A stretch of DNA of 52,915 bases from an uncultured Petrimonas sp. (GTDB lineage Bacteria > Bacteroidota > Bacteroidia > Bacteroidales > Dysgonomonadaceae). The notes beneath the pieces were generated by a model. That model saw nothing but the letters and a program-made list of their open reading frames with translations. It was not told where the DNA came from and made no database searches. The DNA lies in NCBI GenBank assembly GCA_934621705.1, contig CAKTUP010000001.1, positions 1 through 52,915 on the forward strand. Direction: 5' to 3'. Shown here piece by piece: positions 1 to 52,915 of this stretch. Position numbers and translations under genes: made by a program. Every line of letters starts with the position of its first letter. Within the stretch, counting starts at the first letter, position 1.

Positions 1-4
1 CTTC

Positions 5-238
5 TTACTTAACTGTAGCAGCAGCTTGTTCAACAGTTTGAACCAAAGTGTCGGCAGCAGCAGCTGCTGCAGCGGCGATGCTGTCAACTCTAGCTTTTTC
101 AACAGCGGCGATGCTGTCTAATCTGGCAACTTCTGCAAGGCTGTCTAATCTTGCTTTTTCAGCTTCAGCTTGTTTGTTTGTGCAAGAAGCAAATCCAATA
201 GTAGCAACTAAGGCTACAAATACTAATACTTTTTTCAT
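5..238 (-). CDS. Small Ala-rich lipoprotein, function unknown
   Basis: A 77-residue protein with a lipoprotein signal: a short basic N-terminus, a hydrophobic stretch and a lipobox ending GFASC, so the mature protein would be about 58 residues anchored at Cys19. The rest is a low-complexity helix built from three related blocks around ARLDSLAEV, ARLDSIAAVEK and ARVDSIAAA, followed by a run of eight Ala. The heptad-like spacing of hydrophobic residues suggests a coiled coil or an amphipathic helix. Upstream on its strand, TAACTTTG (290-297) matches the Bacteroidota -7 element, with TTG 18 bases further away. I do not recognise a named family; by analogy with small Ala-rich envelope lipoproteins it may be a periplasmic spacer or peptidoglycan-associated protein, which is inference. 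Confidence 0.8.
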   Translation of the reverse strand: MKKVLVFVALVATIGFASCTNKQAEAEKARLDSLAEVARLDSIAAVEKARVDSIAAAAAAAADTLVQTVEQAAATVK

Positions 239-377
239 TTTTTTTCAATAATTTTAAACGATAAATAATGCTGTTTTAAAAAAACTACGCAAAGTTATAT
301 CGTTTTTATGTTATACAACATATTTTGAGAAAAAAGTATAGTTAAATAATACTAAAAAAATTATGCTTTGATTTTAT

Positions 378-554
378 TTAATGAATGTGAGATTCCAATC
401 CTTCTTCCCGGGTGGCGCGAACCGTGCCGTGTTTGTGCTCGGCAAGAGAGTATATCGAGTAGATTTTCAATGATTTACCCGAATCATCTTTCAGGTTGTA
501 CCATTTTCCGGCCGGAATAAATATAGCGATATCATCACTTACTTTTAGGGCTTT
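378..554 (-). pseudogene. Cupin-domain protein remnant (C-terminal part only)
   Basis: This frame reads 58 residues to a stop at 378-380 and matches, from memory, the second half of small single-domain cupins: IPAGKWYN, then LKIYSIYSLAEHKHGTV and ATREEG. Intact relatives are about 110-120 residues. The frame is closed upstream by a stop at 555-557 and contains no plausible start, so the N-terminal half with the first metal-binding motif is gone. The fragment lies just downstream of the acyl-CoA ligase on the same strand. It looks like debris from a deletion; no function is expected. Confidence 0.65.
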
Positions 555-588
555 TTAGTTAATGTTTTGGTTCTGTCTCTTAGCCGGA

Positions 589-2235
589 TTAGCTGTACAA
601 AAACCGCTTTATGCTCTTTTTGGGAGTTTTTTCAAACTCTACATCCAGAATTTCTATGGTGCTGATCCTCTCGTAATTGGCAACCTGTTTGTTTAAAATT
701 CCCTTGTTATCGTTCATTATTTCAGTCAATCGGCCTCTATCGACACTGCCTGCTTCCATAGCTGCGAAATCGGGATACACCAGTGCCACCAACTTATGTT
801 CTCTTTCAATGATAAGGCTTTCTGCCACGTAAGGAAGATTGTTTAATTTCGATTCAAGCTCTTCGGGATAAATGTTTTGTCCGCTGGCTCCGAGGATCAT
901 CGTTTTTATGCGTCCTTTTAAGAACAGCCTTCGGCCTTTCATCACGCCCGAATCGCCCGTTTTCAACCAGCCGTCTTCGGTGAAAGCTGCTTTGGTGGCT
1001 TCGGGATTTTTGTAGTAACCCTTCATCACGTTTTCGCCGCGAACCTGAATTTCTCCGGGAATATTTTCCGGGTCGGGAGAGTCGATACGTGCTTCCATAA
1101 TATCCTTCAGCACCGATCCGCAGGAAGTGGGAACGAAATCGTAATGATGGTCGTAAGAGATAAGCGGGGCGCATTCCGTCATTCCGTAACCTACGGTAAA
1201 GGGAAATTTTATTTTGTAGAAAAACGCTTCGATGTCTTTTCCCAACGCTGCTCCGCCAATGATCACTTCGCGGAAATTTCCGCCCAGCGATTCAACGAGC
1301 GACTTTTTTATTTTGCTGTAAATCAGGCTGCTAAAACCGGGAATGCGAAGCAACACTTTCATGATGGGTTTTTCGATTATCGGCAGAATTTTCTTCTTGT
1401 AAATCTTTTCGAAGATAAGCGGAACGGTTATGATAATGTGCGGTTTTATTTCCTGAAACGCCTTAACGAGGTTTTGCGGCGACGGAATAACATCGAGCAA
1501 AGTGACGTGAACGCCGGTTGAAAGCGCGTAAAGAAAATCGAAAGCACAGCCGTAAGTGTGTGCCATTGGGAGGAACGCCAAATCTCTTTCTCCAGCGAAA
1601 AGCAGTTCAAGCGAGTGCGCGTATGTGATGTTTCCCGCGTAATTGTTTGCCGTGAGCATCACGCCTTTGCTGAAACCGGTGGTGCCCGATGTATAATTCA
1701 GGCAGATTACTTCGTCGTTGCCAACGTTTGCATAAACCACATGTTCCTTGTTGAATCCGTTCGGATATTTTTCAGCAAAAAGTGCATCCACCTTGCTAAT
1801 GATTCCACTTGTTTCTCCGTTTTTACTTTGAAGCAGGTTGAACGACGGAAGCGCAAAAACCGGAAGGTTGATCTTGCTTTTATCGAGATTTTCCCAAATG
1901 TTTTCGTTGATAAAAACACATTTCGATTCGCTGTGATCGATAATGTGCTCCATACTTTCGGGGTTGAATTCGTGCAAAATGGGTACGATAACGGCTCCGT
2001 AAGTGAAAGTGGCGAGAAAAACAACCGACCAACTGGTGTGGTTTTTCCCGATAAGGGCAATTTTATCTCCTTTTTCGATACCCAACTCGTTGAAGAGAAT
2101 ATGAATCCGAGCAATTTGCTCGGCTAACTCTTTGTAGGATAGCGTTTCCTTACCTTTGTAATTGGTTAGCGCGGATAACTCCCAGTGGCTCTTAAAACTT
2201 TCTTCGTAAATTTTTATGAAGTTCTGTTCGATCAT
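589..2235 (-). CDS. Long-chain acyl-CoA ligase (AMP-forming)
   Basis: A 548-residue adenylate-forming enzyme that would activate fatty acids to acyl-CoA via acyl-AMP. Visible signatures are the P-loop NYTSGTTGFSKGVMLT (around residues 180-195), the A5-type motif YGMTECAP, GWLKTGDSG with the ribose-binding Asp, and KGRIKTMILGASGQNIYPEELE near the C-terminal hinge, which places it with long-chain (FadD/AAE-type) ligases. The C-terminal lysine expected for adenylation lies in TPKKSIKRFLYS. I chose the ATG at 2235; an in-frame GTG at 2247 adds four residues (VQKK) and is less likely. It stands alone between a cupin remnant downstream and the divergent mtaB operon. Substrate chain length cannot be read from the sequence. 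Confidence 0.9.
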   Translation of the reverse strand: MIEQNFIKIYEESFKSHWELSALTNYKGKETLSYKELAEQIARIHILFNELGIEKGDKIALIGKNHTSWSVVFLATFTYGAVIVPILHEFNPESMEHIIDHSESKCVFINENIWENLDKSKINLPVFALPSFNLLQSKNGETSGIISKVDALFAEKYPNGFNKEHVVYANVGNDEVICLNYTSGTTGFSKGVMLTANNYAGNITYAHSLELLFAGERDLAFLPMAHTYGCAFDFLYALSTGVHVTLLDVIPSPQNLVKAFQEIKPHIIITVPLIFEKIYKKKILPIIEKPIMKVLLRIPGFSSLIYSKIKKSLVESLGGNFREVIIGGAALGKDIEAFFYKIKFPFTVGYGMTECAPLISYDHHYDFVPTSCGSVLKDIMEARIDSPDPENIPGEIQVRGENVMKGYYKNPEATKAAFTEDGWLKTGDSGVMKGRRLFLKGRIKTMILGASGQNIYPEELESKLNNLPYVAESLIIEREHKLVALVYPDFAAMEAGSVDRGRLTEIMNDNKGILNKQVANYERISTIEILDVEFEKTPKKSIKRFLYS

Positions 2236-2328
2236 TTTTTTTTGCACAAATAATTAAATTATGTGCAAAAATAATACGAATTTGCAGATCGACAAAGAAA
2301 TACTGCCGATAAATTGGCGCAATTTTTG

Positions 2329-2336
2329 TATTTTTG
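2329..2336 (+). promoter_or_regulatory. Candidate -7 element for mtaB operon
   Basis: TATTTTTG matches the Bacteroidota -7 consensus TAnnTTTG about 100 bases before mtaB. No clear TTTG lies at the usual -33 distance, so this is a half-site prediction. A heptad array lies between it and the start codon and would be in the leader. Confidence 0.35.
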
Positions 2337-2387
2337 CAGTTTAGAAAGGGACGAGCGCTTGACAACCGATGATGTATGCCACACAAC

Positions 2388-2421
2388 AACTCGCAAACCC
2401 GGAACTCGCAACTCGTAACCC
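2388..2421. repeat. Heptad array in mtaB leader
   Basis: The motif AACTCG or AACCC recurs at offsets 0, 8, 15, 22 and 29, which is a seven-base period with one insertion. It ends 15 bases before the mtaB start codon. One of fourteen such arrays in the window. Confidence 0.6.
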
Positions 2422-2436
2422 ATAAAATAAGAATAA

Positions 2437-3756
2437 ATGATTGATCAAACTGTTTTTGAAAATAAAACGGCTGCATATTATACGTTAGGCTGTAAACTGA
2501 ATTTTGCCGAAACATCAGCCATCGGCAAGCAATTGCGAAATGCCGGTGTGATGCGCGCCCGAAAAGGGCAGAAAGCCGATGTGTGCGTTATTAACACCTG
2601 TTCCGTAACCGAATTGGCGGATAAAAAAGGACGGCAGGCCATTCGCAAGATGATCCAGAGCCATCCCGATGCATTTGTGGTGGTTACCGGTTGCTACGCC
2701 CAGCTAAAACCCGATGAAGTGGCTTCTATTGAAGGCGTGGATTTGGTGCTGGGTTCGGAACAAAAATTAGATGTAATTCAGTATCTGGACGATTTAAAGA
2801 AAAAGGACAAAGGCGAAGTGATCACATCCAAAACGCACCGGATAAGAACGTTTGTTCCATCCTGTTCTGCCGACGACCGCACGCGCTATTTCCTGAAAGT
2901 GCAGGACGGATGCGACTATTTCTGCTCGTTTTGCACCATTCCTTTTGCCCGCGGCAGAAGCCGCAACGGCTCCATTGCCGATCTGGTGAAACAGGCGCAG
3001 GATGTGGTGGTGCAGGGCGGCAAGGAAATTGTGCTCACGGGCGTGAATATCGGAGATTTCGGGCACACAACCAAGGAGACTTTTTTCGATTTGATAAAAG
3101 CTTTGGACGATGTGGAAGGTATTGAGCGTTTTCGTATTTCGTCCATCGAACCCAATTTGCTGTCGGACGAAATTATCGATTTTGTGGCGAACTCCAAGCG
3201 GTTTGCGCCGCATTTTCACACGCCGTTGCAAGCGGGAAGCGATGCCGTACTCAAGTTGATGAAACGGAAATACGATACCGCTTTGTTTCGCCACAAAATG
3301 GAGAAGATAAAATCGGTTATGCCACACGCTTTCATTGGTGTGGATGTGATTGTGGGGCTTCGCGGCGAGCTGGACGAGTATTTTGAAGAGAGCCGTGATT
3401 TTATCGAGTCGCTCGATTTTTCGCAGCTTCACGTTTTCACGTATTCCGAACGTTCGGGAACACAAGCATTGGAAATAGATCACGTGGTTGACCCGAAAAC
3501 CAAACACAACCGCAGCAAAGCGCTGCACGATATTTCAGACCGAAAATTACTCGGTTTCTACGAATCGCAAAAAGGGAGCGTCAGAAAAGTGCTTTTTGAG
3601 CATACGCGCCACGGAAACATGATGCACGGATTCACCGAAAATTACGTGAAAGTGTGCGCCGAGTATAATCCGTTGCTCGTCAACAAAATAACGGAAGTAA
3701 AAATCGGGGAATACAACGAAGACGAAATGGCTATGCAAGCCGTTTTCTTGGATTAA
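2437..3756 (+). CDS. mtaB: tRNA t6A37 methylthiotransferase MtaB
   Basis: A 439-residue radical-SAM methylthiotransferase that converts t6A37 to ms2t6A37 in tRNAs reading ANN codons. The N-terminal UPF0004 domain has its three cluster cysteines at about C19 (YTLGCKLNF), C55 (VINTCSVTE) and C86 (VVTGCYAQL). The radical-SAM cluster is C159, C163 and C166 in GCDYFCSFCTIP. The NTCSVTE signature and overall length fit MtaB rather than MiaB or RimO; the RimO paralogue is at 26169. It is first in a forward operon, 11 bases before the acyltransferase gene. The shared transcription with lipid A and glycosyl transfer genes is a common Bacteroidales arrangement and need not mean a functional link. Confidence 0.93.
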   Translation: MIDQTVFENKTAAYYTLGCKLNFAETSAIGKQLRNAGVMRARKGQKADVCVINTCSVTELADKKGRQAIRKMIQSHPDAFVVVTGCYAQLKPDEVASIEGVDLVLGSEQKLDVIQYLDDLKKKDKGEVITSKTHRIRTFVPSCSADDRTRYFLKVQDGCDYFCSFCTIPFARGRSRNGSIADLVKQAQDVVVQGGKEIVLTGVNIGDFGHTTKETFFDLIKALDDVEGIERFRISSIEPNLLSDEIIDFVANSKRFAPHFHTPLQAGSDAVLKLMKRKYDTALFRHKMEKIKSVMPHAFIGVDVIVGLRGELDEYFEESRDFIESLDFSQLHVFTYSERSGTQALEIDHVVDPKTKHNRSKALHDISDRKLLGFYESQKGSVRKVLFEHTRHGNMMHGFTENYVKVCAEYNPLLVNKITEVKIGEYNEDEMAMQAVFLD

Positions 3757-3767
3757 AAACGGAAAAA

Positions 3768-4676
3768 ATGGCCGGGAAAAGCAACAAAGGAATAGGTTTT
3801 CACCTGCTTTACGGCGTGGTCAATCTCATTGCCATGCTACCCTTTGGTGTGCTTTATTTTATTTCGGATTTTTTGTATATCATTGTTTATTATGTAGTTG
3901 GATATCGAAGAAAAGTAGTTCGCAAGAATCTTGTCAATTCGTTTCCCCACAAAAAAGAAGACGAAATTGTCCGGATAGAAAAGAAATTCTACCGCCATTT
4001 GTGCGATTACGGGGTGGAAACCATCAAAACGCTGCGCATATCGGAAAAGGAAATCCGAAAACGGATGGTTTTTAAGAATCCCGAAATTGTCAACCGGCTC
4101 ACCAAAGACGGAAATTCCTGCCTGCTCAGCCTGGGACATTACGGAAACTGGGAGTGGGTACCGTCAATCGGGTTGTATTTGTTGCCCGAAGTGGAACAAG
4201 GGCACGTGTACAAAACGCTGAAATCGAAAGCTTTCGACGAATTGTTCCTGAAAATCCGCTCCCGATTCAAACCCAGGCCTATCGAGATGAAAAGAATTTA
4301 CCGCACCATTATCCAAAACAGGAACGAAGGAAAGGCTATGGTCATCGGTTTTTTGTCCGACCAACGCCCGCCTGCCAACGGCAGCGATGAATACTGGACT
4401 ACGTTTCTTCATCAGGATACGCAGGTGCAGACCGGGATGGAGCGTATTGCACAGCAATTTGGTTTCGCGGTGGTTTATCTCGATATAAAAAAGGTAAAAC
4501 GCGGACATTATGTGGGCGATTTTTCGGTAATTACGGCCGACGGAAACGCCGAAGAGCCGCGAGCCATTATGGAAAAATATACGCGCAAACTCGAAGAAAC
4601 CATTTTACACGCCCCCGCTTATTATTTGTGGTCGCACAATAAATGGTCGAGAAAAAGAAACAGGAACGAAGAGTGA
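3768..4676 (+). CDS. Lipid A biosynthesis (lysophospholipid) acyltransferase, LpxL/HtrB family
   Basis: A 302-residue member of the LpxL/LpxM (HtrB) family, which adds secondary acyl chains to lipid A precursors at the inner membrane. The family HX4(D/E) catalytic motif is seen as H124-YGNW-E129. A hydrophobic N-terminal segment (about residues 12-45) would anchor it to the membrane, followed by a basic patch. Later conserved features include FLSDQRPP around residue 195 and the C-terminal YYLWSHNKWSRKR, a good match to the family end WxHxRWK. It lies 11 bases after mtaB, and its last codons overlap the next gene by 34 bases if that gene uses its ATG. Which acyl donor it uses cannot be told. 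Confidence 0.9.
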   Translation: MAGKSNKGIGFHLLYGVVNLIAMLPFGVLYFISDFLYIIVYYVVGYRRKVVRKNLVNSFPHKKEDEIVRIEKKFYRHLCDYGVETIKTLRISEKEIRKRMVFKNPEIVNRLTKDGNSCLLSLGHYGNWEWVPSIGLYLLPEVEQGHVYKTLKSKAFDELFLKIRSRFKPRPIEMKRIYRTIIQNRNEGKAMVIGFLSDQRPPANGSDEYWTTFLHQDTQVQTGMERIAQQFGFAVVYLDIKKVKRGHYVGDFSVITADGNAEEPRAIMEKYTRKLEETILHAPAYYLWSHNKWSRKRNRNEE

Positions 4677-5692
4677 AAACATCGGTAGTCATATTAAACT
4701 GGAACGGGCGCAAATTATTGGAACAATTTCTTCCAACGGTTTTGCAACACACGTTGAACGATGAAACCGAAGTGGTGGTTGCCGACAACGGCTCGTCGGA
4801 CGATTCTCTTGATTTTCTGAAAACCCGATTTCCGCAAGTCCCCGTCATTGTACTCGACAAAAATTACGGCTTCGCCGAAGGATACAATCGGGCGTTACAG
4901 CAGGTGCAATCGGAATACGTGGTGCTGCTCAATTCCGATGTGGAAACTACCGAAAACTGGCTTTCCACAATGGTTGGCTATTTAGACGCGCATCCCGAAG
5001 TTTCTGCTCTGCAACCAAAAATTCTGGCACAAACGCGCAAAACACACTTCGAATATGCCGGCGCCTGCGGCGGATTTATCGACCGTTTCGGCTATCCCTT
5101 TTGCCGCGGTCGGATTTTGGAGAACGTGGAAGAGGATTCGGGGCAATACGATTCCGTGATTCCCGTTTTCTGGGCTACCGGCGCTTGTTTGTGTGTTCGT
5201 CGCAAAGATTATTTTGAAGCCGGAGGCTTAGACGCGCGCTTTTTCGCTCACATGGAAGAGATTGATCTTTGCTGGCGGTTAAATGCACGGGGAAAACGGG
5301 TTGAGTGCCTGCCGCAATCGGTGGTTTATCACGTGGGAGCTGCTTCGCTGGCCAAAGAAAATCCGAGAAAAACGTACCTTAATTTTCGCAACAATCTGTT
5401 GATGTTGTACAAAAACATACCCACGAAAAAGTTGGTTTTTGTGTTTACCGTAAGATTGATTTTAGATGCGTTAGCATACTTTCATTTGCTGGCCAGAGGA
5501 AAGTTCAGCAACGCGAAATCGGTTTGGGAAGCGCATAAGGATTTCTATAAAATGAGATCGGATTTTAAGCCAGATCGTCGGGAAAACATGGCGAGAAGGG
5601 TTGTTGACCAGATTCCTGTGAAATTTCGCGAAAGTATTTTGTGGAATTATTATGTGAAAGGGAAGAAAACATACGCTGCAATTTTCAAATAA
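4643..5692 (+). CDS. Family 2 glycosyltransferase (rhamnosyl/dTDP-sugar type)
   Basis: A GT-A fold glycosyltransferase (GT2). The N-terminal signature is TSVVILNWNGRKLLEQF, with VVADNGSSDDS next and the metal-binding region VVLLNSDVET around residue 95. The acceptor-side helix has ARFFAHMEEIDLCWR, which resembles rhamnosyltransferase-like GT2 enzymes. A hydrophobic region near residues 265-285 may contact the membrane. The ATG at 4643 overlaps the acyltransferase gene by 34 bases and adds a very basic leader, MVEKKKQERR. A GTG at 4673, overlapping the upstream TGA as GTGA, would start exactly at the family's usual N-terminus and is a serious alternative. Location beside a lipid A gene fits surface polysaccharide or LPS assembly; the sugar is unknown. 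Confidence 0.88.
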   Translation: MVEKKKQERRVKTSVVILNWNGRKLLEQFLPTVLQHTLNDETEVVVADNGSSDDSLDFLKTRFPQVPVIVLDKNYGFAEGYNRALQQVQSEYVVLLNSDVETTENWLSTMVGYLDAHPEVSALQPKILAQTRKTHFEYAGACGGFIDRFGYPFCRGRILENVEEDSGQYDSVIPVFWATGACLCVRRKDYFEAGGLDARFFAHMEEIDLCWRLNARGKRVECLPQSVVYHVGAASLAKENPRKTYLNFRNNLLMLYKNIPTKKLVFVFTVRLILDALAYFHLLARGKFSNAKSVWEAHKDFYKMRSDFKPDRRENMARRVVDQIPVKFRESILWNYYVKGKKTYAAIFK

Positions 5693-5767
5693 ACATTTTA
5701 ACACAGCGTCTGACGCATTGATGATATTTTTTGTCTGTCAGACCGGTGATCGGTCAGACGAGGGAGG

Positions 5768-6481
5768 TCACTCAAAATTAAAACTCAGCACAATCATTCG
5801 TTGCGTGGCTTTGCTAAGCGATAACGGATATTTCATCAACTCCCTGTCCACCAGATCGAAGCGGTCTTTTTCGAGAATATCGGTCAGTCCGAAACAGAAT
5901 TTCAGTTCGGGGCAAAGCTTGAAGTAAGGCAAATAAAAATCGCACCCAACACCGATCTCAATCCCGTAATCGTAAGGTTTCAGCAAAACAGGCTGGTTTT
6001 TTCGCGAAGCCAGCTCCACGCTGCCATATCCGCCCGCGATAAGATACGGACGATAATTATTTATCCTGCCTGCCGTGAATTTCACCTGCAACGGCAGCGT
6101 TATGTAATTGTTTCTCACACCGGTTCTGAACTCTTCGCCCGAAGTTTGCTCTTTGAAAACAAAATCCTTGCTTCCCAGGTGTAATGTGGGAATAGCGCGC
6201 AGGTTCATGTATGGGTTCAGGTACAAATCGGTGATAAGCCCCACGCTGAAACCGGGCGAGTAGGAGGGGATTTCTGAAAACCACACTTCGCCGTTTTCGT
6301 TCGCGTATCCCGATTGCGTCAGCATCAAATCCTGCGTGTGCATGCCGACCATAAATCCAAAATGAAAGATTTTGTAATCGGCATACGGCTGATTCTGTAA
6401 TTTTCGCTGTTGGCCGAAAACGACTGCCGATAGCATCCAAAGGGCAAAAAACAAAGCGGTTGACTGTTTCATCTGTTTCAT
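5768..6481 (-). CDS. porT: PorT-family outer membrane beta-barrel protein
   Basis: A 237-residue protein with a signal peptide (cut near VFGQQ) and an outer-membrane beta-barrel pattern of alternating aromatic strands ending in a terminal Phe-Glu after LSFN. Length and the conserved features FHFGFMVGMHTQDL, YNYxTLP-like NNYITLPLQVKF, YLIAGGYGS and GVGCDFYLPYFKLCPELKFCFGL fit PorT, an outer-membrane component needed for type IX secretion in Porphyromonas gingivalis. The assignment rests on remembered similarity. It is a single gene, convergent with the glycosyltransferase operon and divergent from the ferredoxin. Other T9SS genes are not in the window. The general PorT-like barrel family includes proteins unrelated to secretion, so the gene symbol is less sure than the fold. 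Confidence 0.72.
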   Translation of the reverse strand: MKQMKQSTALFFALWMLSAVVFGQQRKLQNQPYADYKIFHFGFMVGMHTQDLMLTQSGYANENGEVWFSEIPSYSPGFSVGLITDLYLNPYMNLRAIPTLHLGSKDFVFKEQTSGEEFRTGVRNNYITLPLQVKFTAGRINNYRPYLIAGGYGSVELASRKNQPVLLKPYDYGIEIGVGCDFYLPYFKLCPELKFCFGLTDILEKDRFDLVDRELMKYPLSLSKATQRMIVLSFNFE

Positions 6482-6681
6482 AAACGGTTTTTCGGTGAGG
6501 TTATTGTAAAAACTGCAATAAAAAAATAGTTGTTTTCAATTGCTCATTATTTAGACATCGTAAAAATTACACCGTATCGCGCGGTATCAAATCAAAGATA
6601 ATCAGCGAAATATTACTTTGCACCACTTGTTGATACGGATAAAGACACTTCTTTCGCCGAGATCAGTCGCAAAATAAAAGT

Positions 6682-6713
6682 TTTGTGTTCTTAAAAAAAA
6701 CTATGTATCTTTG
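6682..6713 (+). promoter_or_regulatory. Bacteroidota-type promoter of the ferredoxin gene
   Basis: TTTG at 6682-6685 and TATCTTTG at 6706-6713 are separated by exactly 20 bases, matching the Bacteroidota sigma consensus TTTG / TAnnTTTG. Transcription would start near 6720, giving a leader of about 50 bases. Confidence 0.7.
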
Positions 6714-6770
6714 TGCGAAATTTTATAACAGTAAAATAATCACACCACATTAACTAACAAATTATTTATT

Positions 6771-6938
6771 ATGGCTTACGTAATTAATGAAGATTGTATT
6801 GCTTGTGGAACTTGCATTGACGAATGCCCTGTTGAAGCTATTTCTGAAGGTGATATCTACGTGATTGATCCCGATGTTTGCACCGATTGCGGCACTTGCG
6901 CCGAAGTTTGTCCTACAGAAGCAATTCATCCGGCTTAA
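6771..6938 (+). CDS. Two-cluster [4Fe-4S] ferredoxin
   Basis: A 55-residue bacterial-type 2[4Fe-4S] ferredoxin. It has two classic motifs in symmetric halves: CIACGTCIDECPVEA and CTDCGTCAEVCPTEA, each with CxxCxxCxxxCP spacing. Such ferredoxins are low-potential electron carriers in anaerobes and would serve the 2-oxoacid:ferredoxin oxidoreductase encoded at the other end of this window, though that pairing is inference. The gene has its own strong promoter at 6682-6713 and an intrinsic terminator directly downstream at 6966, so it is a monocistronic unit. Acidic composition is typical of the family. Confidence 0.95.
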   Translation: MAYVINEDCIACGTCIDECPVEAISEGDIYVIDPDVCTDCGTCAEVCPTEAIHPA

Positions 6939-6965
6939 TATATACCGGACAAGAAAGGTAAAAAG

Positions 6966-6991
6966 GCCGAGCAATTTTTCGCTCGGCTTTT
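6966..6991 (+). terminator. Intrinsic terminator after the ferredoxin gene
   Basis: GCCGAGC (6966-6972) and GCTCGGC (6981-6987) form a perfect 7-bp stem with an 8-base loop, followed by TTTTCTTG and further T. It lies 27 bases past the ferredoxin stop codon. Confidence 0.85.
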
Positions 6992-7020
6992 CTTGTTTTT
7001 AAACGATACCGCAAACAAAA

Positions 7021-7042
7021 AGCGCCACTTTTCGGGTGGCGC
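7021..7042 (-). terminator. Intrinsic terminator after gap (possibly bidirectional)
   Basis: GCGCCAC and GTGGCGC form a perfect 7-bp stem with a 7-base loop. Read on the reverse strand it is followed by TTTTTG, 28 bases past the gap stop codon. T residues on the other side could also let it act as a back-up forward terminator. Confidence 0.75.
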
Positions 7043-7069
7043 TTTTGCGTATGATGGAAATAAACGATA

Positions 7070-8095
<1,026 letters not shown>

Positions 8096-8142
8096 TTAAG
8101 AATGTTCCTAAATACTATCTTTTTAACTGAGTTACAAAATTA

Positions 8143-8610
8143 CTAAATGTTTTTATTTTAACGAAATTATTCGTGGTAAAAACTGTGAAATAATAAGTTT
8201 GTGGAATAATTATGGTAACGATTAACATAGATAATGCCCGCGGCGATAATTGCATGCAGAAAAATTGGGAATAACCCGAATTGTAGTGGATTTTAGTCTA
8301 TATCTGTAGTTTTCTACTTTTAACTATTACAGTGCGTTGCATATTAGTTAAAATATTTATTACAATGGCTACAAATATTTTTGTCACGCTGCGCCTGGAA
8401 GTACCGCCCAACTAAGCTGTAAGCTATGGAGTAAAGACAATGGTTGTAGTAAATGAATTTGGTTATAAAGTTAATATGCTGATTATTAGTAATTTAAATT
8501 GCAGCTATTTTTGTATTTTCATATACACTACACAAATTTTCGGGTTTGATCCCTCGGAGACTTGGAGGGGGCGATGGGGTGACAAGAGATAAGAGAAAGA
8601 CAAGCGGACA
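8143..8610. other. Gene-free stretch upstream of gap
   Basis: About 560 bases separate gap from sixA (8075-8634). The part next to gap is AT-rich and probably holds its promoter. The remainder has only very short frames, for example a 16-residue one at 8365, and an isolated TATTTTTG at 8506-8513 reading forward with no gene after it. I see no RNA gene or recognisable gene remnant; decayed sequence is possible. Confidence 0.5.
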
Positions 8611-8631
8611 TCAAACTCAAAACTCAAAACT
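8611..8631. repeat. Heptad array after sixA
   Basis: Three copies of a seven-base unit around ACTCAAA, ending four bases before the sixA stop codon on the opposite reading sense. The shortest of the clear arrays. Confidence 0.55.
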
Positions 8632-8634
8632 ATT

Positions 8635-9123
8635 TCACAATTCCCTCGCCAATTTCATCCACTGAAAACGGGCATTTTTCGGAGATATTTCTTTCCAGGT
8701 TGAGGCATCGAAATCCAGGCAAACTACCGATGCCGTAGGCAGATTATCGAGTCTTAGCCCGAAGTAATTGACAAGGTCGGTCAATCCCGGGTTGTGCCCA
8801 ATGAGTAAGCAGGTTTCGGTTTCTGCGTGAATTTTGGAAATGCTTTTCAAAATGTCGCCCACTGCGGCTAAGTATAACTCTTTGTCCGATTCGATCCTGT
8901 TGTGTGGGTAACTCAGGCTAATGGCGGCAAGCGTTGCGGTTTCCATCGTTCTTTTCGCTGCGGAAGCCAGTATCAAATCGGGCTTTCCGCACGTTTCGAG
9001 CAAAAAACGCCCCATTTCCGATGAGTTTTTCTTGCCTCTTTCGTTCAACGGACGGTCATAATCGTCCAAATATTCATTGTCCCACGAGGATTTGCCGTGG
9101 CGCATTACGATCAATCTTTTCAT
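8635..9123 (-). CDS. sixA: SixA-type phosphohistidine phosphatase
   Basis: A 162-residue histidine phosphatase (phosphoglycerate mutase-like fold). The catalytic signature RHGKSSWD follows MKRLIVM at the N-terminus, and the second catalytic His lies in LLIGHNPGLTDLVNYF. SixA proteins remove phosphate from phosphohistidine in signalling or PTS proteins. The start at 9123 matches the family; a longer frame to 9204 is rejected because it runs into the upstream MarR gene. It is the last gene of the DUF2024-membrane protein-hemoglobin-MarR operon, 4 bases after marR. That placement suggests a link between phosphohistidine turnover and the redox-type regulator, which is inference. Confidence 0.85.
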   Translation of the reverse strand: MKRLIVMRHGKSSWDNEYLDDYDRPLNERGKKNSSEMGRFLLETCGKPDLILASAAKRTMETATLAAISLSYPHNRIESDKELYLAAVGDILKSISKIHAETETCLLIGHNPGLTDLVNYFGLRLDNLPTASVVCLDFDASTWKEISPKNARFQWMKLAREL

Positions 9124-9127
9124 AACT

Positions 9128-9745
9128 TCAAACGGTAGTTGAAAAATCCAACATTTTGTGCTCCCGGCAATCCACACGTAGATCGGATTGTTGCAACTCT
9201 TCATTCAATAAGGCGCAAAAAACTGTGTCCGCATCGTCCGAAGGTTGGTAGTAGGAGCAGGTAGTGCACATACGAAGAACGGAAATTACTCCCGTTTTGT
9301 TTAAATGCCCGATAACTTTTATTAAACTTAACAGCAAGTTGTTTTTATCGTTCCGACTCAAGTTGGTTATCGGGTTGTAAATCTCTTTGGCAAAGCCCGA
9401 TGCCTGTTCGGCTATTTCTTTGCCTTTTTCCGAGAGATTTATGATGTAGCTTCGCGAATCGGCAATTTCATTCTCCTTGATGATCAGATTTTTGTGTTCC
9501 AGTGTTTTTATCGTGTCGCTAATGGTAGCTTTGGTAACATTGAATTCTTTGGCCAAGTAGCTCACTTTTCTTTTTTCTTCCGATTGAGTAAGTAAAAAGA
9601 GCAAAATCTGCATCTGGAGCGGCGTAAGTGCGAACTCCTTGCTTTTTTGCCACAACAATACGCGAAAAGATTGAGATATCCTTTCTAACGAGGCAACTAT
9701 CTTACCTTCAATAGTTTGATCGGAGTAAAACTGAAGACTGTCCAT
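9128..9745 (-). CDS. MarR-family regulator with a C-terminal four-cysteine motif
   Basis: A 205-residue winged-helix protein, longer than the usual 140-160 residues of MarR proteins. The DNA-binding part is seen around residues 40-95: LTPLQMQILLFLL, VSYLAKEFNVTKATISDTIKTLEHKNLI and the wing residues DSRSYIINLSEKG. The extra C-terminus contains C160, C163, C177 and C193 (CxxC-x13-C-x15-C), which could bind an Fe-S cluster or zinc. The start overlaps the hemoglobin gene by 38 bases. Association with a globin suggests sensing of NO, oxygen or redox state. The likely operator is the palindrome at 10888-10906 in front of the operon, implying autoregulation. The ligand and metal are inference. Confidence 0.85.
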   Translation of the reverse strand: MDSLQFYSDQTIEGKIVASLERISQSFRVLLWQKSKEFALTPLQMQILLFLLTQSEEKRKVSYLAKEFNVTKATISDTIKTLEHKNLIIKENEIADSRSYIINLSEKGKEIAEQASGFAKEIYNPITNLSRNDKNNLLLSLIKVIGHLNKTGVISVLRMCTTCSYYQPSDDADTVFCALLNEELQQSDLRVDCREHKMLDFSTTV

Positions 9746-10112
9746 TCATTCTGATTTTTGTCTGCATCAAACGTGCTATGTTCGAAGCTCTTGTTTTTGC
9801 TTCATCAGCCTTGTCACCTAAAAACAGTTCGTCTATCGTTTCGTGAAAAAGCATCAACCATTCCGAAAACTCACTTTCGCCCATTGTTGTTAGTTTGCTT
9901 ATATCGATATGAACCCGCATCGGATTACCCGAAAAACTCTGTTCATTTAACAGTAAACTGCTCCAAAAAGAATACATTTTCGGTAGATGCGAACCCCAAT
10001 TTACTCGTACTACATCACTGAATATGGGGCCGATTGTTGGATTTATCATTACTTTTCCATAAAACGTATCTACCAAAAGCTCAATATCTTTTCTATTTGT
10101 TATGTCGTGCAT
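9708..10112 (-). CDS. Group III truncated hemoglobin
   Basis: A 134-residue 2-over-2 globin. By remembered alignment with Campylobacter Ctb, Tyr18 in DTFYGKV is the B10 ligand-stabilising tyrosine and His68 in MRVHIDIS is the proximal haem ligand. The SFWSSLLL, SGNPM and EWLMLFHETIDELFLG segments are family hallmarks. Proteins of this group bind oxygen and NO and are linked to nitrosative or micro-oxic stress in Campylobacter. Its 3' end overlaps the MarR gene by 38 bases and it starts 4 bases after the membrane protein gene, so all are surely co-transcribed. Haem supply in the organism is not visible here. Confidence 0.9.
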   Translation of the reverse strand: MHDITNRKDIELLVDTFYGKVMINPTIGPIFSDVVRVNWGSHLPKMYSFWSSLLLNEQSFSGNPMRVHIDISKLTTMGESEFSEWLMLFHETIDELFLGDKADEAKTRASNIARLMQTKIRMNGQSSVLLRSNY

Positions 10113-10116
10113 ACTT

Positions 10117-10548
10117 TTAAATCTTTTCTTTTAACAAGTAAAAACCAAAGAGAAACAGACTGGCAATCTTAATAACCTCTATACCAACGTACACAAAATG
10201 AATGTGAGATGATTCCGGTGTTTTTCTTTGAATTAATAAATCGGCTCTTTCATTCAAAACAGGCAATAACCAAAACGATTGTAAAATGAGTATTATCAGC
10301 GGAATAAACAAGACGAGAGTTAGCATGTTCATCATTGAAACCTTCTTGAAAATCAACTCGCTAAAAATGGCAATAAGAAACACCCATTCCATTTTATTTA
10401 ATGTTCCGAAAATGATTTTCCCAATGTTTAAACCGATGGATGTTGTTACACCTGCTGCCCGGAATTTTAACCAGGATTCCATGAAACTGATTGCACACAC
10501 AAATCCTATCCAAATAAAAGCTGCAACGATGGATAAAGGATATTTCAT
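10117..10548 (-). CDS. Four-helix inner membrane protein of unknown function
   Basis: A 143-residue protein with four predicted membrane helices: about residues 5-22, 50-70, 75-97 and 119-138. The conserved-looking segment after helix 1, ESWLKFRAAGVTTSIGLNIG, and the following NKMEW are familiar from a family of small membrane proteins in Bacteroidota and Proteobacteria that I cannot name with certainty. No catalytic motif is evident apart from charged residues near the first helix (E25, K28, R30). Second gene of the operon, 25 bases after DUF2024 and 4 bases before the hemoglobin gene. A role in haem or respiratory membrane chemistry would be guesswork. Confidence 0.8.
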   Translation of the reverse strand: MKYPLSIVAAFIWIGFVCAISFMESWLKFRAAGVTTSIGLNIGKIIFGTLNKMEWVFLIAIFSELIFKKVSMMNMLTLVLFIPLIILILQSFWLLPVLNERADLLIQRKTPESSHIHFVYVGIEVIKIASLFLFGFYLLKEKI

Positions 10549-10573
10549 AGCTAAGCTACTTTAGATGAAAATA

Positions 10574-10837
10574 TTAATCGCAATTTTCCATCTCGTAAAT
10601 ATAATATCCTTTTTCCCGGATATCGGCTTCCCACTGCTCTCTTATTTTTTCGGTATGGCAATATTTGCTTTCTTCCGATGTGAGCGGCCGGCCTTCCTGG
10701 CCTTTAGTTTTGAGGTATTCTTTTCCGAAATTGTAAATTTTGTTTTCGTCTTCCAAATCGTCCGGTACAATGATGTCGAAGTGCATCACTTTTCCGTCTT
10801 TTCTTGTTACATAGGTGTCCCAAACTGCTACTTGCAT
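10574..10837 (-). CDS. DUF2024 family protein
   Basis: An 87-residue soluble protein recognisable as DUF2024: it begins MQVAVWDTYVTRKDGKVMHFDIIVPD and ends with the family's C-terminal pattern SKYCHTE followed by a Tyr- and Glu-rich tail. Function is unknown. The Cys-His in YCHTE is conserved in relatives I recall and might bind a metal. It is the first gene of the hemoglobin-MarR operon, with the promoter and palindromic operator 45-75 bases upstream. Confidence 0.85.
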   Translation of the reverse strand: MQVAVWDTYVTRKDGKVMHFDIIVPDDLEDENKIYNFGKEYLKTKGQEGRPLTSEESKYCHTEKIREQWEADIREKGYYIYEMENCD

Positions 10838-10881
10838 GGCTTTTACGTTTTTATTCGATAGTTTGGCACTATTGCCAATTG

Positions 10882-10912
10882 CAAATATAGTTAGGATGGC
10901 TAACTAAAACAA
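10882..10912 (-). promoter_or_regulatory. Promoter with embedded palindromic operator
   Basis: On the reverse strand TTG (10910-10912) and TATATTTG (10882-10889) stand exactly 20 bases apart, a full Bacteroidota promoter. The spacer is largely filled by a perfect inverted repeat, TAGTTAG-GATGG-CTAACTA (10888-10906). Its 19-bp size suits a MarR dimer, and binding would block sigma-factor access. The MarR gene is fourth in the operon that this promoter drives. Confidence 0.75.
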
Positions 10913-10927
10913 GGAAAAAGTGTTTTT

Positions 10928-11641
10928 TTAACGTACCAGTTTCATTTTCTTTATTCTGATGTCTTTTGCGGGACGGTCGGCTCGATTTGTCTCCACTTTC
11001 GATATCCGTTCCACCACATCCATTCCTTTCAGCACTTCGCCGTAAACGGTGTAATTGCCGTCGAGATGCGGCGTTCCACCGATGGTTTTGTAATCCTGCC
11101 GCGCCTGCGGACTGAATTTATAAGTGGAATCGCTGGCGTGGCCGTATCGGGCGATTTGGCTTTCCTGCAGTTTGTCTAACTGTTCATCGGTAAACTTTTT
11201 GCCCACAACGATATAAAACTGACATCCCGACGACGCCTTTTCGGGATTCACGTTGTCGCCTTGCCGTGCCGCCGCCAATGCGCCGCGTTTGTGGTATATT
11301 TTCGGAGTGCGGATTTCCGCCGGAAGGGTGTAGCCTACATCACCGTCGCCCAGCATCGCGTCCGGCGCAGCCGTTTTGGAGTTGGGGTCGCCGCCCTGGA
11401 TCATAAATTCCTGGATAACGCGATGGAAAAGCACACCGTTATAGGTTTTCGCTTTCACCAGTTTGATGAAATTATCGCGGTGCAGCGGTGTTTCATTGTA
11501 CAATTTCAGCGTAATATCACCTTCGGTGGTTTGGATAAGGACTTTTTGTTCTTTGTTTTTGCCAAGCCTTAGCGACCCGCAAGATGACATAACAAGTGTG
11601 GAAGCCAAGATAAATAGTGCTATTTTAAAGTAGGATTTCAT
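10928..11641 (-). CDS. Cyclophilin-type peptidyl-prolyl isomerase lipoprotein
   Basis: A 237-residue lipoprotein PPIase. The signal ends in a lipobox LVMSSC (Cys20). The cyclophilin domain starts near residue 33 with VLIQTTEGDITLKLY and holds the active-site segment VLFHRVIQEFMIQGGDP. A later AAARQGDNVNPEKASSGCQFYIV matches the catalytic core of bacterial cyclophilins. An insertion around residues 150-190 (a DEQLDKLQE helix and a QARQDYKTIGG stretch) is typical of the Bacteroidota variant. It would assist folding of exported proteins at the periplasmic face. It lies 30 bases after the GH95 gene, probably co-transcribed. Confidence 0.92.
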   Translation of the reverse strand: MKSYFKIALFILASTLVMSSCGSLRLGKNKEQKVLIQTTEGDITLKLYNETPLHRDNFIKLVKAKTYNGVLFHRVIQEFMIQGGDPNSKTAAPDAMLGDGDVGYTLPAEIRTPKIYHKRGALAAARQGDNVNPEKASSGCQFYIVVGKKFTDEQLDKLQESQIARYGHASDSTYKFSPQARQDYKTIGGTPHLDGNYTVYGEVLKGMDVVERISKVETNRADRPAKDIRIKKMKLVR

Positions 11642-11671
11642 ATGTTGCTTTCGTTTAGAGTTTATAGTCTT

Positions 11672-14023
11672 TTAAAAATTTATTTTCCTTTTCTCTCCCG
11701 GTTTCAATTTAACTGCAATCGTTTTTCCTGCGTAACTTACCTGTGCTTCGCCTCCTTTTTTCGAGAAAATAGTTCCCGAAATCAATCGGTTATTGTCCCA
11801 TTTCATTGAAATTTCGAAACCACCCCGGGCAACCAATCCTTTCACTTCGCCCTTCGTCCAGGCCGAAGGCAATGCCGGCAGCAGTTGAATGGATTTTCCG
11901 TGCGATTGAACTAGCATTTCGGCCACGCCTGCCGCTCCTCCAAAGTTGCCGTCGATTTGAAAAGGCGGGTGTGAATCGAATAAATTATTGTATGTGGATT
12001 TTTTCAACAATTCGTTAATGTGCTCGTACGCTTTATCGCCGTTGAGCAAACGGGCGTAGAAATTGATGATCCAGGCGCGGCTCCATCCCGTGTGTCCGCC
12101 GCCAAAAGATAATCGCCTTTCCAACGAGGCTCTTGCAGCTTTAAAAAGTTCGGGCTTATCGGGTGTGAATTGTGCCAACGGATACAATCCCAACAGGTGC
12201 GATATGTGTCGATGTCCGGGTTCAACCTCTTCGAAATCGCTTATCCACTCCTGAATCAGGCCATTGCTGCTGATTTGGATGGGCGGCAACGCTTTTTGTG
12301 CGGCTTTCACTTGTTCCACCAGTTGATTATCGGTGTTCAACAGTGTGGCAGCTTCGATAAAATAATCGAAAAGCGCGTTAGCGATTTGAATATCGATGGC
12401 GGCAGCGTAGGTTAGCGTCTGGTTCTTTTTGGTAACCGGATCTTTGTATTGATTTTCGGGCGAGTGAGAAGGGTTGGTAACCAAATATCCGTCGGGCGAT
12501 TTTACAAGAAATCCCAACAAAAACTCCGTTGATCCTTTCAACAAAGGATAAGCTGTATTTCGCAGGAAATCCGTATCGCGTGTAAACAAAAAGTGCTCAT
12601 AAACGGGAAACACCATCCACGGACCGTTCATGGGCGTAATTCCCCAAGGCCCGTCCGCCACACCCGTTCTTCCGAATACGTCGGTTAAGTGATGCAACGT
12701 CCAGCCCGATGTTCCGTACATTTCACGCGCTGTCGCACTTCCGGGCTTCATCAGTTGGGTCATAAAACCGGCGAGAATTTCGGCCGTTTCCGGTAGATTG
12801 CAGTTTTCGGCCAGCCAGTAATTCATTTGCAGGTTGATGTTGGTGTGAAAATCGGAATTCCACGGAGCGTTAAACTCCTTATTCCAGATGCCTTGCAAGT
12901 TGGCAGGCAGTACGCCGGGTTTTCGGGAAGAACCCAGCAGCAAATACCGGCCATATTGAAAATACAAGGCGATTAATCCGTTATCGGGTTGGCCATTTTT
13001 TACATTTTCCAGCCTTTTATCTGTGGGCAAATGAGTTAGGTTATCATTGCCTAATGACAATTTCACCCGGTGAAAGGCAGATTGATACTCTTTTACATGC
13101 GTTTTATAGAGAGACGATACCGATTTTTTGGAAACATTATCAAGAATGGTTTTGCATTTGGATGCGGGATCAATTGTCCGGTCGAAATTGAGTTGATTTA
13201 TGTTGTAATCGGTGGCTCCGGTCAGCAAAATGGAAATACTTTTGGCGTTTTTTACCACAAGGCTTGAGTCTGTTGTTGTCATTTTTCCGCCGTTGAGCCG
13301 TATCCTCGCTTCGGCAGCGAATTTCATGTGTGATCCGCCCGGGCCGCGTAATGAATCTTCTTTATCGATAATTTGTCCGTCCAAAAGGATAACACCATTC
13401 TTTTGATAGGTGATTTTTGCATCTTTTTCTCGTTTCAATAAAATTTCGGTATCGATTAATCCACCGTTTTCCGATTGAATTTCAACTACCAAAACGTCAT
13501 TCGGAGCAGATGCCCACACTTTTTGGCGATACTTTTTTTTGCCGAAACTGAATTGAGTAGTTGCCACTGCGGTGTTGAGATCCAACTCTCTTTTATAATC
13601 GGTTGCAGGTGCGCTCCAACCGTATCGTATGACGAGGTCGCCCAACGGCTGATACGACCGGATGCGGGGCGGAGTTCCCAGAAAATACTTGGCGGCAATA
13701 TCCGAAGCTTCATCGAATCGATTGTTGAAAATGGCGTCGCGAAATGGCGGAAGATTTTTTAACGCTTCAGGGTTATTGTTGTTGATTTGACTGCCTGCCC
13801 AAATGCTTTCTTCATTCAATTGAATGAGTTCGGTATCAGAATTTCCAAAAACCATTGCACCCAATCTACCGTTGCCGATTGGTAATGCTTCGTTCCAGTT
13901 GGCGGCGGGCTGGTTGTGCCAGAGAGTGAGGTTGTTGGGCTTGTTGGATTGTGCTTTTATGGTGAAAGCTAAACTATTGAAAAGGATCAATAAAACAGAA
14001 ACCGATAATTGCAGGTGTCGCAT
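11672..14023 (-). CDS. Glycoside hydrolase family 95 (alpha-L-fucosidase or galactosidase)
   Basis: A 783-residue secreted GH95 enzyme with a signal peptide cut near IKAQS. It starts with the family's LWHNQPAANWNEALPIGNGRLGAMVFG domain, then an (alpha/alpha)6 catalytic barrel and a C-terminal beta-sandwich. Expected active-site regions are present: INLQMNYWLAE with the Asn pair, DFEEVEPGHRHISHLLGLYP with the general acid Glu, and IDGNFGGAAGVAEML with the Asp that works through Asn. Family members invert alpha-1,2-fucosyl bonds; some act on L-galactose. It begins only three bases after the HEPN gene stop, so it may be co-transcribed with the MNT-HEPN module upstream and the cyclophilin downstream. 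No SusCD pair is adjacent. Confidence 0.93.
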   Translation of the reverse strand: MRHLQLSVSVLLILFNSLAFTIKAQSNKPNNLTLWHNQPAANWNEALPIGNGRLGAMVFGNSDTELIQLNEESIWAGSQINNNNPEALKNLPPFRDAIFNNRFDEASDIAAKYFLGTPPRIRSYQPLGDLVIRYGWSAPATDYKRELDLNTAVATTQFSFGKKKYRQKVWASAPNDVLVVEIQSENGGLIDTEILLKREKDAKITYQKNGVILLDGQIIDKEDSLRGPGGSHMKFAAEARIRLNGGKMTTTDSSLVVKNAKSISILLTGATDYNINQLNFDRTIDPASKCKTILDNVSKKSVSSLYKTHVKEYQSAFHRVKLSLGNDNLTHLPTDKRLENVKNGQPDNGLIALYFQYGRYLLLGSSRKPGVLPANLQGIWNKEFNAPWNSDFHTNINLQMNYWLAENCNLPETAEILAGFMTQLMKPGSATAREMYGTSGWTLHHLTDVFGRTGVADGPWGITPMNGPWMVFPVYEHFLFTRDTDFLRNTAYPLLKGSTEFLLGFLVKSPDGYLVTNPSHSPENQYKDPVTKKNQTLTYAAAIDIQIANALFDYFIEAATLLNTDNQLVEQVKAAQKALPPIQISSNGLIQEWISDFEEVEPGHRHISHLLGLYPLAQFTPDKPELFKAARASLERRLSFGGGHTGWSRAWIINFYARLLNGDKAYEHINELLKKSTYNNLFDSHPPFQIDGNFGGAAGVAEMLVQSHGKSIQLLPALPSAWTKGEVKGLVARGGFEISMKWDNNRLISGTIFSKKGGEAQVSYAGKTIAVKLKPGEKRKINF

Positions 14024-14026
14024 ATT

Positions 14027-14425
14027 TTAAGGAGTGTTATTTATTTCTTTTTCAATTAAATCAATCATTTCTGCTACTGGTTTAAATAAAGGTGTTACGG
14101 ATTCGTCATCGTAATCAAAAATATTTTCATAATCGCCTTTTTGTCGCCAGTCGAACAATTCTGATAATAAGCGGCCATATTTTTTATCGAATTTTCCTGT
14201 TTTTACAAAAAACAGTGAAAACTGACTTTTAGTTGATGAGTGTGATTTAATTTTAATTCCGTTAAAAACAAGTAAAGCATTAACTGCATAGAAAAGAGCA
14301 TAATACAGTCTGTTTACCGCAGAGTTCCAAAATTGGTTATTGGCTAATACTTTAGCCGCTTCCAATGTGTTTCGCGCGCTTTCAATACGGTATCTCACAT
14401 ATTCATCTCTCTCTTCATTAGTCAT
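14027..14425 (-). CDS. HEPN-domain protein (UPF0332-like), partner of MNT nucleotidyltransferase
   Basis: A 132-residue helical HEPN protein: RIESARNTLEAAKVLANN, then VNRLYYALFYAVNALL and a C-terminal LFDWRQKGDYENIFDYDDE. Such proteins pair with minimal nucleotidyltransferases; in characterised systems the HEPN is an RNase toxin that the MNT partner adenylylates. The usual catalytic R-x4-6-H sits in the YYA helix; here the position expected to be His (RxYYAxFH) is Tyr, so RNase activity is questionable. Its ATG overlaps the MNT stop (ATGA) and it ends three bases before the GH95 start. Confidence 0.85.
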   Translation of the reverse strand: MTNEERDEYVRYRIESARNTLEAAKVLANNQFWNSAVNRLYYALFYAVNALLVFNGIKIKSHSSTKSQFSLFFVKTGKFDKKYGRLLSELFDWRQKGDYENIFDYDDESVTPLFKPVAEMIDLIEKEINNTP

Positions 14426-14739
14426 ATCTGTACTCCTTCTTGTGAAACATTTTGATAGAAAGGCGTTACTTTTTGTTTCGTTAGCCAGTCGCTTTTCGAA
14501 TAGACAAAAACAGAAAAAACTTCACCGGTTTCGAGTTCCAAATCATACAGTTTGTTTCTGAATTTTCTCTCTATCATTAAATTTGCGGCATAATCGGTTA
14601 AAATGAGTATATCCCAGTCCGAATACGGTTTTTCATCTCCGCGTGCTCGCGAACCATACAGGATAACGTCAGCTTTTGGGTCAAGTTCGTTGACGTATTT
14701 TCTTACCAAACTCGTTATGTGGATAGTTTTTGTCTTCAT
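14422..14739 (-). CDS. Minimal nucleotidyltransferase (MNT), HEPN partner
   Basis: A 105-residue MNT-fold nucleotidyltransferase. The signature GSRARGDEKPYSDWDILI carries the Gly-Ser and the two catalytic aspartates (SDWD). A third acidic residue is probably E69 or E72 in the DLELETGEVFSV strand. In known MNT/HEPN pairs this protein neutralises the HEPN partner by adding AMP to a tyrosine. It is the first gene of a very tight cluster running into HEPN, GH95 and cyclophilin. TATATTTG at 14781-14788 on the same strand is a good -7 element about 40 bases upstream. Confidence 0.88.
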   Translation of the reverse strand: MKTKTIHITSLVRKYVNELDPKADVILYGSRARGDEKPYSDWDILILTDYAANLMIERKFRNKLYDLELETGEVFSVFVYSKSDWLTKQKVTPFYQNVSQEGVQI

Positions 14740-14780
14740 ATTATGGCGTTTTTCGAATTATCCGCTATCTCAATTTTTCA

Positions 14781-14788
14781 CAAATATA
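14781..14788 (-). promoter_or_regulatory. Candidate -7 element for the MNT-HEPN-GH95 cluster
   Basis: TATATTTG on the reverse strand matches TAnnTTTG, 41 bases before the MNT start. The -33 element is not evident at 19-21 bases, so strength is uncertain. Confidence 0.45.
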
Positions 14789-14808
14789 TAAAAATCCCGC
14801 CAATAAAC

Positions 14809-16278
14809 TCATTTTGTATATTTCTCTTTTCTCTCTAATTTTCGTTGCAAAAAATAATACCATGTAGCGGAGAAAATTCCTTTAATAATGGATGTGATCG
14901 AAATTGCCCACCAAACGCCGTTGACACCCATTGTTGCGGCCAAAATCATGGCAAGCGGTATGCGCACGGTGTTAAAAACGATGCTCACGATAGCCGGAGG
15001 CGTGGTTTTGCCCACTCCGTTGAACATCCCTTGCGTGGTGAGTTCCAGCATCATAAACACCTGTGATATACCGATGATAAACAAATAATCGCCGCCGGCA
15101 AGATAGGCAGCTCTTTCGGGAATGAAAACCGAGAAAATCTCACTGCCGAACAGCATAAACGCTGCCGTTACCAAAATTCCCAGCGTCATCATGGCCATCA
15201 GCGTGTATCGGTAAGCGTGTCGCGCTCTGTCCATCTTGCCTGCGGCAAAATTTTGCGCCACAAAACTTCCCAACGCCGTAGCAAATCCGGTGGATGTATT
15301 CCACGTAATCCCTTCTATTTGTCCGCCTGTGGTTTGGCTGGTAACGCCCAAATGTCCGCCGTGGATGGACGCGATTCGGGTGAGATTCATGTTAATTATG
15401 GAAAAATAAACATTCATGGCAGCTACCGGAATGCCGAGTTTCAGTATGTTGATTGTATAGCTTTTGCGAAGTTTTATCCAAAACGGAAACTGCGCCAAAA
15501 CGCCGTTTTTTTTACGCAGATGTCGGATAAACAAAATAAGGACTACGAATTGCGAAAGTGTAGTGGCCACCGCGGCGCCTTGCGATCCCATTTTCGGTAT
15601 AAACCCGAACCCGAAAATAAAAAGCGGATCGAGCACAATGTTTAAAACCAATCCTACTGCATTGAAATAGAAAGGAATATCGCTTCTTCCCGTTCCGATA
15701 TAAATTCCCGAAAAATTCAGGATCAGAAACATAAAAGGAACGCCTAAAGAGATAATTCTCAGGTAATTGACGGCTTCCTGCGTGATATCGGCTTCCAGCC
15801 GGAAAAAGGAAATGGTCAGTTGTGGAAAAAGAAAAAAGAAAACAGCAAAAAACAACCCCAGCATAATGGCGAGCGTGGTGGTATGCGAAGCATAAAGCAT
15901 AGCTTTGTCCAACCTTCTGGCGCCGATGGATTGCCCGATGGAAACTTCGGCGCTCACTTTGGAGAGCAACGCGAAAGAGTTCATCATCCACATCAGCATT
16001 CCCACAGTTCCCACCGCCGCCACCGATTTACTGCCCAACCGTCCGATCCAGATGATATCCACCATATTGTAGGTCATCTGAATAAAACTGACAGCCATCA
16101 GCGGCATCGCCAACCTGATGAGTTGCCGGAAAATGCCGCCTTGTGTGAAATCGCGTATGCTGGTTGTATCTTTAGCTTTTTCCTCCAATCTGTTTTTTGC
16201 AAAAAAAGAAGCAACCCGCGTGAGATTGCTTCCTGGTGAACCAATTTGTGGATGCAAAGATAAGTCTTTTTCAGGCAT
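14809..16278 (-). CDS. MATE-family multidrug/metabolite exporter
   Basis: A 489-residue MATE transporter with about 12 membrane helices. Conserved features include RLAMPLMAVSFIQMTYNMVDIIWIGRLGSKSVAAVG at the N-terminal half and LGSFVAQNFAAGKMDRA in the second half, the usual MATE repeat. These proteins export cationic or neutral compounds using a sodium or proton gradient. I chose the ATG at 16278 (MPEKD); the longer frame uses a TTG. The N-terminal 45 residues before TTSIRDFTQGG are longer than usual, so the true start could be different. It follows the transglutaminase-like lipoprotein gene by about 27 bases, suggesting shared transcription. Confidence 0.9.
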   Translation of the reverse strand: MPEKDLSLHPQIGSPGSNLTRVASFFAKNRLEEKAKDTTSIRDFTQGGIFRQLIRLAMPLMAVSFIQMTYNMVDIIWIGRLGSKSVAAVGTVGMLMWMMNSFALLSKVSAEVSIGQSIGARRLDKAMLYASHTTTLAIMLGLFFAVFFFLFPQLTISFFRLEADITQEAVNYLRIISLGVPFMFLILNFSGIYIGTGRSDIPFYFNAVGLVLNIVLDPLFIFGFGFIPKMGSQGAAVATTLSQFVVLILFIRHLRKKNGVLAQFPFWIKLRKSYTINILKLGIPVAAMNVYFSIINMNLTRIASIHGGHLGVTSQTTGGQIEGITWNTSTGFATALGSFVAQNFAAGKMDRARHAYRYTLMAMMTLGILVTAAFMLFGSEIFSVFIPERAAYLAGGDYLFIIGISQVFMMLELTTQGMFNGVGKTTPPAIVSIVFNTVRIPLAMILAATMGVNGVWWAISITSIIKGIFSATWYYFLQRKLERKEKYTK

Positions 16279-16305
16279 CCACAATCGGTTATCGGATGAT
16301 TTTAA

Positions 16306-17379
16306 TTACCGTCCTATCGGTTTTATCACTTTGCGGATGGCGTCAACATCGATCACAAAATACATATCGAAATAGTTATCATCGGTATATTTAGTGATAT
16401 TGTTGTTAAAGGTTTTCACATTCACTGAAGTGGCGTCCTCAAAAGTGGCGTTTGAGCCTACCATGGTGGTTTCCAGCAGATATAATTGTGTTTTGGCTTC
16501 ATCGGCATAATATCCCAGATAAACGTGTCCGGGCTGAAAAACCATCACGGTATGAATACCGATCTTTTTCAGGATGCTGCAAAAGAAGACCGTTCCGTCG
16601 GCACAATTGGCTTGCGTGTTGTTCATTATTTCATCGGCAAAACGGATATATTGACTCACCACTTTGGGATTATTGTTACTGGTTGCGGTAATGCTGCTGT
16701 ATTTCACGCCTTTTGCACGCAAGGTGAGAAATATGGCGGCAACCTGCCGGATAACGCTCTCGGGAGTACCGCCCTGATAACCGATAAATCCGCTTAAATT
16801 GGTCATTGTGAGCACTTCTTTCATAATGGCATCCACCACGGGGCTGTCTTCGTTGATGTAAGAGCCCATCAGGAAAAACAGTGGATAAGACGTTTTGTCC
16901 AGTTCGGCGGCAAGCACGCACTCGTTAATAGCCCGATAGCTCACCTTCAGGTTTTTACGGCCGATTTCTTTTCCGCTCATGTCTGAGCAGACAAAAGTAA
17001 TATCGGCATAACCCGGTTGAGACATTTTCTTGAGGTCTTCGTATTTCCACTTCAGTTTCGGAGAAAAAATGTTTTCTCCCGGTTGTACGTTTTGCGTGAT
17101 GATGGTTTGCGAATTAACGATGCTTTCTTCGATGGTAAGCCTGATTTCGCCGCCACTTTTCGAGTTATAGTGGACGTAGAAAAAATCGATGGCCTGGTCG
17201 GTAAGCTTTTCCACTTCGGCCAATCCGAAAATTGCCGATGTGTAGATGGTGTTTTGTAAATCCGCTTGGAACGTTACGTCGAAACTGCCGTTTGCCGTAT
17301 CGGGCAAGTCGTTATCTTTGCTGCAGTTTACCAGCATCAACGCCAAAAAGAGGAAAGAGAATATTTTTATTGTTTTCAT
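16306..17379 (-). CDS. Lipoprotein with a transglutaminase-like Cys-His domain
   Basis: A 357-residue lipoprotein (lipobox ending MLVNC). The N-terminal third looks like a beta-rich domain (residues about 30-150). The second part carries NCADGTVFFCSILKKIGI, VMVFQPGHVYLGYY and LYLLETTMVG, the Cys, His and probable acidic positions of a transglutaminase/papain-like fold. Whether it is a protease, amidase or inactive scaffold is unknown. The start at 17379 gives a proper signal; a longer frame adds nine residues from an alternative start. It lies 17 bases after the beta-propeller lipoprotein gene and just before the MATE gene, so the three appear to form one unit. Confidence 0.75.
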   Translation of the reverse strand: MKTIKIFSFLFLALMLVNCSKDNDLPDTANGSFDVTFQADLQNTIYTSAIFGLAEVEKLTDQAIDFFYVHYNSKSGGEIRLTIEESIVNSQTIITQNVQPGENIFSPKLKWKYEDLKKMSQPGYADITFVCSDMSGKEIGRKNLKVSYRAINECVLAAELDKTSYPLFFLMGSYINEDSPVVDAIMKEVLTMTNLSGFIGYQGGTPESVIRQVAAIFLTLRAKGVKYSSITATSNNNPKVVSQYIRFADEIMNNTQANCADGTVFFCSILKKIGIHTVMVFQPGHVYLGYYADEAKTQLYLLETTMVGSNATFEDATSVNVKTFNNNITKYTDDNYFDMYFVIDVDAIRKVIKPIGR

Positions 17380-17396
17380 TTTTTTCTTTTGTGTGA

Positions 17397-18461
17397 TTAC
17401 CGCCAAATAAGATTACCGCTGCAAGCTATTCCATAGCTCGAATCCGGTTCTTGTGGCCAAATGGCGCCGCTTTTTTTATCGTTAAGATCATACAGTTTCC
17501 CATCGGCGGGAATAATTATGATGTAGCCGTAGCTTCCGCCTGTTCCTGCAACCCACGAACCGTCGGGATAATCGTGATCGCTCCACGCCGCCCCTCTTCT
17601 TGTAGAGCCGGTGAAGGCGATGTATTTTCCGTCGGGCGAAAAAGTGGGGCGGTTTTCACCGTCGTAGCTAATGAAGTCCATTGTTTCGCTCGTGGTGATT
17701 TGTTGCAACTCACTGCCATCTATGTTGCACATCCAGAGGTGTTTGTTTCTGCGAAAAACAAATTTTGTTCCCTGCGGATTCACGGTTACATAGCTTCCGC
17801 CTTCGTCGCCAAGTGCTAACACTCTCGGAGCGGATTTGTAGCCATTGGCCGGACTGCTTTTATAAATATTGGAACCAATACGGAAATAGAGCGTGTTATC
17901 TGCCGTCCAAACCGGTGCGCCGTAGTTCAGAAAGCTAACACCCGATACCATCCAGTTGCTTATCAGTTCTCCCGTTTTGGCATTTAGGATAGTAATCGGC
18001 ATATCAGCAAAATGTTGTGCTTCCAAAGCCAAATATTTTTCGTCGGGCGAAATGTGAGCCGATGTAATGCCGATCTTGCCCCATTCGTAAGCGAAATCGT
18101 ACAAATTATTGCCGTCATCTGCGTCACTTTTAAAAATACGATCGGTTTTTTTGCGCAACACAAAACGGCGTTCATCAAAGTTATAGGTTCCTTTAACATC
18201 CAGCGTTAGCAGTGTTTTGTTGTTGTCCCAGGTGATATCAAAATCATCGAATAGAAAACCTCCGAGTGTTATCATTCCCTTGACATATTTACCCGATGCA
18301 AAATTGTAATATTTGGCATCTCCTGCAAAAGACCAATAGAGGGTTCCGGGCAGGTTTTTAATCGCTTTGTCTTCGTTGCCGAAAAAACTGTCGTCTTTGC
18401 CGCAGGTGTTAAAAAATACGGCCATTAAAACGACAAACGTATATAGAAATAACTTTTTCAT
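17397..18461 (-). CDS. Lipoprotein with TolB/WD40-like beta-propeller repeats
   Basis: A 354-residue lipoprotein (lipobox FFNTC, Cys20). It contains propeller-blade motifs of the PD40/TolB type: HISPDEKYLALEAQ, VNPQGTKFVFRRNKHLWMCNIDGSELQQITT and FSPDGKYIAFTGSTRRG. These repeats usually form a protein-protein or ligand-binding propeller on the periplasmic or cell-surface side. There is no enzymatic motif. It sits 51 bases after the barrel-like protein gene and 17 bases before the transglutaminase-like gene. A complex between the three envelope proteins is plausible from context only. Confidence 0.8.
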   Translation of the reverse strand: MKKLFLYTFVVLMAVFFNTCGKDDSFFGNEDKAIKNLPGTLYWSFAGDAKYYNFASGKYVKGMITLGGFLFDDFDITWDNNKTLLTLDVKGTYNFDERRFVLRKKTDRIFKSDADDGNNLYDFAYEWGKIGITSAHISPDEKYLALEAQHFADMPITILNAKTGELISNWMVSGVSFLNYGAPVWTADNTLYFRIGSNIYKSSPANGYKSAPRVLALGDEGGSYVTVNPQGTKFVFRRNKHLWMCNIDGSELQQITTSETMDFISYDGENRPTFSPDGKYIAFTGSTRRGAAWSDHDYPDGSWVAGTGGSYGYIIIIPADGKLYDLNDKKSGAIWPQEPDSSYGIACSGNLIWR

Positions 18462-18512
18462 CGGATGATTTTTAAATTGTAAAAAAATGCAGCCTTCACG
18501 TCGGCAAGCGTG

Positions 18513-18965
18513 TTACAAAACATACCTGAGCGCAATGCCGAACCGTCCCGGCGTAAAATCGGAACCATCAATGAAGATCAGACTCGGGCGCCAGTCAAAA
18601 CCTATGTTTATGGGCGTTGAGGGAACCGTAAACTCCAAACCGGCAGACGGACGAAGCCCAAACAAAGTTCTCGATTTCCCGATCAATGCCTGCGGGCCTA
18701 TTCCGATGTTCCATTTCAACCCTTTAGCGTTTGGAATTTCGCCGTTATAGGAACCTTCTACTCCCACCACCGTAACTCCTTTGGCAAACAGTACCAGGCC
18801 TTGCCCGGCAATATTATCGGTAAAAAAATGTTTTATGTGTGGGCCCACAAATGTTTCTCCCTCGCCAAAATCCACAAACAATCCGAATCCGGTGTTGTAA
18901 TCCTGTGCAGAAGCGGTTATTGCAAGTGTGCATACCGCAAAAAATGTAATAAATAATTTTTTCAT
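18513..18965 (-). CDS. Small secreted/outer-membrane beta-barrel-like protein
   Basis: A 150-residue exported protein, signal peptide cut near ITASAQ. The mature part alternates hydrophobic and polar residues with many Gly (GFGLFVDFGEG, GLKWNIGIGPQALIG, INIGFDWRPSLIF) and ends GIALRYVL, as small outer-membrane barrels do. No named family recognised. It has a full promoter at 19056-19086 and is first in the unit leading to the propeller and transglutaminase-like lipoproteins and MATE exporter. Confidence 0.75.
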   Translation of the reverse strand: MKKLFITFFAVCTLAITASAQDYNTGFGLFVDFGEGETFVGPHIKHFFTDNIAGQGLVLFAKGVTVVGVEGSYNGEIPNAKGLKWNIGIGPQALIGKSRTLFGLRPSAGLEFTVPSTPINIGFDWRPSLIFIDGSDFTPGRFGIALRYVL

Positions 18966-19055
18966 AAAAAAAGCTGTAATTAAAAATGATTCCTACTCGT
19001 AAGGCTTTTCGGAAACCGCAACATTCTTGTCAAATCTTATTTTGAAGATTCAATG

Positions 19056-19086
19056 CAAAGTTACATTCGGTGATTATCGGAGTCAA
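19056..19086 (-). promoter_or_regulatory. Bacteroidota-type promoter of the barrel-propeller-MATE unit
   Basis: On the reverse strand TTG (19084-19086) and TAACTTTG (19056-19063) are exactly 20 bases apart. The start codon is 18965, so the leader would be about 85 bases. Confidence 0.7.
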
Positions 19087-19167
19087 TACTCAAAATTGAG
19101 TAATTTTCTCTACTTGTTTTCCGGTACATTTCTGTGAAAAATGACAAGCTAACACATCGTTTTTTAC

Positions 19168-19175
19168 TAACTTTG
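19168..19175 (+). promoter_or_regulatory. Candidate -7 element very close to the histidine kinase start
   Basis: TAACTTTG matches TAnnTTTG and ends only five bases before the ATG at 19181. If used, transcription would begin about at the start codon and give a leaderless mRNA. No good -33 element is seen at 20 bases. Confidence 0.35.
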
Positions 19176-19180
19176 CCGAT

Positions 19181-21085
19181 ATGTTATGGAACAAAATACA
19201 TATCGCAGCATGGTGGATGTTTGTTTTTGTGTTATCGGTTAGCGCGCAAGAAATTAATGAGTTGACCGACAGATTGCATAAATCCAAAACAAACGAAGAA
19301 AAATTCTATGCACTTACTAAACTGTCCGATTACTGGTCATATCGCGATACCGCCCGAGCCTTCGACATGCTTCGCGAAGCACTTCCGCTAACGGCCGAAA
19401 ATTCTTTTTTGAAAGGTATCTATTATTTTTACGAAGCCGGCGTTTATTTCGGACACGACAATGCCAAAAGCCAGCAACTGTATATGGAAGCCGAAGAATA
19501 CCTGAAAACTCACGACACTCCACAAGCATACCATTACCGGGCAAAACTTTGGCACAATTACGGCGCATTGGAACAACAGGCCGATAACGACAAAGCGTTT
19601 CTCGACATCACGCTCACGCATTGCATTCCTTTTGCCGAAAAATCGGGAGACAATAATTTGCTGATGAGCTATTTCACCAACGTGGGAATCATTTTTTATA
19701 ACCACAAAGAGCTGGATAAAGCCATGGAATATTACATGAAAGCCGTATCGCTCGCGAAAACTCCCGAAGATGAAACCGAAAATCTGCTGTGGGCTTACCT
19801 GAATATGTTTGATGTTTATTTCTATGAAAATGACGCCGATAACGCGCAACACACTCTTGATAAAGCCGAAAAGATGATCCAGCGCTTTCACGGAAGCAAC
19901 CTGGCGGCCGTTTTCTATAAAAACAAAGCAAAATTTCTGAACGCAAAAGGCGATTATCAAAATGCGCTTGCAAGTATCGAAACCGGAATGCGCGTTGCGC
20001 AAGAACATAATTTTCATTGGGATTTTGTTTCCCTCAAATACGAGAAAGCATTGATCTATAAAATGTCGGGCAGGTGGAGCGAAAGCAAAAAAGAGCTGGA
20101 AGAACTGTTGCAAAATACCGCCAACGGCATCACCGGCAAAAGCCGTCTGGCACTGATGAACGAGCTTTCGGAAGCAGAGTTTCAGTTGGGCAACTACCGG
20201 AATGCCTATGACCTGATGAAAGAACACAAAGAGTTGAGCGACAGCATAAACGCGCAAAACTACAAAGAGCAGGTAGCCGATTTGGAAACGCGTTACCGCA
20301 CAGCCGAAAAAGAAAAGGAGATTTCGATCCTTGAAAGTAAAAATCGCTTTCAGCAAACGCTTTTTTGGGGTGGAGCGCTTTTGGTGTTTTTGTTGTCAAT
20401 GTGGATTTGGTATGCCTGGAACGTACGAAAAAAGCGAGCCGAAAAAGACCTGCTTCTGCTCAAACAACAGCGCGAGATTGAGGTGTCGAAAGCATTGATG
20501 GATGGCGAGGAGCAGGAGCGAAAACGATTGGCGAGAGACCTGCACGATGGTCTGGTAGGTCGCGTTACCGGATTGAAAATGAATGTTGAGCGTATCGCGC
20601 GCGACAGTCGCCCGGATGAACTTCCCGATGTTGTAACCCAGTTGCAGACCGTGATTACCGAATTAAGGCAAACGGCACATAACTTAGAGCCTTCCACGTT
20701 GAAAAAGCAAGGCCTCGAAGATGCGATACGCCATTTTTGCCAATCGATGCAGTCTGCTGAAACAAACATAGTGTTCTACGCCAGCGGATTATCGGAGATC
20801 GACGACAAAAAGTTGCAGTTATCCATATACAGGATCATTCAGGAACTGATAACCAATGCCGTACGGCACGCCGACGCTTCGGAAATATCGTTGCAAAGCA
20901 CTTTCGAGAATAAACTCCTGCTTATCGAAATTGAGGATAACGGCAAGGGATTCAATCCCGATACAACGCCCCGGAACATGGGGCTGAATAATCTCGAATC
21001 GCGCGTGAAGTCCATCAACGGAACCCTGAAAATAGATTCCCGGCCGGGCGAGGGAACTCATATATACATCGAATGCCGCTTATAA
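19181..21085 (+). CDS. TPR-containing sensor histidine kinase (HisKA_3/NarX type)
   Basis: A 634-residue sensor. A signal peptide (to about SVSAQ) is followed by a periplasmic region of tetratricopeptide repeats (about residues 30-380). A coiled segment leads to one membrane helix near residues 395-411. The HisKA_3 dimerisation domain has EERKRLARDLHDGLVGRV-type sequence with phosphoacceptor His455, and the C-terminal HATPase has ITNAVRHADAS (N box) and IEDNGKGFN (G1 box). The response regulator gene follows after 4 bases, so they are a two-component pair. The signal sensed is unknown; TPR sensors of this kind may respond to envelope or peptide cues. Confidence 0.92.
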   Translation: MLWNKIHIAAWWMFVFVLSVSAQEINELTDRLHKSKTNEEKFYALTKLSDYWSYRDTARAFDMLREALPLTAENSFLKGIYYFYEAGVYFGHDNAKSQQLYMEAEEYLKTHDTPQAYHYRAKLWHNYGALEQQADNDKAFLDITLTHCIPFAEKSGDNNLLMSYFTNVGIIFYNHKELDKAMEYYMKAVSLAKTPEDETENLLWAYLNMFDVYFYENDADNAQHTLDKAEKMIQRFHGSNLAAVFYKNKAKFLNAKGDYQNALASIETGMRVAQEHNFHWDFVSLKYEKALIYKMSGRWSESKKELEELLQNTANGITGKSRLALMNELSEAEFQLGNYRNAYDLMKEHKELSDSINAQNYKEQVADLETRYRTAEKEKEISILESKNRFQQTLFWGGALLVFLLSMWIWYAWNVRKKRAEKDLLLLKQQREIEVSKALMDGEEQERKRLARDLHDGLVGRVTGLKMNVERIARDSRPDELPDVVTQLQTVITELRQTAHNLEPSTLKKQGLEDAIRHFCQSMQSAETNIVFYASGLSEIDDKKLQLSIYRIIQELITNAVRHADASEISLQSTFENKLLLIEIEDNGKGFNPDTTPRNMGLNNLESRVKSINGTLKIDSRPGEGTHIYIECRL

Positions 21086-21089
21086 AACT

Positions 21090-21716
21090 ATGATACGAAC
21101 CGTAATTTGCGACGACCATCCGCTCATCACACAAGGACTGAAAAGTTACATCGATTTGAACCGGCAGATACAAATTGTTGCATCGGCTGCTTCGGCAAAG
21201 GAGCTTCGCGATGTGCTTTCCGTTACCGATGCCGATGTTTTGTTGCTGGATATCCAATTGCCCGACGGCAACGGAATTGACCTGTGCGCCGAAATAAAAC
21301 AGGCCTATCCCGAACTGAAAATACTGGGATTGAGTAATTTGGACGACAGAAACATTATCCTTCGGATGTTAAATCAAGGTGCGTCGGGCTATTTGCTCAA
21401 AAGCGCTCCGATGGAAGAGATCGAAAAAGCCATTTTGCACATTTACGATGGTGGCGTGTATTTGGGGCAACATGCACAAAACAGCCTCGTGTTGTTAAAA
21501 AATAATTTATCGGGAGAAATACCGCCGGTTACACGGCGCGAAAAAGAAGTACTGCACTATCTGTCGCAAGGACTTAGTTCCGTTGAAATTGCCGAAAAAA
21601 TGTTTGTCAGCCCGCTCACCGTGGATACACATCGAAGAAATCTACTGCAAAAATTCAACGTAAGCAAAACCGTGAATCTGCTACAAAAAGCAAAAGACTT
21701 GGGGATTATTCAATAA
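21090..21716 (+). CDS. NarL/LuxR-type response regulator
   Basis: A 208-residue regulator and cognate partner of the preceding kinase. The receiver domain has the acidic pair D8/D9 (VICDDHP), phosphoacceptor Asp54 in LLLDIQLPDG and the conserved Lys in LLKSAP. The C-terminal GerE helix-turn-helix is seen in VTRREKEVLHYLSQGLSSVEIAEKMFVSPLTVDTH (roughly residues 145-180). All residues for phosphorylation are present, unlike the related protein at 47096. A terminator hairpin follows immediately. Confidence 0.95.
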   Translation: MIRTVICDDHPLITQGLKSYIDLNRQIQIVASAASAKELRDVLSVTDADVLLLDIQLPDGNGIDLCAEIKQAYPELKILGLSNLDDRNIILRMLNQGASGYLLKSAPMEEIEKAILHIYDGGVYLGQHAQNSLVLLKNNLSGEIPPVTRREKEVLHYLSQGLSSVEIAEKMFVSPLTVDTHRRNLLQKFNVSKTVNLLQKAKDLGIIQ

Positions 21717-21750
21717 AAAAAGAAGTAACTATCTGATAATTACTTCTTTT
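21717..21750 (+). terminator. Terminator hairpin after the two-component operon
   Basis: AAAAGAAGTAA and TTACTTCTTTT form a long A/T-rich stem around a short loop, with flanking A and T runs on both sides. It begins right at the regulator's stop codon and could terminate both this operon and the opposing tRNA transcript. Confidence 0.7.
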
Positions 21751-21825
21751 GGAGCGGAAGACGGGGCTCAAACCCGCGACCCTCAGCTTGGAAGGCTAAT
21801 GCTCTATCGACTGAGCTACTTCCGC
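21750..21825 (-). tRNA. tRNA-Gly (anticodon TCC)
   Basis: The reverse strand folds as a full cloverleaf: acceptor GCGGAAG/CTTCCGC, D-arm AGCTCAGTCGATAGAGC, anticodon loop CTTCCAA with anticodon TCC, and T-arm GCGGGTTTGAGCCCCGT. Discriminator T73 fits bacterial tRNA-Gly. The 3' CCA appears to be encoded (21750-21752). Confidence 0.97.
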
Positions 21826-21833
21826 AAATTTAT

Positions 21834-21889
21834 TTACGATTTTAGATTTACGAGTTACGATTTAAAATTGTAAATCCGAAATCGGCAAT
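21834..21889. repeat. Heptad array between tRNA-Gly and tRNA-Tyr
   Basis: Eight successive seven-base units: TTACGAT, TTTAGAT, TTACGAG, TTACGAT, TTAAAAT, TGTAAAT, CCGAAAT and CGGCAAT. The array fills nearly all of the spacer between the two tRNA genes. Confidence 0.7.
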
Positions 21890-21893
21890 CGGT

Positions 21894-21979
21894 TGGTGGG
21901 CAGTGATGGATTCGAACCACCGAAGTCGAATGACAGCTGAGTTACAGTCAGCCCCAGTTGGCCACTTTGGTAACTGCCC
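21894..21979 (-). tRNA. tRNA-Tyr (anticodon GTA)
   Basis: A reverse-strand cloverleaf with acceptor GGGCAGT/ACTGCCC, anticodon loop CTGTAAC giving GTA, a long variable arm as expected for tRNA-Tyr, and T-loop GGTTCGAATCC. The CCA end is encoded (21894-21896). It is upstream of tRNA-Gly in the same transcript. Confidence 0.97.
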
Positions 21980-22005
21980 CTTTACCTTTAATTAATTCAA
22001 AATGT

Positions 22006-22061
22006 ATAATTAAGAATGCATAATTTTGAATTATACACTGTGCATTATGCATTAATTCTGC
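22006..22061. repeat. Heptad array between tRNA-Tyr and ribH
   Basis: Eight seven-base units, including ATAATTA, AGAATGC, ATAATTT, TGAATTA and two TGCATTA copies. Nineteen consecutive bases (22006-22024) recur exactly at 49148-49166 in another array. Confidence 0.65.
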
Positions 22062-22076
22062 GCAAAGATAATGAAA

Positions 22077-22568
22077 TTATCTGTATTTTTCGTTGAGCAC
22101 GATCATTTTTAACGCTGTAATGGCAGCTTCGTCGCCTTTGTTTCCGTGTCTGCCGCCCGAACGGGCTTTTGCCTGCTCCAGCGTGTTGGTGGTGAGTAAC
22201 CCGAAAATAACCGGAATATCGTGCTTCAAATTCAAATCGGTAACGCCTTGTGTAACGCTGTCGCAAACAAACGTAAAATGCGGGGTTTCGCCCTGAATAA
22301 CGCATCCGATAACGATTACGCAGTCAACGTTGCCTTTTTCGATCAGCTTTTTTGCCCCATAAGTAAGTTCAAAACTTCCGGGAACAAATTCAACCGCAAT
22401 ATCGTGTTGGTCAACGCCGAATTTAACAAGTGTTTGCAGCGCACCTTCCAGCAAGGCTCCCGTAACGGGCTTATTCCATTCCGAAACAACGATGCCTATT
22501 CTTTTCCCTTCGCCTCGTGGTGTGGAATTTGAATCGTAAGACGATAAGTTTTGTAATTCAGTAGCCAT
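22077..22568 (-). CDS. ribH: 6,7-dimethyl-8-ribityllumazine synthase
   Basis: A 163-residue lumazine synthase, the penultimate enzyme of riboflavin synthesis. It joins 5-amino-6-ribitylaminouracil with dihydroxybutanone phosphate. Core motifs are [47 protein letters not shown] (with the catalytic His region) and [18 protein letters not shown]. The start at ATG 22568 is preferred over a TTG two codons upstream. It follows the TPR membrane protein gene by 6 bases, so they share a transcript; this pairing is usual in Bacteroidota. Confidence 0.96.
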
Positions 22569-22574
22569 AATCAA

Positions 22575-23276
22575 TTAGTTTCCTGCTTGTTGAAGTTTGG
22601 CAGCTTCAAGATATTTATCGGCTTCCTGACCTTGCGGCGAATTTATATACTTGTCTTTTAGCATCTGGAAAGTTTCGATGGCTTTGCCGAAATTTTTAGC
22701 CGATAAATATGCCAATCCGGCTTTGTTGTAGTAAATGGGGCTTAGCATTTCGTCGTTGGCTTTTTTGGCTGCGTTTTGAAAATGCGAAACCGCTTTATCG
22801 GTATTTCCCATATTCATATACACATCGCCAATGGCGCCTTCAACGGCGGGAGTGATCAGCAAATCGCCGCCGCGGAATTTATTGAGGTATTCCAACGCTT
22901 TTTCGTTGTTTCCCAGGCGGCTGTGGCTGATTCCGGCATAAGCACGAGCCAAATCGGCTGTTTTGGTTCCGCCAAACTCTTTAATTATTCTTTCGAAACC
23001 GATGTAATCGTTTCCATTTCCGAAAAGTGCGATGGAATCTTCCTGATTCTGGAAAAACCGTTCACCTTTATAAATAGCTGCCTGCGCTTTTTCGTTTTTT
23101 GGGTTTTTATACAAATAATTGTAAGCAATGATTCCGCCGACAACCACAATAACTGCTGCCAGAGCTATTAAAATGGTTTTTTGGTTTTTTTCTATAAAAC
23201 GTTCCGACGAGGTTAATACTTCCTCAATATTCTCAAAACCTTTTTCGGCTTTGCTTTCCTGATCTTTCTTAGACAT
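22575..23276 (-). CDS. TPR-containing membrane-anchored protein
   Basis: A 233-residue protein with a charged cytosolic N-terminus (about 33 residues), one membrane helix (ILIALAAVIVVVGGIIAYNYL, roughly residues 35-55) and a periplasmic tetratricopeptide region (GISHSRLGNNEKALEYLNKF, GDVYMNMGNTDKAVSHFQNAAKK and AGLAYLSAKNFGKAIETFQML). The topology resembles YfgM-type proteins. It is encoded directly before ribH. TACTTTTG at 23315-23322 on its strand is a likely -7 element. Function is not known; an envelope-assembly or chaperone role is inferred from domain type. Confidence 0.85.
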   Translation of the reverse strand: MSKKDQESKAEKGFENIEEVLTSSERFIEKNQKTILIALAAVIVVVGGIIAYNYLYKNPKNEKAQAAIYKGERFFQNQEDSIALFGNGNDYIGFERIIKEFGGTKTADLARAYAGISHSRLGNNEKALEYLNKFRGGDLLITPAVEGAIGDVYMNMGNTDKAVSHFQNAAKKANDEMLSPIYYNKAGLAYLSAKNFGKAIETFQMLKDKYINSPQGQEADKYLEAAKLQQAGN

Positions 23277-23461
23277 TTTTGTTCAAAAAAATATTGTTAT
23301 CAAAATTTGAGTTGCAAAAGTAATGGTTTTTAAGGTATAAATAAAATAAATCGAAGAATTTTTCTACAAAGTGGCTGTGCCGATTAATCTTTTCTGTAAG
23401 TTTGCAGTCTTATAGATTGCGTGGAATTGAAAAATTCTATGCAAAAACTAAAACTAAAGTT

Positions 23462-24031
23462 ATGAAGAAGATTATTTTTACCGTATTAATACTTGCTTCA
23501 GTACTGATTCAAGCCAAAGCCCAATCTGCATTCACGTCGGTTCCGGTGGTGAACGGCAAAGTTGTGTTTCAGCAATTCATCCATATAGAACAGGAGCTTT
23601 CCCTCGATCAGCGATACGCTTTATTATATAAGTGGGGCAAGGATAATTATGCCGGAAATCCGTTGCTGTCGGGCATTCGCTTCGATGATAAAGCAAAAAG
23701 TATAACCGTGAGTTCAAAAATTGAGTTGTTGTTGCCCCAAAACAGCAATGGCGTGCGCGAAAAAGTGGTGATGAATTATCGTTTTGATGCTACCATTACC
23801 AATGCCGGCTGTATGCTTGTCATCCGGGATATTAATTATCAGAACGCTCAATCGGGCAACGCAAATTTCTTTCCCAAGACATTTACTGCGGAAGAAACGA
23901 TTACCAGCACAGCAATTTCTGCCGTATCGGGACTCGACAAAGAGTTTAGAACTAACACTCAGAAAAGTACCTTGTTTTATTTTAACGAGTTGTATAACGA
24001 TTTGAGTAAAATTTTCAGCCTCGGTAAATAA
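23462..24031 (+). CDS. DUF4468-type secreted protein
   Basis: A 189-residue exported protein with signal peptide (cut near IQAKAQS). The body follows the DUF4468 (TBP-like fold) pattern as I remember it: GKVVFQQFIHIEQELSLDQRYALLYKWGKDNY, then a beta-rich stretch ending VIRDINYQN, and an ATG start at 23462 chosen for the signal peptide. A longer frame from 23402 would spoil the signal. Function unknown. TAAGTTTG at 23397-23404 is a likely -7 element. Confidence 0.75.
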   Translation: MKKIIFTVLILASVLIQAKAQSAFTSVPVVNGKVVFQQFIHIEQELSLDQRYALLYKWGKDNYAGNPLLSGIRFDDKAKSITVSSKIELLLPQNSNGVREKVVMNYRFDATITNAGCMLVIRDINYQNAQSGNANFFPKTFTAEETITSTAISAVSGLDKEFRTNTQKSTLFYFNELYNDLSKIFSLGK

Positions 24032-24072
24032 TAGCCAATCCTGATTTTTACGAAAATTTATTTGCCAAATAT

Positions 24073-24104
24073 TTTGGTAGATACATTTTTTATGGTTAAT
24101 TTTG
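24073..24104 (+). promoter_or_regulatory. Bacteroidota-type promoter of rpmB operon
   Basis: TTTG (24073-24076) and TAATTTTG (24097-24104) are exactly 20 bases apart, a full consensus match, 62 bases before rpmB. Confidence 0.75.
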
Positions 24105-24165
24105 CGCCCTGATTTGTCGGAATATAGCTGAACATTCATAGAAATCAATAAAATACAATATAGCA

Positions 24166-24405
24166 ATGTCTAAGATTTGTCAAATAACCGGAAAGAGAGC
24201 GATGGTTGGAAACAACGTTTCTCACTCCAACAGAAAAACGAAACGTAAATTCAACGTGAATTTGTTCACGAAGAAATTTTACTGGGTGGAAGAAAGTTGC
24301 TGGATTAGCTTAAAAATTTCCGCTTCGGGCTTACGCACCGTAAATAAAATAGGATTGGACGCCGCTTTGAAACAAGCTGCAGAAAAAGGGTATTTAAACG
24401 CTTAA
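24166..24405 (+). CDS. rpmB: 50S ribosomal protein L28
   Basis: A 79-residue L28: [22 protein letters not shown] is the family start, and the C-terminal half has [23 protein letters not shown]. No Cys4 zinc ribbon is present. First gene of the L28-L33-DUF4295 block, with a strong promoter upstream and rpmG 20 bases downstream. Confidence 0.97.
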
Positions 24406-24425
24406 TTATTTAGGAGAGAAGAACA

Positions 24426-24614
24426 ATGTCGAAAAAAGCAAAAGGAAACCGAGTTCAGGTGATTTTAGAATGCACCGAACACAAAGAAAGCGGAATGCCC
24501 GGAACTTCGAGATACATAACTACGAAGAATAGAAAAAATACGACTGAGAGACTGGAGATTAAAAAATACAATCCCATCTTGAAGAAAATGACCGTTCATA
24601 AAGAAATTAAATAG
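24426..24614 (+). CDS. rpmG: 50S ribosomal protein L33
   Basis: A 62-residue L33 with [24 protein letters not shown] and [16 protein letters not shown]. The cysteine pairs of the zinc-binding form are absent (one Cys only), so it is the zinc-independent type. A clear ribosome-binding site AGGAGAG precedes it, and the DUF4295 gene follows after 15 bases. Confidence 0.97.
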
Positions 24615-24629
24615 AGAAAGGATTAAATT

Positions 24630-24791
24630 ATGGCAAAGAAAGCAGTAGCGGGGTTTCGCGATAAAACTTCAACAACCGGACGCAGCCACACGAAAGTGAT
24701 TAAAATGGTGAAATCTGAAAAAACAGGAGCTTATTCTTTCAGAGAAGAAATGGTTCTGAACGATCAGGTACAAGATTTTTTTAAAAAATAA
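24630..24791 (+). CDS. DUF4295 small basic protein
   Basis: A 53-residue basic protein, MAKKAVAGFRDKT at the start and VQDFFKK at the end. Its position just after L33 is conserved in Bacteroidota, and its charge suggests a ribosome-associated role, though none is proven. A terminator hairpin follows at 24812. Confidence 0.9.
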   Translation: MAKKAVAGFRDKTSTTGRSHTKVIKMVKSEKTGAYSFREEMVLNDQVQDFFKK

Positions 24792-24811
24792 ATCGGTTAA
24801 AAATATATAAA

Positions 24812-24845
24812 AGCTTCCCTGCAAGAACTTGTGGGGAAGTTTTTT
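24812..24845 (+). terminator. Intrinsic terminator after the L28-L33-DUF4295 operon
   Basis: CTTCCC and GGGAAG, extended inward by TGCAAG/CTTGTG, form a long stem with a two-base loop, followed by a run of seven T. Confidence 0.85.
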
Positions 24846-24882
24846 ATTTAGTATTTAGTAGATTTGCGGGGGAAAACTGGCG

Positions 24883-24910
24883 GTTAGCTGTTAGCTGTTG
24901 GCTATTAGCT
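24883..24910. repeat. Heptad array upstream of ftsY, copy A
   Basis: Four seven-base units: GTTAGCT twice, GTTGGCT and ATTAGCT. Sixteen bases (24887-24902) are exactly complementary to 25005-25020 in copy B, so the two arrays are inverted relative to each other. Confidence 0.7.
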
Positions 24911-25003
24911 CTGCGTAGAACTGATAAAACTTGCTTTGGATAAGTGATGTATTGTATTCATTTTTTTTAGTTATGGTTTCAACAGTGAATAACTTCGCAT
25001 ACC

Positions 25004-25038
25004 TGCCAACAGCTAACAGCCAATAGCCAAAAGCCAAA
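25004..25038. repeat. Heptad array upstream of ftsY, copy B (inverted)
   Basis: Five seven-base units: TGCCAAC, AGCTAAC, AGCCAAT, and AGCCAAA twice. It ends 24 bases before ftsY. With copy A it could form a 16-bp stem enclosing about 100 bases. Confidence 0.7.
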
Positions 25039-25062
25039 TAATCGTTTAAATAATTACTATTC

Positions 25063-26016
25063 ATGGGATTATTCGATATATTTTCGAAGAAAAAGAAAGA
25101 AACGTTAGACCAGGGACTGGAGAAAACTAAGGAAAATATTTTCTCCAAACTCACCCGTGCCGTTGCCGGAAAATCGAGAGTGGACGACGCTGTGCTCGAT
25201 GAACTGGAAGAAATACTCGTAACATCTGACGTGGGCGTTGACACCACGCTAAAAATAATCGACCGCATTGAAGAGCGCGTCGCGCGCGACAAATACGTGG
25301 GAACGGACGAACTCACGAGAATTCTCCGCGAAGAAATTGCCGAACTGCTCACCGAAAATAAATCGGACGACGTTGAAGAATTTTCCGTTCCCGAAGATAA
25401 AAAACCATACGTAATAATGGTGGTTGGCGTGAACGGAGTAGGAAAAACCACTACCATCGGAAAGCTGGCGCACCAGTTCAAGCAAAACGGATTATCGGTG
25501 TATCTCGGCGCGGCCGATACTTTCCGCGCAGCGGCTGTGGAGCAGCTCGATATTTGGGGCAAACGCGTAGGAGTTCCCGTAGTAAAACAAAAAATGGGCG
25601 CCGATCCGGCATCGGTGGCTTTCGATACGTTGAATTCGGCCAAGGCCAACAATGCCGATGTGGTCATTATCGATACTGCCGGCCGCCTGCACAACAAGAT
25701 AAACCTGATGAACGAGCTCACCAAAATCAAAAATGTGATGAGCAAAGTCATCCCCGATACTCCGAACGAAGTTCTTTTGGTTCTCGACGGTTCCACCGGA
25801 CAAAACGCCTTTGAGCAAGCCAAGCACTTCACTGCTGCTACCGAAGTTACCGCTCTGGCAATAACCAAGTTAGACGGAACAGCCAAAGGCGGCGTGGTTA
25901 TCGGTATTTCCGACCAGTTTAAGATTCCCGTGAAATACATCGGGTTGGGCGAAAGAATGGAAGACCTGCAGGTTTTCCGCAGAAAAGAATTCGTGGATTC
26001 GTTGTTTGGGGAATGA
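25063..26016 (+). CDS. ftsY: Signal recognition particle receptor FtsY
   Basis: A 317-residue SRP GTPase that docks ribosome-SRP complexes at the inner membrane. The N domain starts soon after a basic N-terminus, without the long acidic A domain of E. coli. GTPase motifs: G1 GVNGVGKTTTIGKL (about residues 122-135), DTFRAAAVEQL, DTAGRLHNK and the TKLDGTAKGG that contacts guanine. The C-terminal end GVVIGISDQFKIPVKYIGLGERMEDLQVF is typical. It follows the L28 block and precedes rimO. The first heptad unit starts immediately after the stop codon. Confidence 0.97.
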   Translation: MGLFDIFSKKKKETLDQGLEKTKENIFSKLTRAVAGKSRVDDAVLDELEEILVTSDVGVDTTLKIIDRIEERVARDKYVGTDELTRILREEIAELLTENKSDDVEEFSVPEDKKPYVIMVVGVNGVGKTTTIGKLAHQFKQNGLSVYLGAADTFRAAAVEQLDIWGKRVGVPVVKQKMGADPASVAFDTLNSAKANNADVVIIDTAGRLHNKINLMNELTKIKNVMSKVIPDTPNEVLLVLDGSTGQNAFEQAKHFTAATEVTALAITKLDGTAKGGVVIGISDQFKIPVKYIGLGERMEDLQVFRRKEFVDSLFGE

Positions 26017-26051
26017 TACGGGTTACGAGTTACGAGTTACGGGTTACGGGT
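26017..26051. repeat. Heptad array directly after ftsY
   Basis: Five units, TACGGGT, TACGAGT, TACGAGT, TACGGGT and TACGGGT, beginning at the first base after the ftsY stop codon. This is one of the cleanest arrays. Confidence 0.75.
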
Positions 26052-26152
26052 TTGCGTCCGGCTGCTTGAAGCCGGCCTGACGCGTTAGCATTCAATAACA
26101 AGAAAATCAAAATGGAAATTATTATAAAGGATTCTTTCCTTAAATTCCCCTT

Positions 26153-26166
26153 TAGGGGTTAGGGGT
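26153..26166. repeat. Heptad doublet just before rimO
   Basis: Two TAGGGGT units end two bases before the rimO ATG at 26169. The preceding CCCCTTT can pair with the first unit as a small hairpin that would sit at the ribosome-binding region. Confidence 0.5.
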
Positions 26167-26168
26167 TT

Positions 26169-27488
26169 ATGAAAAACAGAATAGACGTTATAACGCTCGG
26201 TTGCTCCAAAAATCTGGTAGATTCAGAACTATTGATGCGCCAATTGGTTGCCAACGGTTACACCGTGGAGCACGATCCGGCAGATCCCAAAGGCGAAATT
26301 GCGGTGATCAATACCTGCGGATTTATCGGCGATGCCAAAGAAGAATCCATCAATATGATTCTGGAGTTTGCTGAAGCCAAAAAGTCGAACAAACTGAAAA
26401 AACTGTTTGTTATGGGTTGCCTCACGGAGCGTTATATGAACGAATTGCAGGCGGAAATTCCCGAAGTAGATAAATTTTACGGCAAATTTAACTGGAAGGG
26501 ATTGATTTCCGATTTGGGTAAATCGTATTACAAAGACCTGGAGTTCGACCGTTCGCTTTCCACGCCGCCGCATTACGCCTACGTTAAAATATCCGAAGGA
26601 TGCGACCGCACGTGTTCGTATTGTTCTATTCCTATAATGACGGGCAAGCACAAATCGCGCCCGATGGAGGAGATTGAGGAAGAAGTTCGCCGGTTGGTTT
26701 CGCAGGGCGTTCGTGAGTTTCAGTTTATCGCGCAAGACCTTACGTATTATGGTCTTGACCGATACAAACAAATGAAGTTACCCGAACTGGTTGAGCGTGT
26801 TGCCGATATAAAAGGCGCCGATTGGATTCGCCTGCATTACGCCTACCCGGCGCATTTTCCCATTGATTTGCTGCGTGTGATTCGCGAACGCGAAAACGTT
26901 TGCAACTATCTCGATATTGCTTTGCAACACATTAGCGACAATATGTTGCAGAAAATGAGAAGAAACATCACCAAGCAGCAAACCATCGATTTGATTGCCC
27001 GATTTAGGGAAGAAGTTCCCGGCATACATTTGCGAACCACAATGATGGTAGGGCATCCGGGTGAAACGGAACAGGATTTTGAAGAACTGCTTGATTTCGT
27101 AAAACAAACCCGATTTGAACGCTTGGGCGCATTTCCCTATTCGCACGAAGACGACACGTATTGCGACAAAAATTACACCGACGATATTCCTGCCAATGTA
27201 AAACAGGAAAGAATGAATATTCTGATGGACGCGCAAGAAACTATCGCTTTGGAAATAAACGAATCAAAGATTGGAAAAACGTTGAAAGTAATTATCGATC
27301 GCGAAGATTCGGATTATTACATTGGCCGCACCGAATTCGATTCGCCCGAAGTGGATGGCGAAGTGCTTATCGACAAACAAACTCCGCTGAAAACCGGAGA
27401 GTTTTACGATGTGAAAATCACATCGGCTCTGCCGTTTGATTTATTGGGAGAAGCGTCCCCAACCTTCTTCAAGGAAGAAGACTGTTGA
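26169..27488 (+). CDS. rimO: Ribosomal protein S12 methylthiotransferase RimO
   Basis: A 439-residue radical-SAM enzyme that methylthiolates Asp88 of S12 (E. coli numbering). UPF0004 cysteines are C12 (TLGCSKN), C50 (VINTCGF) and C84 (VMGCLTE). The radical-SAM cluster is C145, C149 and C152 in GCDRTCSYCSIP. The NLVDSE motif near the N-terminus and a C-terminal TRAM domain (IDREDSDYYIGRTEFDSPEVDGEV) fit RimO, not MiaB. Paralogous to mtaB at 2437. It follows ftsY in the usual Bacteroidales order. Confidence 0.95.
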   Translation: MKNRIDVITLGCSKNLVDSELLMRQLVANGYTVEHDPADPKGEIAVINTCGFIGDAKEESINMILEFAEAKKSNKLKKLFVMGCLTERYMNELQAEIPEVDKFYGKFNWKGLISDLGKSYYKDLEFDRSLSTPPHYAYVKISEGCDRTCSYCSIPIMTGKHKSRPMEEIEEEVRRLVSQGVREFQFIAQDLTYYGLDRYKQMKLPELVERVADIKGADWIRLHYAYPAHFPIDLLRVIRERENVCNYLDIALQHISDNMLQKMRRNITKQQTIDLIARFREEVPGIHLRTTMMVGHPGETEQDFEELLDFVKQTRFERLGAFPYSHEDDTYCDKNYTDDIPANVKQERMNILMDAQETIALEINESKIGKTLKVIIDREDSDYYIGRTEFDSPEVDGEVLIDKQTPLKTGEFYDVKITSALPFDLLGEASPTFFKEEDC

Positions 27489-27494
27489 GTTCTC

Positions 27495-27680
27495 AAATCC
27501 CAAAGGGATTTAATTAAAATAGCCGTGCGTGAAACGCACGGGAATCGGTATATGGGCACATCTACAACCCCGAAGTGGGTTGAACAAAACGATGTTCAAC
27601 GCCTATGGCGTTGTATTTTATTGTCTTTCCGATACCACAGGTTACACCTGTGGCTATTGTTGTTGGCCCCTTTCGGGACA
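27495..27680. repeat. Cluster of tight hairpins between rimO and the HU-fusion gene
   Basis: Five consecutive hairpins with very short loops: AAATCCC/GGGATTT (loop AAA, 27495-27511), CCGTGCGT/ACGCACGG (loop GAA, 27523-27541), CAACCC/GGGTTG (27565-27582), CAACGCC/GGCGTTG (loop TAT, 27597-27613), and CCACAGGT/ACCTGTGG (loop TAC, 27635-27653). A sixth at about 27661-27680 is imperfect. A 67-codon open frame passes through but looks non-coding. It resembles mosaics I recall from other Bacteroidota intergenic regions without a formal name. Confidence 0.75.
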
Positions 27681-27753
27681 TAAAATAGAATTTAGCAACA
27701 GCCTTGCTCTCAAAAAGTGGCTTAAGGGATAAGAATAATTTATATTTGACAGT

Positions 27754-28881
27754 ATGACGCATCAACAATTCATCTCTGAAATAGCACAACGCCTTAATAC
27801 AGACTCATCGGAAGTCGCGGAATCCTTATCGAAAATCGCGAACGCGATAACCGAAAAACTGGCGGAAGGCACACGTGTTTCTGTTCAGAATTTTGGCGTT
27901 TTCGAAATTCAAAAGAAACCGGAACACATTTCGGTGAACAAGCAAACCGGTGAACGATATTTGGTGCCACCAACGCTCGTTGTTGCTTTTTCACCCGGTT
28001 CCGAGAGCGCAACATCGCCAGCTATCGTTGATGCCTCCAACGAATCTTTCGTTACTTCCCTTTTTTCTATTGTTGCCGAATGGGTTGAAAACGAAAAATC
28101 GGTTGAAATTGACGACTTGGGCGCCTTTTATCTTCACGAAAATGGCATCAGTTTCAGACCTGCTGATTCTCTGAAAGAAGCGGTAAACAAGCCTTTCGCA
28201 CATTTCGAGTCTGTTTTGCTGGATGAGGAAGTTGTTTTTGAAGGAGTGGAGATTGAAGAAGTGGGGGAAGTTGAAGAAATAATAGAAGTAGATGAAGTGA
28301 AAGAACCTGAAATAACTGTTGAAGAAATAGAAGCTGCTTCAACTGAAATACCGGTATTGGAAGCCGATTCTTATCGGGAAGTGTTTCGTTCAGATAAAAC
28401 AGTGGCAGCCAAACCCGATAAACGCGCCAAAATCCCACCCATTTTAATTCCCATTTTAGGAGGTGTTGCCATTGCGTTGGCAAGTCTTTTTTTTTTCGTG
28501 CAACGCCAACCGAGAAAACAACCGATAATAATCGCTGAAAAACAGCCTGTTATCGAATATATTCGGGAGGAAATTGTTCCGATAGAAAAACATGAGCTAG
28601 AACGTAACGAACCGGAAGTGGTTGTTTTGTCGGGTGGAAAAACGCTGCGTATTTTGGCGGAAGAAAAGTTCGGCAACCGCGAGTTTTGGGTATATATCTA
28701 TCTGAAAAACAAAAGTAAAATCAAAAATCCCAATGTAGTTTCCGCGGGAACGGAGTTAATCATTCCCGATATATCGGAATACGATATCAACGCGACAAAT
28801 CCGCAATCCATTGCCAAAGCCAAAGCGCTAGGCGATGATATATTGCAAACATTTAAAAAAAATCAAAACGCAGAAAAGTAA
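27754..28881 (+). CDS. HU-domain protein fused to a membrane helix and LysM domain
   Basis: A 375-residue chimera. Residues 1-90 look like an HU/IHF DNA-binding fold: FISEIAQRLNTDSSEVAESLSKIANAITEKLAEGTRVSVQNFGVFEIQKK, with a second related copy around residues 95-155 (NESFVTSLFSIVAEWVENEKSVEIDDLGAFYLHENGISF). A very acidic stretch (about 165-200) follows, then a single helix ILIPILGGVAIALASLFFFV (about residues 230-250), and a periplasmic LysM-like domain, LSGGKTLRILAEEKFGNREFWVYIYLKNKSKI, ending VSAGTELIIPD. This arrangement would tie DNA to peptidoglycan across the inner membrane; that is inference. Confidence 0.85.
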   Translation: MTHQQFISEIAQRLNTDSSEVAESLSKIANAITEKLAEGTRVSVQNFGVFEIQKKPEHISVNKQTGERYLVPPTLVVAFSPGSESATSPAIVDASNESFVTSLFSIVAEWVENEKSVEIDDLGAFYLHENGISFRPADSLKEAVNKPFAHFESVLLDEEVVFEGVEIEEVGEVEEIIEVDEVKEPEITVEEIEAASTEIPVLEADSYREVFRSDKTVAAKPDKRAKIPPILIPILGGVAIALASLFFFVQRQPRKQPIIIAEKQPVIEYIREEIVPIEKHELERNEPEVVVLSGGKTLRILAEEKFGNREFWVYIYLKNKSKIKNPNVVSAGTELIIPDISEYDINATNPQSIAKAKALGDDILQTFKKNQNAEK

Positions 28882-29476
28882 TCTCATTGCGAGAGAAAAT
28901 TGTGCCATAAAAGACAGTCGATTCTTTAACAAATGTTTAGAAACGCTTTGAGAAAACAAACTGTATATGTACATAAATTTATCTCATACCCATCCGTGTT
29001 CATACCCTATTTTAAAATATTTAATTTCAAGGGCACCCAGTATCGATATTTTTTTCGAAATTCGCTCTCCAATTGGAAGCAATGCGTTCTTTTTATAAAA
29101 ATAATAATAAATCTATTTAGTTAAAAAACGACTATTATTTTTATCATATAATAATATTATTTATCTTTGTCGTATAATTAAGTGTATAAAAATCCTTAAT
29201 AAAGGAAACAGTATTGTTTACATACAAATACTAAATAAACTTAGACTGACTTATATACATATACTTAATCAATTGATGAAAAATATTGTAATGCTTTTGT
29301 TAGATAATGCTTTGCCTATAATCGGTTTCTTTTTGAAACTTCAATTTTAAAAATACATAAAAAACAATAGAAAACGTAAACCCGATGTACACGCCAAACA
29401 ACATATCCGTGAGTTTGAGTAGCGGGAACACCTTTTCGTTCGCCATGTCGCTGGTGTTGGCCGACGACAAGGGCGT
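28882..29476. other. AT-rich gene-free stretch upstream of the PUL-like locus
   Basis: About 600 bases with very low G+C and no convincing frame. TATCTTTG at 29162-29169 matches a forward -7 element but lacks a -33 partner. The last 100 bases are GC-richer and may be the degraded 5' part of the pseudogene that follows. No RNA gene or repeat was recognised. Confidence 0.5.
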
Positions 29477-29818
29477 ATGGGCCTTTGGCCCAAAGATCGT
29501 GTTCGCACCGTAACACCGCCCCCGTCAACGGCTCCGGTGGCGCAGGTGGACTTTTCGGCGCGCTTTCAGCACCGCATTTCGTTTTCTGACGAAAGCACCC
29601 CAACCCTAAAAGCCAAACCCGCGGGTGTGCACGGCTGTGAAATTTGGACAAAAATAGATGGCGCCACGCCCACATCGGTTTCCGAAATGAAATATTTGGC
29701 CACCGACACGGCATCGCCTTACATTGTGGAGTTTGATGGAGCCGACGGTGGAAAAACAGTGTATTACTGGCTGCGCTGGGTAAACAAAAAAGGGCAGGCC
29801 GGCTGTGGAGCGCCCTAG
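29477..29818 (+). pseudogene. C-terminal fragment of a Bacteroidota secretion/Ig-like hypothetical protein
   Basis: The 113-residue frame starting MGLWPKDRVRT and ending GQAGCGAP resembles the second half of a roughly 200-residue family common in Bacteroidota, whose members have a DRxxMGL...DTTRTP...P linker and a C-terminal Ig-like part (HGCEIWTKIDGATP, YIVEFDGADGGKTVYYWLRWVNKKGQAG). The helical N-terminal half is missing: upstream the same frame meets a stop at 29427 and looks only weakly related. I recognise the family but no name for it. GC-rich composition contrasts with the AT-rich upstream stretch. Confidence 0.5.
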
Positions 29819-29924
29819 TGAGTGCTATTATAGGAAAGTGAAAGAAGGCAAGAAAATGAAAAGACTTTCAATATGGTCTAACAGTTTCTTAAAACATAAC
29901 CATTTTTTAAAACAACAAATCAAT

Positions 29925-31412
29925 ATGAAGAAAATCCTTTTTTCAAGTTTGCTGCTCTTTATCTTCGCAGGAATATTCTTTTCCTGCAAAGACGATAATA
30001 ACAGCAAAACAAATTTTCAGCCGTTTGATCCGGCTAAACCCATTGAGGTGAGTAGTTTTTATCCGGATTCGGGTGGCATTGCCACTCCAATCATCATCAA
30101 CGGAAACAACTTTGGATCCGACACGGCAGGTATGAAAGTATATTTTGTGGATACACTCGGAGTGAAACACCCTGCCGGATTGGTAGGTTCAAACGGGAAC
30201 AAAATTTATGCCTTTGTGCCCAAACTTACCTATTTACGCAAGATGGAAATAATGGTAGAACGTACCACATCAGACGGAAAAACGGTATCGGGAAAAGGCG
30301 GCTACAATTTTTTCTATAAAACGCAAACATCGGTAAGCACCGTGCTGGGAAAACCCGAAACCGACAACAACAACGTGCCCACCGTGGCCGGCGATTTTGT
30401 GAACACCACCCTTTCAATGCCGTTTGCTATCTGCTTAGACGACGAAGACAACATCTTTATCGTAGAACGCTCGTGGAGCGCGCAAGGGCAAGGTTCCATA
30501 CAAGGTGCAAGAAACGACAAAAATGAAGGTGTAAGCTCCAACCTTATCATGGCCGATCAAAAAGCACAAGCCGTGATTGTGATGGCATACGGCGCCAATC
30601 ACTCCAATGCTCCCGCTTTTTCTGATGAATCTGGCAACGAAGCTGTATATGTGCCCGAAGATGCCGGTTTGTATTTTTATCAAATGATGAAGAGCTTGAG
30701 CTATGCCCCCCGGCACCGATCGCTCATTTTGGATGAGAGTAGTAAAAACGTTTTGGAGAGCAACTGGAAATACTCGTTCGTGGTAAACAAGATAGACCAC
30801 ATGGTATATACCATAATGTGGAGAGGACAGCTTATACGCTTCAACCCAACCACACGAAATATAGAAGTATTGTTAGACAAAGTTGTACCCGATATTCCCA
30901 ACGCGCATGGAAGCGGCAACGGCAGCAATACTTATTGTATCTTCTCGCCACTGGAGCCTAATATGCTCTACTTTGCCATGGAAGACTACAACATGATTGG
31001 ACGCGTGGATATTTCGGCATTGGCCGACAAAGACAAGGCCACCTATCGCGGAGAACAATATGCCGGAAAAGCTTTTACCGAAGGTCCTGTGAACGGCCGA
31101 GGCTGGGAAGACGGATTACTTGAAAATGCCAAGTTTTTCGCACCCAAGCAAATGGCTTTTACCGCTGACGGGAAATTATATATCGCCGATAACAACAACC
31201 ATTGCATACGCGTGATAGACACCACCGTGCCCAAAGAGCAAGCAACCGTGCAAACGGCCATCGGCCTTCCCGGTAATCGGGGCTTTCAAGACGGTGGCCC
31301 TGAGTTTGCCAAGTTTGCCAACCCCACAGGAGTGGCCGTAAATGCCGATGGGTCGATTATTTATGTAGCCGACTCAAGAAATCACGTGATTCGCAAGCTA
31401 TCCATTGAATAA
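29925..31412 (+). CDS. IPT/TIG and NHL-repeat lipoprotein (surface glycan-binding position)
   Basis: A 495-residue lipoprotein (lipobox FFSC near residue 20). An IPT/TIG Ig-like domain follows: IEVSSFYPDSGGIATPIIINGNNFG (about residues 40-115). The C-terminal two-thirds is a beta-propeller with NHL-type blades, best seen in ADGKLYIADNNNHCIRVID and ADGSIIYVADSRNHVIRKL. Placed directly before susC, it takes the position of a surface-exposed binding protein. The start at 29925 gives a signal peptide; an earlier in-frame start at 29805 lies in the fragment upstream and is rejected. Confidence 0.88.
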   Translation: MKKILFSSLLLFIFAGIFFSCKDDNNSKTNFQPFDPAKPIEVSSFYPDSGGIATPIIINGNNFGSDTAGMKVYFVDTLGVKHPAGLVGSNGNKIYAFVPKLTYLRKMEIMVERTTSDGKTVSGKGGYNFFYKTQTSVSTVLGKPETDNNNVPTVAGDFVNTTLSMPFAICLDDEDNIFIVERSWSAQGQGSIQGARNDKNEGVSSNLIMADQKAQAVIVMAYGANHSNAPAFSDESGNEAVYVPEDAGLYFYQMMKSLSYAPRHRSLILDESSKNVLESNWKYSFVVNKIDHMVYTIMWRGQLIRFNPTTRNIEVLLDKVVPDIPNAHGSGNGSNTYCIFSPLEPNMLYFAMEDYNMIGRVDISALADKDKATYRGEQYAGKAFTEGPVNGRGWEDGLLENAKFFAPKQMAFTADGKLYIADNNNHCIRVIDTTVPKEQATVQTAIGLPGNRGFQDGGPEFAKFANPTGVAVNADGSIIYVADSRNHVIRKLSIE

Positions 31413-31430
31413 CTAAATTTACTGATTGAT

Positions 31431-34400
31431 ATGAGAAAAATAACAACTATCATCATTGCCTTGATGAGTTTGTGCGTTGTAACTGTTTTCGGACAGGAGA
31501 GAAACCTGGAAATTTCCGGAACAGTTTATGACGCTGTATTAAACGATCCGCTGCCCGGAGTATCCATTTTTATAAAAAACGCTCCCGGTGTTGGAACCAC
31601 CACCGATGCCAACGGGCGATTCACCATACGGGCTGCCCGCAACGAAACCATCGTTTTTCAAATGATCGGAATGGCCATTGTAGAAAAAGTAGTAACACAA
31701 AGCGAATCGGATGTGAGAATCGATCTAAAGGAAGACACTCAGTTGCTGGATGAAGTGGTAATTACCGGACTTACTGCACAGAAAAAAGTATCCATTGTAG
31801 GAGCTATTACTTCCGTGGACGTAGATGAACTGAAAACACCCGCTACATCACTCAACAACATGTTGGGAGGACGTGTAGCCGGTATTATGACCAGTATGAT
31901 CTCCGGAGAACCCGGAAAAAATATTTCCAGTTTCTGGATCCGCGGTATCGGTACTTTTGGCGCCAACTCAGGCGCGCTGGTACTTATTGATGGCCTGGAA
32001 GGACGCCTGCAGGATGTGGATCCCGACGACGTTCAATCGTTCCAAATATTGAAAGACGCGGCGGCAACAGCCGTTTACGGTGTGCGCGGAGCCAACGGCG
32101 TGGTTATTGTAACTACCAAAAGAGGACACTCGGGCAAACTGAAAATTCAGGCTCGCGGTACACTACAGATTAACCAACTCAAACGCCTGCCGGAGTATTT
32201 GGGCGCGTATGATTACGCCAAATTGGCCAATGAGGCAAGAGCGCTATCGGGCGAAAACGATCTCTATACCCGCCTGGACTTGGACGTAATTAAATCGGGA
32301 CTCGATCCCGACTTATACCCCGATGTGAACTGGATGGACGAAATTATGAAAAAAACCTCGATGCAACACCGCTATTACATGAGTGCGCAAGGAGGTGGGG
32401 AGGTAGCCCGGTACTTTATTTCACTTGGTGCAAAATTCGAAAACTCGGCATACAACCAAGCAGACGTGAAATTTAAGAAGCCGGTAAACTATAACCAAAT
32501 AACGTATCGCACCAACATTGACATGAACCTTACGCCAAAAACCAAACTCTATTTTGGCACAGAAGGCAGCATCATTATGCACACATTGCCCGGGATGGAA
32601 AATACCAACTCACTCTGGGCTTCGGTACGCATGCTTACACCGGTAATGTTTCCCGTAACTTATTCCGATGGCACTTTGCCCACCTACGGCACTTCCGATT
32701 TATCGTCACCCTACTCGCGTCTCAACTACATGGGCTACAGAAATAACGATGAAAACCACAGCAAACTCACCCTCAAGCTTACCCAAGAAGTGGGAGGAAT
32801 TTTTAAAGGGCTTACTCTTTCTACCCAAGTGCTGTCTGAGTTGCAAACATTTATAACGGAAGGTCGCCTTATGAATCCCAATATGTACCGGGCAACCGGC
32901 CGCGATGCTCAGGGAAACCTCATCAAGTCGCTTCGCGTTCGTGAGTCCACCGTATTTTATTTCAAAGGTAGCAACCACTGGCGCAAGTACTATTGGGAAA
33001 GCAAAGCCGACTGGAATCGCACTTTCGGAAAACACGATTTGGGAGCGCTCCTATATTATTATATGGAAGATGTGCAAGACGGACGTTGGGGATTAGACCT
33101 TTTAGGTATCAATTCCATTCCGGCACGCCGTCAAAACGTATCGGGACGCCTCTCTTATGGATTCGACAACACCTACTTCATCGATGCCAACTTCGGCTAC
33201 ACCGGTTCTTCGCAATTTAAAAAAGGCGAGCGTTTCGGATTCTTCCCTTCGTTGGCCGTGGGTTGGGTGCCCACCGGTTATAAATGGGTACAGGAAAATT
33301 TACCCTGGATAAGCTTCTTGAAAATTCGTGGATCGTATGGTTTGGCAGGGAACGACCAAATTACCGACGCCCGATTCCCATACCTGACACTGATCGATAA
33401 TATGGCTGGCGTATATTGGACTCCGGGCGGCTCTGGCCTATTGGGTATAACCGAACGAACAATTGGAGCCGACAACCTAAAATGGGAGGTAGCCAAAAAA
33501 GCCAACTTGGGTATTGATATGAATTTTATGGACGACAAACTGAAAATTGTGGCCGATGTTTTTCGCGACCAGCGAGACAACATATTTATGACCCGTGTTA
33601 CACTGCCCGATTATTTAGGGCTTGTAAACCGTCCTTTTTCAAACGTGGGAAAAATGCACAGCTACGGATCCGATGGAAACATAGAGTACAATCATACCAT
33701 AAACAAGGATATGGGTTTTACCGTGAGAGCCAATTACACTTTTGCTCAAAACATGATTGATTATTACGAAGAAAACAAACTGCCATACGATTACCTGAGC
33801 GTTACGGGAAAACCACATGGAATCCTTCGAGGGTACATTTCGGAAGGGCTGTTCAAAGATAAAGAAGAAATTGAAACCAGCCCCGACCAAAGCGCGTTTG
33901 GACGCATCCGTCCGGGAGACATCAAATACCGAGACGTAAACGGCGACGGACGTATCAACGAAGACGACAGAGTGCCTCTTTCTTACGGCAACCAAGTGCC
34001 CCGTCTGATGCTGGGTGCGGGAGGCGATTTTCGCTACAAAGATTTCACCGTGGCCATATTGTTCAGGGGAGCGGCAAAAGTAGAATATTACCGTTCGGGT
34101 ATCGATATTTATCAATTCGGACTTAATGCTCCCGGTTGGATACCCTTCTATAACGGAGACCTCGGAAACGTAATTAAACTGGTAAACAACCCGCAAAATC
34201 GTTGGACACCGGCATGGTACTCAGGCGATCCCGCCACTGAAAACCCCAATGCCGAGTTTCCGCGATTATCCTACGGAAGCAACACCAACAACGAACAACT
34301 TTCTACGTTTTGGAAGCGCGACGGCTCATACATCCGTCTTCAAGAAGTAAGTTTGCGCTACAAAATGAAAGATCACAATTGGATTAAAGCAATGGGGCTA

Positions 34401-34544
34401 ACGTCCGTTGACCTCGAATTTGTAACCAATAATGTGTTCACTATCGATAAAGTGAAATTTTTCGATCCCGAGCAAGCGCATTATAACGGGGGGGCTTATC
34501 CCATTCCAACGTCATATACTTTTCAATTATACCTGAACTTTTAA
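31431..34544 (+). CDS. SusC/RagA TonB-linked outer-membrane transporter
   Basis: A 1037-residue SusC-type protein with a signal peptide (to about VFGQ). Next come a CarboxypepD-reg-like domain (LEISGTVYDAVLNDPLPGVSIFIKN), a plug domain (LNNMLGGRVAGIMTSMISGEPGKN, SFWIRGIGTFGANSGALVLIDG) and a long beta-barrel ending YTFQLYLNF. It imports a ligand handed over by its SusD partner, powered by TonB. No N-terminal secretin-like or anti-sigma-interacting extension is apparent. It is 18 bases after the IPT/NHL gene and 14 bases before susD. Confidence 0.96.
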   Translation: MRKITTIIIALMSLCVVTVFGQERNLEISGTVYDAVLNDPLPGVSIFIKNAPGVGTTTDANGRFTIRAARNETIVFQMIGMAIVEKVVTQSESDVRIDLKEDTQLLDEVVITGLTAQKKVSIVGAITSVDVDELKTPATSLNNMLGGRVAGIMTSMISGEPGKNISSFWIRGIGTFGANSGALVLIDGLEGRLQDVDPDDVQSFQILKDAAATAVYGVRGANGVVIVTTKRGHSGKLKIQARGTLQINQLKRLPEYLGAYDYAKLANEARALSGENDLYTRLDLDVIKSGLDPDLYPDVNWMDEIMKKTSMQHRYYMSAQGGGEVARYFISLGAKFENSAYNQADVKFKKPVNYNQITYRTNIDMNLTPKTKLYFGTEGSIIMHTLPGMENTNSLWASVRMLTPVMFPVTYSDGTLPTYGTSDLSSPYSRLNYMGYRNNDENHSKLTLKLTQEVGGIFKGLTLSTQVLSELQTFITEGRLMNPNMYRATGRDAQGNLIKSLRVRESTVFYFKGSNHWRKYYWESKADWNRTFGKHDLGALLYYYMEDVQDGRWGLDLLGINSIPARRQNVSGRLSYGFDNTYFIDANFGYTGSSQFKKGERFGFFPSLAVGWVPTGYKWVQENLPWISFLKIRGSYGLAGNDQITDARFPYLTLIDNMAGVYWTPGGSGLLGITERTIGADNLKWEVAKKANLGIDMNFMDDKLKIVADVFRDQRDNIFMTRVTLPDYLGLVNRPFSNVGKMHSYGSDGNIEYNHTINKDMGFTVRANYTFAQNMIDYYEENKLPYDYLSVTGKPHGILRGYISEGLFKDKEEIETSPDQSAFGRIRPGDIKYRDVNGDGRINEDDRVPLSYGNQVPRLMLGAGGDFRYKDFTVAILFRGAAKVEYYRSGIDIYQFGLNAPGWIPFYNGDLGNVIKLVNNPQNRWTPAWYSGDPATENPNAEFPRLSYGSNTNNEQLSTFWKRDGSYIRLQEVSLRYKMKDHNWIKAMGLTSVDLEFVTNNVFTIDKVKFFDPEQAHYNGGAYPIPTSYTFQLYLNF

Positions 34545-34558
34545 AATATAGAAATCTT

Positions 34559-36616
34559 ATGAAATTATTTTCAAAAATCATATTGCTTTTTGGAGTAGCC
34601 ATGGGCATCACGCTCAGTTCTTGCAACTTTCTCGACGTAGATACCTATTTTGAGGACACATTCAGGCAAGACTCCATATTCCACAGCCAAAAAAACGCCG
34701 AAGGCTATTTGTGGAACACGCCTAAATACTTCCCCGATCCGGGCGCAATCTGGGGCAGCCCCTGGAATCCCGGACAATTGGCTTCCGACGAAATGACAGC
34801 TCGCTGGAGAACGGGAGAATTTCCGGGTATTCTATTTTCTGTAGGTGAAATTAACGAACGCAATTTACCCGGCTCCATGAATATCTGGTACAATATGTAC
34901 AGCGTTATCCGACGTTGCAACAACATGCTTGCCGAGGTGGATAATGTAGGAGATATGTCAACCCGCGACAAACAACTTTACAAAGGATATGTGCATTTTA
35001 TGCGCGGATACGCCTATTATCATTTGCTGTTGAACTGGGGCCCGTGCCTGATTTTGGGAGACGATGTACTTCTCAGTTCAGAGCCTGCTGCCGCTTACGA
35101 CAAAGAGCGTTCCACTTATGACGAATCGGTTGATTATATCTGTGATGAATTTGCCAAGGCAGCGCAAGTATTGCCTACATCGGCTCAACAATCCATTGCC
35201 TACTATCAACGTCCCACAAAAGGTGCGGCGTTGGCTCTCATCTCTCGATTACGCCTATATCACGCCTCCCCGTTGTTTAACGGAGGCGATGCCGCACGAA
35301 GAAGTTTTAGCACATGGAAAAGAAAAAGCGACGGCGCTTTCTACGTGAGCCAAACCGCAGACCCGAAACGCTGGGCGGTTGCAGCCGCTGCCGCTAAAGC
35401 GGTTATAGACATGGAATTATACAGCTTGCATGTGGTAGAAGCCGACCCACGCAAACCTTATCCGCTGGCAAGTAACGTACCTACTGCTACTTTTCCCAAC
35501 GGAGCCGGCGGAATTGATCCATACTATTCATTCTCATATATGTTTAACGGCGAAGGTATCCTGCAAACAAACAGAGAATTCATCTGGGCTGCGGAATCGG
35601 AAAGCGTATATAATTATACGCGTCATTCTTTCCCCGTTTATTTTGGAGGTTGGGGTGGCATGTCCGTACCACAACGCGTAATAGATGCTTTTCTTATGGC
35701 CGACGGACGTACTATTCACGATTCTTCGCCCGACTATCCCTATATTTCCGACCTTACTCAAACTATCGGGGGAAGCGGAAAAAACCTGGGCGCTTATACC
35801 TTAATGGGCAATGTTCCTAAAATGTACGATAACCGCGACGCACGCTTTTACGCATCCATCGGCTTCCCCGGCAGTTATTGGCCTATGAACTCCGCCTCGC
35901 AGGATGGCAACTACAGCAAAAGACAGTTTTGGTTCTCCAAAGAAGACAACTCAGGTATTACCGGTGCGGGAAACAATATCAACGACTATTGCGTGAGCGG
36001 ATACGTTCCCACCAAATTCATCCATCCAGACGATTCATGGGCCAACGGCAAAGGCAACGTGAAATCGGCTTTTGTTACTCGTCCTAAACCATTCCCCATC
36101 ATTCGCTATGCCGAAATATTGCTGGAATATGCAGAGGCGTTGAACAACGTGGAAGGCTCGGTAACAGTTGAAACGTTAGACGCAACCGGAGCCCCAGCTA
36201 CGGTAACCGTAAGTCGCGACGCACAAGAAATAGCCCGCTATTTCAATCAAATTCGTTATCGCGCCGGGCTACCCGGGGCAACTGACGCGCAATTGGCAAG
36301 CAAAGAAGAGTTTCAAAAAGTGGTTATGAACGAGCGTCAGATTGAATTGTTCAATGAAGGTTATCGCTACTTTGATACCCGTCGTTGGGGATTATACTTG
36401 GATAACGATGCCAACACCTCCAACTGGCGCGGACTTAATGTGGACAAAGACCGCACCAATGCGGGTAACAACGAAGGTTTTTGGGATATTATTACCATCA
36501 ATACCCAAAACGTTCGCGACCGCATAGCGAAACCCTCTATGGTTTTATTGCCCATCCCGCACGATGAATTGCTAAAAGTTCCCGCTATGGATCAAAATCC
36601 GGGCTGGGACAGATAA
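34559..36616 (+). CDS. SusD/RagB surface lipoprotein
   Basis: A 685-residue SusD-type lipoprotein (lipobox LSSC near residue 22). Typical features: N-terminal LDVDTYFEDTF, the TPR-like helical region (LYKGYVHFMRGYAYYHLLLNWGPCLILGDDV), KGAALALISRLRLYHASPLF, and the C-terminal RYAEILLEYAEALNN and NERQIELFNEGYRYFDTRRW. It is the lid of the SusCD transporter and binds its substrate at the surface. At 685 residues it is longer than the usual 500-600, with the extra length in the middle part (about 250-450), as in larger SusD-like proteins of peptidase- or glycoprotein-linked loci. Confidence 0.96.
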   Translation: MKLFSKIILLFGVAMGITLSSCNFLDVDTYFEDTFRQDSIFHSQKNAEGYLWNTPKYFPDPGAIWGSPWNPGQLASDEMTARWRTGEFPGILFSVGEINERNLPGSMNIWYNMYSVIRRCNNMLAEVDNVGDMSTRDKQLYKGYVHFMRGYAYYHLLLNWGPCLILGDDVLLSSEPAAAYDKERSTYDESVDYICDEFAKAAQVLPTSAQQSIAYYQRPTKGAALALISRLRLYHASPLFNGGDAARRSFSTWKRKSDGAFYVSQTADPKRWAVAAAAAKAVIDMELYSLHVVEADPRKPYPLASNVPTATFPNGAGGIDPYYSFSYMFNGEGILQTNREFIWAAESESVYNYTRHSFPVYFGGWGGMSVPQRVIDAFLMADGRTIHDSSPDYPYISDLTQTIGGSGKNLGAYTLMGNVPKMYDNRDARFYASIGFPGSYWPMNSASQDGNYSKRQFWFSKEDNSGITGAGNNINDYCVSGYVPTKFIHPDDSWANGKGNVKSAFVTRPKPFPIIRYAEILLEYAEALNNVEGSVTVETLDATGAPATVTVSRDAQEIARYFNQIRYRAGLPGATDAQLASKEEFQKVVMNERQIELFNEGYRYFDTRRWGLYLDNDANTSNWRGLNVDKDRTNAGNNEGFWDIITINTQNVRDRIAKPSMVLLPIPHDELLKVPAMDQNPGWDR

Positions 36617-36641
36617 TAAAACATTAATAAACTGATTTAAT

Positions 36642-37637
36642 ATGAAAAATAGTATAAAACTCGTTATTGCTGCCATCCTGGGCTTGGCATTTGCTGCTTG
36701 CGATTCCTATGATTTTGAGCAAGAGCAGTACAAAAATGAAGTAAACCTGCTCAGTAACTCAGACTTGATTTACGACCGTCAGGTATCTAAACTTCAAGAT
36801 GGTGGCGATACCATCTACATAGTTGCCGGCTTGAGTGGTTCACAAATGTCAAACAAAGCTTTCAACGTTGCTTTGAAAGAAACCGATTCTTTGTTTAATG
36901 CCTACAATAAATCGAACTTTGATATAGAAACGCATCGCTTTGCACATATTTTGCCCATGGAATGCTATTCTTTTCCCGAATTACAAATGCAAATACCCGT
37001 CGGGCAATCTCAAGTGAAATTTCCCATTTATTTAAAAAACTTGGATAAGCTTTCACCCGACTCCATTTATTTTCTGAATTATAAGATTGATTCGCTCAAA
37101 ACGGACGGTTATAATTCTAAAAAGAAGGAAGTGCTACTGCGAATATTCAAACAGAATGAGTTTGCTACAACAAAAACAAACACATTCTATAACTACACGT
37201 CTTCTTACATCACCACGCTTTCTCAAAATCCGGGAACACCGCGTCGTCCAACAAGTTCTAATCAAGTTTTCCCGCTCGGAACAGACTCTGTTAGAATGCT
37301 TGCAGGCGATCAAAACTTCGGTGATTACAAAAACGCGTTAGATAACATCAACCGCATGAGTATCAAGGTGACTGTTGGAGAAAAAACACCAGAGAACCCT
37401 TTGGCGCGTTTTGTAGCCATTGAGCCTTATCGGTCTATTGACGTGGTGCAGCTTCCCCCATCAGACATGTATAATAACACATTCATTATTAATATCATTT
37501 CTACTCCCGACGGAAGAAGCACTTATTACAAAGAATTTCGTTTGCATTATAAATACCGCTTGAATTCGACACAACCGTATCAGGAAGTAAAAGGAATCTT
37601 ACGATTGGAATATAATCCGCGTGCGGATCTTTTGTAA
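36642..37637 (+). CDS. DUF4361-like surface lipoprotein
   Basis: A 331-residue lipoprotein (lipobox FAAC, Cys19). The start of the mature chain, DSYDFEQEQYKNEVNLLSNS, and the motifs FPIYLKNLDKLSPDSIYFLNYKID and ISTPDGRSTYYKEFRLHYKY are ones I associate with the DUF4361 family found after SusD in similar loci. It has an N-terminal Ig-like domain and a C-terminal beta-rich part. The family often acts as a surface binding protein. DUF4843 or DUF4973 could be alternative labels; the name is from memory. Confidence 0.78.
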   Translation: MKNSIKLVIAAILGLAFAACDSYDFEQEQYKNEVNLLSNSDLIYDRQVSKLQDGGDTIYIVAGLSGSQMSNKAFNVALKETDSLFNAYNKSNFDIETHRFAHILPMECYSFPELQMQIPVGQSQVKFPIYLKNLDKLSPDSIYFLNYKIDSLKTDGYNSKKKEVLLRIFKQNEFATTKTNTFYNYTSSYITTLSQNPGTPRRPTSSNQVFPLGTDSVRMLAGDQNFGDYKNALDNINRMSIKVTVGEKTPENPLARFVAIEPYRSIDVVQLPPSDMYNNTFIINIISTPDGRSTYYKEFRLHYKYRLNSTQPYQEVKGILRLEYNPRADLL

Positions 37638-37669
37638 CAGAACGTTTCATTATTAATAGAAAAAATGAT

Positions 37670-38815
37670 ATGAAAAATAAATTATTAAATTTAGGTGTCG
37701 GATTGCTGTTTTGCCTCGTACTTGTTACCTCTTGCGCACCTGACTATCAAACCGATTTTGAAGTGAAAACGTTGGAGATTGCCAACCGCGATTTATCTCC
37801 TATCCATTTCTCGATAGAAGGTGGCCAAAAAGAGGTAAAAGTAGAGACAAATGTCCCGCTCGAAATGTGGAAAGCATCATCAAATTCAGATTGGTGTAAG
37901 GTGACAAAAAACCAAGATAAAGTAACAATTTCAGCCGATCAAAATGATATGTACGTCACCCGCAGAGCAGTTGTAACCGTTGCCTACGGATATCAGTCTT
38001 ACAGTATAGATGTTATGCAAACCGGACACGAGGCTTCTATATCAATTAGTGATGCAATCAAAAATGTTACTGTAAACGGTGGTGAGGTCACATTTACAGT
38101 TGAATCGAATGTTGTGATAGATAATATTTCTATTCCCGACACAACTACCTGGGTAAAAATGGTAGGATCGGTTGTTGAAAACGGCACGCAAAAAACGTTG
38201 AGATTTGCATTAGAACCATCATATGCCGCTAAGAAACGCTACAGTACAATAACTGTGCAGTCTTCTCAAGATTTTTCAAAAGTAACTACTCTTGTTATTA
38301 GTCAAGATCCTAGAATTTGGGGAGAACCAATACCTGTGTTACTAACAATAGATATGCTTTCGGCTAATGCTACAGAACCTAATGAAGGATCTCTTGCAGC
38401 ACTTTTAGACAATGATAAAGCTACATTTTATCACACATTGTGGTCGGCAACTTCTCCAGGAGGAAAGCCTCACTATCTGCAAATTAATTTGAGCGCCCCA
38501 TTAAGGTTTCTGAGGTTTGAATACGATGGGCGCAGCAATGGAAATAACGGAGACCCAACACGTGTGGGGATTTGGGTGAGTGAAACTGGTACAGCGGGCG
38601 ATGAAGGCTGGACAAAAGCGACAACAATTACGTTTACCCTGAGGGCTGGAAATGGAAATCACTATGTGGCAAATGAAGTAGCCAATTTGGGAAAACCATA
38701 CAAATACATACGTTTTACTCCCGAAGCACGCCGCAACGCGGACCCTATTAATTCATCCGGAACAAATGGTTGGTGGTATGCTTCAAATTTCTTTTTATAC
38801 ACATTTGCTGAATAG
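37670..38815 (+). CDS. BACON and discoidin (F5/8C) domain lipoprotein
   Basis: A 381-residue lipoprotein (lipobox VTSC near residue 22). Residues about 45-125 are a BACON domain (IEGGQKEVKVETNVPLEMWKASS, SDWCKVTKNQDKVTISADQN, RRAVVTVAYG), a second BACON-like module follows to about 215, and the C-terminal part is a discoidin-type beta-sandwich (LDNDKATFYHTLWSA, PHYLQINLSAPLRFLRFEYDGR, KYIRFTPEA). Both domain types bind carbohydrate or mucin. It shares the FYHTLW/FHTLW signature with the M60 peptidase encoded two genes downstream, so both may recognise the same surface. A terminator-like hairpin follows. Confidence 0.88.
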   Translation: MKNKLLNLGVGLLFCLVLVTSCAPDYQTDFEVKTLEIANRDLSPIHFSIEGGQKEVKVETNVPLEMWKASSNSDWCKVTKNQDKVTISADQNDMYVTRRAVVTVAYGYQSYSIDVMQTGHEASISISDAIKNVTVNGGEVTFTVESNVVIDNISIPDTTTWVKMVGSVVENGTQKTLRFALEPSYAAKKRYSTITVQSSQDFSKVTTLVISQDPRIWGEPIPVLLTIDMLSANATEPNEGSLAALLDNDKATFYHTLWSATSPGGKPHYLQINLSAPLRFLRFEYDGRSNGNNGDPTRVGIWVSETGTAGDEGWTKATTITFTLRAGNGNHYVANEVANLGKPYKYIRFTPEARRNADPINSSGTNGWWYASNFFLYTFAE

Positions 38816-38851
38816 GTATCGATTTATATCGAACATTTTATAAACTATTTT

Positions 38852-38881
38852 AGAGGGAAAGGAAATAAAACCTTTCCCTCT
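38852..38881 (+). terminator. Strong hairpin between the discoidin lipoprotein and TPR genes
   Basis: AGAGGGAAAGG and CCTTTCCCTCT form a perfect 11-bp stem with an 8-base loop. It lacks a clear T run, so it may attenuate or stabilise mRNA ends rather than terminate fully. Confidence 0.7.
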
Positions 38882-38900
38882 ATTAGATTAAAACAAAACA

Positions 38901-39608
38901 ATGAAGGAAATTACATTATCTATTTTTTGTTTATTTATTCTGTTTTTTTTCGTAGAATGTCAATCGAATAAAAAAGTAGATATTACTCCGCACACGGTAA
39001 ATTTAGAAGCCGATGTATTTTATCAAAAAGTATTATCGTTGCTGCAACATTATGACATAGACTCTACTAGAAAGAGTATCAATCTGCTTGAAAAAGCCAT
39101 CGAAATAGACAGTCTCAATCCCGATTATTATGGCGTTAAAGCTAAATTACTTTCGGAAATGGGACTCCTTGACTCCGCACTTTATGTTCAAACAATAGCA
39201 GCGGAGAAAGGAGCTATCAACGGCGAATATCTTTTTCAACTTGGTCTTTTTCAGGCTGCAAAAGAGATGAAAAATGAGGCAAAAGAAAACTTCAAAAAAA
39301 GCAATGAAAACCTGAGTGCTGTTCTGAAAAAATATCCCGATAGTTTAGGGGCTTTTATCATTCAACAAGCAGCCAACGCGCTATATCTGGAACAAGATAG
39401 TTTGTTCATGCAGGATGTAACGGCTGTGAGAGAGCGCTTCCCAAACCGCTTGATGGAAGTGGAAATGACACGCAGGTTAAAACCAAGCAATTTAATAAAA
39501 CAGATTCGTAACATTGAAGTTGACGCGAAATATAATTTAGATTTCGACTTAGATAGTTTAGTAGAAGAAGCGGAAAGAACCGGAAAAACGGTTATTGAAG
39601 TAAAATAA
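38901..39608 (+). CDS. TPR lipoprotein in the M60 locus
   Basis: A 235-residue lipoprotein (lipobox FVEC, Cys20). Tetratricopeptide-like helices run through the mature part: INLLEKAIEIDSLNPDYYGVKAKLLSEMGLLDSAL and YLFQLGLFQAAKEMKNEAKENFKKS. No enzyme motif is seen. It sits after the 38852 hairpin and 48 bases before the M60 peptidase gene, so the two are probably co-transcribed and may work together, though no partner is known. Confidence 0.82.
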   Translation: MKEITLSIFCLFILFFFVECQSNKKVDITPHTVNLEADVFYQKVLSLLQHYDIDSTRKSINLLEKAIEIDSLNPDYYGVKAKLLSEMGLLDSALYVQTIAAEKGAINGEYLFQLGLFQAAKEMKNEAKENFKKSNENLSAVLKKYPDSLGAFIIQQAANALYLEQDSLFMQDVTAVRERFPNRLMEVEMTRRLKPSNLIKQIRNIEVDAKYNLDFDLDSLVEEAERTGKTVIEVK

Positions 39609-39656
39609 ACAAAAGCACTGAATTAAGGACAATCATTCAAGAAAAAACAACCAGCA

Positions 39657-41714
39657 ATGAATCAAAAACTAAACATCCTACTCCTCTTTCTCGCCTTTGC
39701 CTTCTTGTCTGGCTACGCGCAAAACACGCCAACGCGCATCGCGCTAAAAAACATCACGCTTTCGCCCCAAGGAATTTCTCAGCCTGGTTCGGGAGTTGAA
39801 AAAATTACCGACGGTAAACGCGACGCAGAAACGGAAATTTTCCACACGCTTTGGACGGGTATCCAAAAGCAGCCCATTACCATTGAAGCCGATTTAGACG
39901 GCAAAAGCAAACGATTAGACAAAATCATCCTTTCGCCACGCGGAACGGGAGCGAACGGAATTATCAAGACCGCTCAAGTGTGGGTAATGGAAAAAGACGC
40001 GTATCGCAAAGTAACCGATGTGGAAGCCGAGCTTACAAGCGCGCCATATCAAATTGAATTGGAAAAATCGATACAAAACCCCGAAAAAATAAAACTGGTT
40101 ATCGAGGACACGTATGGCGACGTAACAACAAACAGTCAGTTGTATATGGCCAGTTTGGGTGAATTGGAATGCGTGATGCTTCCCGAAGGAGCCGTAACGC
40201 GCGCCGTGCTTTTGGAGGACGCCCGCGTATTTTCCGATTTAATCGGCACGAAACTTCAACCCAAGATTCGCAAAAAAGATATTGCCAAAATGCAAGTTCC
40301 ACAGCTAAAAACATTGGCAACTCAACTATTGAGTAAAAAATACAACCCCGGCTTGTTGCTGTCTGAACAAGAACCGTATCTGCACCCCGACACATTAGGA
40401 AAACAAATGCGCATTGGCAACGGATTCAGCAAATACGAAGGCATTACCGGCGTGGTGCTTCCGCAAGGCGATAACATCGTATTTGTGGGCGAAACCAACG
40501 GGGCAACCATTCGCCTTGTGGTTCCCGAATGGACACGCCGGGCGCCCAAAGGGACCGAATCAACCGAAGATCCTGCCGGATGGGGACTGAAAAACGAAAC
40601 CCATGCGTTGCGCGAGGGTGTAAATCTGATAAACTTAGAAAAAGGTGGACACGCATACATCCAATATTTCACGCCTAACGATCCGGCCAATCACACCCCC
40701 ATTGAAGTGCATTTTCCTACGGGACAGGTAAATGGCTTTTTCGATATTATCCGCGGCGATACCAACGTCGATTTCGACCTCTTGCTTCAAAACGCCATCA
40801 GTCCCATCATGGATATGCGCGGCAAATACATTCAGGTGGCATTTCCGGTGGACAGCCTAAAACGCTTCGCGATGAATCAGGGCGAAGAATTGATACAAAA
40901 TTTCGACACCATTGTTGCATTGCAGCGCCAGTTTATCGGGTGGAACAAAGAGGGATTATTCCCCAAAAACCACGTGCTGGCACGCATCAACTACCATTAC
41001 TATATGTTTCGCGACCAAGACGGCGTAGCGTACATAGACTGGGCAATGCGCATGGTTGCTGATCCCAAAAGCATTGTGAAAGGCGACCCGTGCTGGGGAT
41101 TCAGCCATGAACTGGGGCACGTACTGCAAATGCGTCCGCAACTTACCTGGGGAGGAATGACTGAGGTAAGCAATAATATCCTCACCATGTACAGCACCAC
41201 GATGCTGGACAATACGAGCCGCATAAAAAACGAAAATAAATATCAACAGGCGCGCGAAACCATTCTCGACAAAGGTATCTCGTACATGGATTTTCCGGGC
41301 AGGGCAACTTCGGCAAACCAATACGGCGGAGAAGGGAACACCGATGTGTTTCAACGTCTTGTTCCGTTTTGGCAACTGCATCTCTACTTTACGGAGCAAG
41401 GTAATCCCGATTTCTATCCCGACCTGATGATTGCCCTACGCCAACAAGAACCATTGGGTGGCGGAAACCGCAACAAAGACTACTTGAATATGCTGGAGTT
41501 TTGCCGCCTGGCATGCCAAGTGTCTCAAACCGATCTCACGGAGTTTTTCGAACGTTGGGGTTTTTTCTATGTGGGCGAAATTGACGTAAACGATTACGGT
41601 CTCTATCTCTACAACGTTACACAGGAAGATGTGGACAGAGCCAAAATCTCTATCGCTGCGATGAAACTACCGAAACCGAAAAAAGATATAACAATGATGG
41701 AAGATATGAGATAA
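39657..41714 (+). CDS. M60-family (enhancin/mucinase-type) zinc metallopeptidase
   Basis: A 685-residue secreted peptidase, signal cut near SGYAQ. Residues about 25-170 are a discoidin-like beta-sandwich (KITDGKRDAETEIFHTLWTG, IKTAQVWV), and the M60 catalytic domain follows. The zinc motif is H484-E485-LG-H488 with the third-ligand/glutamate position at E503 (HExxH-x14-E), inside SHELGHVLQMRPQLTWGGMTEVSNN. M60 enzymes (for example BT4244) cleave mucin-type O-glycoproteins. No type IX secretion C-terminal domain is visible. It is the only catalytic gene of the locus, implying that the SusCD pair takes up glycopeptides or glycans released from host-type glycoproteins. Confidence 0.92.
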   Translation: MNQKLNILLLFLAFAFLSGYAQNTPTRIALKNITLSPQGISQPGSGVEKITDGKRDAETEIFHTLWTGIQKQPITIEADLDGKSKRLDKIILSPRGTGANGIIKTAQVWVMEKDAYRKVTDVEAELTSAPYQIELEKSIQNPEKIKLVIEDTYGDVTTNSQLYMASLGELECVMLPEGAVTRAVLLEDARVFSDLIGTKLQPKIRKKDIAKMQVPQLKTLATQLLSKKYNPGLLLSEQEPYLHPDTLGKQMRIGNGFSKYEGITGVVLPQGDNIVFVGETNGATIRLVVPEWTRRAPKGTESTEDPAGWGLKNETHALREGVNLINLEKGGHAYIQYFTPNDPANHTPIEVHFPTGQVNGFFDIIRGDTNVDFDLLLQNAISPIMDMRGKYIQVAFPVDSLKRFAMNQGEELIQNFDTIVALQRQFIGWNKEGLFPKNHVLARINYHYYMFRDQDGVAYIDWAMRMVADPKSIVKGDPCWGFSHELGHVLQMRPQLTWGGMTEVSNNILTMYSTTMLDNTSRIKNENKYQQARETILDKGISYMDFPGRATSANQYGGEGNTDVFQRLVPFWQLHLYFTEQGNPDFYPDLMIALRQQEPLGGGNRNKDYLNMLEFCRLACQVSQTDLTEFFERWGFFYVGEIDVNDYGLYLYNVTQEDVDRAKISIAAMKLPKPKKDITMMEDMR

Positions 41715-41723
41715 TGCATAGAG

Positions 41724-42590
41724 TTATAACCTGCTCTTCAGGAGATCCGGTATCTGGCTGGGTTCTTTGGCTACCGGAATTCCCACGGCTTCGAAAGCCG
41801 CGATTTTCTCGGCTGCAGTGCCCGAACCGCTGGAAATAATGGCTCCGGCGTGTCCCATTTGTTTTCCCGGAGGCGCCTGCTGTCCGGCAATAAACACAGC
41901 AACCGGTTTGGTAACATGCTGTTTTATGTATTCTGCGGCGCGTTCTTCGGCATCGCCGCCAATTTCGCCGATAAGGGCTATGGAGTCAGTTTCCGGGTCG
42001 TTTTGAAACATTTCCAACAGTTCCTGATAATACAATCCCACAATCGGGTCTCCGCCTACACCCACGGCTGTTGATTGTCCCAAGCCTTTGGACGTGAGGT
42101 TGTAAACCACTTCGTAGGTAAGCGTTCCGCTTCGGCTGATTACTCCGGTGGAGCCTGGTTTGAAAATCATGGTCGGCATAATACCCACCGAACTTTTATC
42201 GGGAGAAATCAATCCCGGGCAGTTGGGGCCGATAAGATTGGCGCCTTTAAGGCGGATGTATCGGTAAGCTTCCACCACATCGAGGGTAGGAACTCCTTCG
42301 GTAATGCAGATAATCAGTTTCACGCCCGCATCGGCAGCTTCCAACATGGCGTCTTTGGCAAACGGCGCAGGAACAAAAATTACCGACGTGTTGGCTTCCG
42401 TTTCCTTCACGGCATCGCGCACGGTATTGAAAACCGGAATTCCTTCCACGTTCTCTCCGGCTTTGCCGGGCGATGTTCCGCCCACAACGTTGGTGCCGTA
42501 GGCTTTCATTTTTGCCGTGTGAAATCCGCCGTCGCGGCCTGTAATTCCCTGAACGATTAATCGTGTATTTTTATCTATTAGAATACTCAT
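41724..42590 (-). CDS. sucD: Succinyl-CoA ligase, alpha subunit
   Basis: A 288-residue alpha subunit that binds CoA and carries the phosphohistidine. The start has [21 protein letters not shown], the CoA-binding region follows, and the active-site His is in [19 protein letters not shown] near residue 245. With SucC it interconverts succinyl-CoA and succinate, making ATP or GTP. Encoded after sucC, with the 81-base gap almost filled by a heptad array. Confidence 0.97.
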
Positions 42591-42596
42591 TTTTTT

Positions 42597-42673
42597 AGAC
42601 GTTTGAAGTTTGACGTTTAAGGTTTAGGGTTCAGGGTTGGTTTTCATAACTTTAAACCCTGAACGTTGAACTT
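42597..42673. repeat. Heptad array filling the sucC-sucD spacer
   Basis: Eleven consecutive seven-base units, for example AGACGTT, TGAAGTT, TGACGTT, TAAGGTT, TAGGGTT, CAGGGTT, TAAACCC, TGAACGT and TGAACTT. The array runs from the second base of the sucC stop codon to six bases before the sucD start, so almost the whole spacer is repeat. Confidence 0.75.
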
Positions 42674-43805
42674 ATCTTACTAATTCTACCGCTTTTTTAC
42701 CGGCTTCGCCCATGGTTTCCGCCAGGTGGAATTTGGTGCCCTGCAACATGGCACGGCCTTCTTTTTCGTTGGTTCCGGTCAGGCGGATTACGATGGGAAC
42801 GTTGGTGTGTATTTCTTCAAAAGCTTCCAGTAATCCCCGGGCCACATCGTCGCATCGGGTGATGCCACCGAAAATATTGATTAACACCACTTTTACATCC
42901 TTGTCACTCAATAAAAGTTTCATGGCTTCAATTACCTTGGTGGGATTGGAGCTTCCGCCGATATCGAGGAAGTTGGCCGGTTCTCCGCCGTACAGCTTGA
43001 TCATGTCCATGGTGGCCATTGCCAGGCCGGCGCCGTTTACCATACATCCGATTTCTCCGCCCAAATGCACGTAACTGAATCCTTTGCTTTTAGCATTTTG
43101 CTCCTTCTTCTCTTCCTGAGTCGGTTCGAAAAGAGCCGCCACTTTCGGACGACGGTAAAGAGCGTTGTCGTCGAAAGTCATTTTGGCATCAATGGCCTTT
43201 AGTTCACCTTCTTCGGTCAGCACCAGCGGATTGATTTCGGCCAGCGATGCATCGGTTTCCACAAAAAGTTTGTACAGCTTTTGAAGGACGGAAGCCGTTT
43301 GACGCACCAATTTAATGTCGTCGAAAAGCTTGAATGCCGCTTCGCGAGCCAGGTAATCGGGTACGCCGATAAGCGGATCGATAACAATTTTGTGAATTTT
43401 TTCGGGCGTGTTGTGCGCCACTTCTTCGATGTCCATTCCGCCTTCGCGGCTCAGCATCAGGATGGTAGATTTCGTTTTCCTGTCGATAATATAGCTTACG
43501 TAATATTCCGAAGCGATGTTAACGGCTCTGCCGACAAGTACCCTGTCAACGATAAAACCTTTGATATCCATCCACAGAATGTCGGCCACGTGTTGCCGGA
43601 GTTCAATCTCGTCTTTTGCCAGTTTTACACCGCCGGCTTTTCCGCGTCCGCCGGTATGAACCTGCGCTTTTACCACCACTAAGGGAGCATCCAACTCATG
43701 GTATGCCCGCACCGCATCGTCCACGTTACGGCAAATATATGCCTTATCCACCGGTAGCCCGTACGATGCCAGTAATTCTCTTGCCTGATATTCATGAATT
43801 TTCAT
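42672..43805 (-). CDS. sucC: Succinyl-CoA ligase, beta subunit
   Basis: A 377-residue ATP-grasp subunit. The N-terminal MKIHEYQARELLASYGLPV and the VKAQVHTGGRGKAGGVKLA loop are canonical. The C-terminal domain has FLDIGGSSNPTKVIEAM and INIFGGITRCDDVARGLLEAF. It binds the nucleotide and succinate. First gene of the sucCD operon; TACTTTTA near 43850 on its strand is an imperfect -7 element. Confidence 0.97.
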   Translation of the reverse strand: MKIHEYQARELLASYGLPVDKAYICRNVDDAVRAYHELDAPLVVVKAQVHTGGRGKAGGVKLAKDEIELRQHVADILWMDIKGFIVDRVLVGRAVNIASEYYVSYIIDRKTKSTILMLSREGGMDIEEVAHNTPEKIHKIVIDPLIGVPDYLAREAAFKLFDDIKLVRQTASVLQKLYKLFVETDASLAEINPLVLTEEGELKAIDAKMTFDDNALYRRPKVAALFEPTQEEKKEQNAKSKGFSYVHLGGEIGCMVNGAGLAMATMDMIKLYGGEPANFLDIGGSSNPTKVIEAMKLLLSDKDVKVVLINIFGGITRCDDVARGLLEAFEEIHTNVPIVIRLTGTNEKEGRAMLQGTKFHLAETMGEAGKKAVELVR

Positions 43806-44088
43806 GGGCCTTTCAAATTTATTTAGTATTGAATTAATATTTTCGTAAAAGTAGGTAATTTTTCCTGATTGGAAAAAAATTAAATGGCTTTTTTACCCTG
43901 AATGTAGAAAATGGGTAGTTTTTCCGCTTTTGCTTGTTGCGGGAGTATTTGCTTTTTTCGGATTGTTGTTGTTTCGATTTCTGAAAAATACCCGATTTTA
44001 GGTATTTCAACCCGCGAAAATCCTTACTTTATGGGATTGTCCCGATGCCGGTTTTAAGGTTCCTTTGCACCAAAAATAGAACCACACA
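43806..44088. promoter_or_regulatory. Divergent control region between sucC and the TonB receptor
   Basis: A 283-base non-coding stretch between divergent genes. An inverted repeat AAATACC-(8)-GGTATTT lies at 43986-44007, about 80 bases before the receptor start, and could be an operator for metal or siderophore control. No Fur box is recognised with confidence and no riboswitch fold was evident. Confidence 0.4.
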
Positions 44089-46491
44089 ATGACTAAAAAA
44101 TTGTACCTTTCTTTTATCGGCCTGTTCGCGGGCTTTCTTATTGCTTTTTCACAACAGAACAACATATTCAGCGGAACGGTTACCGACGAAAACAACGAAA
44201 AACTCATCGGAGCCACTGTTTATTTTGAAGAATTGGGTATCGGAAGCGATACCGATGTTTTAGGCAACTTTCAAGTGGGCGATATCCCCGACGGACGCCA
44301 CACGGTAATAGTCAGCTACGTTGGCTATCAACCGGCCTCCAAAGAAATTGATTTTCAGAAAGGGAAGAATGAAAAAGAAGATTTTTGCCTGAAAGAAGAC
44401 GGCAGAATGCTGCTCGAAGTAGAAGTGTTTGGTGTTCGGCGCGAACGTCCTGAGAAAATTGAAGCGCTCACCCGCATTCCGCTTCGCTTAGACGAGCAGG
44501 TACAAAGCGTATCGGTTGTTTCGCAGAAAATGATTACCGAACAAGGCGCTATGACACTCAACGATGCGGTGCGTAACGCGCCCGGCCTGGGAACGTTCGC
44601 CACATACGGCAACACATCTGAAAGCATTTCTTCGCGCGGTTATCGAGGTATTCCTGTGGTGAAAAACGGAGTGCGCATCCATTCCGATTTTCGGGGTCAG
44701 GGCTTTCTGTCTGATATGCAGGGTGTGGAGACAATTCAGGTGTTGCGCGGTTCGGCATCCATTGCTCAGGGAATGGGCAACGATGTGGGGTCGGGAGGTG
44801 GCGTGGTGAACATTGCCACGAAAACGCCCCGGTTCATCAATGCCGGAAATGTAGGCTTGCGTGTCGGAAGCTGGGGACAATTTCGTCCCACCTTCGATAT
44901 TCAGCGCGTGTTGGACACGCGGGGAAAAACAGCTTTTCGTATCAACGGGGCATACGAGCGGGCGGATAATTACCGGGTTCACGTATCGAAAGATCGTTTT
45001 TACGCGAATCCCTCGTTCGCGTGGCATCCCGACCACAAAACCCGATTGGTGCTGGAGATGGATTACCTGCACGATTCGCGCACTCCCGATCAGGGAACGG
45101 TAAACCTGAGCGCCGACAGCGTGAACAATATCTACGCCATGCCTTTCGATAAGTTTCTGGGTTTCACAACCGACAGGCAGATAAGCAACACATTAACCTA
45201 TCTGGCGCACCTGAACAGGGATCTCGGAAATGGATTCAGCGTAAGGGTAGCCTACGCCGGCTCCGCTTTACATTCGAACAGTGTGAGGGCGCACGCATTG
45301 GCATTGAAGAGCGCATCGAAAACGGGCGAGTACAACCTGCGTTCGCGAAGATACAGCGGAAGCGGACGTGACGATAAAAACGGCGTGTTTCAACTCGATT
45401 TGATGGGAAAAGACATTTACACGGGCGCCATCAAACACACGTTCAACATGGGATTCGATTATCGCTGGTCAGACGTTTCAACCGCGAGCACCAATGCCGT
45501 CACGATTGACACCATTGATGTGCTGAAACCGATTCCGAACGTTACGCCTCAGGCAAATCTTGTTTATGCAGCTCCCGTTACATCGCAGGAATATGCCTAC
45601 GGTTTGCTGCTACAAGAAGTAATGACGCTCAACAGCTACCTGAAAGTATCGCTCGGATTGCGGTACAGTCAGGTAAGCGGGATGAGCAACAACACGGTTT
45701 CGGCCACGGGCGGCGATGTTTGGGACCCGCTGTTCGGAATTATCGTAACGCCTTTTAACGATTTCAATGTTTTTGCGTCATACACCACCACAACATCGCT
45801 TCGGGGAGCGAGCAACCTGCTCGAAGATAAAATAACGCCCGTTGGCCCGACGCGGGAGAGGCAGTTCGAAACCGGATTCAAAAGCGAATGGTTTGATAAC
45901 CGCCTTCGTTTCAGCGCTACTTATTTTCACATCAAAAACAACAACCTTACGTATGCCACGCTGGACGAAGCCGGAAACAATACCGGTTACTACATAAAGG
46001 CCGGAAACCTGAAAAGGGAAGGACTTGAACTGGAACTGACGGGAAAGCTGCTGAAGAATATGGACGTTGTGCTGGGCTATTCCTACCTGGACGCGTCGTA
46101 TCACGACAGCCCGTATTACCACGAAGGCTCATCTCCCATGAACACAGCCAATCATACAGCCAACGCATGGCTCAACTACACGGTTTTTGACGGGATTTTT
46201 CGTAATTTATCCTTCGGAATGGGGGCATATTTCGTGGGCGAACGGCCGTTTGCGGAGTACACCTACAAGGTTTTGCCGGGGCACAACGTGCAGGCAAACA
46301 CACCGCCGTTTATGGCAAAGCCTTTCACCACGCTGAACCTGCAGATGGGTTATAGGTTGAAAAACTACCACGTAAGGGCATTCGTGAATAATTTATTGAA
46401 CTCTACCGGGTACACGGCGTATTATCGGGGTGGCTACCTGAACCCTACCGACCCGAGGAATTTCGCGGTAGCGGTGAATTATCAGTATTAG
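44089..46491 (+). CDS. TonB-dependent siderophore-type receptor
   Basis: An 800-residue outer-membrane receptor. It has a signal peptide (to about AFSQQ), a CarboxypepD-reg-like domain (FSGTVTDENNEKLIGATVYFEELGIG), a plug domain with IPLRLDEQVQSVSVVSQKMITEQGAMTLNDAVRNAPGL and VETIQVLRGSASIAQGMG, and a C-terminal beta-barrel ending FAVAVNYQY. The plug resembles FhuA/FecA-type ferric siderophore receptors. It is followed by a PepSY-like membrane protein, a pairing common for iron reduction or uptake. The ligand is not known. Confidence 0.93.
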   Translation: MTKKLYLSFIGLFAGFLIAFSQQNNIFSGTVTDENNEKLIGATVYFEELGIGSDTDVLGNFQVGDIPDGRHTVIVSYVGYQPASKEIDFQKGKNEKEDFCLKEDGRMLLEVEVFGVRRERPEKIEALTRIPLRLDEQVQSVSVVSQKMITEQGAMTLNDAVRNAPGLGTFATYGNTSESISSRGYRGIPVVKNGVRIHSDFRGQGFLSDMQGVETIQVLRGSASIAQGMGNDVGSGGGVVNIATKTPRFINAGNVGLRVGSWGQFRPTFDIQRVLDTRGKTAFRINGAYERADNYRVHVSKDRFYANPSFAWHPDHKTRLVLEMDYLHDSRTPDQGTVNLSADSVNNIYAMPFDKFLGFTTDRQISNTLTYLAHLNRDLGNGFSVRVAYAGSALHSNSVRAHALALKSASKTGEYNLRSRRYSGSGRDDKNGVFQLDLMGKDIYTGAIKHTFNMGFDYRWSDVSTASTNAVTIDTIDVLKPIPNVTPQANLVYAAPVTSQEYAYGLLLQEVMTLNSYLKVSLGLRYSQVSGMSNNTVSATGGDVWDPLFGIIVTPFNDFNVFASYTTTTSLRGASNLLEDKITPVGPTRERQFETGFKSEWFDNRLRFSATYFHIKNNNLTYATLDEAGNNTGYYIKAGNLKREGLELELTGKLLKNMDVVLGYSYLDASYHDSPYYHEGSSPMNTANHTANAWLNYTVFDGIFRNLSFGMGAYFVGERPFAEYTYKVLPGHNVQANTPPFMAKPFTTLNLQMGYRLKNYHVRAFVNNLLNSTGYTAYYRGGYLNPTDPRNFAVAVNYQY

Positions 46492-46510
46492 GGCGTTAAG
46501 CCAAGAACAA

Positions 46511-46564
46511 CCCTAAACATCAAACATCAAACATCAAACATCAAACGTTAACATCAAACATTTT
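46511..46564. repeat. Heptad array between the TonB receptor and PepSY-like gene
   Basis: CCCTAAA, then four CATCAAA units, a six-base CGTTAA, and another CATCAAA, reaching the next gene's start within a few bases. The repeat is nearly perfect here. Confidence 0.7.
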
Positions 46565-46565
46565 T

Positions 46566-47087
46566 ATGCAAAATAAATCAACCAACATCTACCACATTAT
46601 GCGGGTATTGCACCGCGATATCGGTTTTCTGACCATAGGTTTAACCATTGTGTACGCGCTGAGCGGCATGCTGCTTATTTACCGCAACACCGATTTTTTA
46701 AAAGTGAACAAAACTGAGCAAATGCAACTGGAAACCGGTCTGAATGGCGGAAATTTAGGCTCACAGCTTCGCATCCGGGCGTTTAACGTGGAGCGCGAAG
46801 AAGGTTCCAACATCTTTTTCAAAGAAGGCGTTTACGATGCCGAAACCGGAATGGCCACCGTTACACGGAAAGTGTACATTTCGCCGTTGGATAAACTGGT
46901 GAATTTGCACAAAGTTACTGGCGCCAGCAACGTGTCGGTTATAGCGCTTGTTTACGGATTTATGCTTACGTTTCTGGCGGTTTCGTCGCTGTTTATGTTT
47001 AAATTTGGCAGCCGGAAAAACAAACGGGGATTGGCGCTGATTGCGGTGAGCGTTGTGATGACGATCGTGATTGTGATGCTGGTGTGA
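46566..47087 (+). CDS. Small PepSY-associated membrane protein
   Basis: A 173-residue membrane protein. The N-terminal helix region HIMRVLHRDIGFLTIGLTIVYALSGMLLIYR with a following helix pair near the C-terminus (VSVIALVYGFMLTFLAVSSLFMF and ALIAVSVVMTIVIVMLV) fits PepSY-type transmembrane proteins, here in a short three-helix form. LHKVTGASN carries a possible haem- or metal-binding His. Relatives next to siderophore receptors are thought to be ferric-siderophore reductases, which is inference here. Confidence 0.82.
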   Translation: MQNKSTNIYHIMRVLHRDIGFLTIGLTIVYALSGMLLIYRNTDFLKVNKTEQMQLETGLNGGNLGSQLRIRAFNVEREEGSNIFFKEGVYDAETGMATVTRKVYISPLDKLVNLHKVTGASNVSVIALVYGFMLTFLAVSSLFMFKFGSRKNKRGLALIAVSVVMTIVIVMLV

Positions 47088-47095
47088 ATATCCGG

Positions 47096-47704
47096 TCAGT
47101 GATTCTGTAAATCCACGTCTTCAATCGAAATAATTCGTTTGGAGATTGCGTAAATAGTTAGCCCCGACTGGCTTCGAATACCGGTTTTGGTAGTGATGTT
47201 TTTTCGATGCGTAACCACCGTGTGAACGCTGATATGGAGCGAATCGGCAATTTCCTTGTTGGAATATCCGTGAACCAGTTTGGTAAGCACATCGAGTTCC
47301 CTGTCGGTGAGGTTATCGTCGTTTGAAGTAGCTTTCAATTCGTTGTTGTTGCCCGCTTTTTGCAGTTTGGAGAGCACCTGTTCCACGGTATCGAAAATGG
47401 TAAACGACGCGTCCAGCAGCGCCAGCGAATTATTGTCCACAATACCTAAATTAATGCCCACGATGGAGAATTCGGGATGATTTTTTCGGATCCGTTTCAC
47501 TTCTTTCTCCCGATTTACCAGCAACAACGGATTGGTGATCAATACATCCAGCTTTTTGGAATGCAGCGTGGCTTCCAGATCTTCCAGCGAATTTGGTTTA
47601 CAGATGACGCAATCCAAATCCGATTGCGAAAGCACCGCGTGCAACCCTTCGTAAATAATGGGCGAATGCACCATCACGGCAATATGTAACCGTTGCCTGT
47701 TCAT
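47096..47704 (-). CDS. LuxR-type regulator with degenerate receiver (pseudo-receiver)
   Basis: A 202-residue two-domain regulator. The C-terminal GerE helix-turn-helix is intact: LTDRELDVLTKLVHGYSNKEIADSLHISVHTVVTHRKN. The N-terminal receiver-like domain lacks phosphorylation residues: the acidic pair is replaced (VMVHSP) and the phosphoacceptor position in LDVLITNPLLL is Asn58. It is therefore likely controlled without phosphorylation. Its start overlaps the hemerythrin gene by 4 bases, so the two proteins are made together and probably function together. Confidence 0.88.
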   Translation of the reverse strand: MNRQRLHIAVMVHSPIIYEGLHAVLSQSDLDCVICKPNSLEDLEATLHSKKLDVLITNPLLLVNREKEVKRIRKNHPEFSIVGINLGIVDNNSLALLDASFTIFDTVEQVLSKLQKAGNNNELKATSNDDNLTDRELDVLTKLVHGYSNKEIADSLHISVHTVVTHRKNITTKTGIRSQSGLTIYAISKRIISIEDVDLQNH

Positions 47705-48402
47705 ACCCGCTCCATATTATACCCGAACGGAATCAAAATGGTTTCTTCGATGAGCGAGTGGATATACAGGTCGTATTCCAGCTCGTAGAGCGAGAAAAGC
47801 AGTTTTCGCCGCAGGTTTAAATCGCTGTCAATGGTTACGTATTTCAGTAACAGGTTTTTTATGTCCTTCAGCTTCAGTTCGATATCGGTGTGGTGTTCGC
47901 TGTATTCCTTGGCTGAATATAAGTCGTTTTTGATGTTTTCGCGGTTACCGATCAGTTCGATGAAATAAGGAAAGGCCACCGTGTCTTCGTAATCCAGGTG
48001 CTCGATAACTTCGGTAAAATATTCGTTGAAAAACTCTTCCAGCAGTTTTAACTCCTTTTCGGGATGATTTTCCTGCAGCTGCCTGATGTATGAACTTATC
48101 TGCGGGTATTTATCGTGGCGGTAGTAATCGTGGCTGTTTCTCAGGAAAGCGATCACCCGTTTTACATCGTCAAGCGAATCTATGGGATTGTCTTTCGGTT
48201 TGAAGCCGTTATACAGATTGGCCACCGAAACAAAAAGCTTTTCGCTGATCCCTTTTTCGGCGCACAGTTGGGCAACCGTGAGGTCATCTACCCGGAAATC
48301 GATATCGAAATGCTGCATCATCAACAACAGCGACGGGTTCTCTTCAATTAAACCGAACAGCTTCATCCCCGGTTTTATATAGGTTCGCGAAACGTTGTAC
48401 AT
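47701..48402 (-). CDS. Hemerythrin-like di-iron protein
   Basis: A 233-residue protein with a roughly 75-residue N-terminal part resembling the ScdA/RIC leader (LFGLIEENPSLLLMMQHFDIDFRV, TVAQLCAEKGI) and a C-terminal hemerythrin four-helix bundle. Candidate di-iron ligands are His in RNSHDYYRHDKY, His and Glu in EVIEHLDYEDT, the pair in SEHHTDIE, and His and Glu in YIHSLIEETILIPF. Such proteins sense or carry oxygen or NO, or help repair iron centres. TATCTTTG at 48453-48460 on this strand is the probable -7 element; a heptad array lies between it and the start. Confidence 0.88.
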   Translation of the reverse strand: MYNVSRTYIKPGMKLFGLIEENPSLLLMMQHFDIDFRVDDLTVAQLCAEKGISEKLFVSVANLYNGFKPKDNPIDSLDDVKRVIAFLRNSHDYYRHDKYPQISSYIRQLQENHPEKELKLLEEFFNEYFTEVIEHLDYEDTVAFPYFIELIGNRENIKNDLYSAKEYSEHHTDIELKLKDIKNLLLKYVTIDSDLNLRRKLLFSLYELEYDLYIHSLIEETILIPFGYNMERV

Positions 48403-48406
48403 AATT

Positions 48407-48441
48407 GTTAGTTCTGAGTTTTCAGTTTTTAGTTCTGAGTG
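48407..48441. repeat. Heptad array in the hemerythrin leader
   Basis: Five seven-base units, GTTAGTT, CTGAGTT, TTCAGTT, TTTAGTT and CTGAGTG, ending four bases before the hemerythrin start codon and downstream of its predicted -7 element, so it would be transcribed in the 5' leader. Confidence 0.7.
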
Positions 48442-48611
48442 GTTTGCGTGTGCAAAGATACGTGTTTTTGTTTAGATTGGTTCTAAGTAAGGTGAATGGA
48501 TGTCCGCGAAGTGATTTCGAATCGCCCCGTGAGTTTAATAATTTACACCCAAACTTCTTTCCCGGTCTTGATTTTTATGGCTATTTTTGCATTTCGAAAG
48601 AAATAGTAATT

Positions 48612-49151
48612 ATGCAGGATTTCAACTCACTTCTTATCAATCGGCGGAGTTACCGAAAATATACGGACGAACCCTTATCGGGCGATGAAGTTCAACTTAT
48701 TCTGGAAGCCGCGCTGCTTTCGCCCACGTCCAAAAACAAGCATTCGTGGGAGTTTGTGGTGGTGGAAGACAAGGAAATGCTCGCCAAGCTCTCCAACTGC
48801 AAGCCGCACAGCGCCGGTTTTGTGGCCGATGCGGCATTGGCGGTAGTGGTTGTCGGCAATCCGCTGGAAGCCGATCCGTGGATAGAAGACGCGTCCATTG
48901 CTGCCATCAATATGCAACTGCAAGCCGAAGAGCTGAACATCGGCAGTTGCTGGGTTCAGGTTCGCGGGCGCGAATTTTCGGAAACCGTGACGTCGGGAGA
49001 ATACATCAACGATGTGCTCGATATCCCCATGCCGCTGGAAGTGCTGTGCATCGTTTCTTTCGGGAAAAAAGTGAAGCAACGTTCGCCCAACATCACAGAT
49101 AACTTGTTGTGGGAGAAGATGCATATTGGCAAGTATAGAATTAATGCATAA
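48612..49151 (+). CDS. Nitroreductase-family flavoprotein
   Basis: A 179-residue FMN-dependent oxidoreductase of the nitroreductase family. FMN phosphate contacts are expected in the N-terminal RRSYRKYTDEPLSG, and the central AALLSPTSKNKHSWEFVVVED and the later GSCWVQVRGREF fit the fold. The ATG at 48612 is chosen; the upstream frame from 48405 is not credible. The last codons and stop of the gene are part of the heptad array that follows (NA-stop). The physiological substrate is unknown. Confidence 0.9.
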   Translation: MQDFNSLLINRRSYRKYTDEPLSGDEVQLILEAALLSPTSKNKHSWEFVVVEDKEMLAKLSNCKPHSAGFVADAALAVVVVGNPLEADPWIEDASIAAINMQLQAEELNIGSCWVQVRGREFSETVTSGEYINDVLDIPMPLEVLCIVSFGKKVKQRSPNITDNLLWEKMHIGKYRINA

Positions 49152-49177
49152 TTAAGAATGCATAATGCATAATTTTG
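49143..49177. repeat. Heptad array starting in the nitroreductase stop region
   Basis: Five units: AATGCAT, AATTAAG, AATGCAT, AATGCAT, AATTTTG. The first two units contain the last codons and stop of the nitroreductase gene. The 19 bases 49148-49166 are identical to 22006-22024. Confidence 0.75.
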
Positions 49178-49186
49178 GGGGCTGTA

Positions 49187-49277
49187 CCCCATCACCCATC
49201 TCCCATCACCCATCATCCATCATCCATCATCCATCATCCATCATCCATCACCCATCACCCATCACCCATCACCCATC
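49187..49277. repeat. Thirteen-unit heptad array before kdsC
   Basis: Thirteen consecutive seven-base units, ACCCATC or ATCCATC with CCCCATC and TCCCATC at the start. A block of five identical ATCCATC copies sits inside two blocks of ACCCATC. It ends 11 bases before kdsC. The high purity suggests recent expansion and makes copy-number change likely. Confidence 0.85.
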
Positions 49278-49288
49278 AATCTCAATAT

Positions 49289-49810
49289 ATGAGCGCAATC
49301 AATTACGATCTCACCAAAATAAAATCTTTCATTTTCGATGTGGACGGCGTTTTATCCCGTCAAACCGTAACGCTGGCCGAAGACGGACAACCGATGCGCT
49401 CGACCAACGTGCGCGATGGGTATGCCATTCATCACGCCGTAAGGTCAGGGTTGGATGTGGCCGTTATCACCGGCGGACGGTCCGAAATCGTGCGGCATCG
49501 CTTGGAGTCGCTGGGCGTGAAGCACATTTACCTGAAATCGTACGACAAAACCGAGCAACTGAAAGAATACATGGATGCCACCGGATTCAAGCCGGAAGAA
49601 ATCATGTACGTGGGCGACGATATTATCGATTACCTGGTTATGAAGCAGGTGGGATTGCCCGTGGCTCCTGCCGATGCCTGCCCCGAAATCAAGGAAATAT
49701 CGCTGTACATTTCTCCCGTAATCGGCGGCGAAGGCGTTGCCCGCGATGTTATTGAACAGGTAATGAAAGTTCAGGGCAAATGGATGGTAAACGATGCGTT
49801 TTACTGGTAA
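49289..49810 (+). CDS. kdsC: 3-deoxy-D-manno-octulosonate 8-phosphate phosphatase (KdsC-type HAD)
   Basis: A 173-residue HAD phosphatase that hydrolyses KDO-8-phosphate in LPS core synthesis. Motif I is FDVDGVLS with the nucleophile Asp, motif II lies in VAVITGGRSE and motif IV in VGDDIIDYLVM. The small cap-less form and length fit KdsC. The start at 49289 is right after the heptad array; a frame beginning at 49175 would translate the repeat (PSSITHH-type repeats) and is rejected. Confidence 0.92.
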   Translation: MSAINYDLTKIKSFIFDVDGVLSRQTVTLAEDGQPMRSTNVRDGYAIHHAVRSGLDVAVITGGRSEIVRHRLESLGVKHIYLKSYDKTEQLKEYMDATGFKPEEIMYVGDDIIDYLVMKQVGLPVAPADACPEIKEISLYISPVIGGEGVARDVIEQVMKVQGKWMVNDAFYW

Positions 49811-49985
49811 ACGAAAATAGTTGAAAAATAATATTTCGAATCTTTTTATTTCAGTTCTGTTTTTGTTTCTCGTTTTTTAATGAAAATCACACTCTTTTGT
49901 TACGAAAAAGTAGCGTTGAGTTATAAATCGATTCTTTATCGAAGTAGTTTTAAATAACTTATGCATAAAATTTAACGCAGAAAAG

Positions 49986-50016
49986 TTGAAAATGATTGAA
50001 ACATAAACTAATTTTG
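49986..50016 (+). promoter_or_regulatory. Bacteroidota-type promoter of the ferredoxin oxidoreductase operon
   Basis: TTG (49986-49988) and TAATTTTG (50009-50016) are exactly 20 bases apart, 31 bases before the first gene. Confidence 0.75.
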
Positions 50017-50047
50017 CGAAAACCAACAAAAACCACACAAATAAGAA

Positions 50048-50281
50048 ATGGCAAAAGTACAAGGTTATGTAGTTGTTAATACGCAGCGTTGCAAAGGATG
50101 CAATCTTTGCGTTGTGTCATGTCCCACGGACGTGCTTGAATTGCAGCCGCGCGAAGTGAATGATCGCGGTTATCATTACGTTTACATGAAAACTCCCGAA
50201 GAGTGCATCGGTTGCTTCAATTGTGGAACCGTCTGTCCCGAAGGGTGCTTAACCGTTTATCGGAAGCGGGTGGAAAAGTAG
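50048..50281 (+). CDS. korD: 2-oxoacid:ferredoxin oxidoreductase, delta (ferredoxin-like) subunit
   Basis: A 77-residue subunit with two [4Fe-4S] motifs: CKGCNLCVVSCPTDVLEL and CIGCFNCGTVCPEGCLTV. It carries electrons from the TPP centre to external ferredoxin. First gene of the four-subunit operon. The substrate (2-oxoglutarate or branched-chain 2-oxoacid) cannot be settled; relatives in Bacteroides are annotated both as Kor and Vor. Confidence 0.92.
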   Translation: MAKVQGYVVVNTQRCKGCNLCVVSCPTDVLELQPREVNDRGYHYVYMKTPEECIGCFNCGTVCPEGCLTVYRKRVEK

Positions 50282-50301
50282 AGACGCGATTAATCGCGTC
50301 T
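50282..50301. repeat. Perfect 20-bp palindrome between korD and korA
   Basis: AGACGCGATT followed by its exact complement AATCGCGTCT. It begins two bases after the korD stop codon. The element resembles a palindrome I recall as widespread in Bacteroidota and some other genomes; it could act in RNA as a hairpin affecting relative subunit expression. Confidence 0.75.
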
Positions 50302-50379
50302 GCGAAGAATTCACTGCCGCAAATGACTAAAATTTAAGTCTTATACTAAGTAGAAAATCAAAAAACTGAAAATTACATT

Positions 50380-51465
50380 ATGACAGAAGACGTAACATTG
50401 ATGAAGGGAAACGAAGCTGTCGCGTACGCGGCCATCCGCTACGGCGTTGACGGATACTTCGGATATCCCATTACCCCGCAATCCGAAATTATAGAAACAC
50501 TTATGGAAGCCGCTCCCTGGAAAACAACAGGAATGGTGGTGCTTCAGGCCGAGAGCGAAGTGGCCGCCATTAATATGGTTTACGGCGGCGCTGCCTGCGG
50601 AAAATATTCCATGACCACATCGTCGAGCCCGGGCATAAGCCTTAAGCAGGAAGGAATTTCCTACCTGGCCGGCGCCGAACTTCCCTGCCTTATCGTGAAC
50701 GTACAGCGCGGCGGTCCCGGACTGGGAACTATTCAGCCGTCGCAATCCGATTATTTTCAGACCGTAAAGGGTGGGGGACACGGCGATTACCGATTGATTA
50801 CGCTGGCACCCAATTCCGTACAGGAAATGGCCGATTTTGTATCGTTGGGTTTCGATTTGGCTTTCAAATACCGCAATCCGGCCATGATACTTACTGATGG
50901 CGTTATCGGGCAGATGATGGAAAAAGTGAAACTTCCCGAATACAAACGCCGCCGCACCGAACAGGAAATTCGCGAGCAATGCCCGTGGGCAACGCTGGGA
51001 AAAACAAAAGACAGAGAACCCAACATCATCACGTCGCTGGAATTGGATGCGGCGTTGATGGAGAAAAACAACGATCGTTTTCAGGCAAAATACCGGATAA
51101 TTGAGCAGGAAGAAGTTCGATACGAAGAATTTCAGTGCGAAGATGCCGAATACTTGCTGGTGGCTTTCGGTTCCGCAGCACGTATTTGTCTTAAAACCAT
51201 CGATTTGGCAAGACAGGAAGGAATAAAAGTTGGCCTGCTTCGTCCCATCACATTGTGGCCTTTCCCCAGCAAGATACTCAATGAATATGCCGGAAAAGCG
51301 AAAGGTATGCTCACCGTTGAACTCAACGCCGGACAAATGGTGGAAGATGTTCGACTGGCCGTGAACGGAAAAGTTCCCGTGGAACACTACGGACGTTTGG
51401 GTGGAATTGTTCCCACTCCCGACGGAGTACTGGATGCGTTGAAGGAAAAAATTGTAAATCAATAG
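50380..51465 (+). CDS. korA: 2-oxoacid:ferredoxin oxidoreductase, alpha subunit
   Basis: A 361-residue subunit containing the pyrimidine-binding part of the TPP site. Early residues EAVAYAAIRYGVDGYFGYPITPQSEI are diagnostic for the KorA/VorB group. LIVNVQRGGPGLGTIQPSQSDYF follows, and the C-terminal half has the transketolase-like VGLLRPITLWPFP. In Bacteroides relatives it is often called VorB (3-methyl-2-oxobutanoate). It follows the palindrome by 79 bases. Confidence 0.93.
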   Translation: MTEDVTLMKGNEAVAYAAIRYGVDGYFGYPITPQSEIIETLMEAAPWKTTGMVVLQAESEVAAINMVYGGAACGKYSMTTSSSPGISLKQEGISYLAGAELPCLIVNVQRGGPGLGTIQPSQSDYFQTVKGGGHGDYRLITLAPNSVQEMADFVSLGFDLAFKYRNPAMILTDGVIGQMMEKVKLPEYKRRRTEQEIREQCPWATLGKTKDREPNIITSLELDAALMEKNNDRFQAKYRIIEQEEVRYEEFQCEDAEYLLVAFGSAARICLKTIDLARQEGIKVGLLRPITLWPFPSKILNEYAGKAKGMLTVELNAGQMVEDVRLAVNGKVPVEHYGRLGGIVPTPDGVLDALKEKIVNQ

Positions 51466-51617
51466 TAATTCGATAGATATTCAGTTGTAATTCGTTGTTT
51501 CGATAAATATTTCAACGCCGCAACCAATTACGATTGAATAACGGCGTAACCAAATAGCGCGAAGCAAATTACAATCAATAAACCGAATAATTAATTATTA
51601 CACAAACATAAATAACC

Positions 51618-51779
51618 GTGAGCCCCAAATTACAACAATTATTTTCGATGCTGTTTTTGTTTTTCTTTATAGCAACAATAGTCGTTTATTTTGTTTCAGA
51701 CAAAAACATGAAATTAACCTGGATTACAGGAGCTTGCGCCCTTGTTTGTTATTTTCTATACAGATTCTCAAAAAGATAA
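51618..51779 (+). CDS. Possible small membrane protein inside the Kor operon
   Basis: A 53-residue frame with a GTG start at 51618 (ATG alternative at 51648). It has two hydrophobic segments, LFLFFFIATIVVYFV (about residues 13-26) and ITGACALVCYFLY (about 36-48), separated by DKNMKLTW and ending in a basic tail RFSKR. It finishes 7 bases before korB. There is no family match I know. Real translation is unproven, but the two-helix layout in an otherwise empty spacer is suggestive. Confidence 0.5.
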   Translation: MSPKLQQLFSMLFLFFFIATIVVYFVSDKNMKLTWITGACALVCYFLYRFSKR

Positions 51780-51786
51780 AACTATT

Positions 51787-52548
51787 ATGGATTTAAAAAG
51801 TATAGTTAGCCCCGAAAACCTGGTTTACGATAAACCGGAACTCATGAACGACAACCACATGCACTATTGCCCGGGTTGTTCGCACGGCGTTGTTCACAAG
51901 GTAATTGCCGAAGTGATAAAAGATCTCGACCTGCAGGAAAAAACCATCGGCATCGCGCCGGTTGGATGCGCGGTTTTCGCGTACAAATACCTTGATATCG
52001 ACTGGCAGGAAGCCGCTCACGGACGCGCTCCGGCCCTGGCAACCGCCGCCAAACGGCTCAATCCCGATAAAATGGTGTTCACTTATCAGGGCGACGGCGA
52101 TTTAGCTGCCATCGGAACTGCCGAAACCATTCACGCTGCCAATCGTGGAGAAAATATCGCCATCGTTTTCATTAACAATGGCATTTACGGAATGACCGGT
52201 GGACAAATGGCACCCACAACGCTCAGCAAAATGGTAACATCCACCAGTCCCGATGGTCGCGACGTGCAAACCATGGGCGGCCCGCTCAAAATTCTGGATA
52301 TGCTGGCATTGCTCGACGGCGTTTGCCTGGCAACACGCGTAAGCGTTCATACCGCCGCCGCTGCCAAGAAAACCAAGCGAATGATTAAACTGGCGTTCGA
52401 AAATGCCATGGCAGGCAAAGGAACTTCCATCGTTGAAGTGGTATCAACCTGCAACGCCGGCTGGAAAATGACTCCCGCCGCCGCCAACGATTGGATGGTG
52501 GAAAATATGTTCCCCGTATTCCCGATAGGAGATCTTAAGAATATTTAA
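51787..52548 (+). CDS. korB: 2-oxoacid:ferredoxin oxidoreductase, beta (TPP) subunit
   Basis: A 253-residue subunit that binds the thiamine pyrophosphate and an iron-sulfur cluster. CPGCSHGVVHKV has the cluster-binding cysteines, GDGDLAAIG holds the TPP-binding GDG motif, and FINNGIYGMTGGQMAPT is the conserved NN/TPP-Mg region. The start MDLKSIVSPENL at 51787 is used; an in-frame start 15 codons earlier overlaps the small membrane frame and is rejected. The korB stop codon forms the first unit of the heptad array that follows. Confidence 0.94.
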   Translation: MDLKSIVSPENLVYDKPELMNDNHMHYCPGCSHGVVHKVIAEVIKDLDLQEKTIGIAPVGCAVFAYKYLDIDWQEAAHGRAPALATAAKRLNPDKMVFTYQGDGDLAAIGTAETIHAANRGENIAIVFINNGIYGMTGGQMAPTTLSKMVTSTSPDGRDVQTMGGPLKILDMLALLDGVCLATRVSVHTAAAAKKTKRMIKLAFENAMAGKGTSIVEVVSTCNAGWKMTPAAANDWMVENMFPVFPIGDLKNI

Positions 52549-52629
52549 GTTGTCAGTTAACAGTTTTCAGTTGACAGTAAACGAGTAAACAGCTGAACGT
52601 TAAACATTAAACTTTGAACATTAAACTAA
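52546..52629. repeat. Twelve-unit heptad array filling the korB-korC spacer
   Basis: Twelve consecutive seven-base units beginning with TAAGTTG, whose TAA is the korB stop codon. Others include TCAGTTA, ACAGTTT, TCAGTTG, ACAGTAA, GAACGTT, AAACATT and AAACTAA. The array ends five bases before the korC ATG, so the whole operon spacer is repeat. Confidence 0.75.
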
Positions 52630-52634
52630 AAAAC

Positions 52635-52915
52635 ATGTTACAAGAAATCGTTATTTCAGGATTTGGCGGCCAGGGAGTTTTATCGATGGGTAAAATTCTT
52701 GCCTTTTCCGGTATTATGGAAGACAAAGAAGTTTCGTGGTTTCCCGCTTATGGGCCCGAACAGCGCGGTGGAACCGCCAATGTTACCGTTATCATCAGCG
52801 ACAAGCCCATCAGTTCGCCGGTGGTAAATCAGTACGATGTGGCTATTGTGTTGAATCAGCCGTCGCTCGACAAATTTGAAGAAAAAGTAAAACCCGGCGG
52901 TACGCTCATTTACGA
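52635..52915 (+). CDS. korC: 2-oxoacid:ferredoxin oxidoreductase, gamma subunit (partial, cut by window end)
   Basis: The first 93 residues of a gamma subunit of the 2-oxoacid oxidoreductase family. [17 protein letters not shown] is the glycine-rich start, then [29 protein letters not shown], the conserved middle. The full-length family protein is about 180 residues, so roughly half is missing. It completes the delta-alpha-beta-gamma operon order. Confidence 0.93.

What the first reader, a model, noticed from the sequence alone, without database searches (positions are those of the whole stretch)
2388..52629. Fourteen intergenic arrays all with a seven-base period but different consensus sequences
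Arrays at 2388, 8611, 21834, 22006, 24883, 25004, 26017, 26153, 42597, 46511, 48407, 49143, 49187 and 52546 each repeat a unit of seven bases, from two to thirteen times. Units differ from locus to locus (TACGAGT, ATCCATC, CATCAAA, ACTCAAA, TCAGTTA and others), yet the period is always seven, and no array occurs inside a gene body apart from stop-codon overlaps. A common period with unrelated sequence points to a mechanism that sets spacing (slippage or an enzyme with a seven-base footprint) rather than to copies of one mobile element. Cyanobacterial STRR heptanucleotide repeats are the nearest known analogy; I know of no description in Bacteroidota.
Basis: partly seen in the sequence, partly recalled or inferred. 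Interest (0 to 1): 0.85.

Follow-up and report, generated by a model that had tools for sequence, protein, structure and literature searches.

The report
Heptamer-armed small insertion elements in Bacteroidota
Short seven-base repeat arrays between the genes of this Bacteroidota bacterium are real, and they look like the ends of a family of small insertions that elsewhere carry one small helical-protein gene between two such arrays, so repeats long put down to copying slips may mark an overlooked mobile element.

Summary
All fourteen arrays are present, and intergenic lag-7 periodicity is far above shuffled controls (z 6.45). Two premises fail: octamer arrays of the same style occur in sister genomes, and units are not unrelated but form families with a fixed direction. 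Arrays anchored at a gene boundary read outward in one orientation (68 of 80 scored in the window and eight family genomes; control 52%), at starts and stops alike, with a C-poor outward strand. Some junctions are empty in sisters.

The key result lies outside the window. Genes of the 'four helix bundle / 23S rRNA intervening sequence protein' family (TIGR02436, PF05635) have 7- or 8-base arrays on both sides in 17 of 19 plasmid loci and 19 of 29 viral-collection loci, against 12 of 1690 control genes; arms mostly share a unit, inverted. In one relative, arrays plus gene form one 436-bp insert absent from two sisters.

I read the window's arrays as gene-less members of this family, enlarged by slippage. 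The gene-array association is strong; mobility, and membership of the window's arrays, are inferred. Heptamer repeats, inverted pairs and Bacteroidota cases were already published; my searches showed no report of the gene link.

The parts
2387..2425 (-). array, outward unit GAGTTAC type, ends 11 bp before the start of gene 2437 (MtaB-like)
8613..8631 (-). array, outward unit AGTTTTG, 3 bp beyond the stop of gene 8635-9123 (minus strand)
21832..21892 (+). degenerate array ATTTACG/AGTTACG beside tRNA-Gly (21750-21825)
21993..22054 (.). TAATGCA / TGCATTA array pair beside tRNA-Tyr (21894-21979); period 14 by TRF
24840..24860 (+). minor array TTTAGTA
24880..24910 (+). left arm, unit GTTAGCT, upstream of ftsY; inverted partner of 25005-25038
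25005..25038 (-). right arm, outward unit GTTGGCT/GTTAGCT, 24 bp before the ftsY start
26017..26168 (+). 152-bp stretch between ftsY and rimO (array 26017-26052, unit GTTACGA/GTTACGG; hairpin; TTAGGGG pair 26152-26167, which reads against the polarity rule); the two genes overlap by 4 bp in G042, G043, G045, G050; ATGA stands at both ends
42595..42638 (+). left arm, units GTTTGAA/GTTTAGG/GTTCAGG
42648..42671 (-). inverted right arm (AAC-type units) abutting the end of the succinate-CoA ligase beta gene
   Evidence: coordinates counted by hand from that sequence
46515..46561 (-). array, outward unit GTTTGAT, 4-14 bp before the start of gene 46566 (end depends on method)
48402..48440 (+). array, unit AGTTCTG/AGTTTTC, at the start of gene 47701-48402 (minus strand)
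49142..49173 (+). array TAATGCA overlapping the stop of gene 48612-49151
49188..49278 (-). longest array, 13 copies, outward unit TGATGGG/TGATGGA, 10 bp before the start of gene 49289
52548..52578 (+). left arm, unit CAGTTAA (reverse complement of the TAACTGA family), at a stop codon
52596..52626 (-). right arm, outward unit GTTTAAT/GTTCAAA, at the start of the next gene (its start is uncertain, the window ends inside it); junction much shorter in G042, G043, G050

Best explanation
The arrays are the terminal arms of a family of small dispersed insertion elements that enter intergenic junctions. The gene-bearing form is: a 7- or 8-base tandem array, then one gene of the TIGR02436/PF05635 four-helix-bundle family (23S rRNA intervening-sequence protein, IVP; distant relative of DGR Avd), then mostly the same array inverted, with the C-poor strand reading into the element. 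The window's arrays are gene-less or decayed forms (solo arms, or inverted pairs round a short spacer). Shown: the gene-array association, inversion, strand bias, one gene-bearing insert against two empty sites, several gene-less length differences against sisters. Inferred: that the gene-less arrays descend from or are moved by the same system, that the four-helix protein has a part in it, and that replication slippage enlarges arrays after insertion. The chemistry of insertion is not known; the 436-bp insert has room for no other long gene.
For: IVP genes with arrays on both sides: 17 of 19 plasmid loci, the other 2 on one side; 19 of 29 distinct viral-collection genes, 7 on one side, 3 none; 6 of 6 strong hits in other held sequence, 3 of them in sequence not chosen for arrays. 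Controls: both-sided in 12 of 1690 genes over six sets (two of the 12 can be IVP genes themselves); shuffled flanks 7 of 950, 3 of 380 and 0 of 580. Of 36 both-armed loci, arms share a unit inverted in 30, direct in 3, none shared in 3; G>C reading inward in 72 arms, the reverse in 8. G043: a 436-bp insert (array, IVP gene, array) where G047 and G050 have about 20 bp without arrays; its arms share 3 or more 6-mers with 7 of 20 other arrays of that genome against 2 of 173 elsewhere. Gene-less arrays show the same polarity (68 of 80), strand bias (72 of 93 G>C; in the window 14 of 15), periods 7 and 8, and position (53% within 15 bp of a gene against 21% expected). Sister junctions overlap or are shorter at 26017, 52549, 24792, 42591, 46492.
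Against: No IVP gene in the window, and its own genome is not held. In gene-less regions the two arms share a unit in only 4 of 21 cases, about as between regions (15%), unlike IVP loci. The junction ftsY-rimO carries other genes in G044 and G040 (lipoprotein-like; DUF1016-like by recall), so IVP is not the only cargo beside arrays. Only one gene-bearing insert was set against empty sites, and no clear target duplication is seen there. The unit match between IVP arms and the genome's other arrays holds in G043, G019 (5 of 10 against 35 of 184) and G008 (2 of 3 against 16 of 192), but not in Trichormus (2 of 16 against 20 of 177). One-sided arrays are common beside control genes (241 of 1690), so one-sided cases carry little weight. 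Whether IVP tracks array number over the 101 genomes was not tested. One window array (26152-26167) reads against the rule.
Confidence: 0.55

Rival explanations
1. Pure replication slippage: any intergenic heptamer can be duplicated because about 7 nt sit in the polymerase; arrays arise in place and drift.
For: Period-7 dominance in the window; heptanucleotides were reported as the most abundant repeat class in most genomes surveyed, with this explanation proposed (as told in PMC4679880, and PMC4692102). Units vary along arrays as slippage of mixed units would give.
Against: Period 8 in sister genomes and in the same genome; outward polarity at starts and stops; arrays at junctions with no intergenic DNA in sisters; bracketing of one gene family in four phyla.
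Confidence: 0.18
2. IVP genes are passengers that preferentially enter pre-existing arrays or the spacer of pre-existing inverted pairs.
For: Gene-less inverted pairs exist (window 24880/25005); Xanthomonas has 70-75 convergent pairs (PMC4692102 section 10). Other genes also stand beside arrays.
Against: In G043 the sister sites have neither array nor gene (one case). Entry into a single array would give direct arms, seen in 3 of 36 both-armed loci.
Confidence: 0.12
3. Telomere-like 3' end extension: breaks in intergenic DNA get C-poor heptamers or octamers added to both 3' ends by a templated polymerase and are then joined.
For: Both arms read 5' to 3' into the gap with a C-poor strand; arms of one gap are independent in unit.
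Against: RVT_1 presence is unrelated to array richness: 12 of 54 genomes with and 11 of 47 without a match are array-rich. Does not explain the IVP gene.
Confidence: 0.07
4. Regulatory sites: arrays are kept as binding sites for an RNA- or DNA-binding protein acting near start codons.
For: TAACTGA sets mostly point toward start codons (PMC4679880 section 7); several window arrays lie within 25 bp of a start.
Against: Unit type and presence turn over between sister species at the same gene pair; stop-side arrays are as common and as polar.
Confidence: 0.08

Closest known systems
Heptanucleotide long simple sequence repeats, cyanobacterial STRR (recalled), and TAACTGA repeats of Beggiatoaceae, Cyanobacteria and five Bacteroidetes (PMC4679880; abstract, sections 3, 7, 10, 24 and one passage seen)
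   Same: Intergenic, degenerate 7-base tandem units, related units mixed within arrays; in BOGUAY 147 of 170 sets point toward a start codon and 12 toward a stop, which I take as the same outward polarity (unit TCAGTTA); same unit at window 52546
   Different: No gene partner named there; octamers and a general polarity not described in the parts read
GGGAATC repeats of Xanthomonas and GGGGAYT of Nostoc (PMC4692102; passages and section 10 read)
   Same: G-rich heptamers, 70 and 75 convergent inverted pairs, array much nearer its 5' ORF (28 nt) than its downstream ORF (160 nt)
   Different: Studied as G-quadruplexes; XCC0516, the best PDB match of the IVP protein here, and 23S/S23 do not occur in its main text
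Intervening sequences of 23S rRNA genes with the IVP open reading frame (recalled)
   Same: Same protein family (TIGR02436, PF05635) carried by a small insert
   Different: Here the inserts lie between protein genes and have tandem-array arms
REPIN/RAYT systems (PMC3116915 seen in a search listing with the start of its abstract; rest recalled)
   Same: One gene flanked by the short repeats that also occur gene-less at many intergenic sites
   Different: RAYT is a Y1 transposase and REPs are palindromes; here the gene is a four-helix protein and the repeats are tandem arrays; Y1_Tnp presence is only weakly related to array number (rank test p 0.045, Fisher 0.34)

Membership tests
Heptanucleotide intergenic repeats (LSSR/STRR/TAACTGA class) | Tandem units of 7 bases in excess of chance | tested here: met
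Heptanucleotide intergenic repeats (LSSR/STRR/TAACTGA class) | Mainly in intergenic DNA | tested here: met
   Runs of 9 or more lag-7 matches: 9 intergenic, 1 in genes
Heptanucleotide intergenic repeats (LSSR/STRR/TAACTGA class) | Same polarity in a cyanobacterium | tested here: inconclusive
   450 kb of Trichormus plasmids: 13 arrays, 9 consistent, 3 not, 1 tie; nearer subset of 8 gave 0 and 3
IVP (four-helix) element | IVP gene bracketed by arrays | tested here: not met
   No IVP gene in the window; the window arrays are filed only as possible gene-less relatives
IVP (four-helix) element | C-poor strand reading into the element (outward from host genes) | tested here: met
   Window: G>C outward in 14 of 15 arrays; 26152-26167 is the exception
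IVP (four-helix) element | Both arms with the same unit, inverted | tested here: inconclusive
   Met at 24880/25005 and by eye at 42595/42648; not at 49142/49188
IVP (four-helix) element | Insertion against empty sister sites | tested here: met
   Junction 26017: genes overlap in four sisters; 52549: overlap in three by tblastn ends, start uncertain
Palindromic MITE or REP/REPIN | Conserved inverted ends of one sequence | tested here: not met
   Arms unlike in 17 of 21 paired regions
Telomerase-like RT product | RVT_1 enzyme in array-rich genomes | tested here: not met
   11 of 23 array-rich genomes lack a match (genomes may be incomplete)

The most novel reading that the evidence does not exclude
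A widespread class of minimal mobile elements, in at least four bacterial phyla, consists of one four-helix-bundle (Avd-like) protein gene between inverted tandem heptamer or octamer arrays, and spawns gene-less array insertions genome-wide. This would explain heptameric repeats in Bacteroidota, Cyanobacteria, Xanthomonas and Beggiatoaceae by a transposase-free mechanism not yet described.
Probability: 0.4. Interest if true: 0.93.

Novelty: new variant of a known kind. Interest (0 to 1): 0.8.

Why it matters
The over-abundance of seven-base repeats in bacteria has stood since 2007 with a polymerase-slippage guess (as told in PMC4679880). A gene family usually found between two such arrays gives the repeats a testable partner, gives a large protein family of unclear role (1238 relatives at E 0.001 in one search) a candidate function, and opens the question to deletion and mobility experiments in laboratory strains.

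Tried and rejected
Telomerase-like reverse transcriptase as the maker (RVT_1): no relation to array richness. RAYT/IS200 (Y1_Tnp): rank test p 0.045, Fisher 0.34; not pursued. RNA stems between arms, or a palindromic MITE: arms independent. General boundary composition as cause of polarity: array-free boundaries 52% consistent, highest of 30 samplings 67%; full pools of single genomes go both ways (G064 69 to 45, G013 25 to 11, window 12 to 21, G020 10 to 21). A conserved three-base core: mismatch heterogeneity is high, but the control does not allow for slippage of mixed units, and adjacency was not significant; inconclusive. Ordered succession of unit types: clear in G043 (0.896 against highest shuffle 0.828), not in G064 or G037, borderline in G020. 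Larger gene gain and loss at array junctions: not tested. Distal-end motif of arrays: not general. Rfam: only the two tRNAs. IVP protein against phages: no match.

Earlier polarity versions: (arrays flipped singly) gave p below 0.05 in 4 of 4 sets; (regions flipped together, other cut-offs) in 2 of 11; (arms split at the midpoint) 128 against 53, with no effect beyond 30 bp from a gene (28 against 27). The 'anchored' rule (30 bp near, 45 bp far) was chosen after these. Of 97 anchored arrays in 18 sets, one search used the 88 in the nine sets with at least 4; 9 arrays in six sets were left out, and 8 of the 88 got no score.

Rows left out: of 26 plasmid records with IVP, 19 were read through hits (L308-L326); NC_007412 (H15) is L307, counted apart; H8, H14, H18, H19, H21, H22 were not read. 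Sixteen of the 19 are cyanobacterial, and L312, L314, L320, L326 have closely similar arms, so they are not independent. Of 32 viral loci 3 identical genes were dropped (L339, L342, L356); L327-L329, L331-L332 and L338-L343 are close copies. The three viral misses (L330, L349, L355) are counted as misses although L330 and L349 show degenerate repeats by eye. L074 (weak IVP hit, E 1e-7) has no arrays and is not among the 6 strong hits. Of those 6, G063 (L274) has beside a run of N a left arm that is really a 4-base repeat. In the control, the G043 and Trichormus sets contain their own IVP gene.
Full report
What the window is. 52.9 kb, 44% GC, Bacteroidota (PorT/SprT, SusC/RagA). Its FtsY is 96% identical to that of a Bacteroidia MAG (L001); a relative in the same set (G043) has a four-helix protein 99% identical to one named from Petrimonas sp. 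(Dysgonomonadaceae). The whole genome is not held, so relatives were used: 101 genomes of the family of G001, handles only.

Observation. TRF, the sequences and a degenerate-array scan confirm the listed arrays. Intergenic lag-7 excess is z 6.45 and lag 14 z 6.0 against 300 shuffles; coding DNA shows no lag-7 peak. In 400 kb each of relatives, lag 7 peaks in G064 (z 12.7) and G043 (9.9) with harmonics, but not in G042 (2.8) or G079 (0.5). The excess is therefore a property of some genomes, not of the whole family. In the phylum, 220 of 395 genomes hold at least one GTT-N4 x5 array; by my rough estimate chance would give about one per hundred genomes or fewer.

Not always seven. The planned control, GTT-N5 x5 (period 8), found arrays in 31 of 101 genomes, very many in G071, G076 and G063. 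G064 has 28 period-7 and 22 period-8 arrays over about 2 expected each.

Polarity. Arrays lie against gene boundaries (of 131 with room, 53% within 15 bp; 21% if placed at random). Read outward from the nearest gene, a unit family tends to keep one direction. Leave-one-region-out scoring of 88 anchored arrays from nine sets (the window and eight family genomes) gave 68 consistent, 12 not, 8 unscored; 29 to 5 at starts and 39 to 7 at stops. Scoring by sense of the neighbouring gene gave 54 to 26, by plus strand 28 to 52. Array-free boundaries gave 52%. The outward strand has more G than C in 72 of 93 anchored arrays, against 340 of 591 start and 218 of 463 stop boundaries without arrays (ties left out of the boundary counts). 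In the window this holds for 14 of 15 arrays. Five of the nine sets (G013, G019, G020, G037, G071) were sampled through array-bearing contigs; that selects for arrays, not for direction. The effect is absent for arms further than 30 bp from a gene. The published Xanthomonas and Beggiatoaceae repeats show a like geometry, so polarity is partly known; I have not seen it stated as a general rule in what I read.

Insertion. At ftsY-rimO the genes overlap by 4 bp in G042, G043, G045 and G050; the window has 152 bp with arrays and ATGA at both ends; G044 has 822 bp and G040 1174 bp with unrelated genes. At 52549 three sisters appear to overlap by tblastn ends, though the window's gene start there is uncertain. 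At 42591 and 49152 sisters carry arrays of other units at the same place.

The gene link. Comparing a G043 stretch with sisters showed a 436-bp insert with an array at each end and one gene; G047 and G050 have about 20 bp there without arrays. The gene is TIGR02436 / PF05635, with solved relatives 2gsc (XCC0516) and 2rld. In other held sequence all 6 strong members have arrays on both sides (for G063 one arm is doubtful); three of these (G043, L079, L307) were fetched for other reasons. I then took a sample not chosen for arrays: 26 plasmid records, 19 read. Seventeen have arrays on both sides and two on one side; hosts are cyanobacteria (16), Riemerella, Azospirillum and Gemmatirosa (one each, all three with both arms). 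Four of the 19 lie between functionally linked genes: cas10 and cmr3, cas6 and cas4 (twice), the two ribonucleotide reductase subunits. A second sample, 32 viral-collection loci, gave 29 distinct genes: 19 both, 7 one, 3 none. Control genes with arrays on both sides: Trichormus 3 of 371, G043 4 of 299, G064 2 of 349, G079 2 of 325, G042 0 of 298, window 1 of 48; on one side 241 of 1690. Where both arms exist they share a unit inverted in 30 of 36, direct in 3, none in 3; 72 arms are G>C reading inward, 8 the reverse. The two plasmid members with arrays on one side are annotated as split or shortened genes.

Joining the two. The polarity of gene-less arrays (C-poor strand outward from host genes) is the polarity of IVP arms (C-poor strand inward). 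In G043, and on small numbers in G008 and G019, the IVP arms resemble the genome's other arrays; in Trichormus they do not beyond background. Periods (7, some 8), degeneracy, boundary position and empty sister sites agree. Against this, gene-less arms of one region are mostly of different units and no IVP gene is in the window. My reading, at 0.55, is that the window's arrays are gene-less or eroded members; the association of IVP genes with arrays itself I hold near certain.

How it might work. Shown: length differences at junctions, arm geometry, gene association. Inferred: the four-helix protein, a distant relative of the DGR accessory protein Avd (profile match below that model's cut-off; nucleic-acid binding of that family is recalled), recognises the array or its transcript; slippage alters copy number afterwards. 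ORF listing of the G043 insert shows no other long reading frame, so no transposase, integrase or reverse transcriptase of usual size lies in it.

Literature. Ten searches of the open PMC library listed no paper whose title or abstract start links this gene family with heptamer arrays. I saw listings only, plus parts of PMC4679880 and PMC4692102 and passages of PMC9879509, PMC6749651 and PMC5524665; the last merely lists four-helix genes between guanylate kinase and an adenylyltransferase gene in Flavobacterium. Only 2 of the 10 searches named the family as 'four helix bundle protein' and one as 'S23 ribosomal protein'; subscription papers and preprints are not held.

Noticed in passing
window 51447-51583: A different dispersed repeat (11-base internal period, AATTGAATAACAAT type) with many matches across G043, G044, G045, G048, G050; period-11 arrays also recur in G042, G043, G079.
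   Followed up: no
G079 fetched stretch (L214-L233), e.g. at 83358, 109373, 139166: Arrays of an 11-base unit ATTAGAACCAT/ATTAGAACGAG; 16 period-11 arrays of all units against 0.6 expected.
   Followed up: no
L205 and other G043 stretches: Unit types follow the same order along many arrays (GTGAAGA, CAAGAACC, AAGACA, then GTCTAAAAA by eye), more than unit-shuffled controls, as if copied as composites.
   Followed up: partly
L316, L309, L310: Four-helix genes sit inside CRISPR gene clusters (between cas10 and cmr3; between cas6 and cas4) of cyanobacterial plasmids.
   Followed up: no
window 26017-26168: The four bases shared by the ftsY stop and rimO start in sisters (ATGA) stand at both ends of the window's extra stretch, as a short target duplication or selection for both codons would give.
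   Followed up: partly
G042 chromosome: 22 RVT_1 matches, many with the same score, in a genome without GTT-N4 x5 arrays.
   Followed up: no
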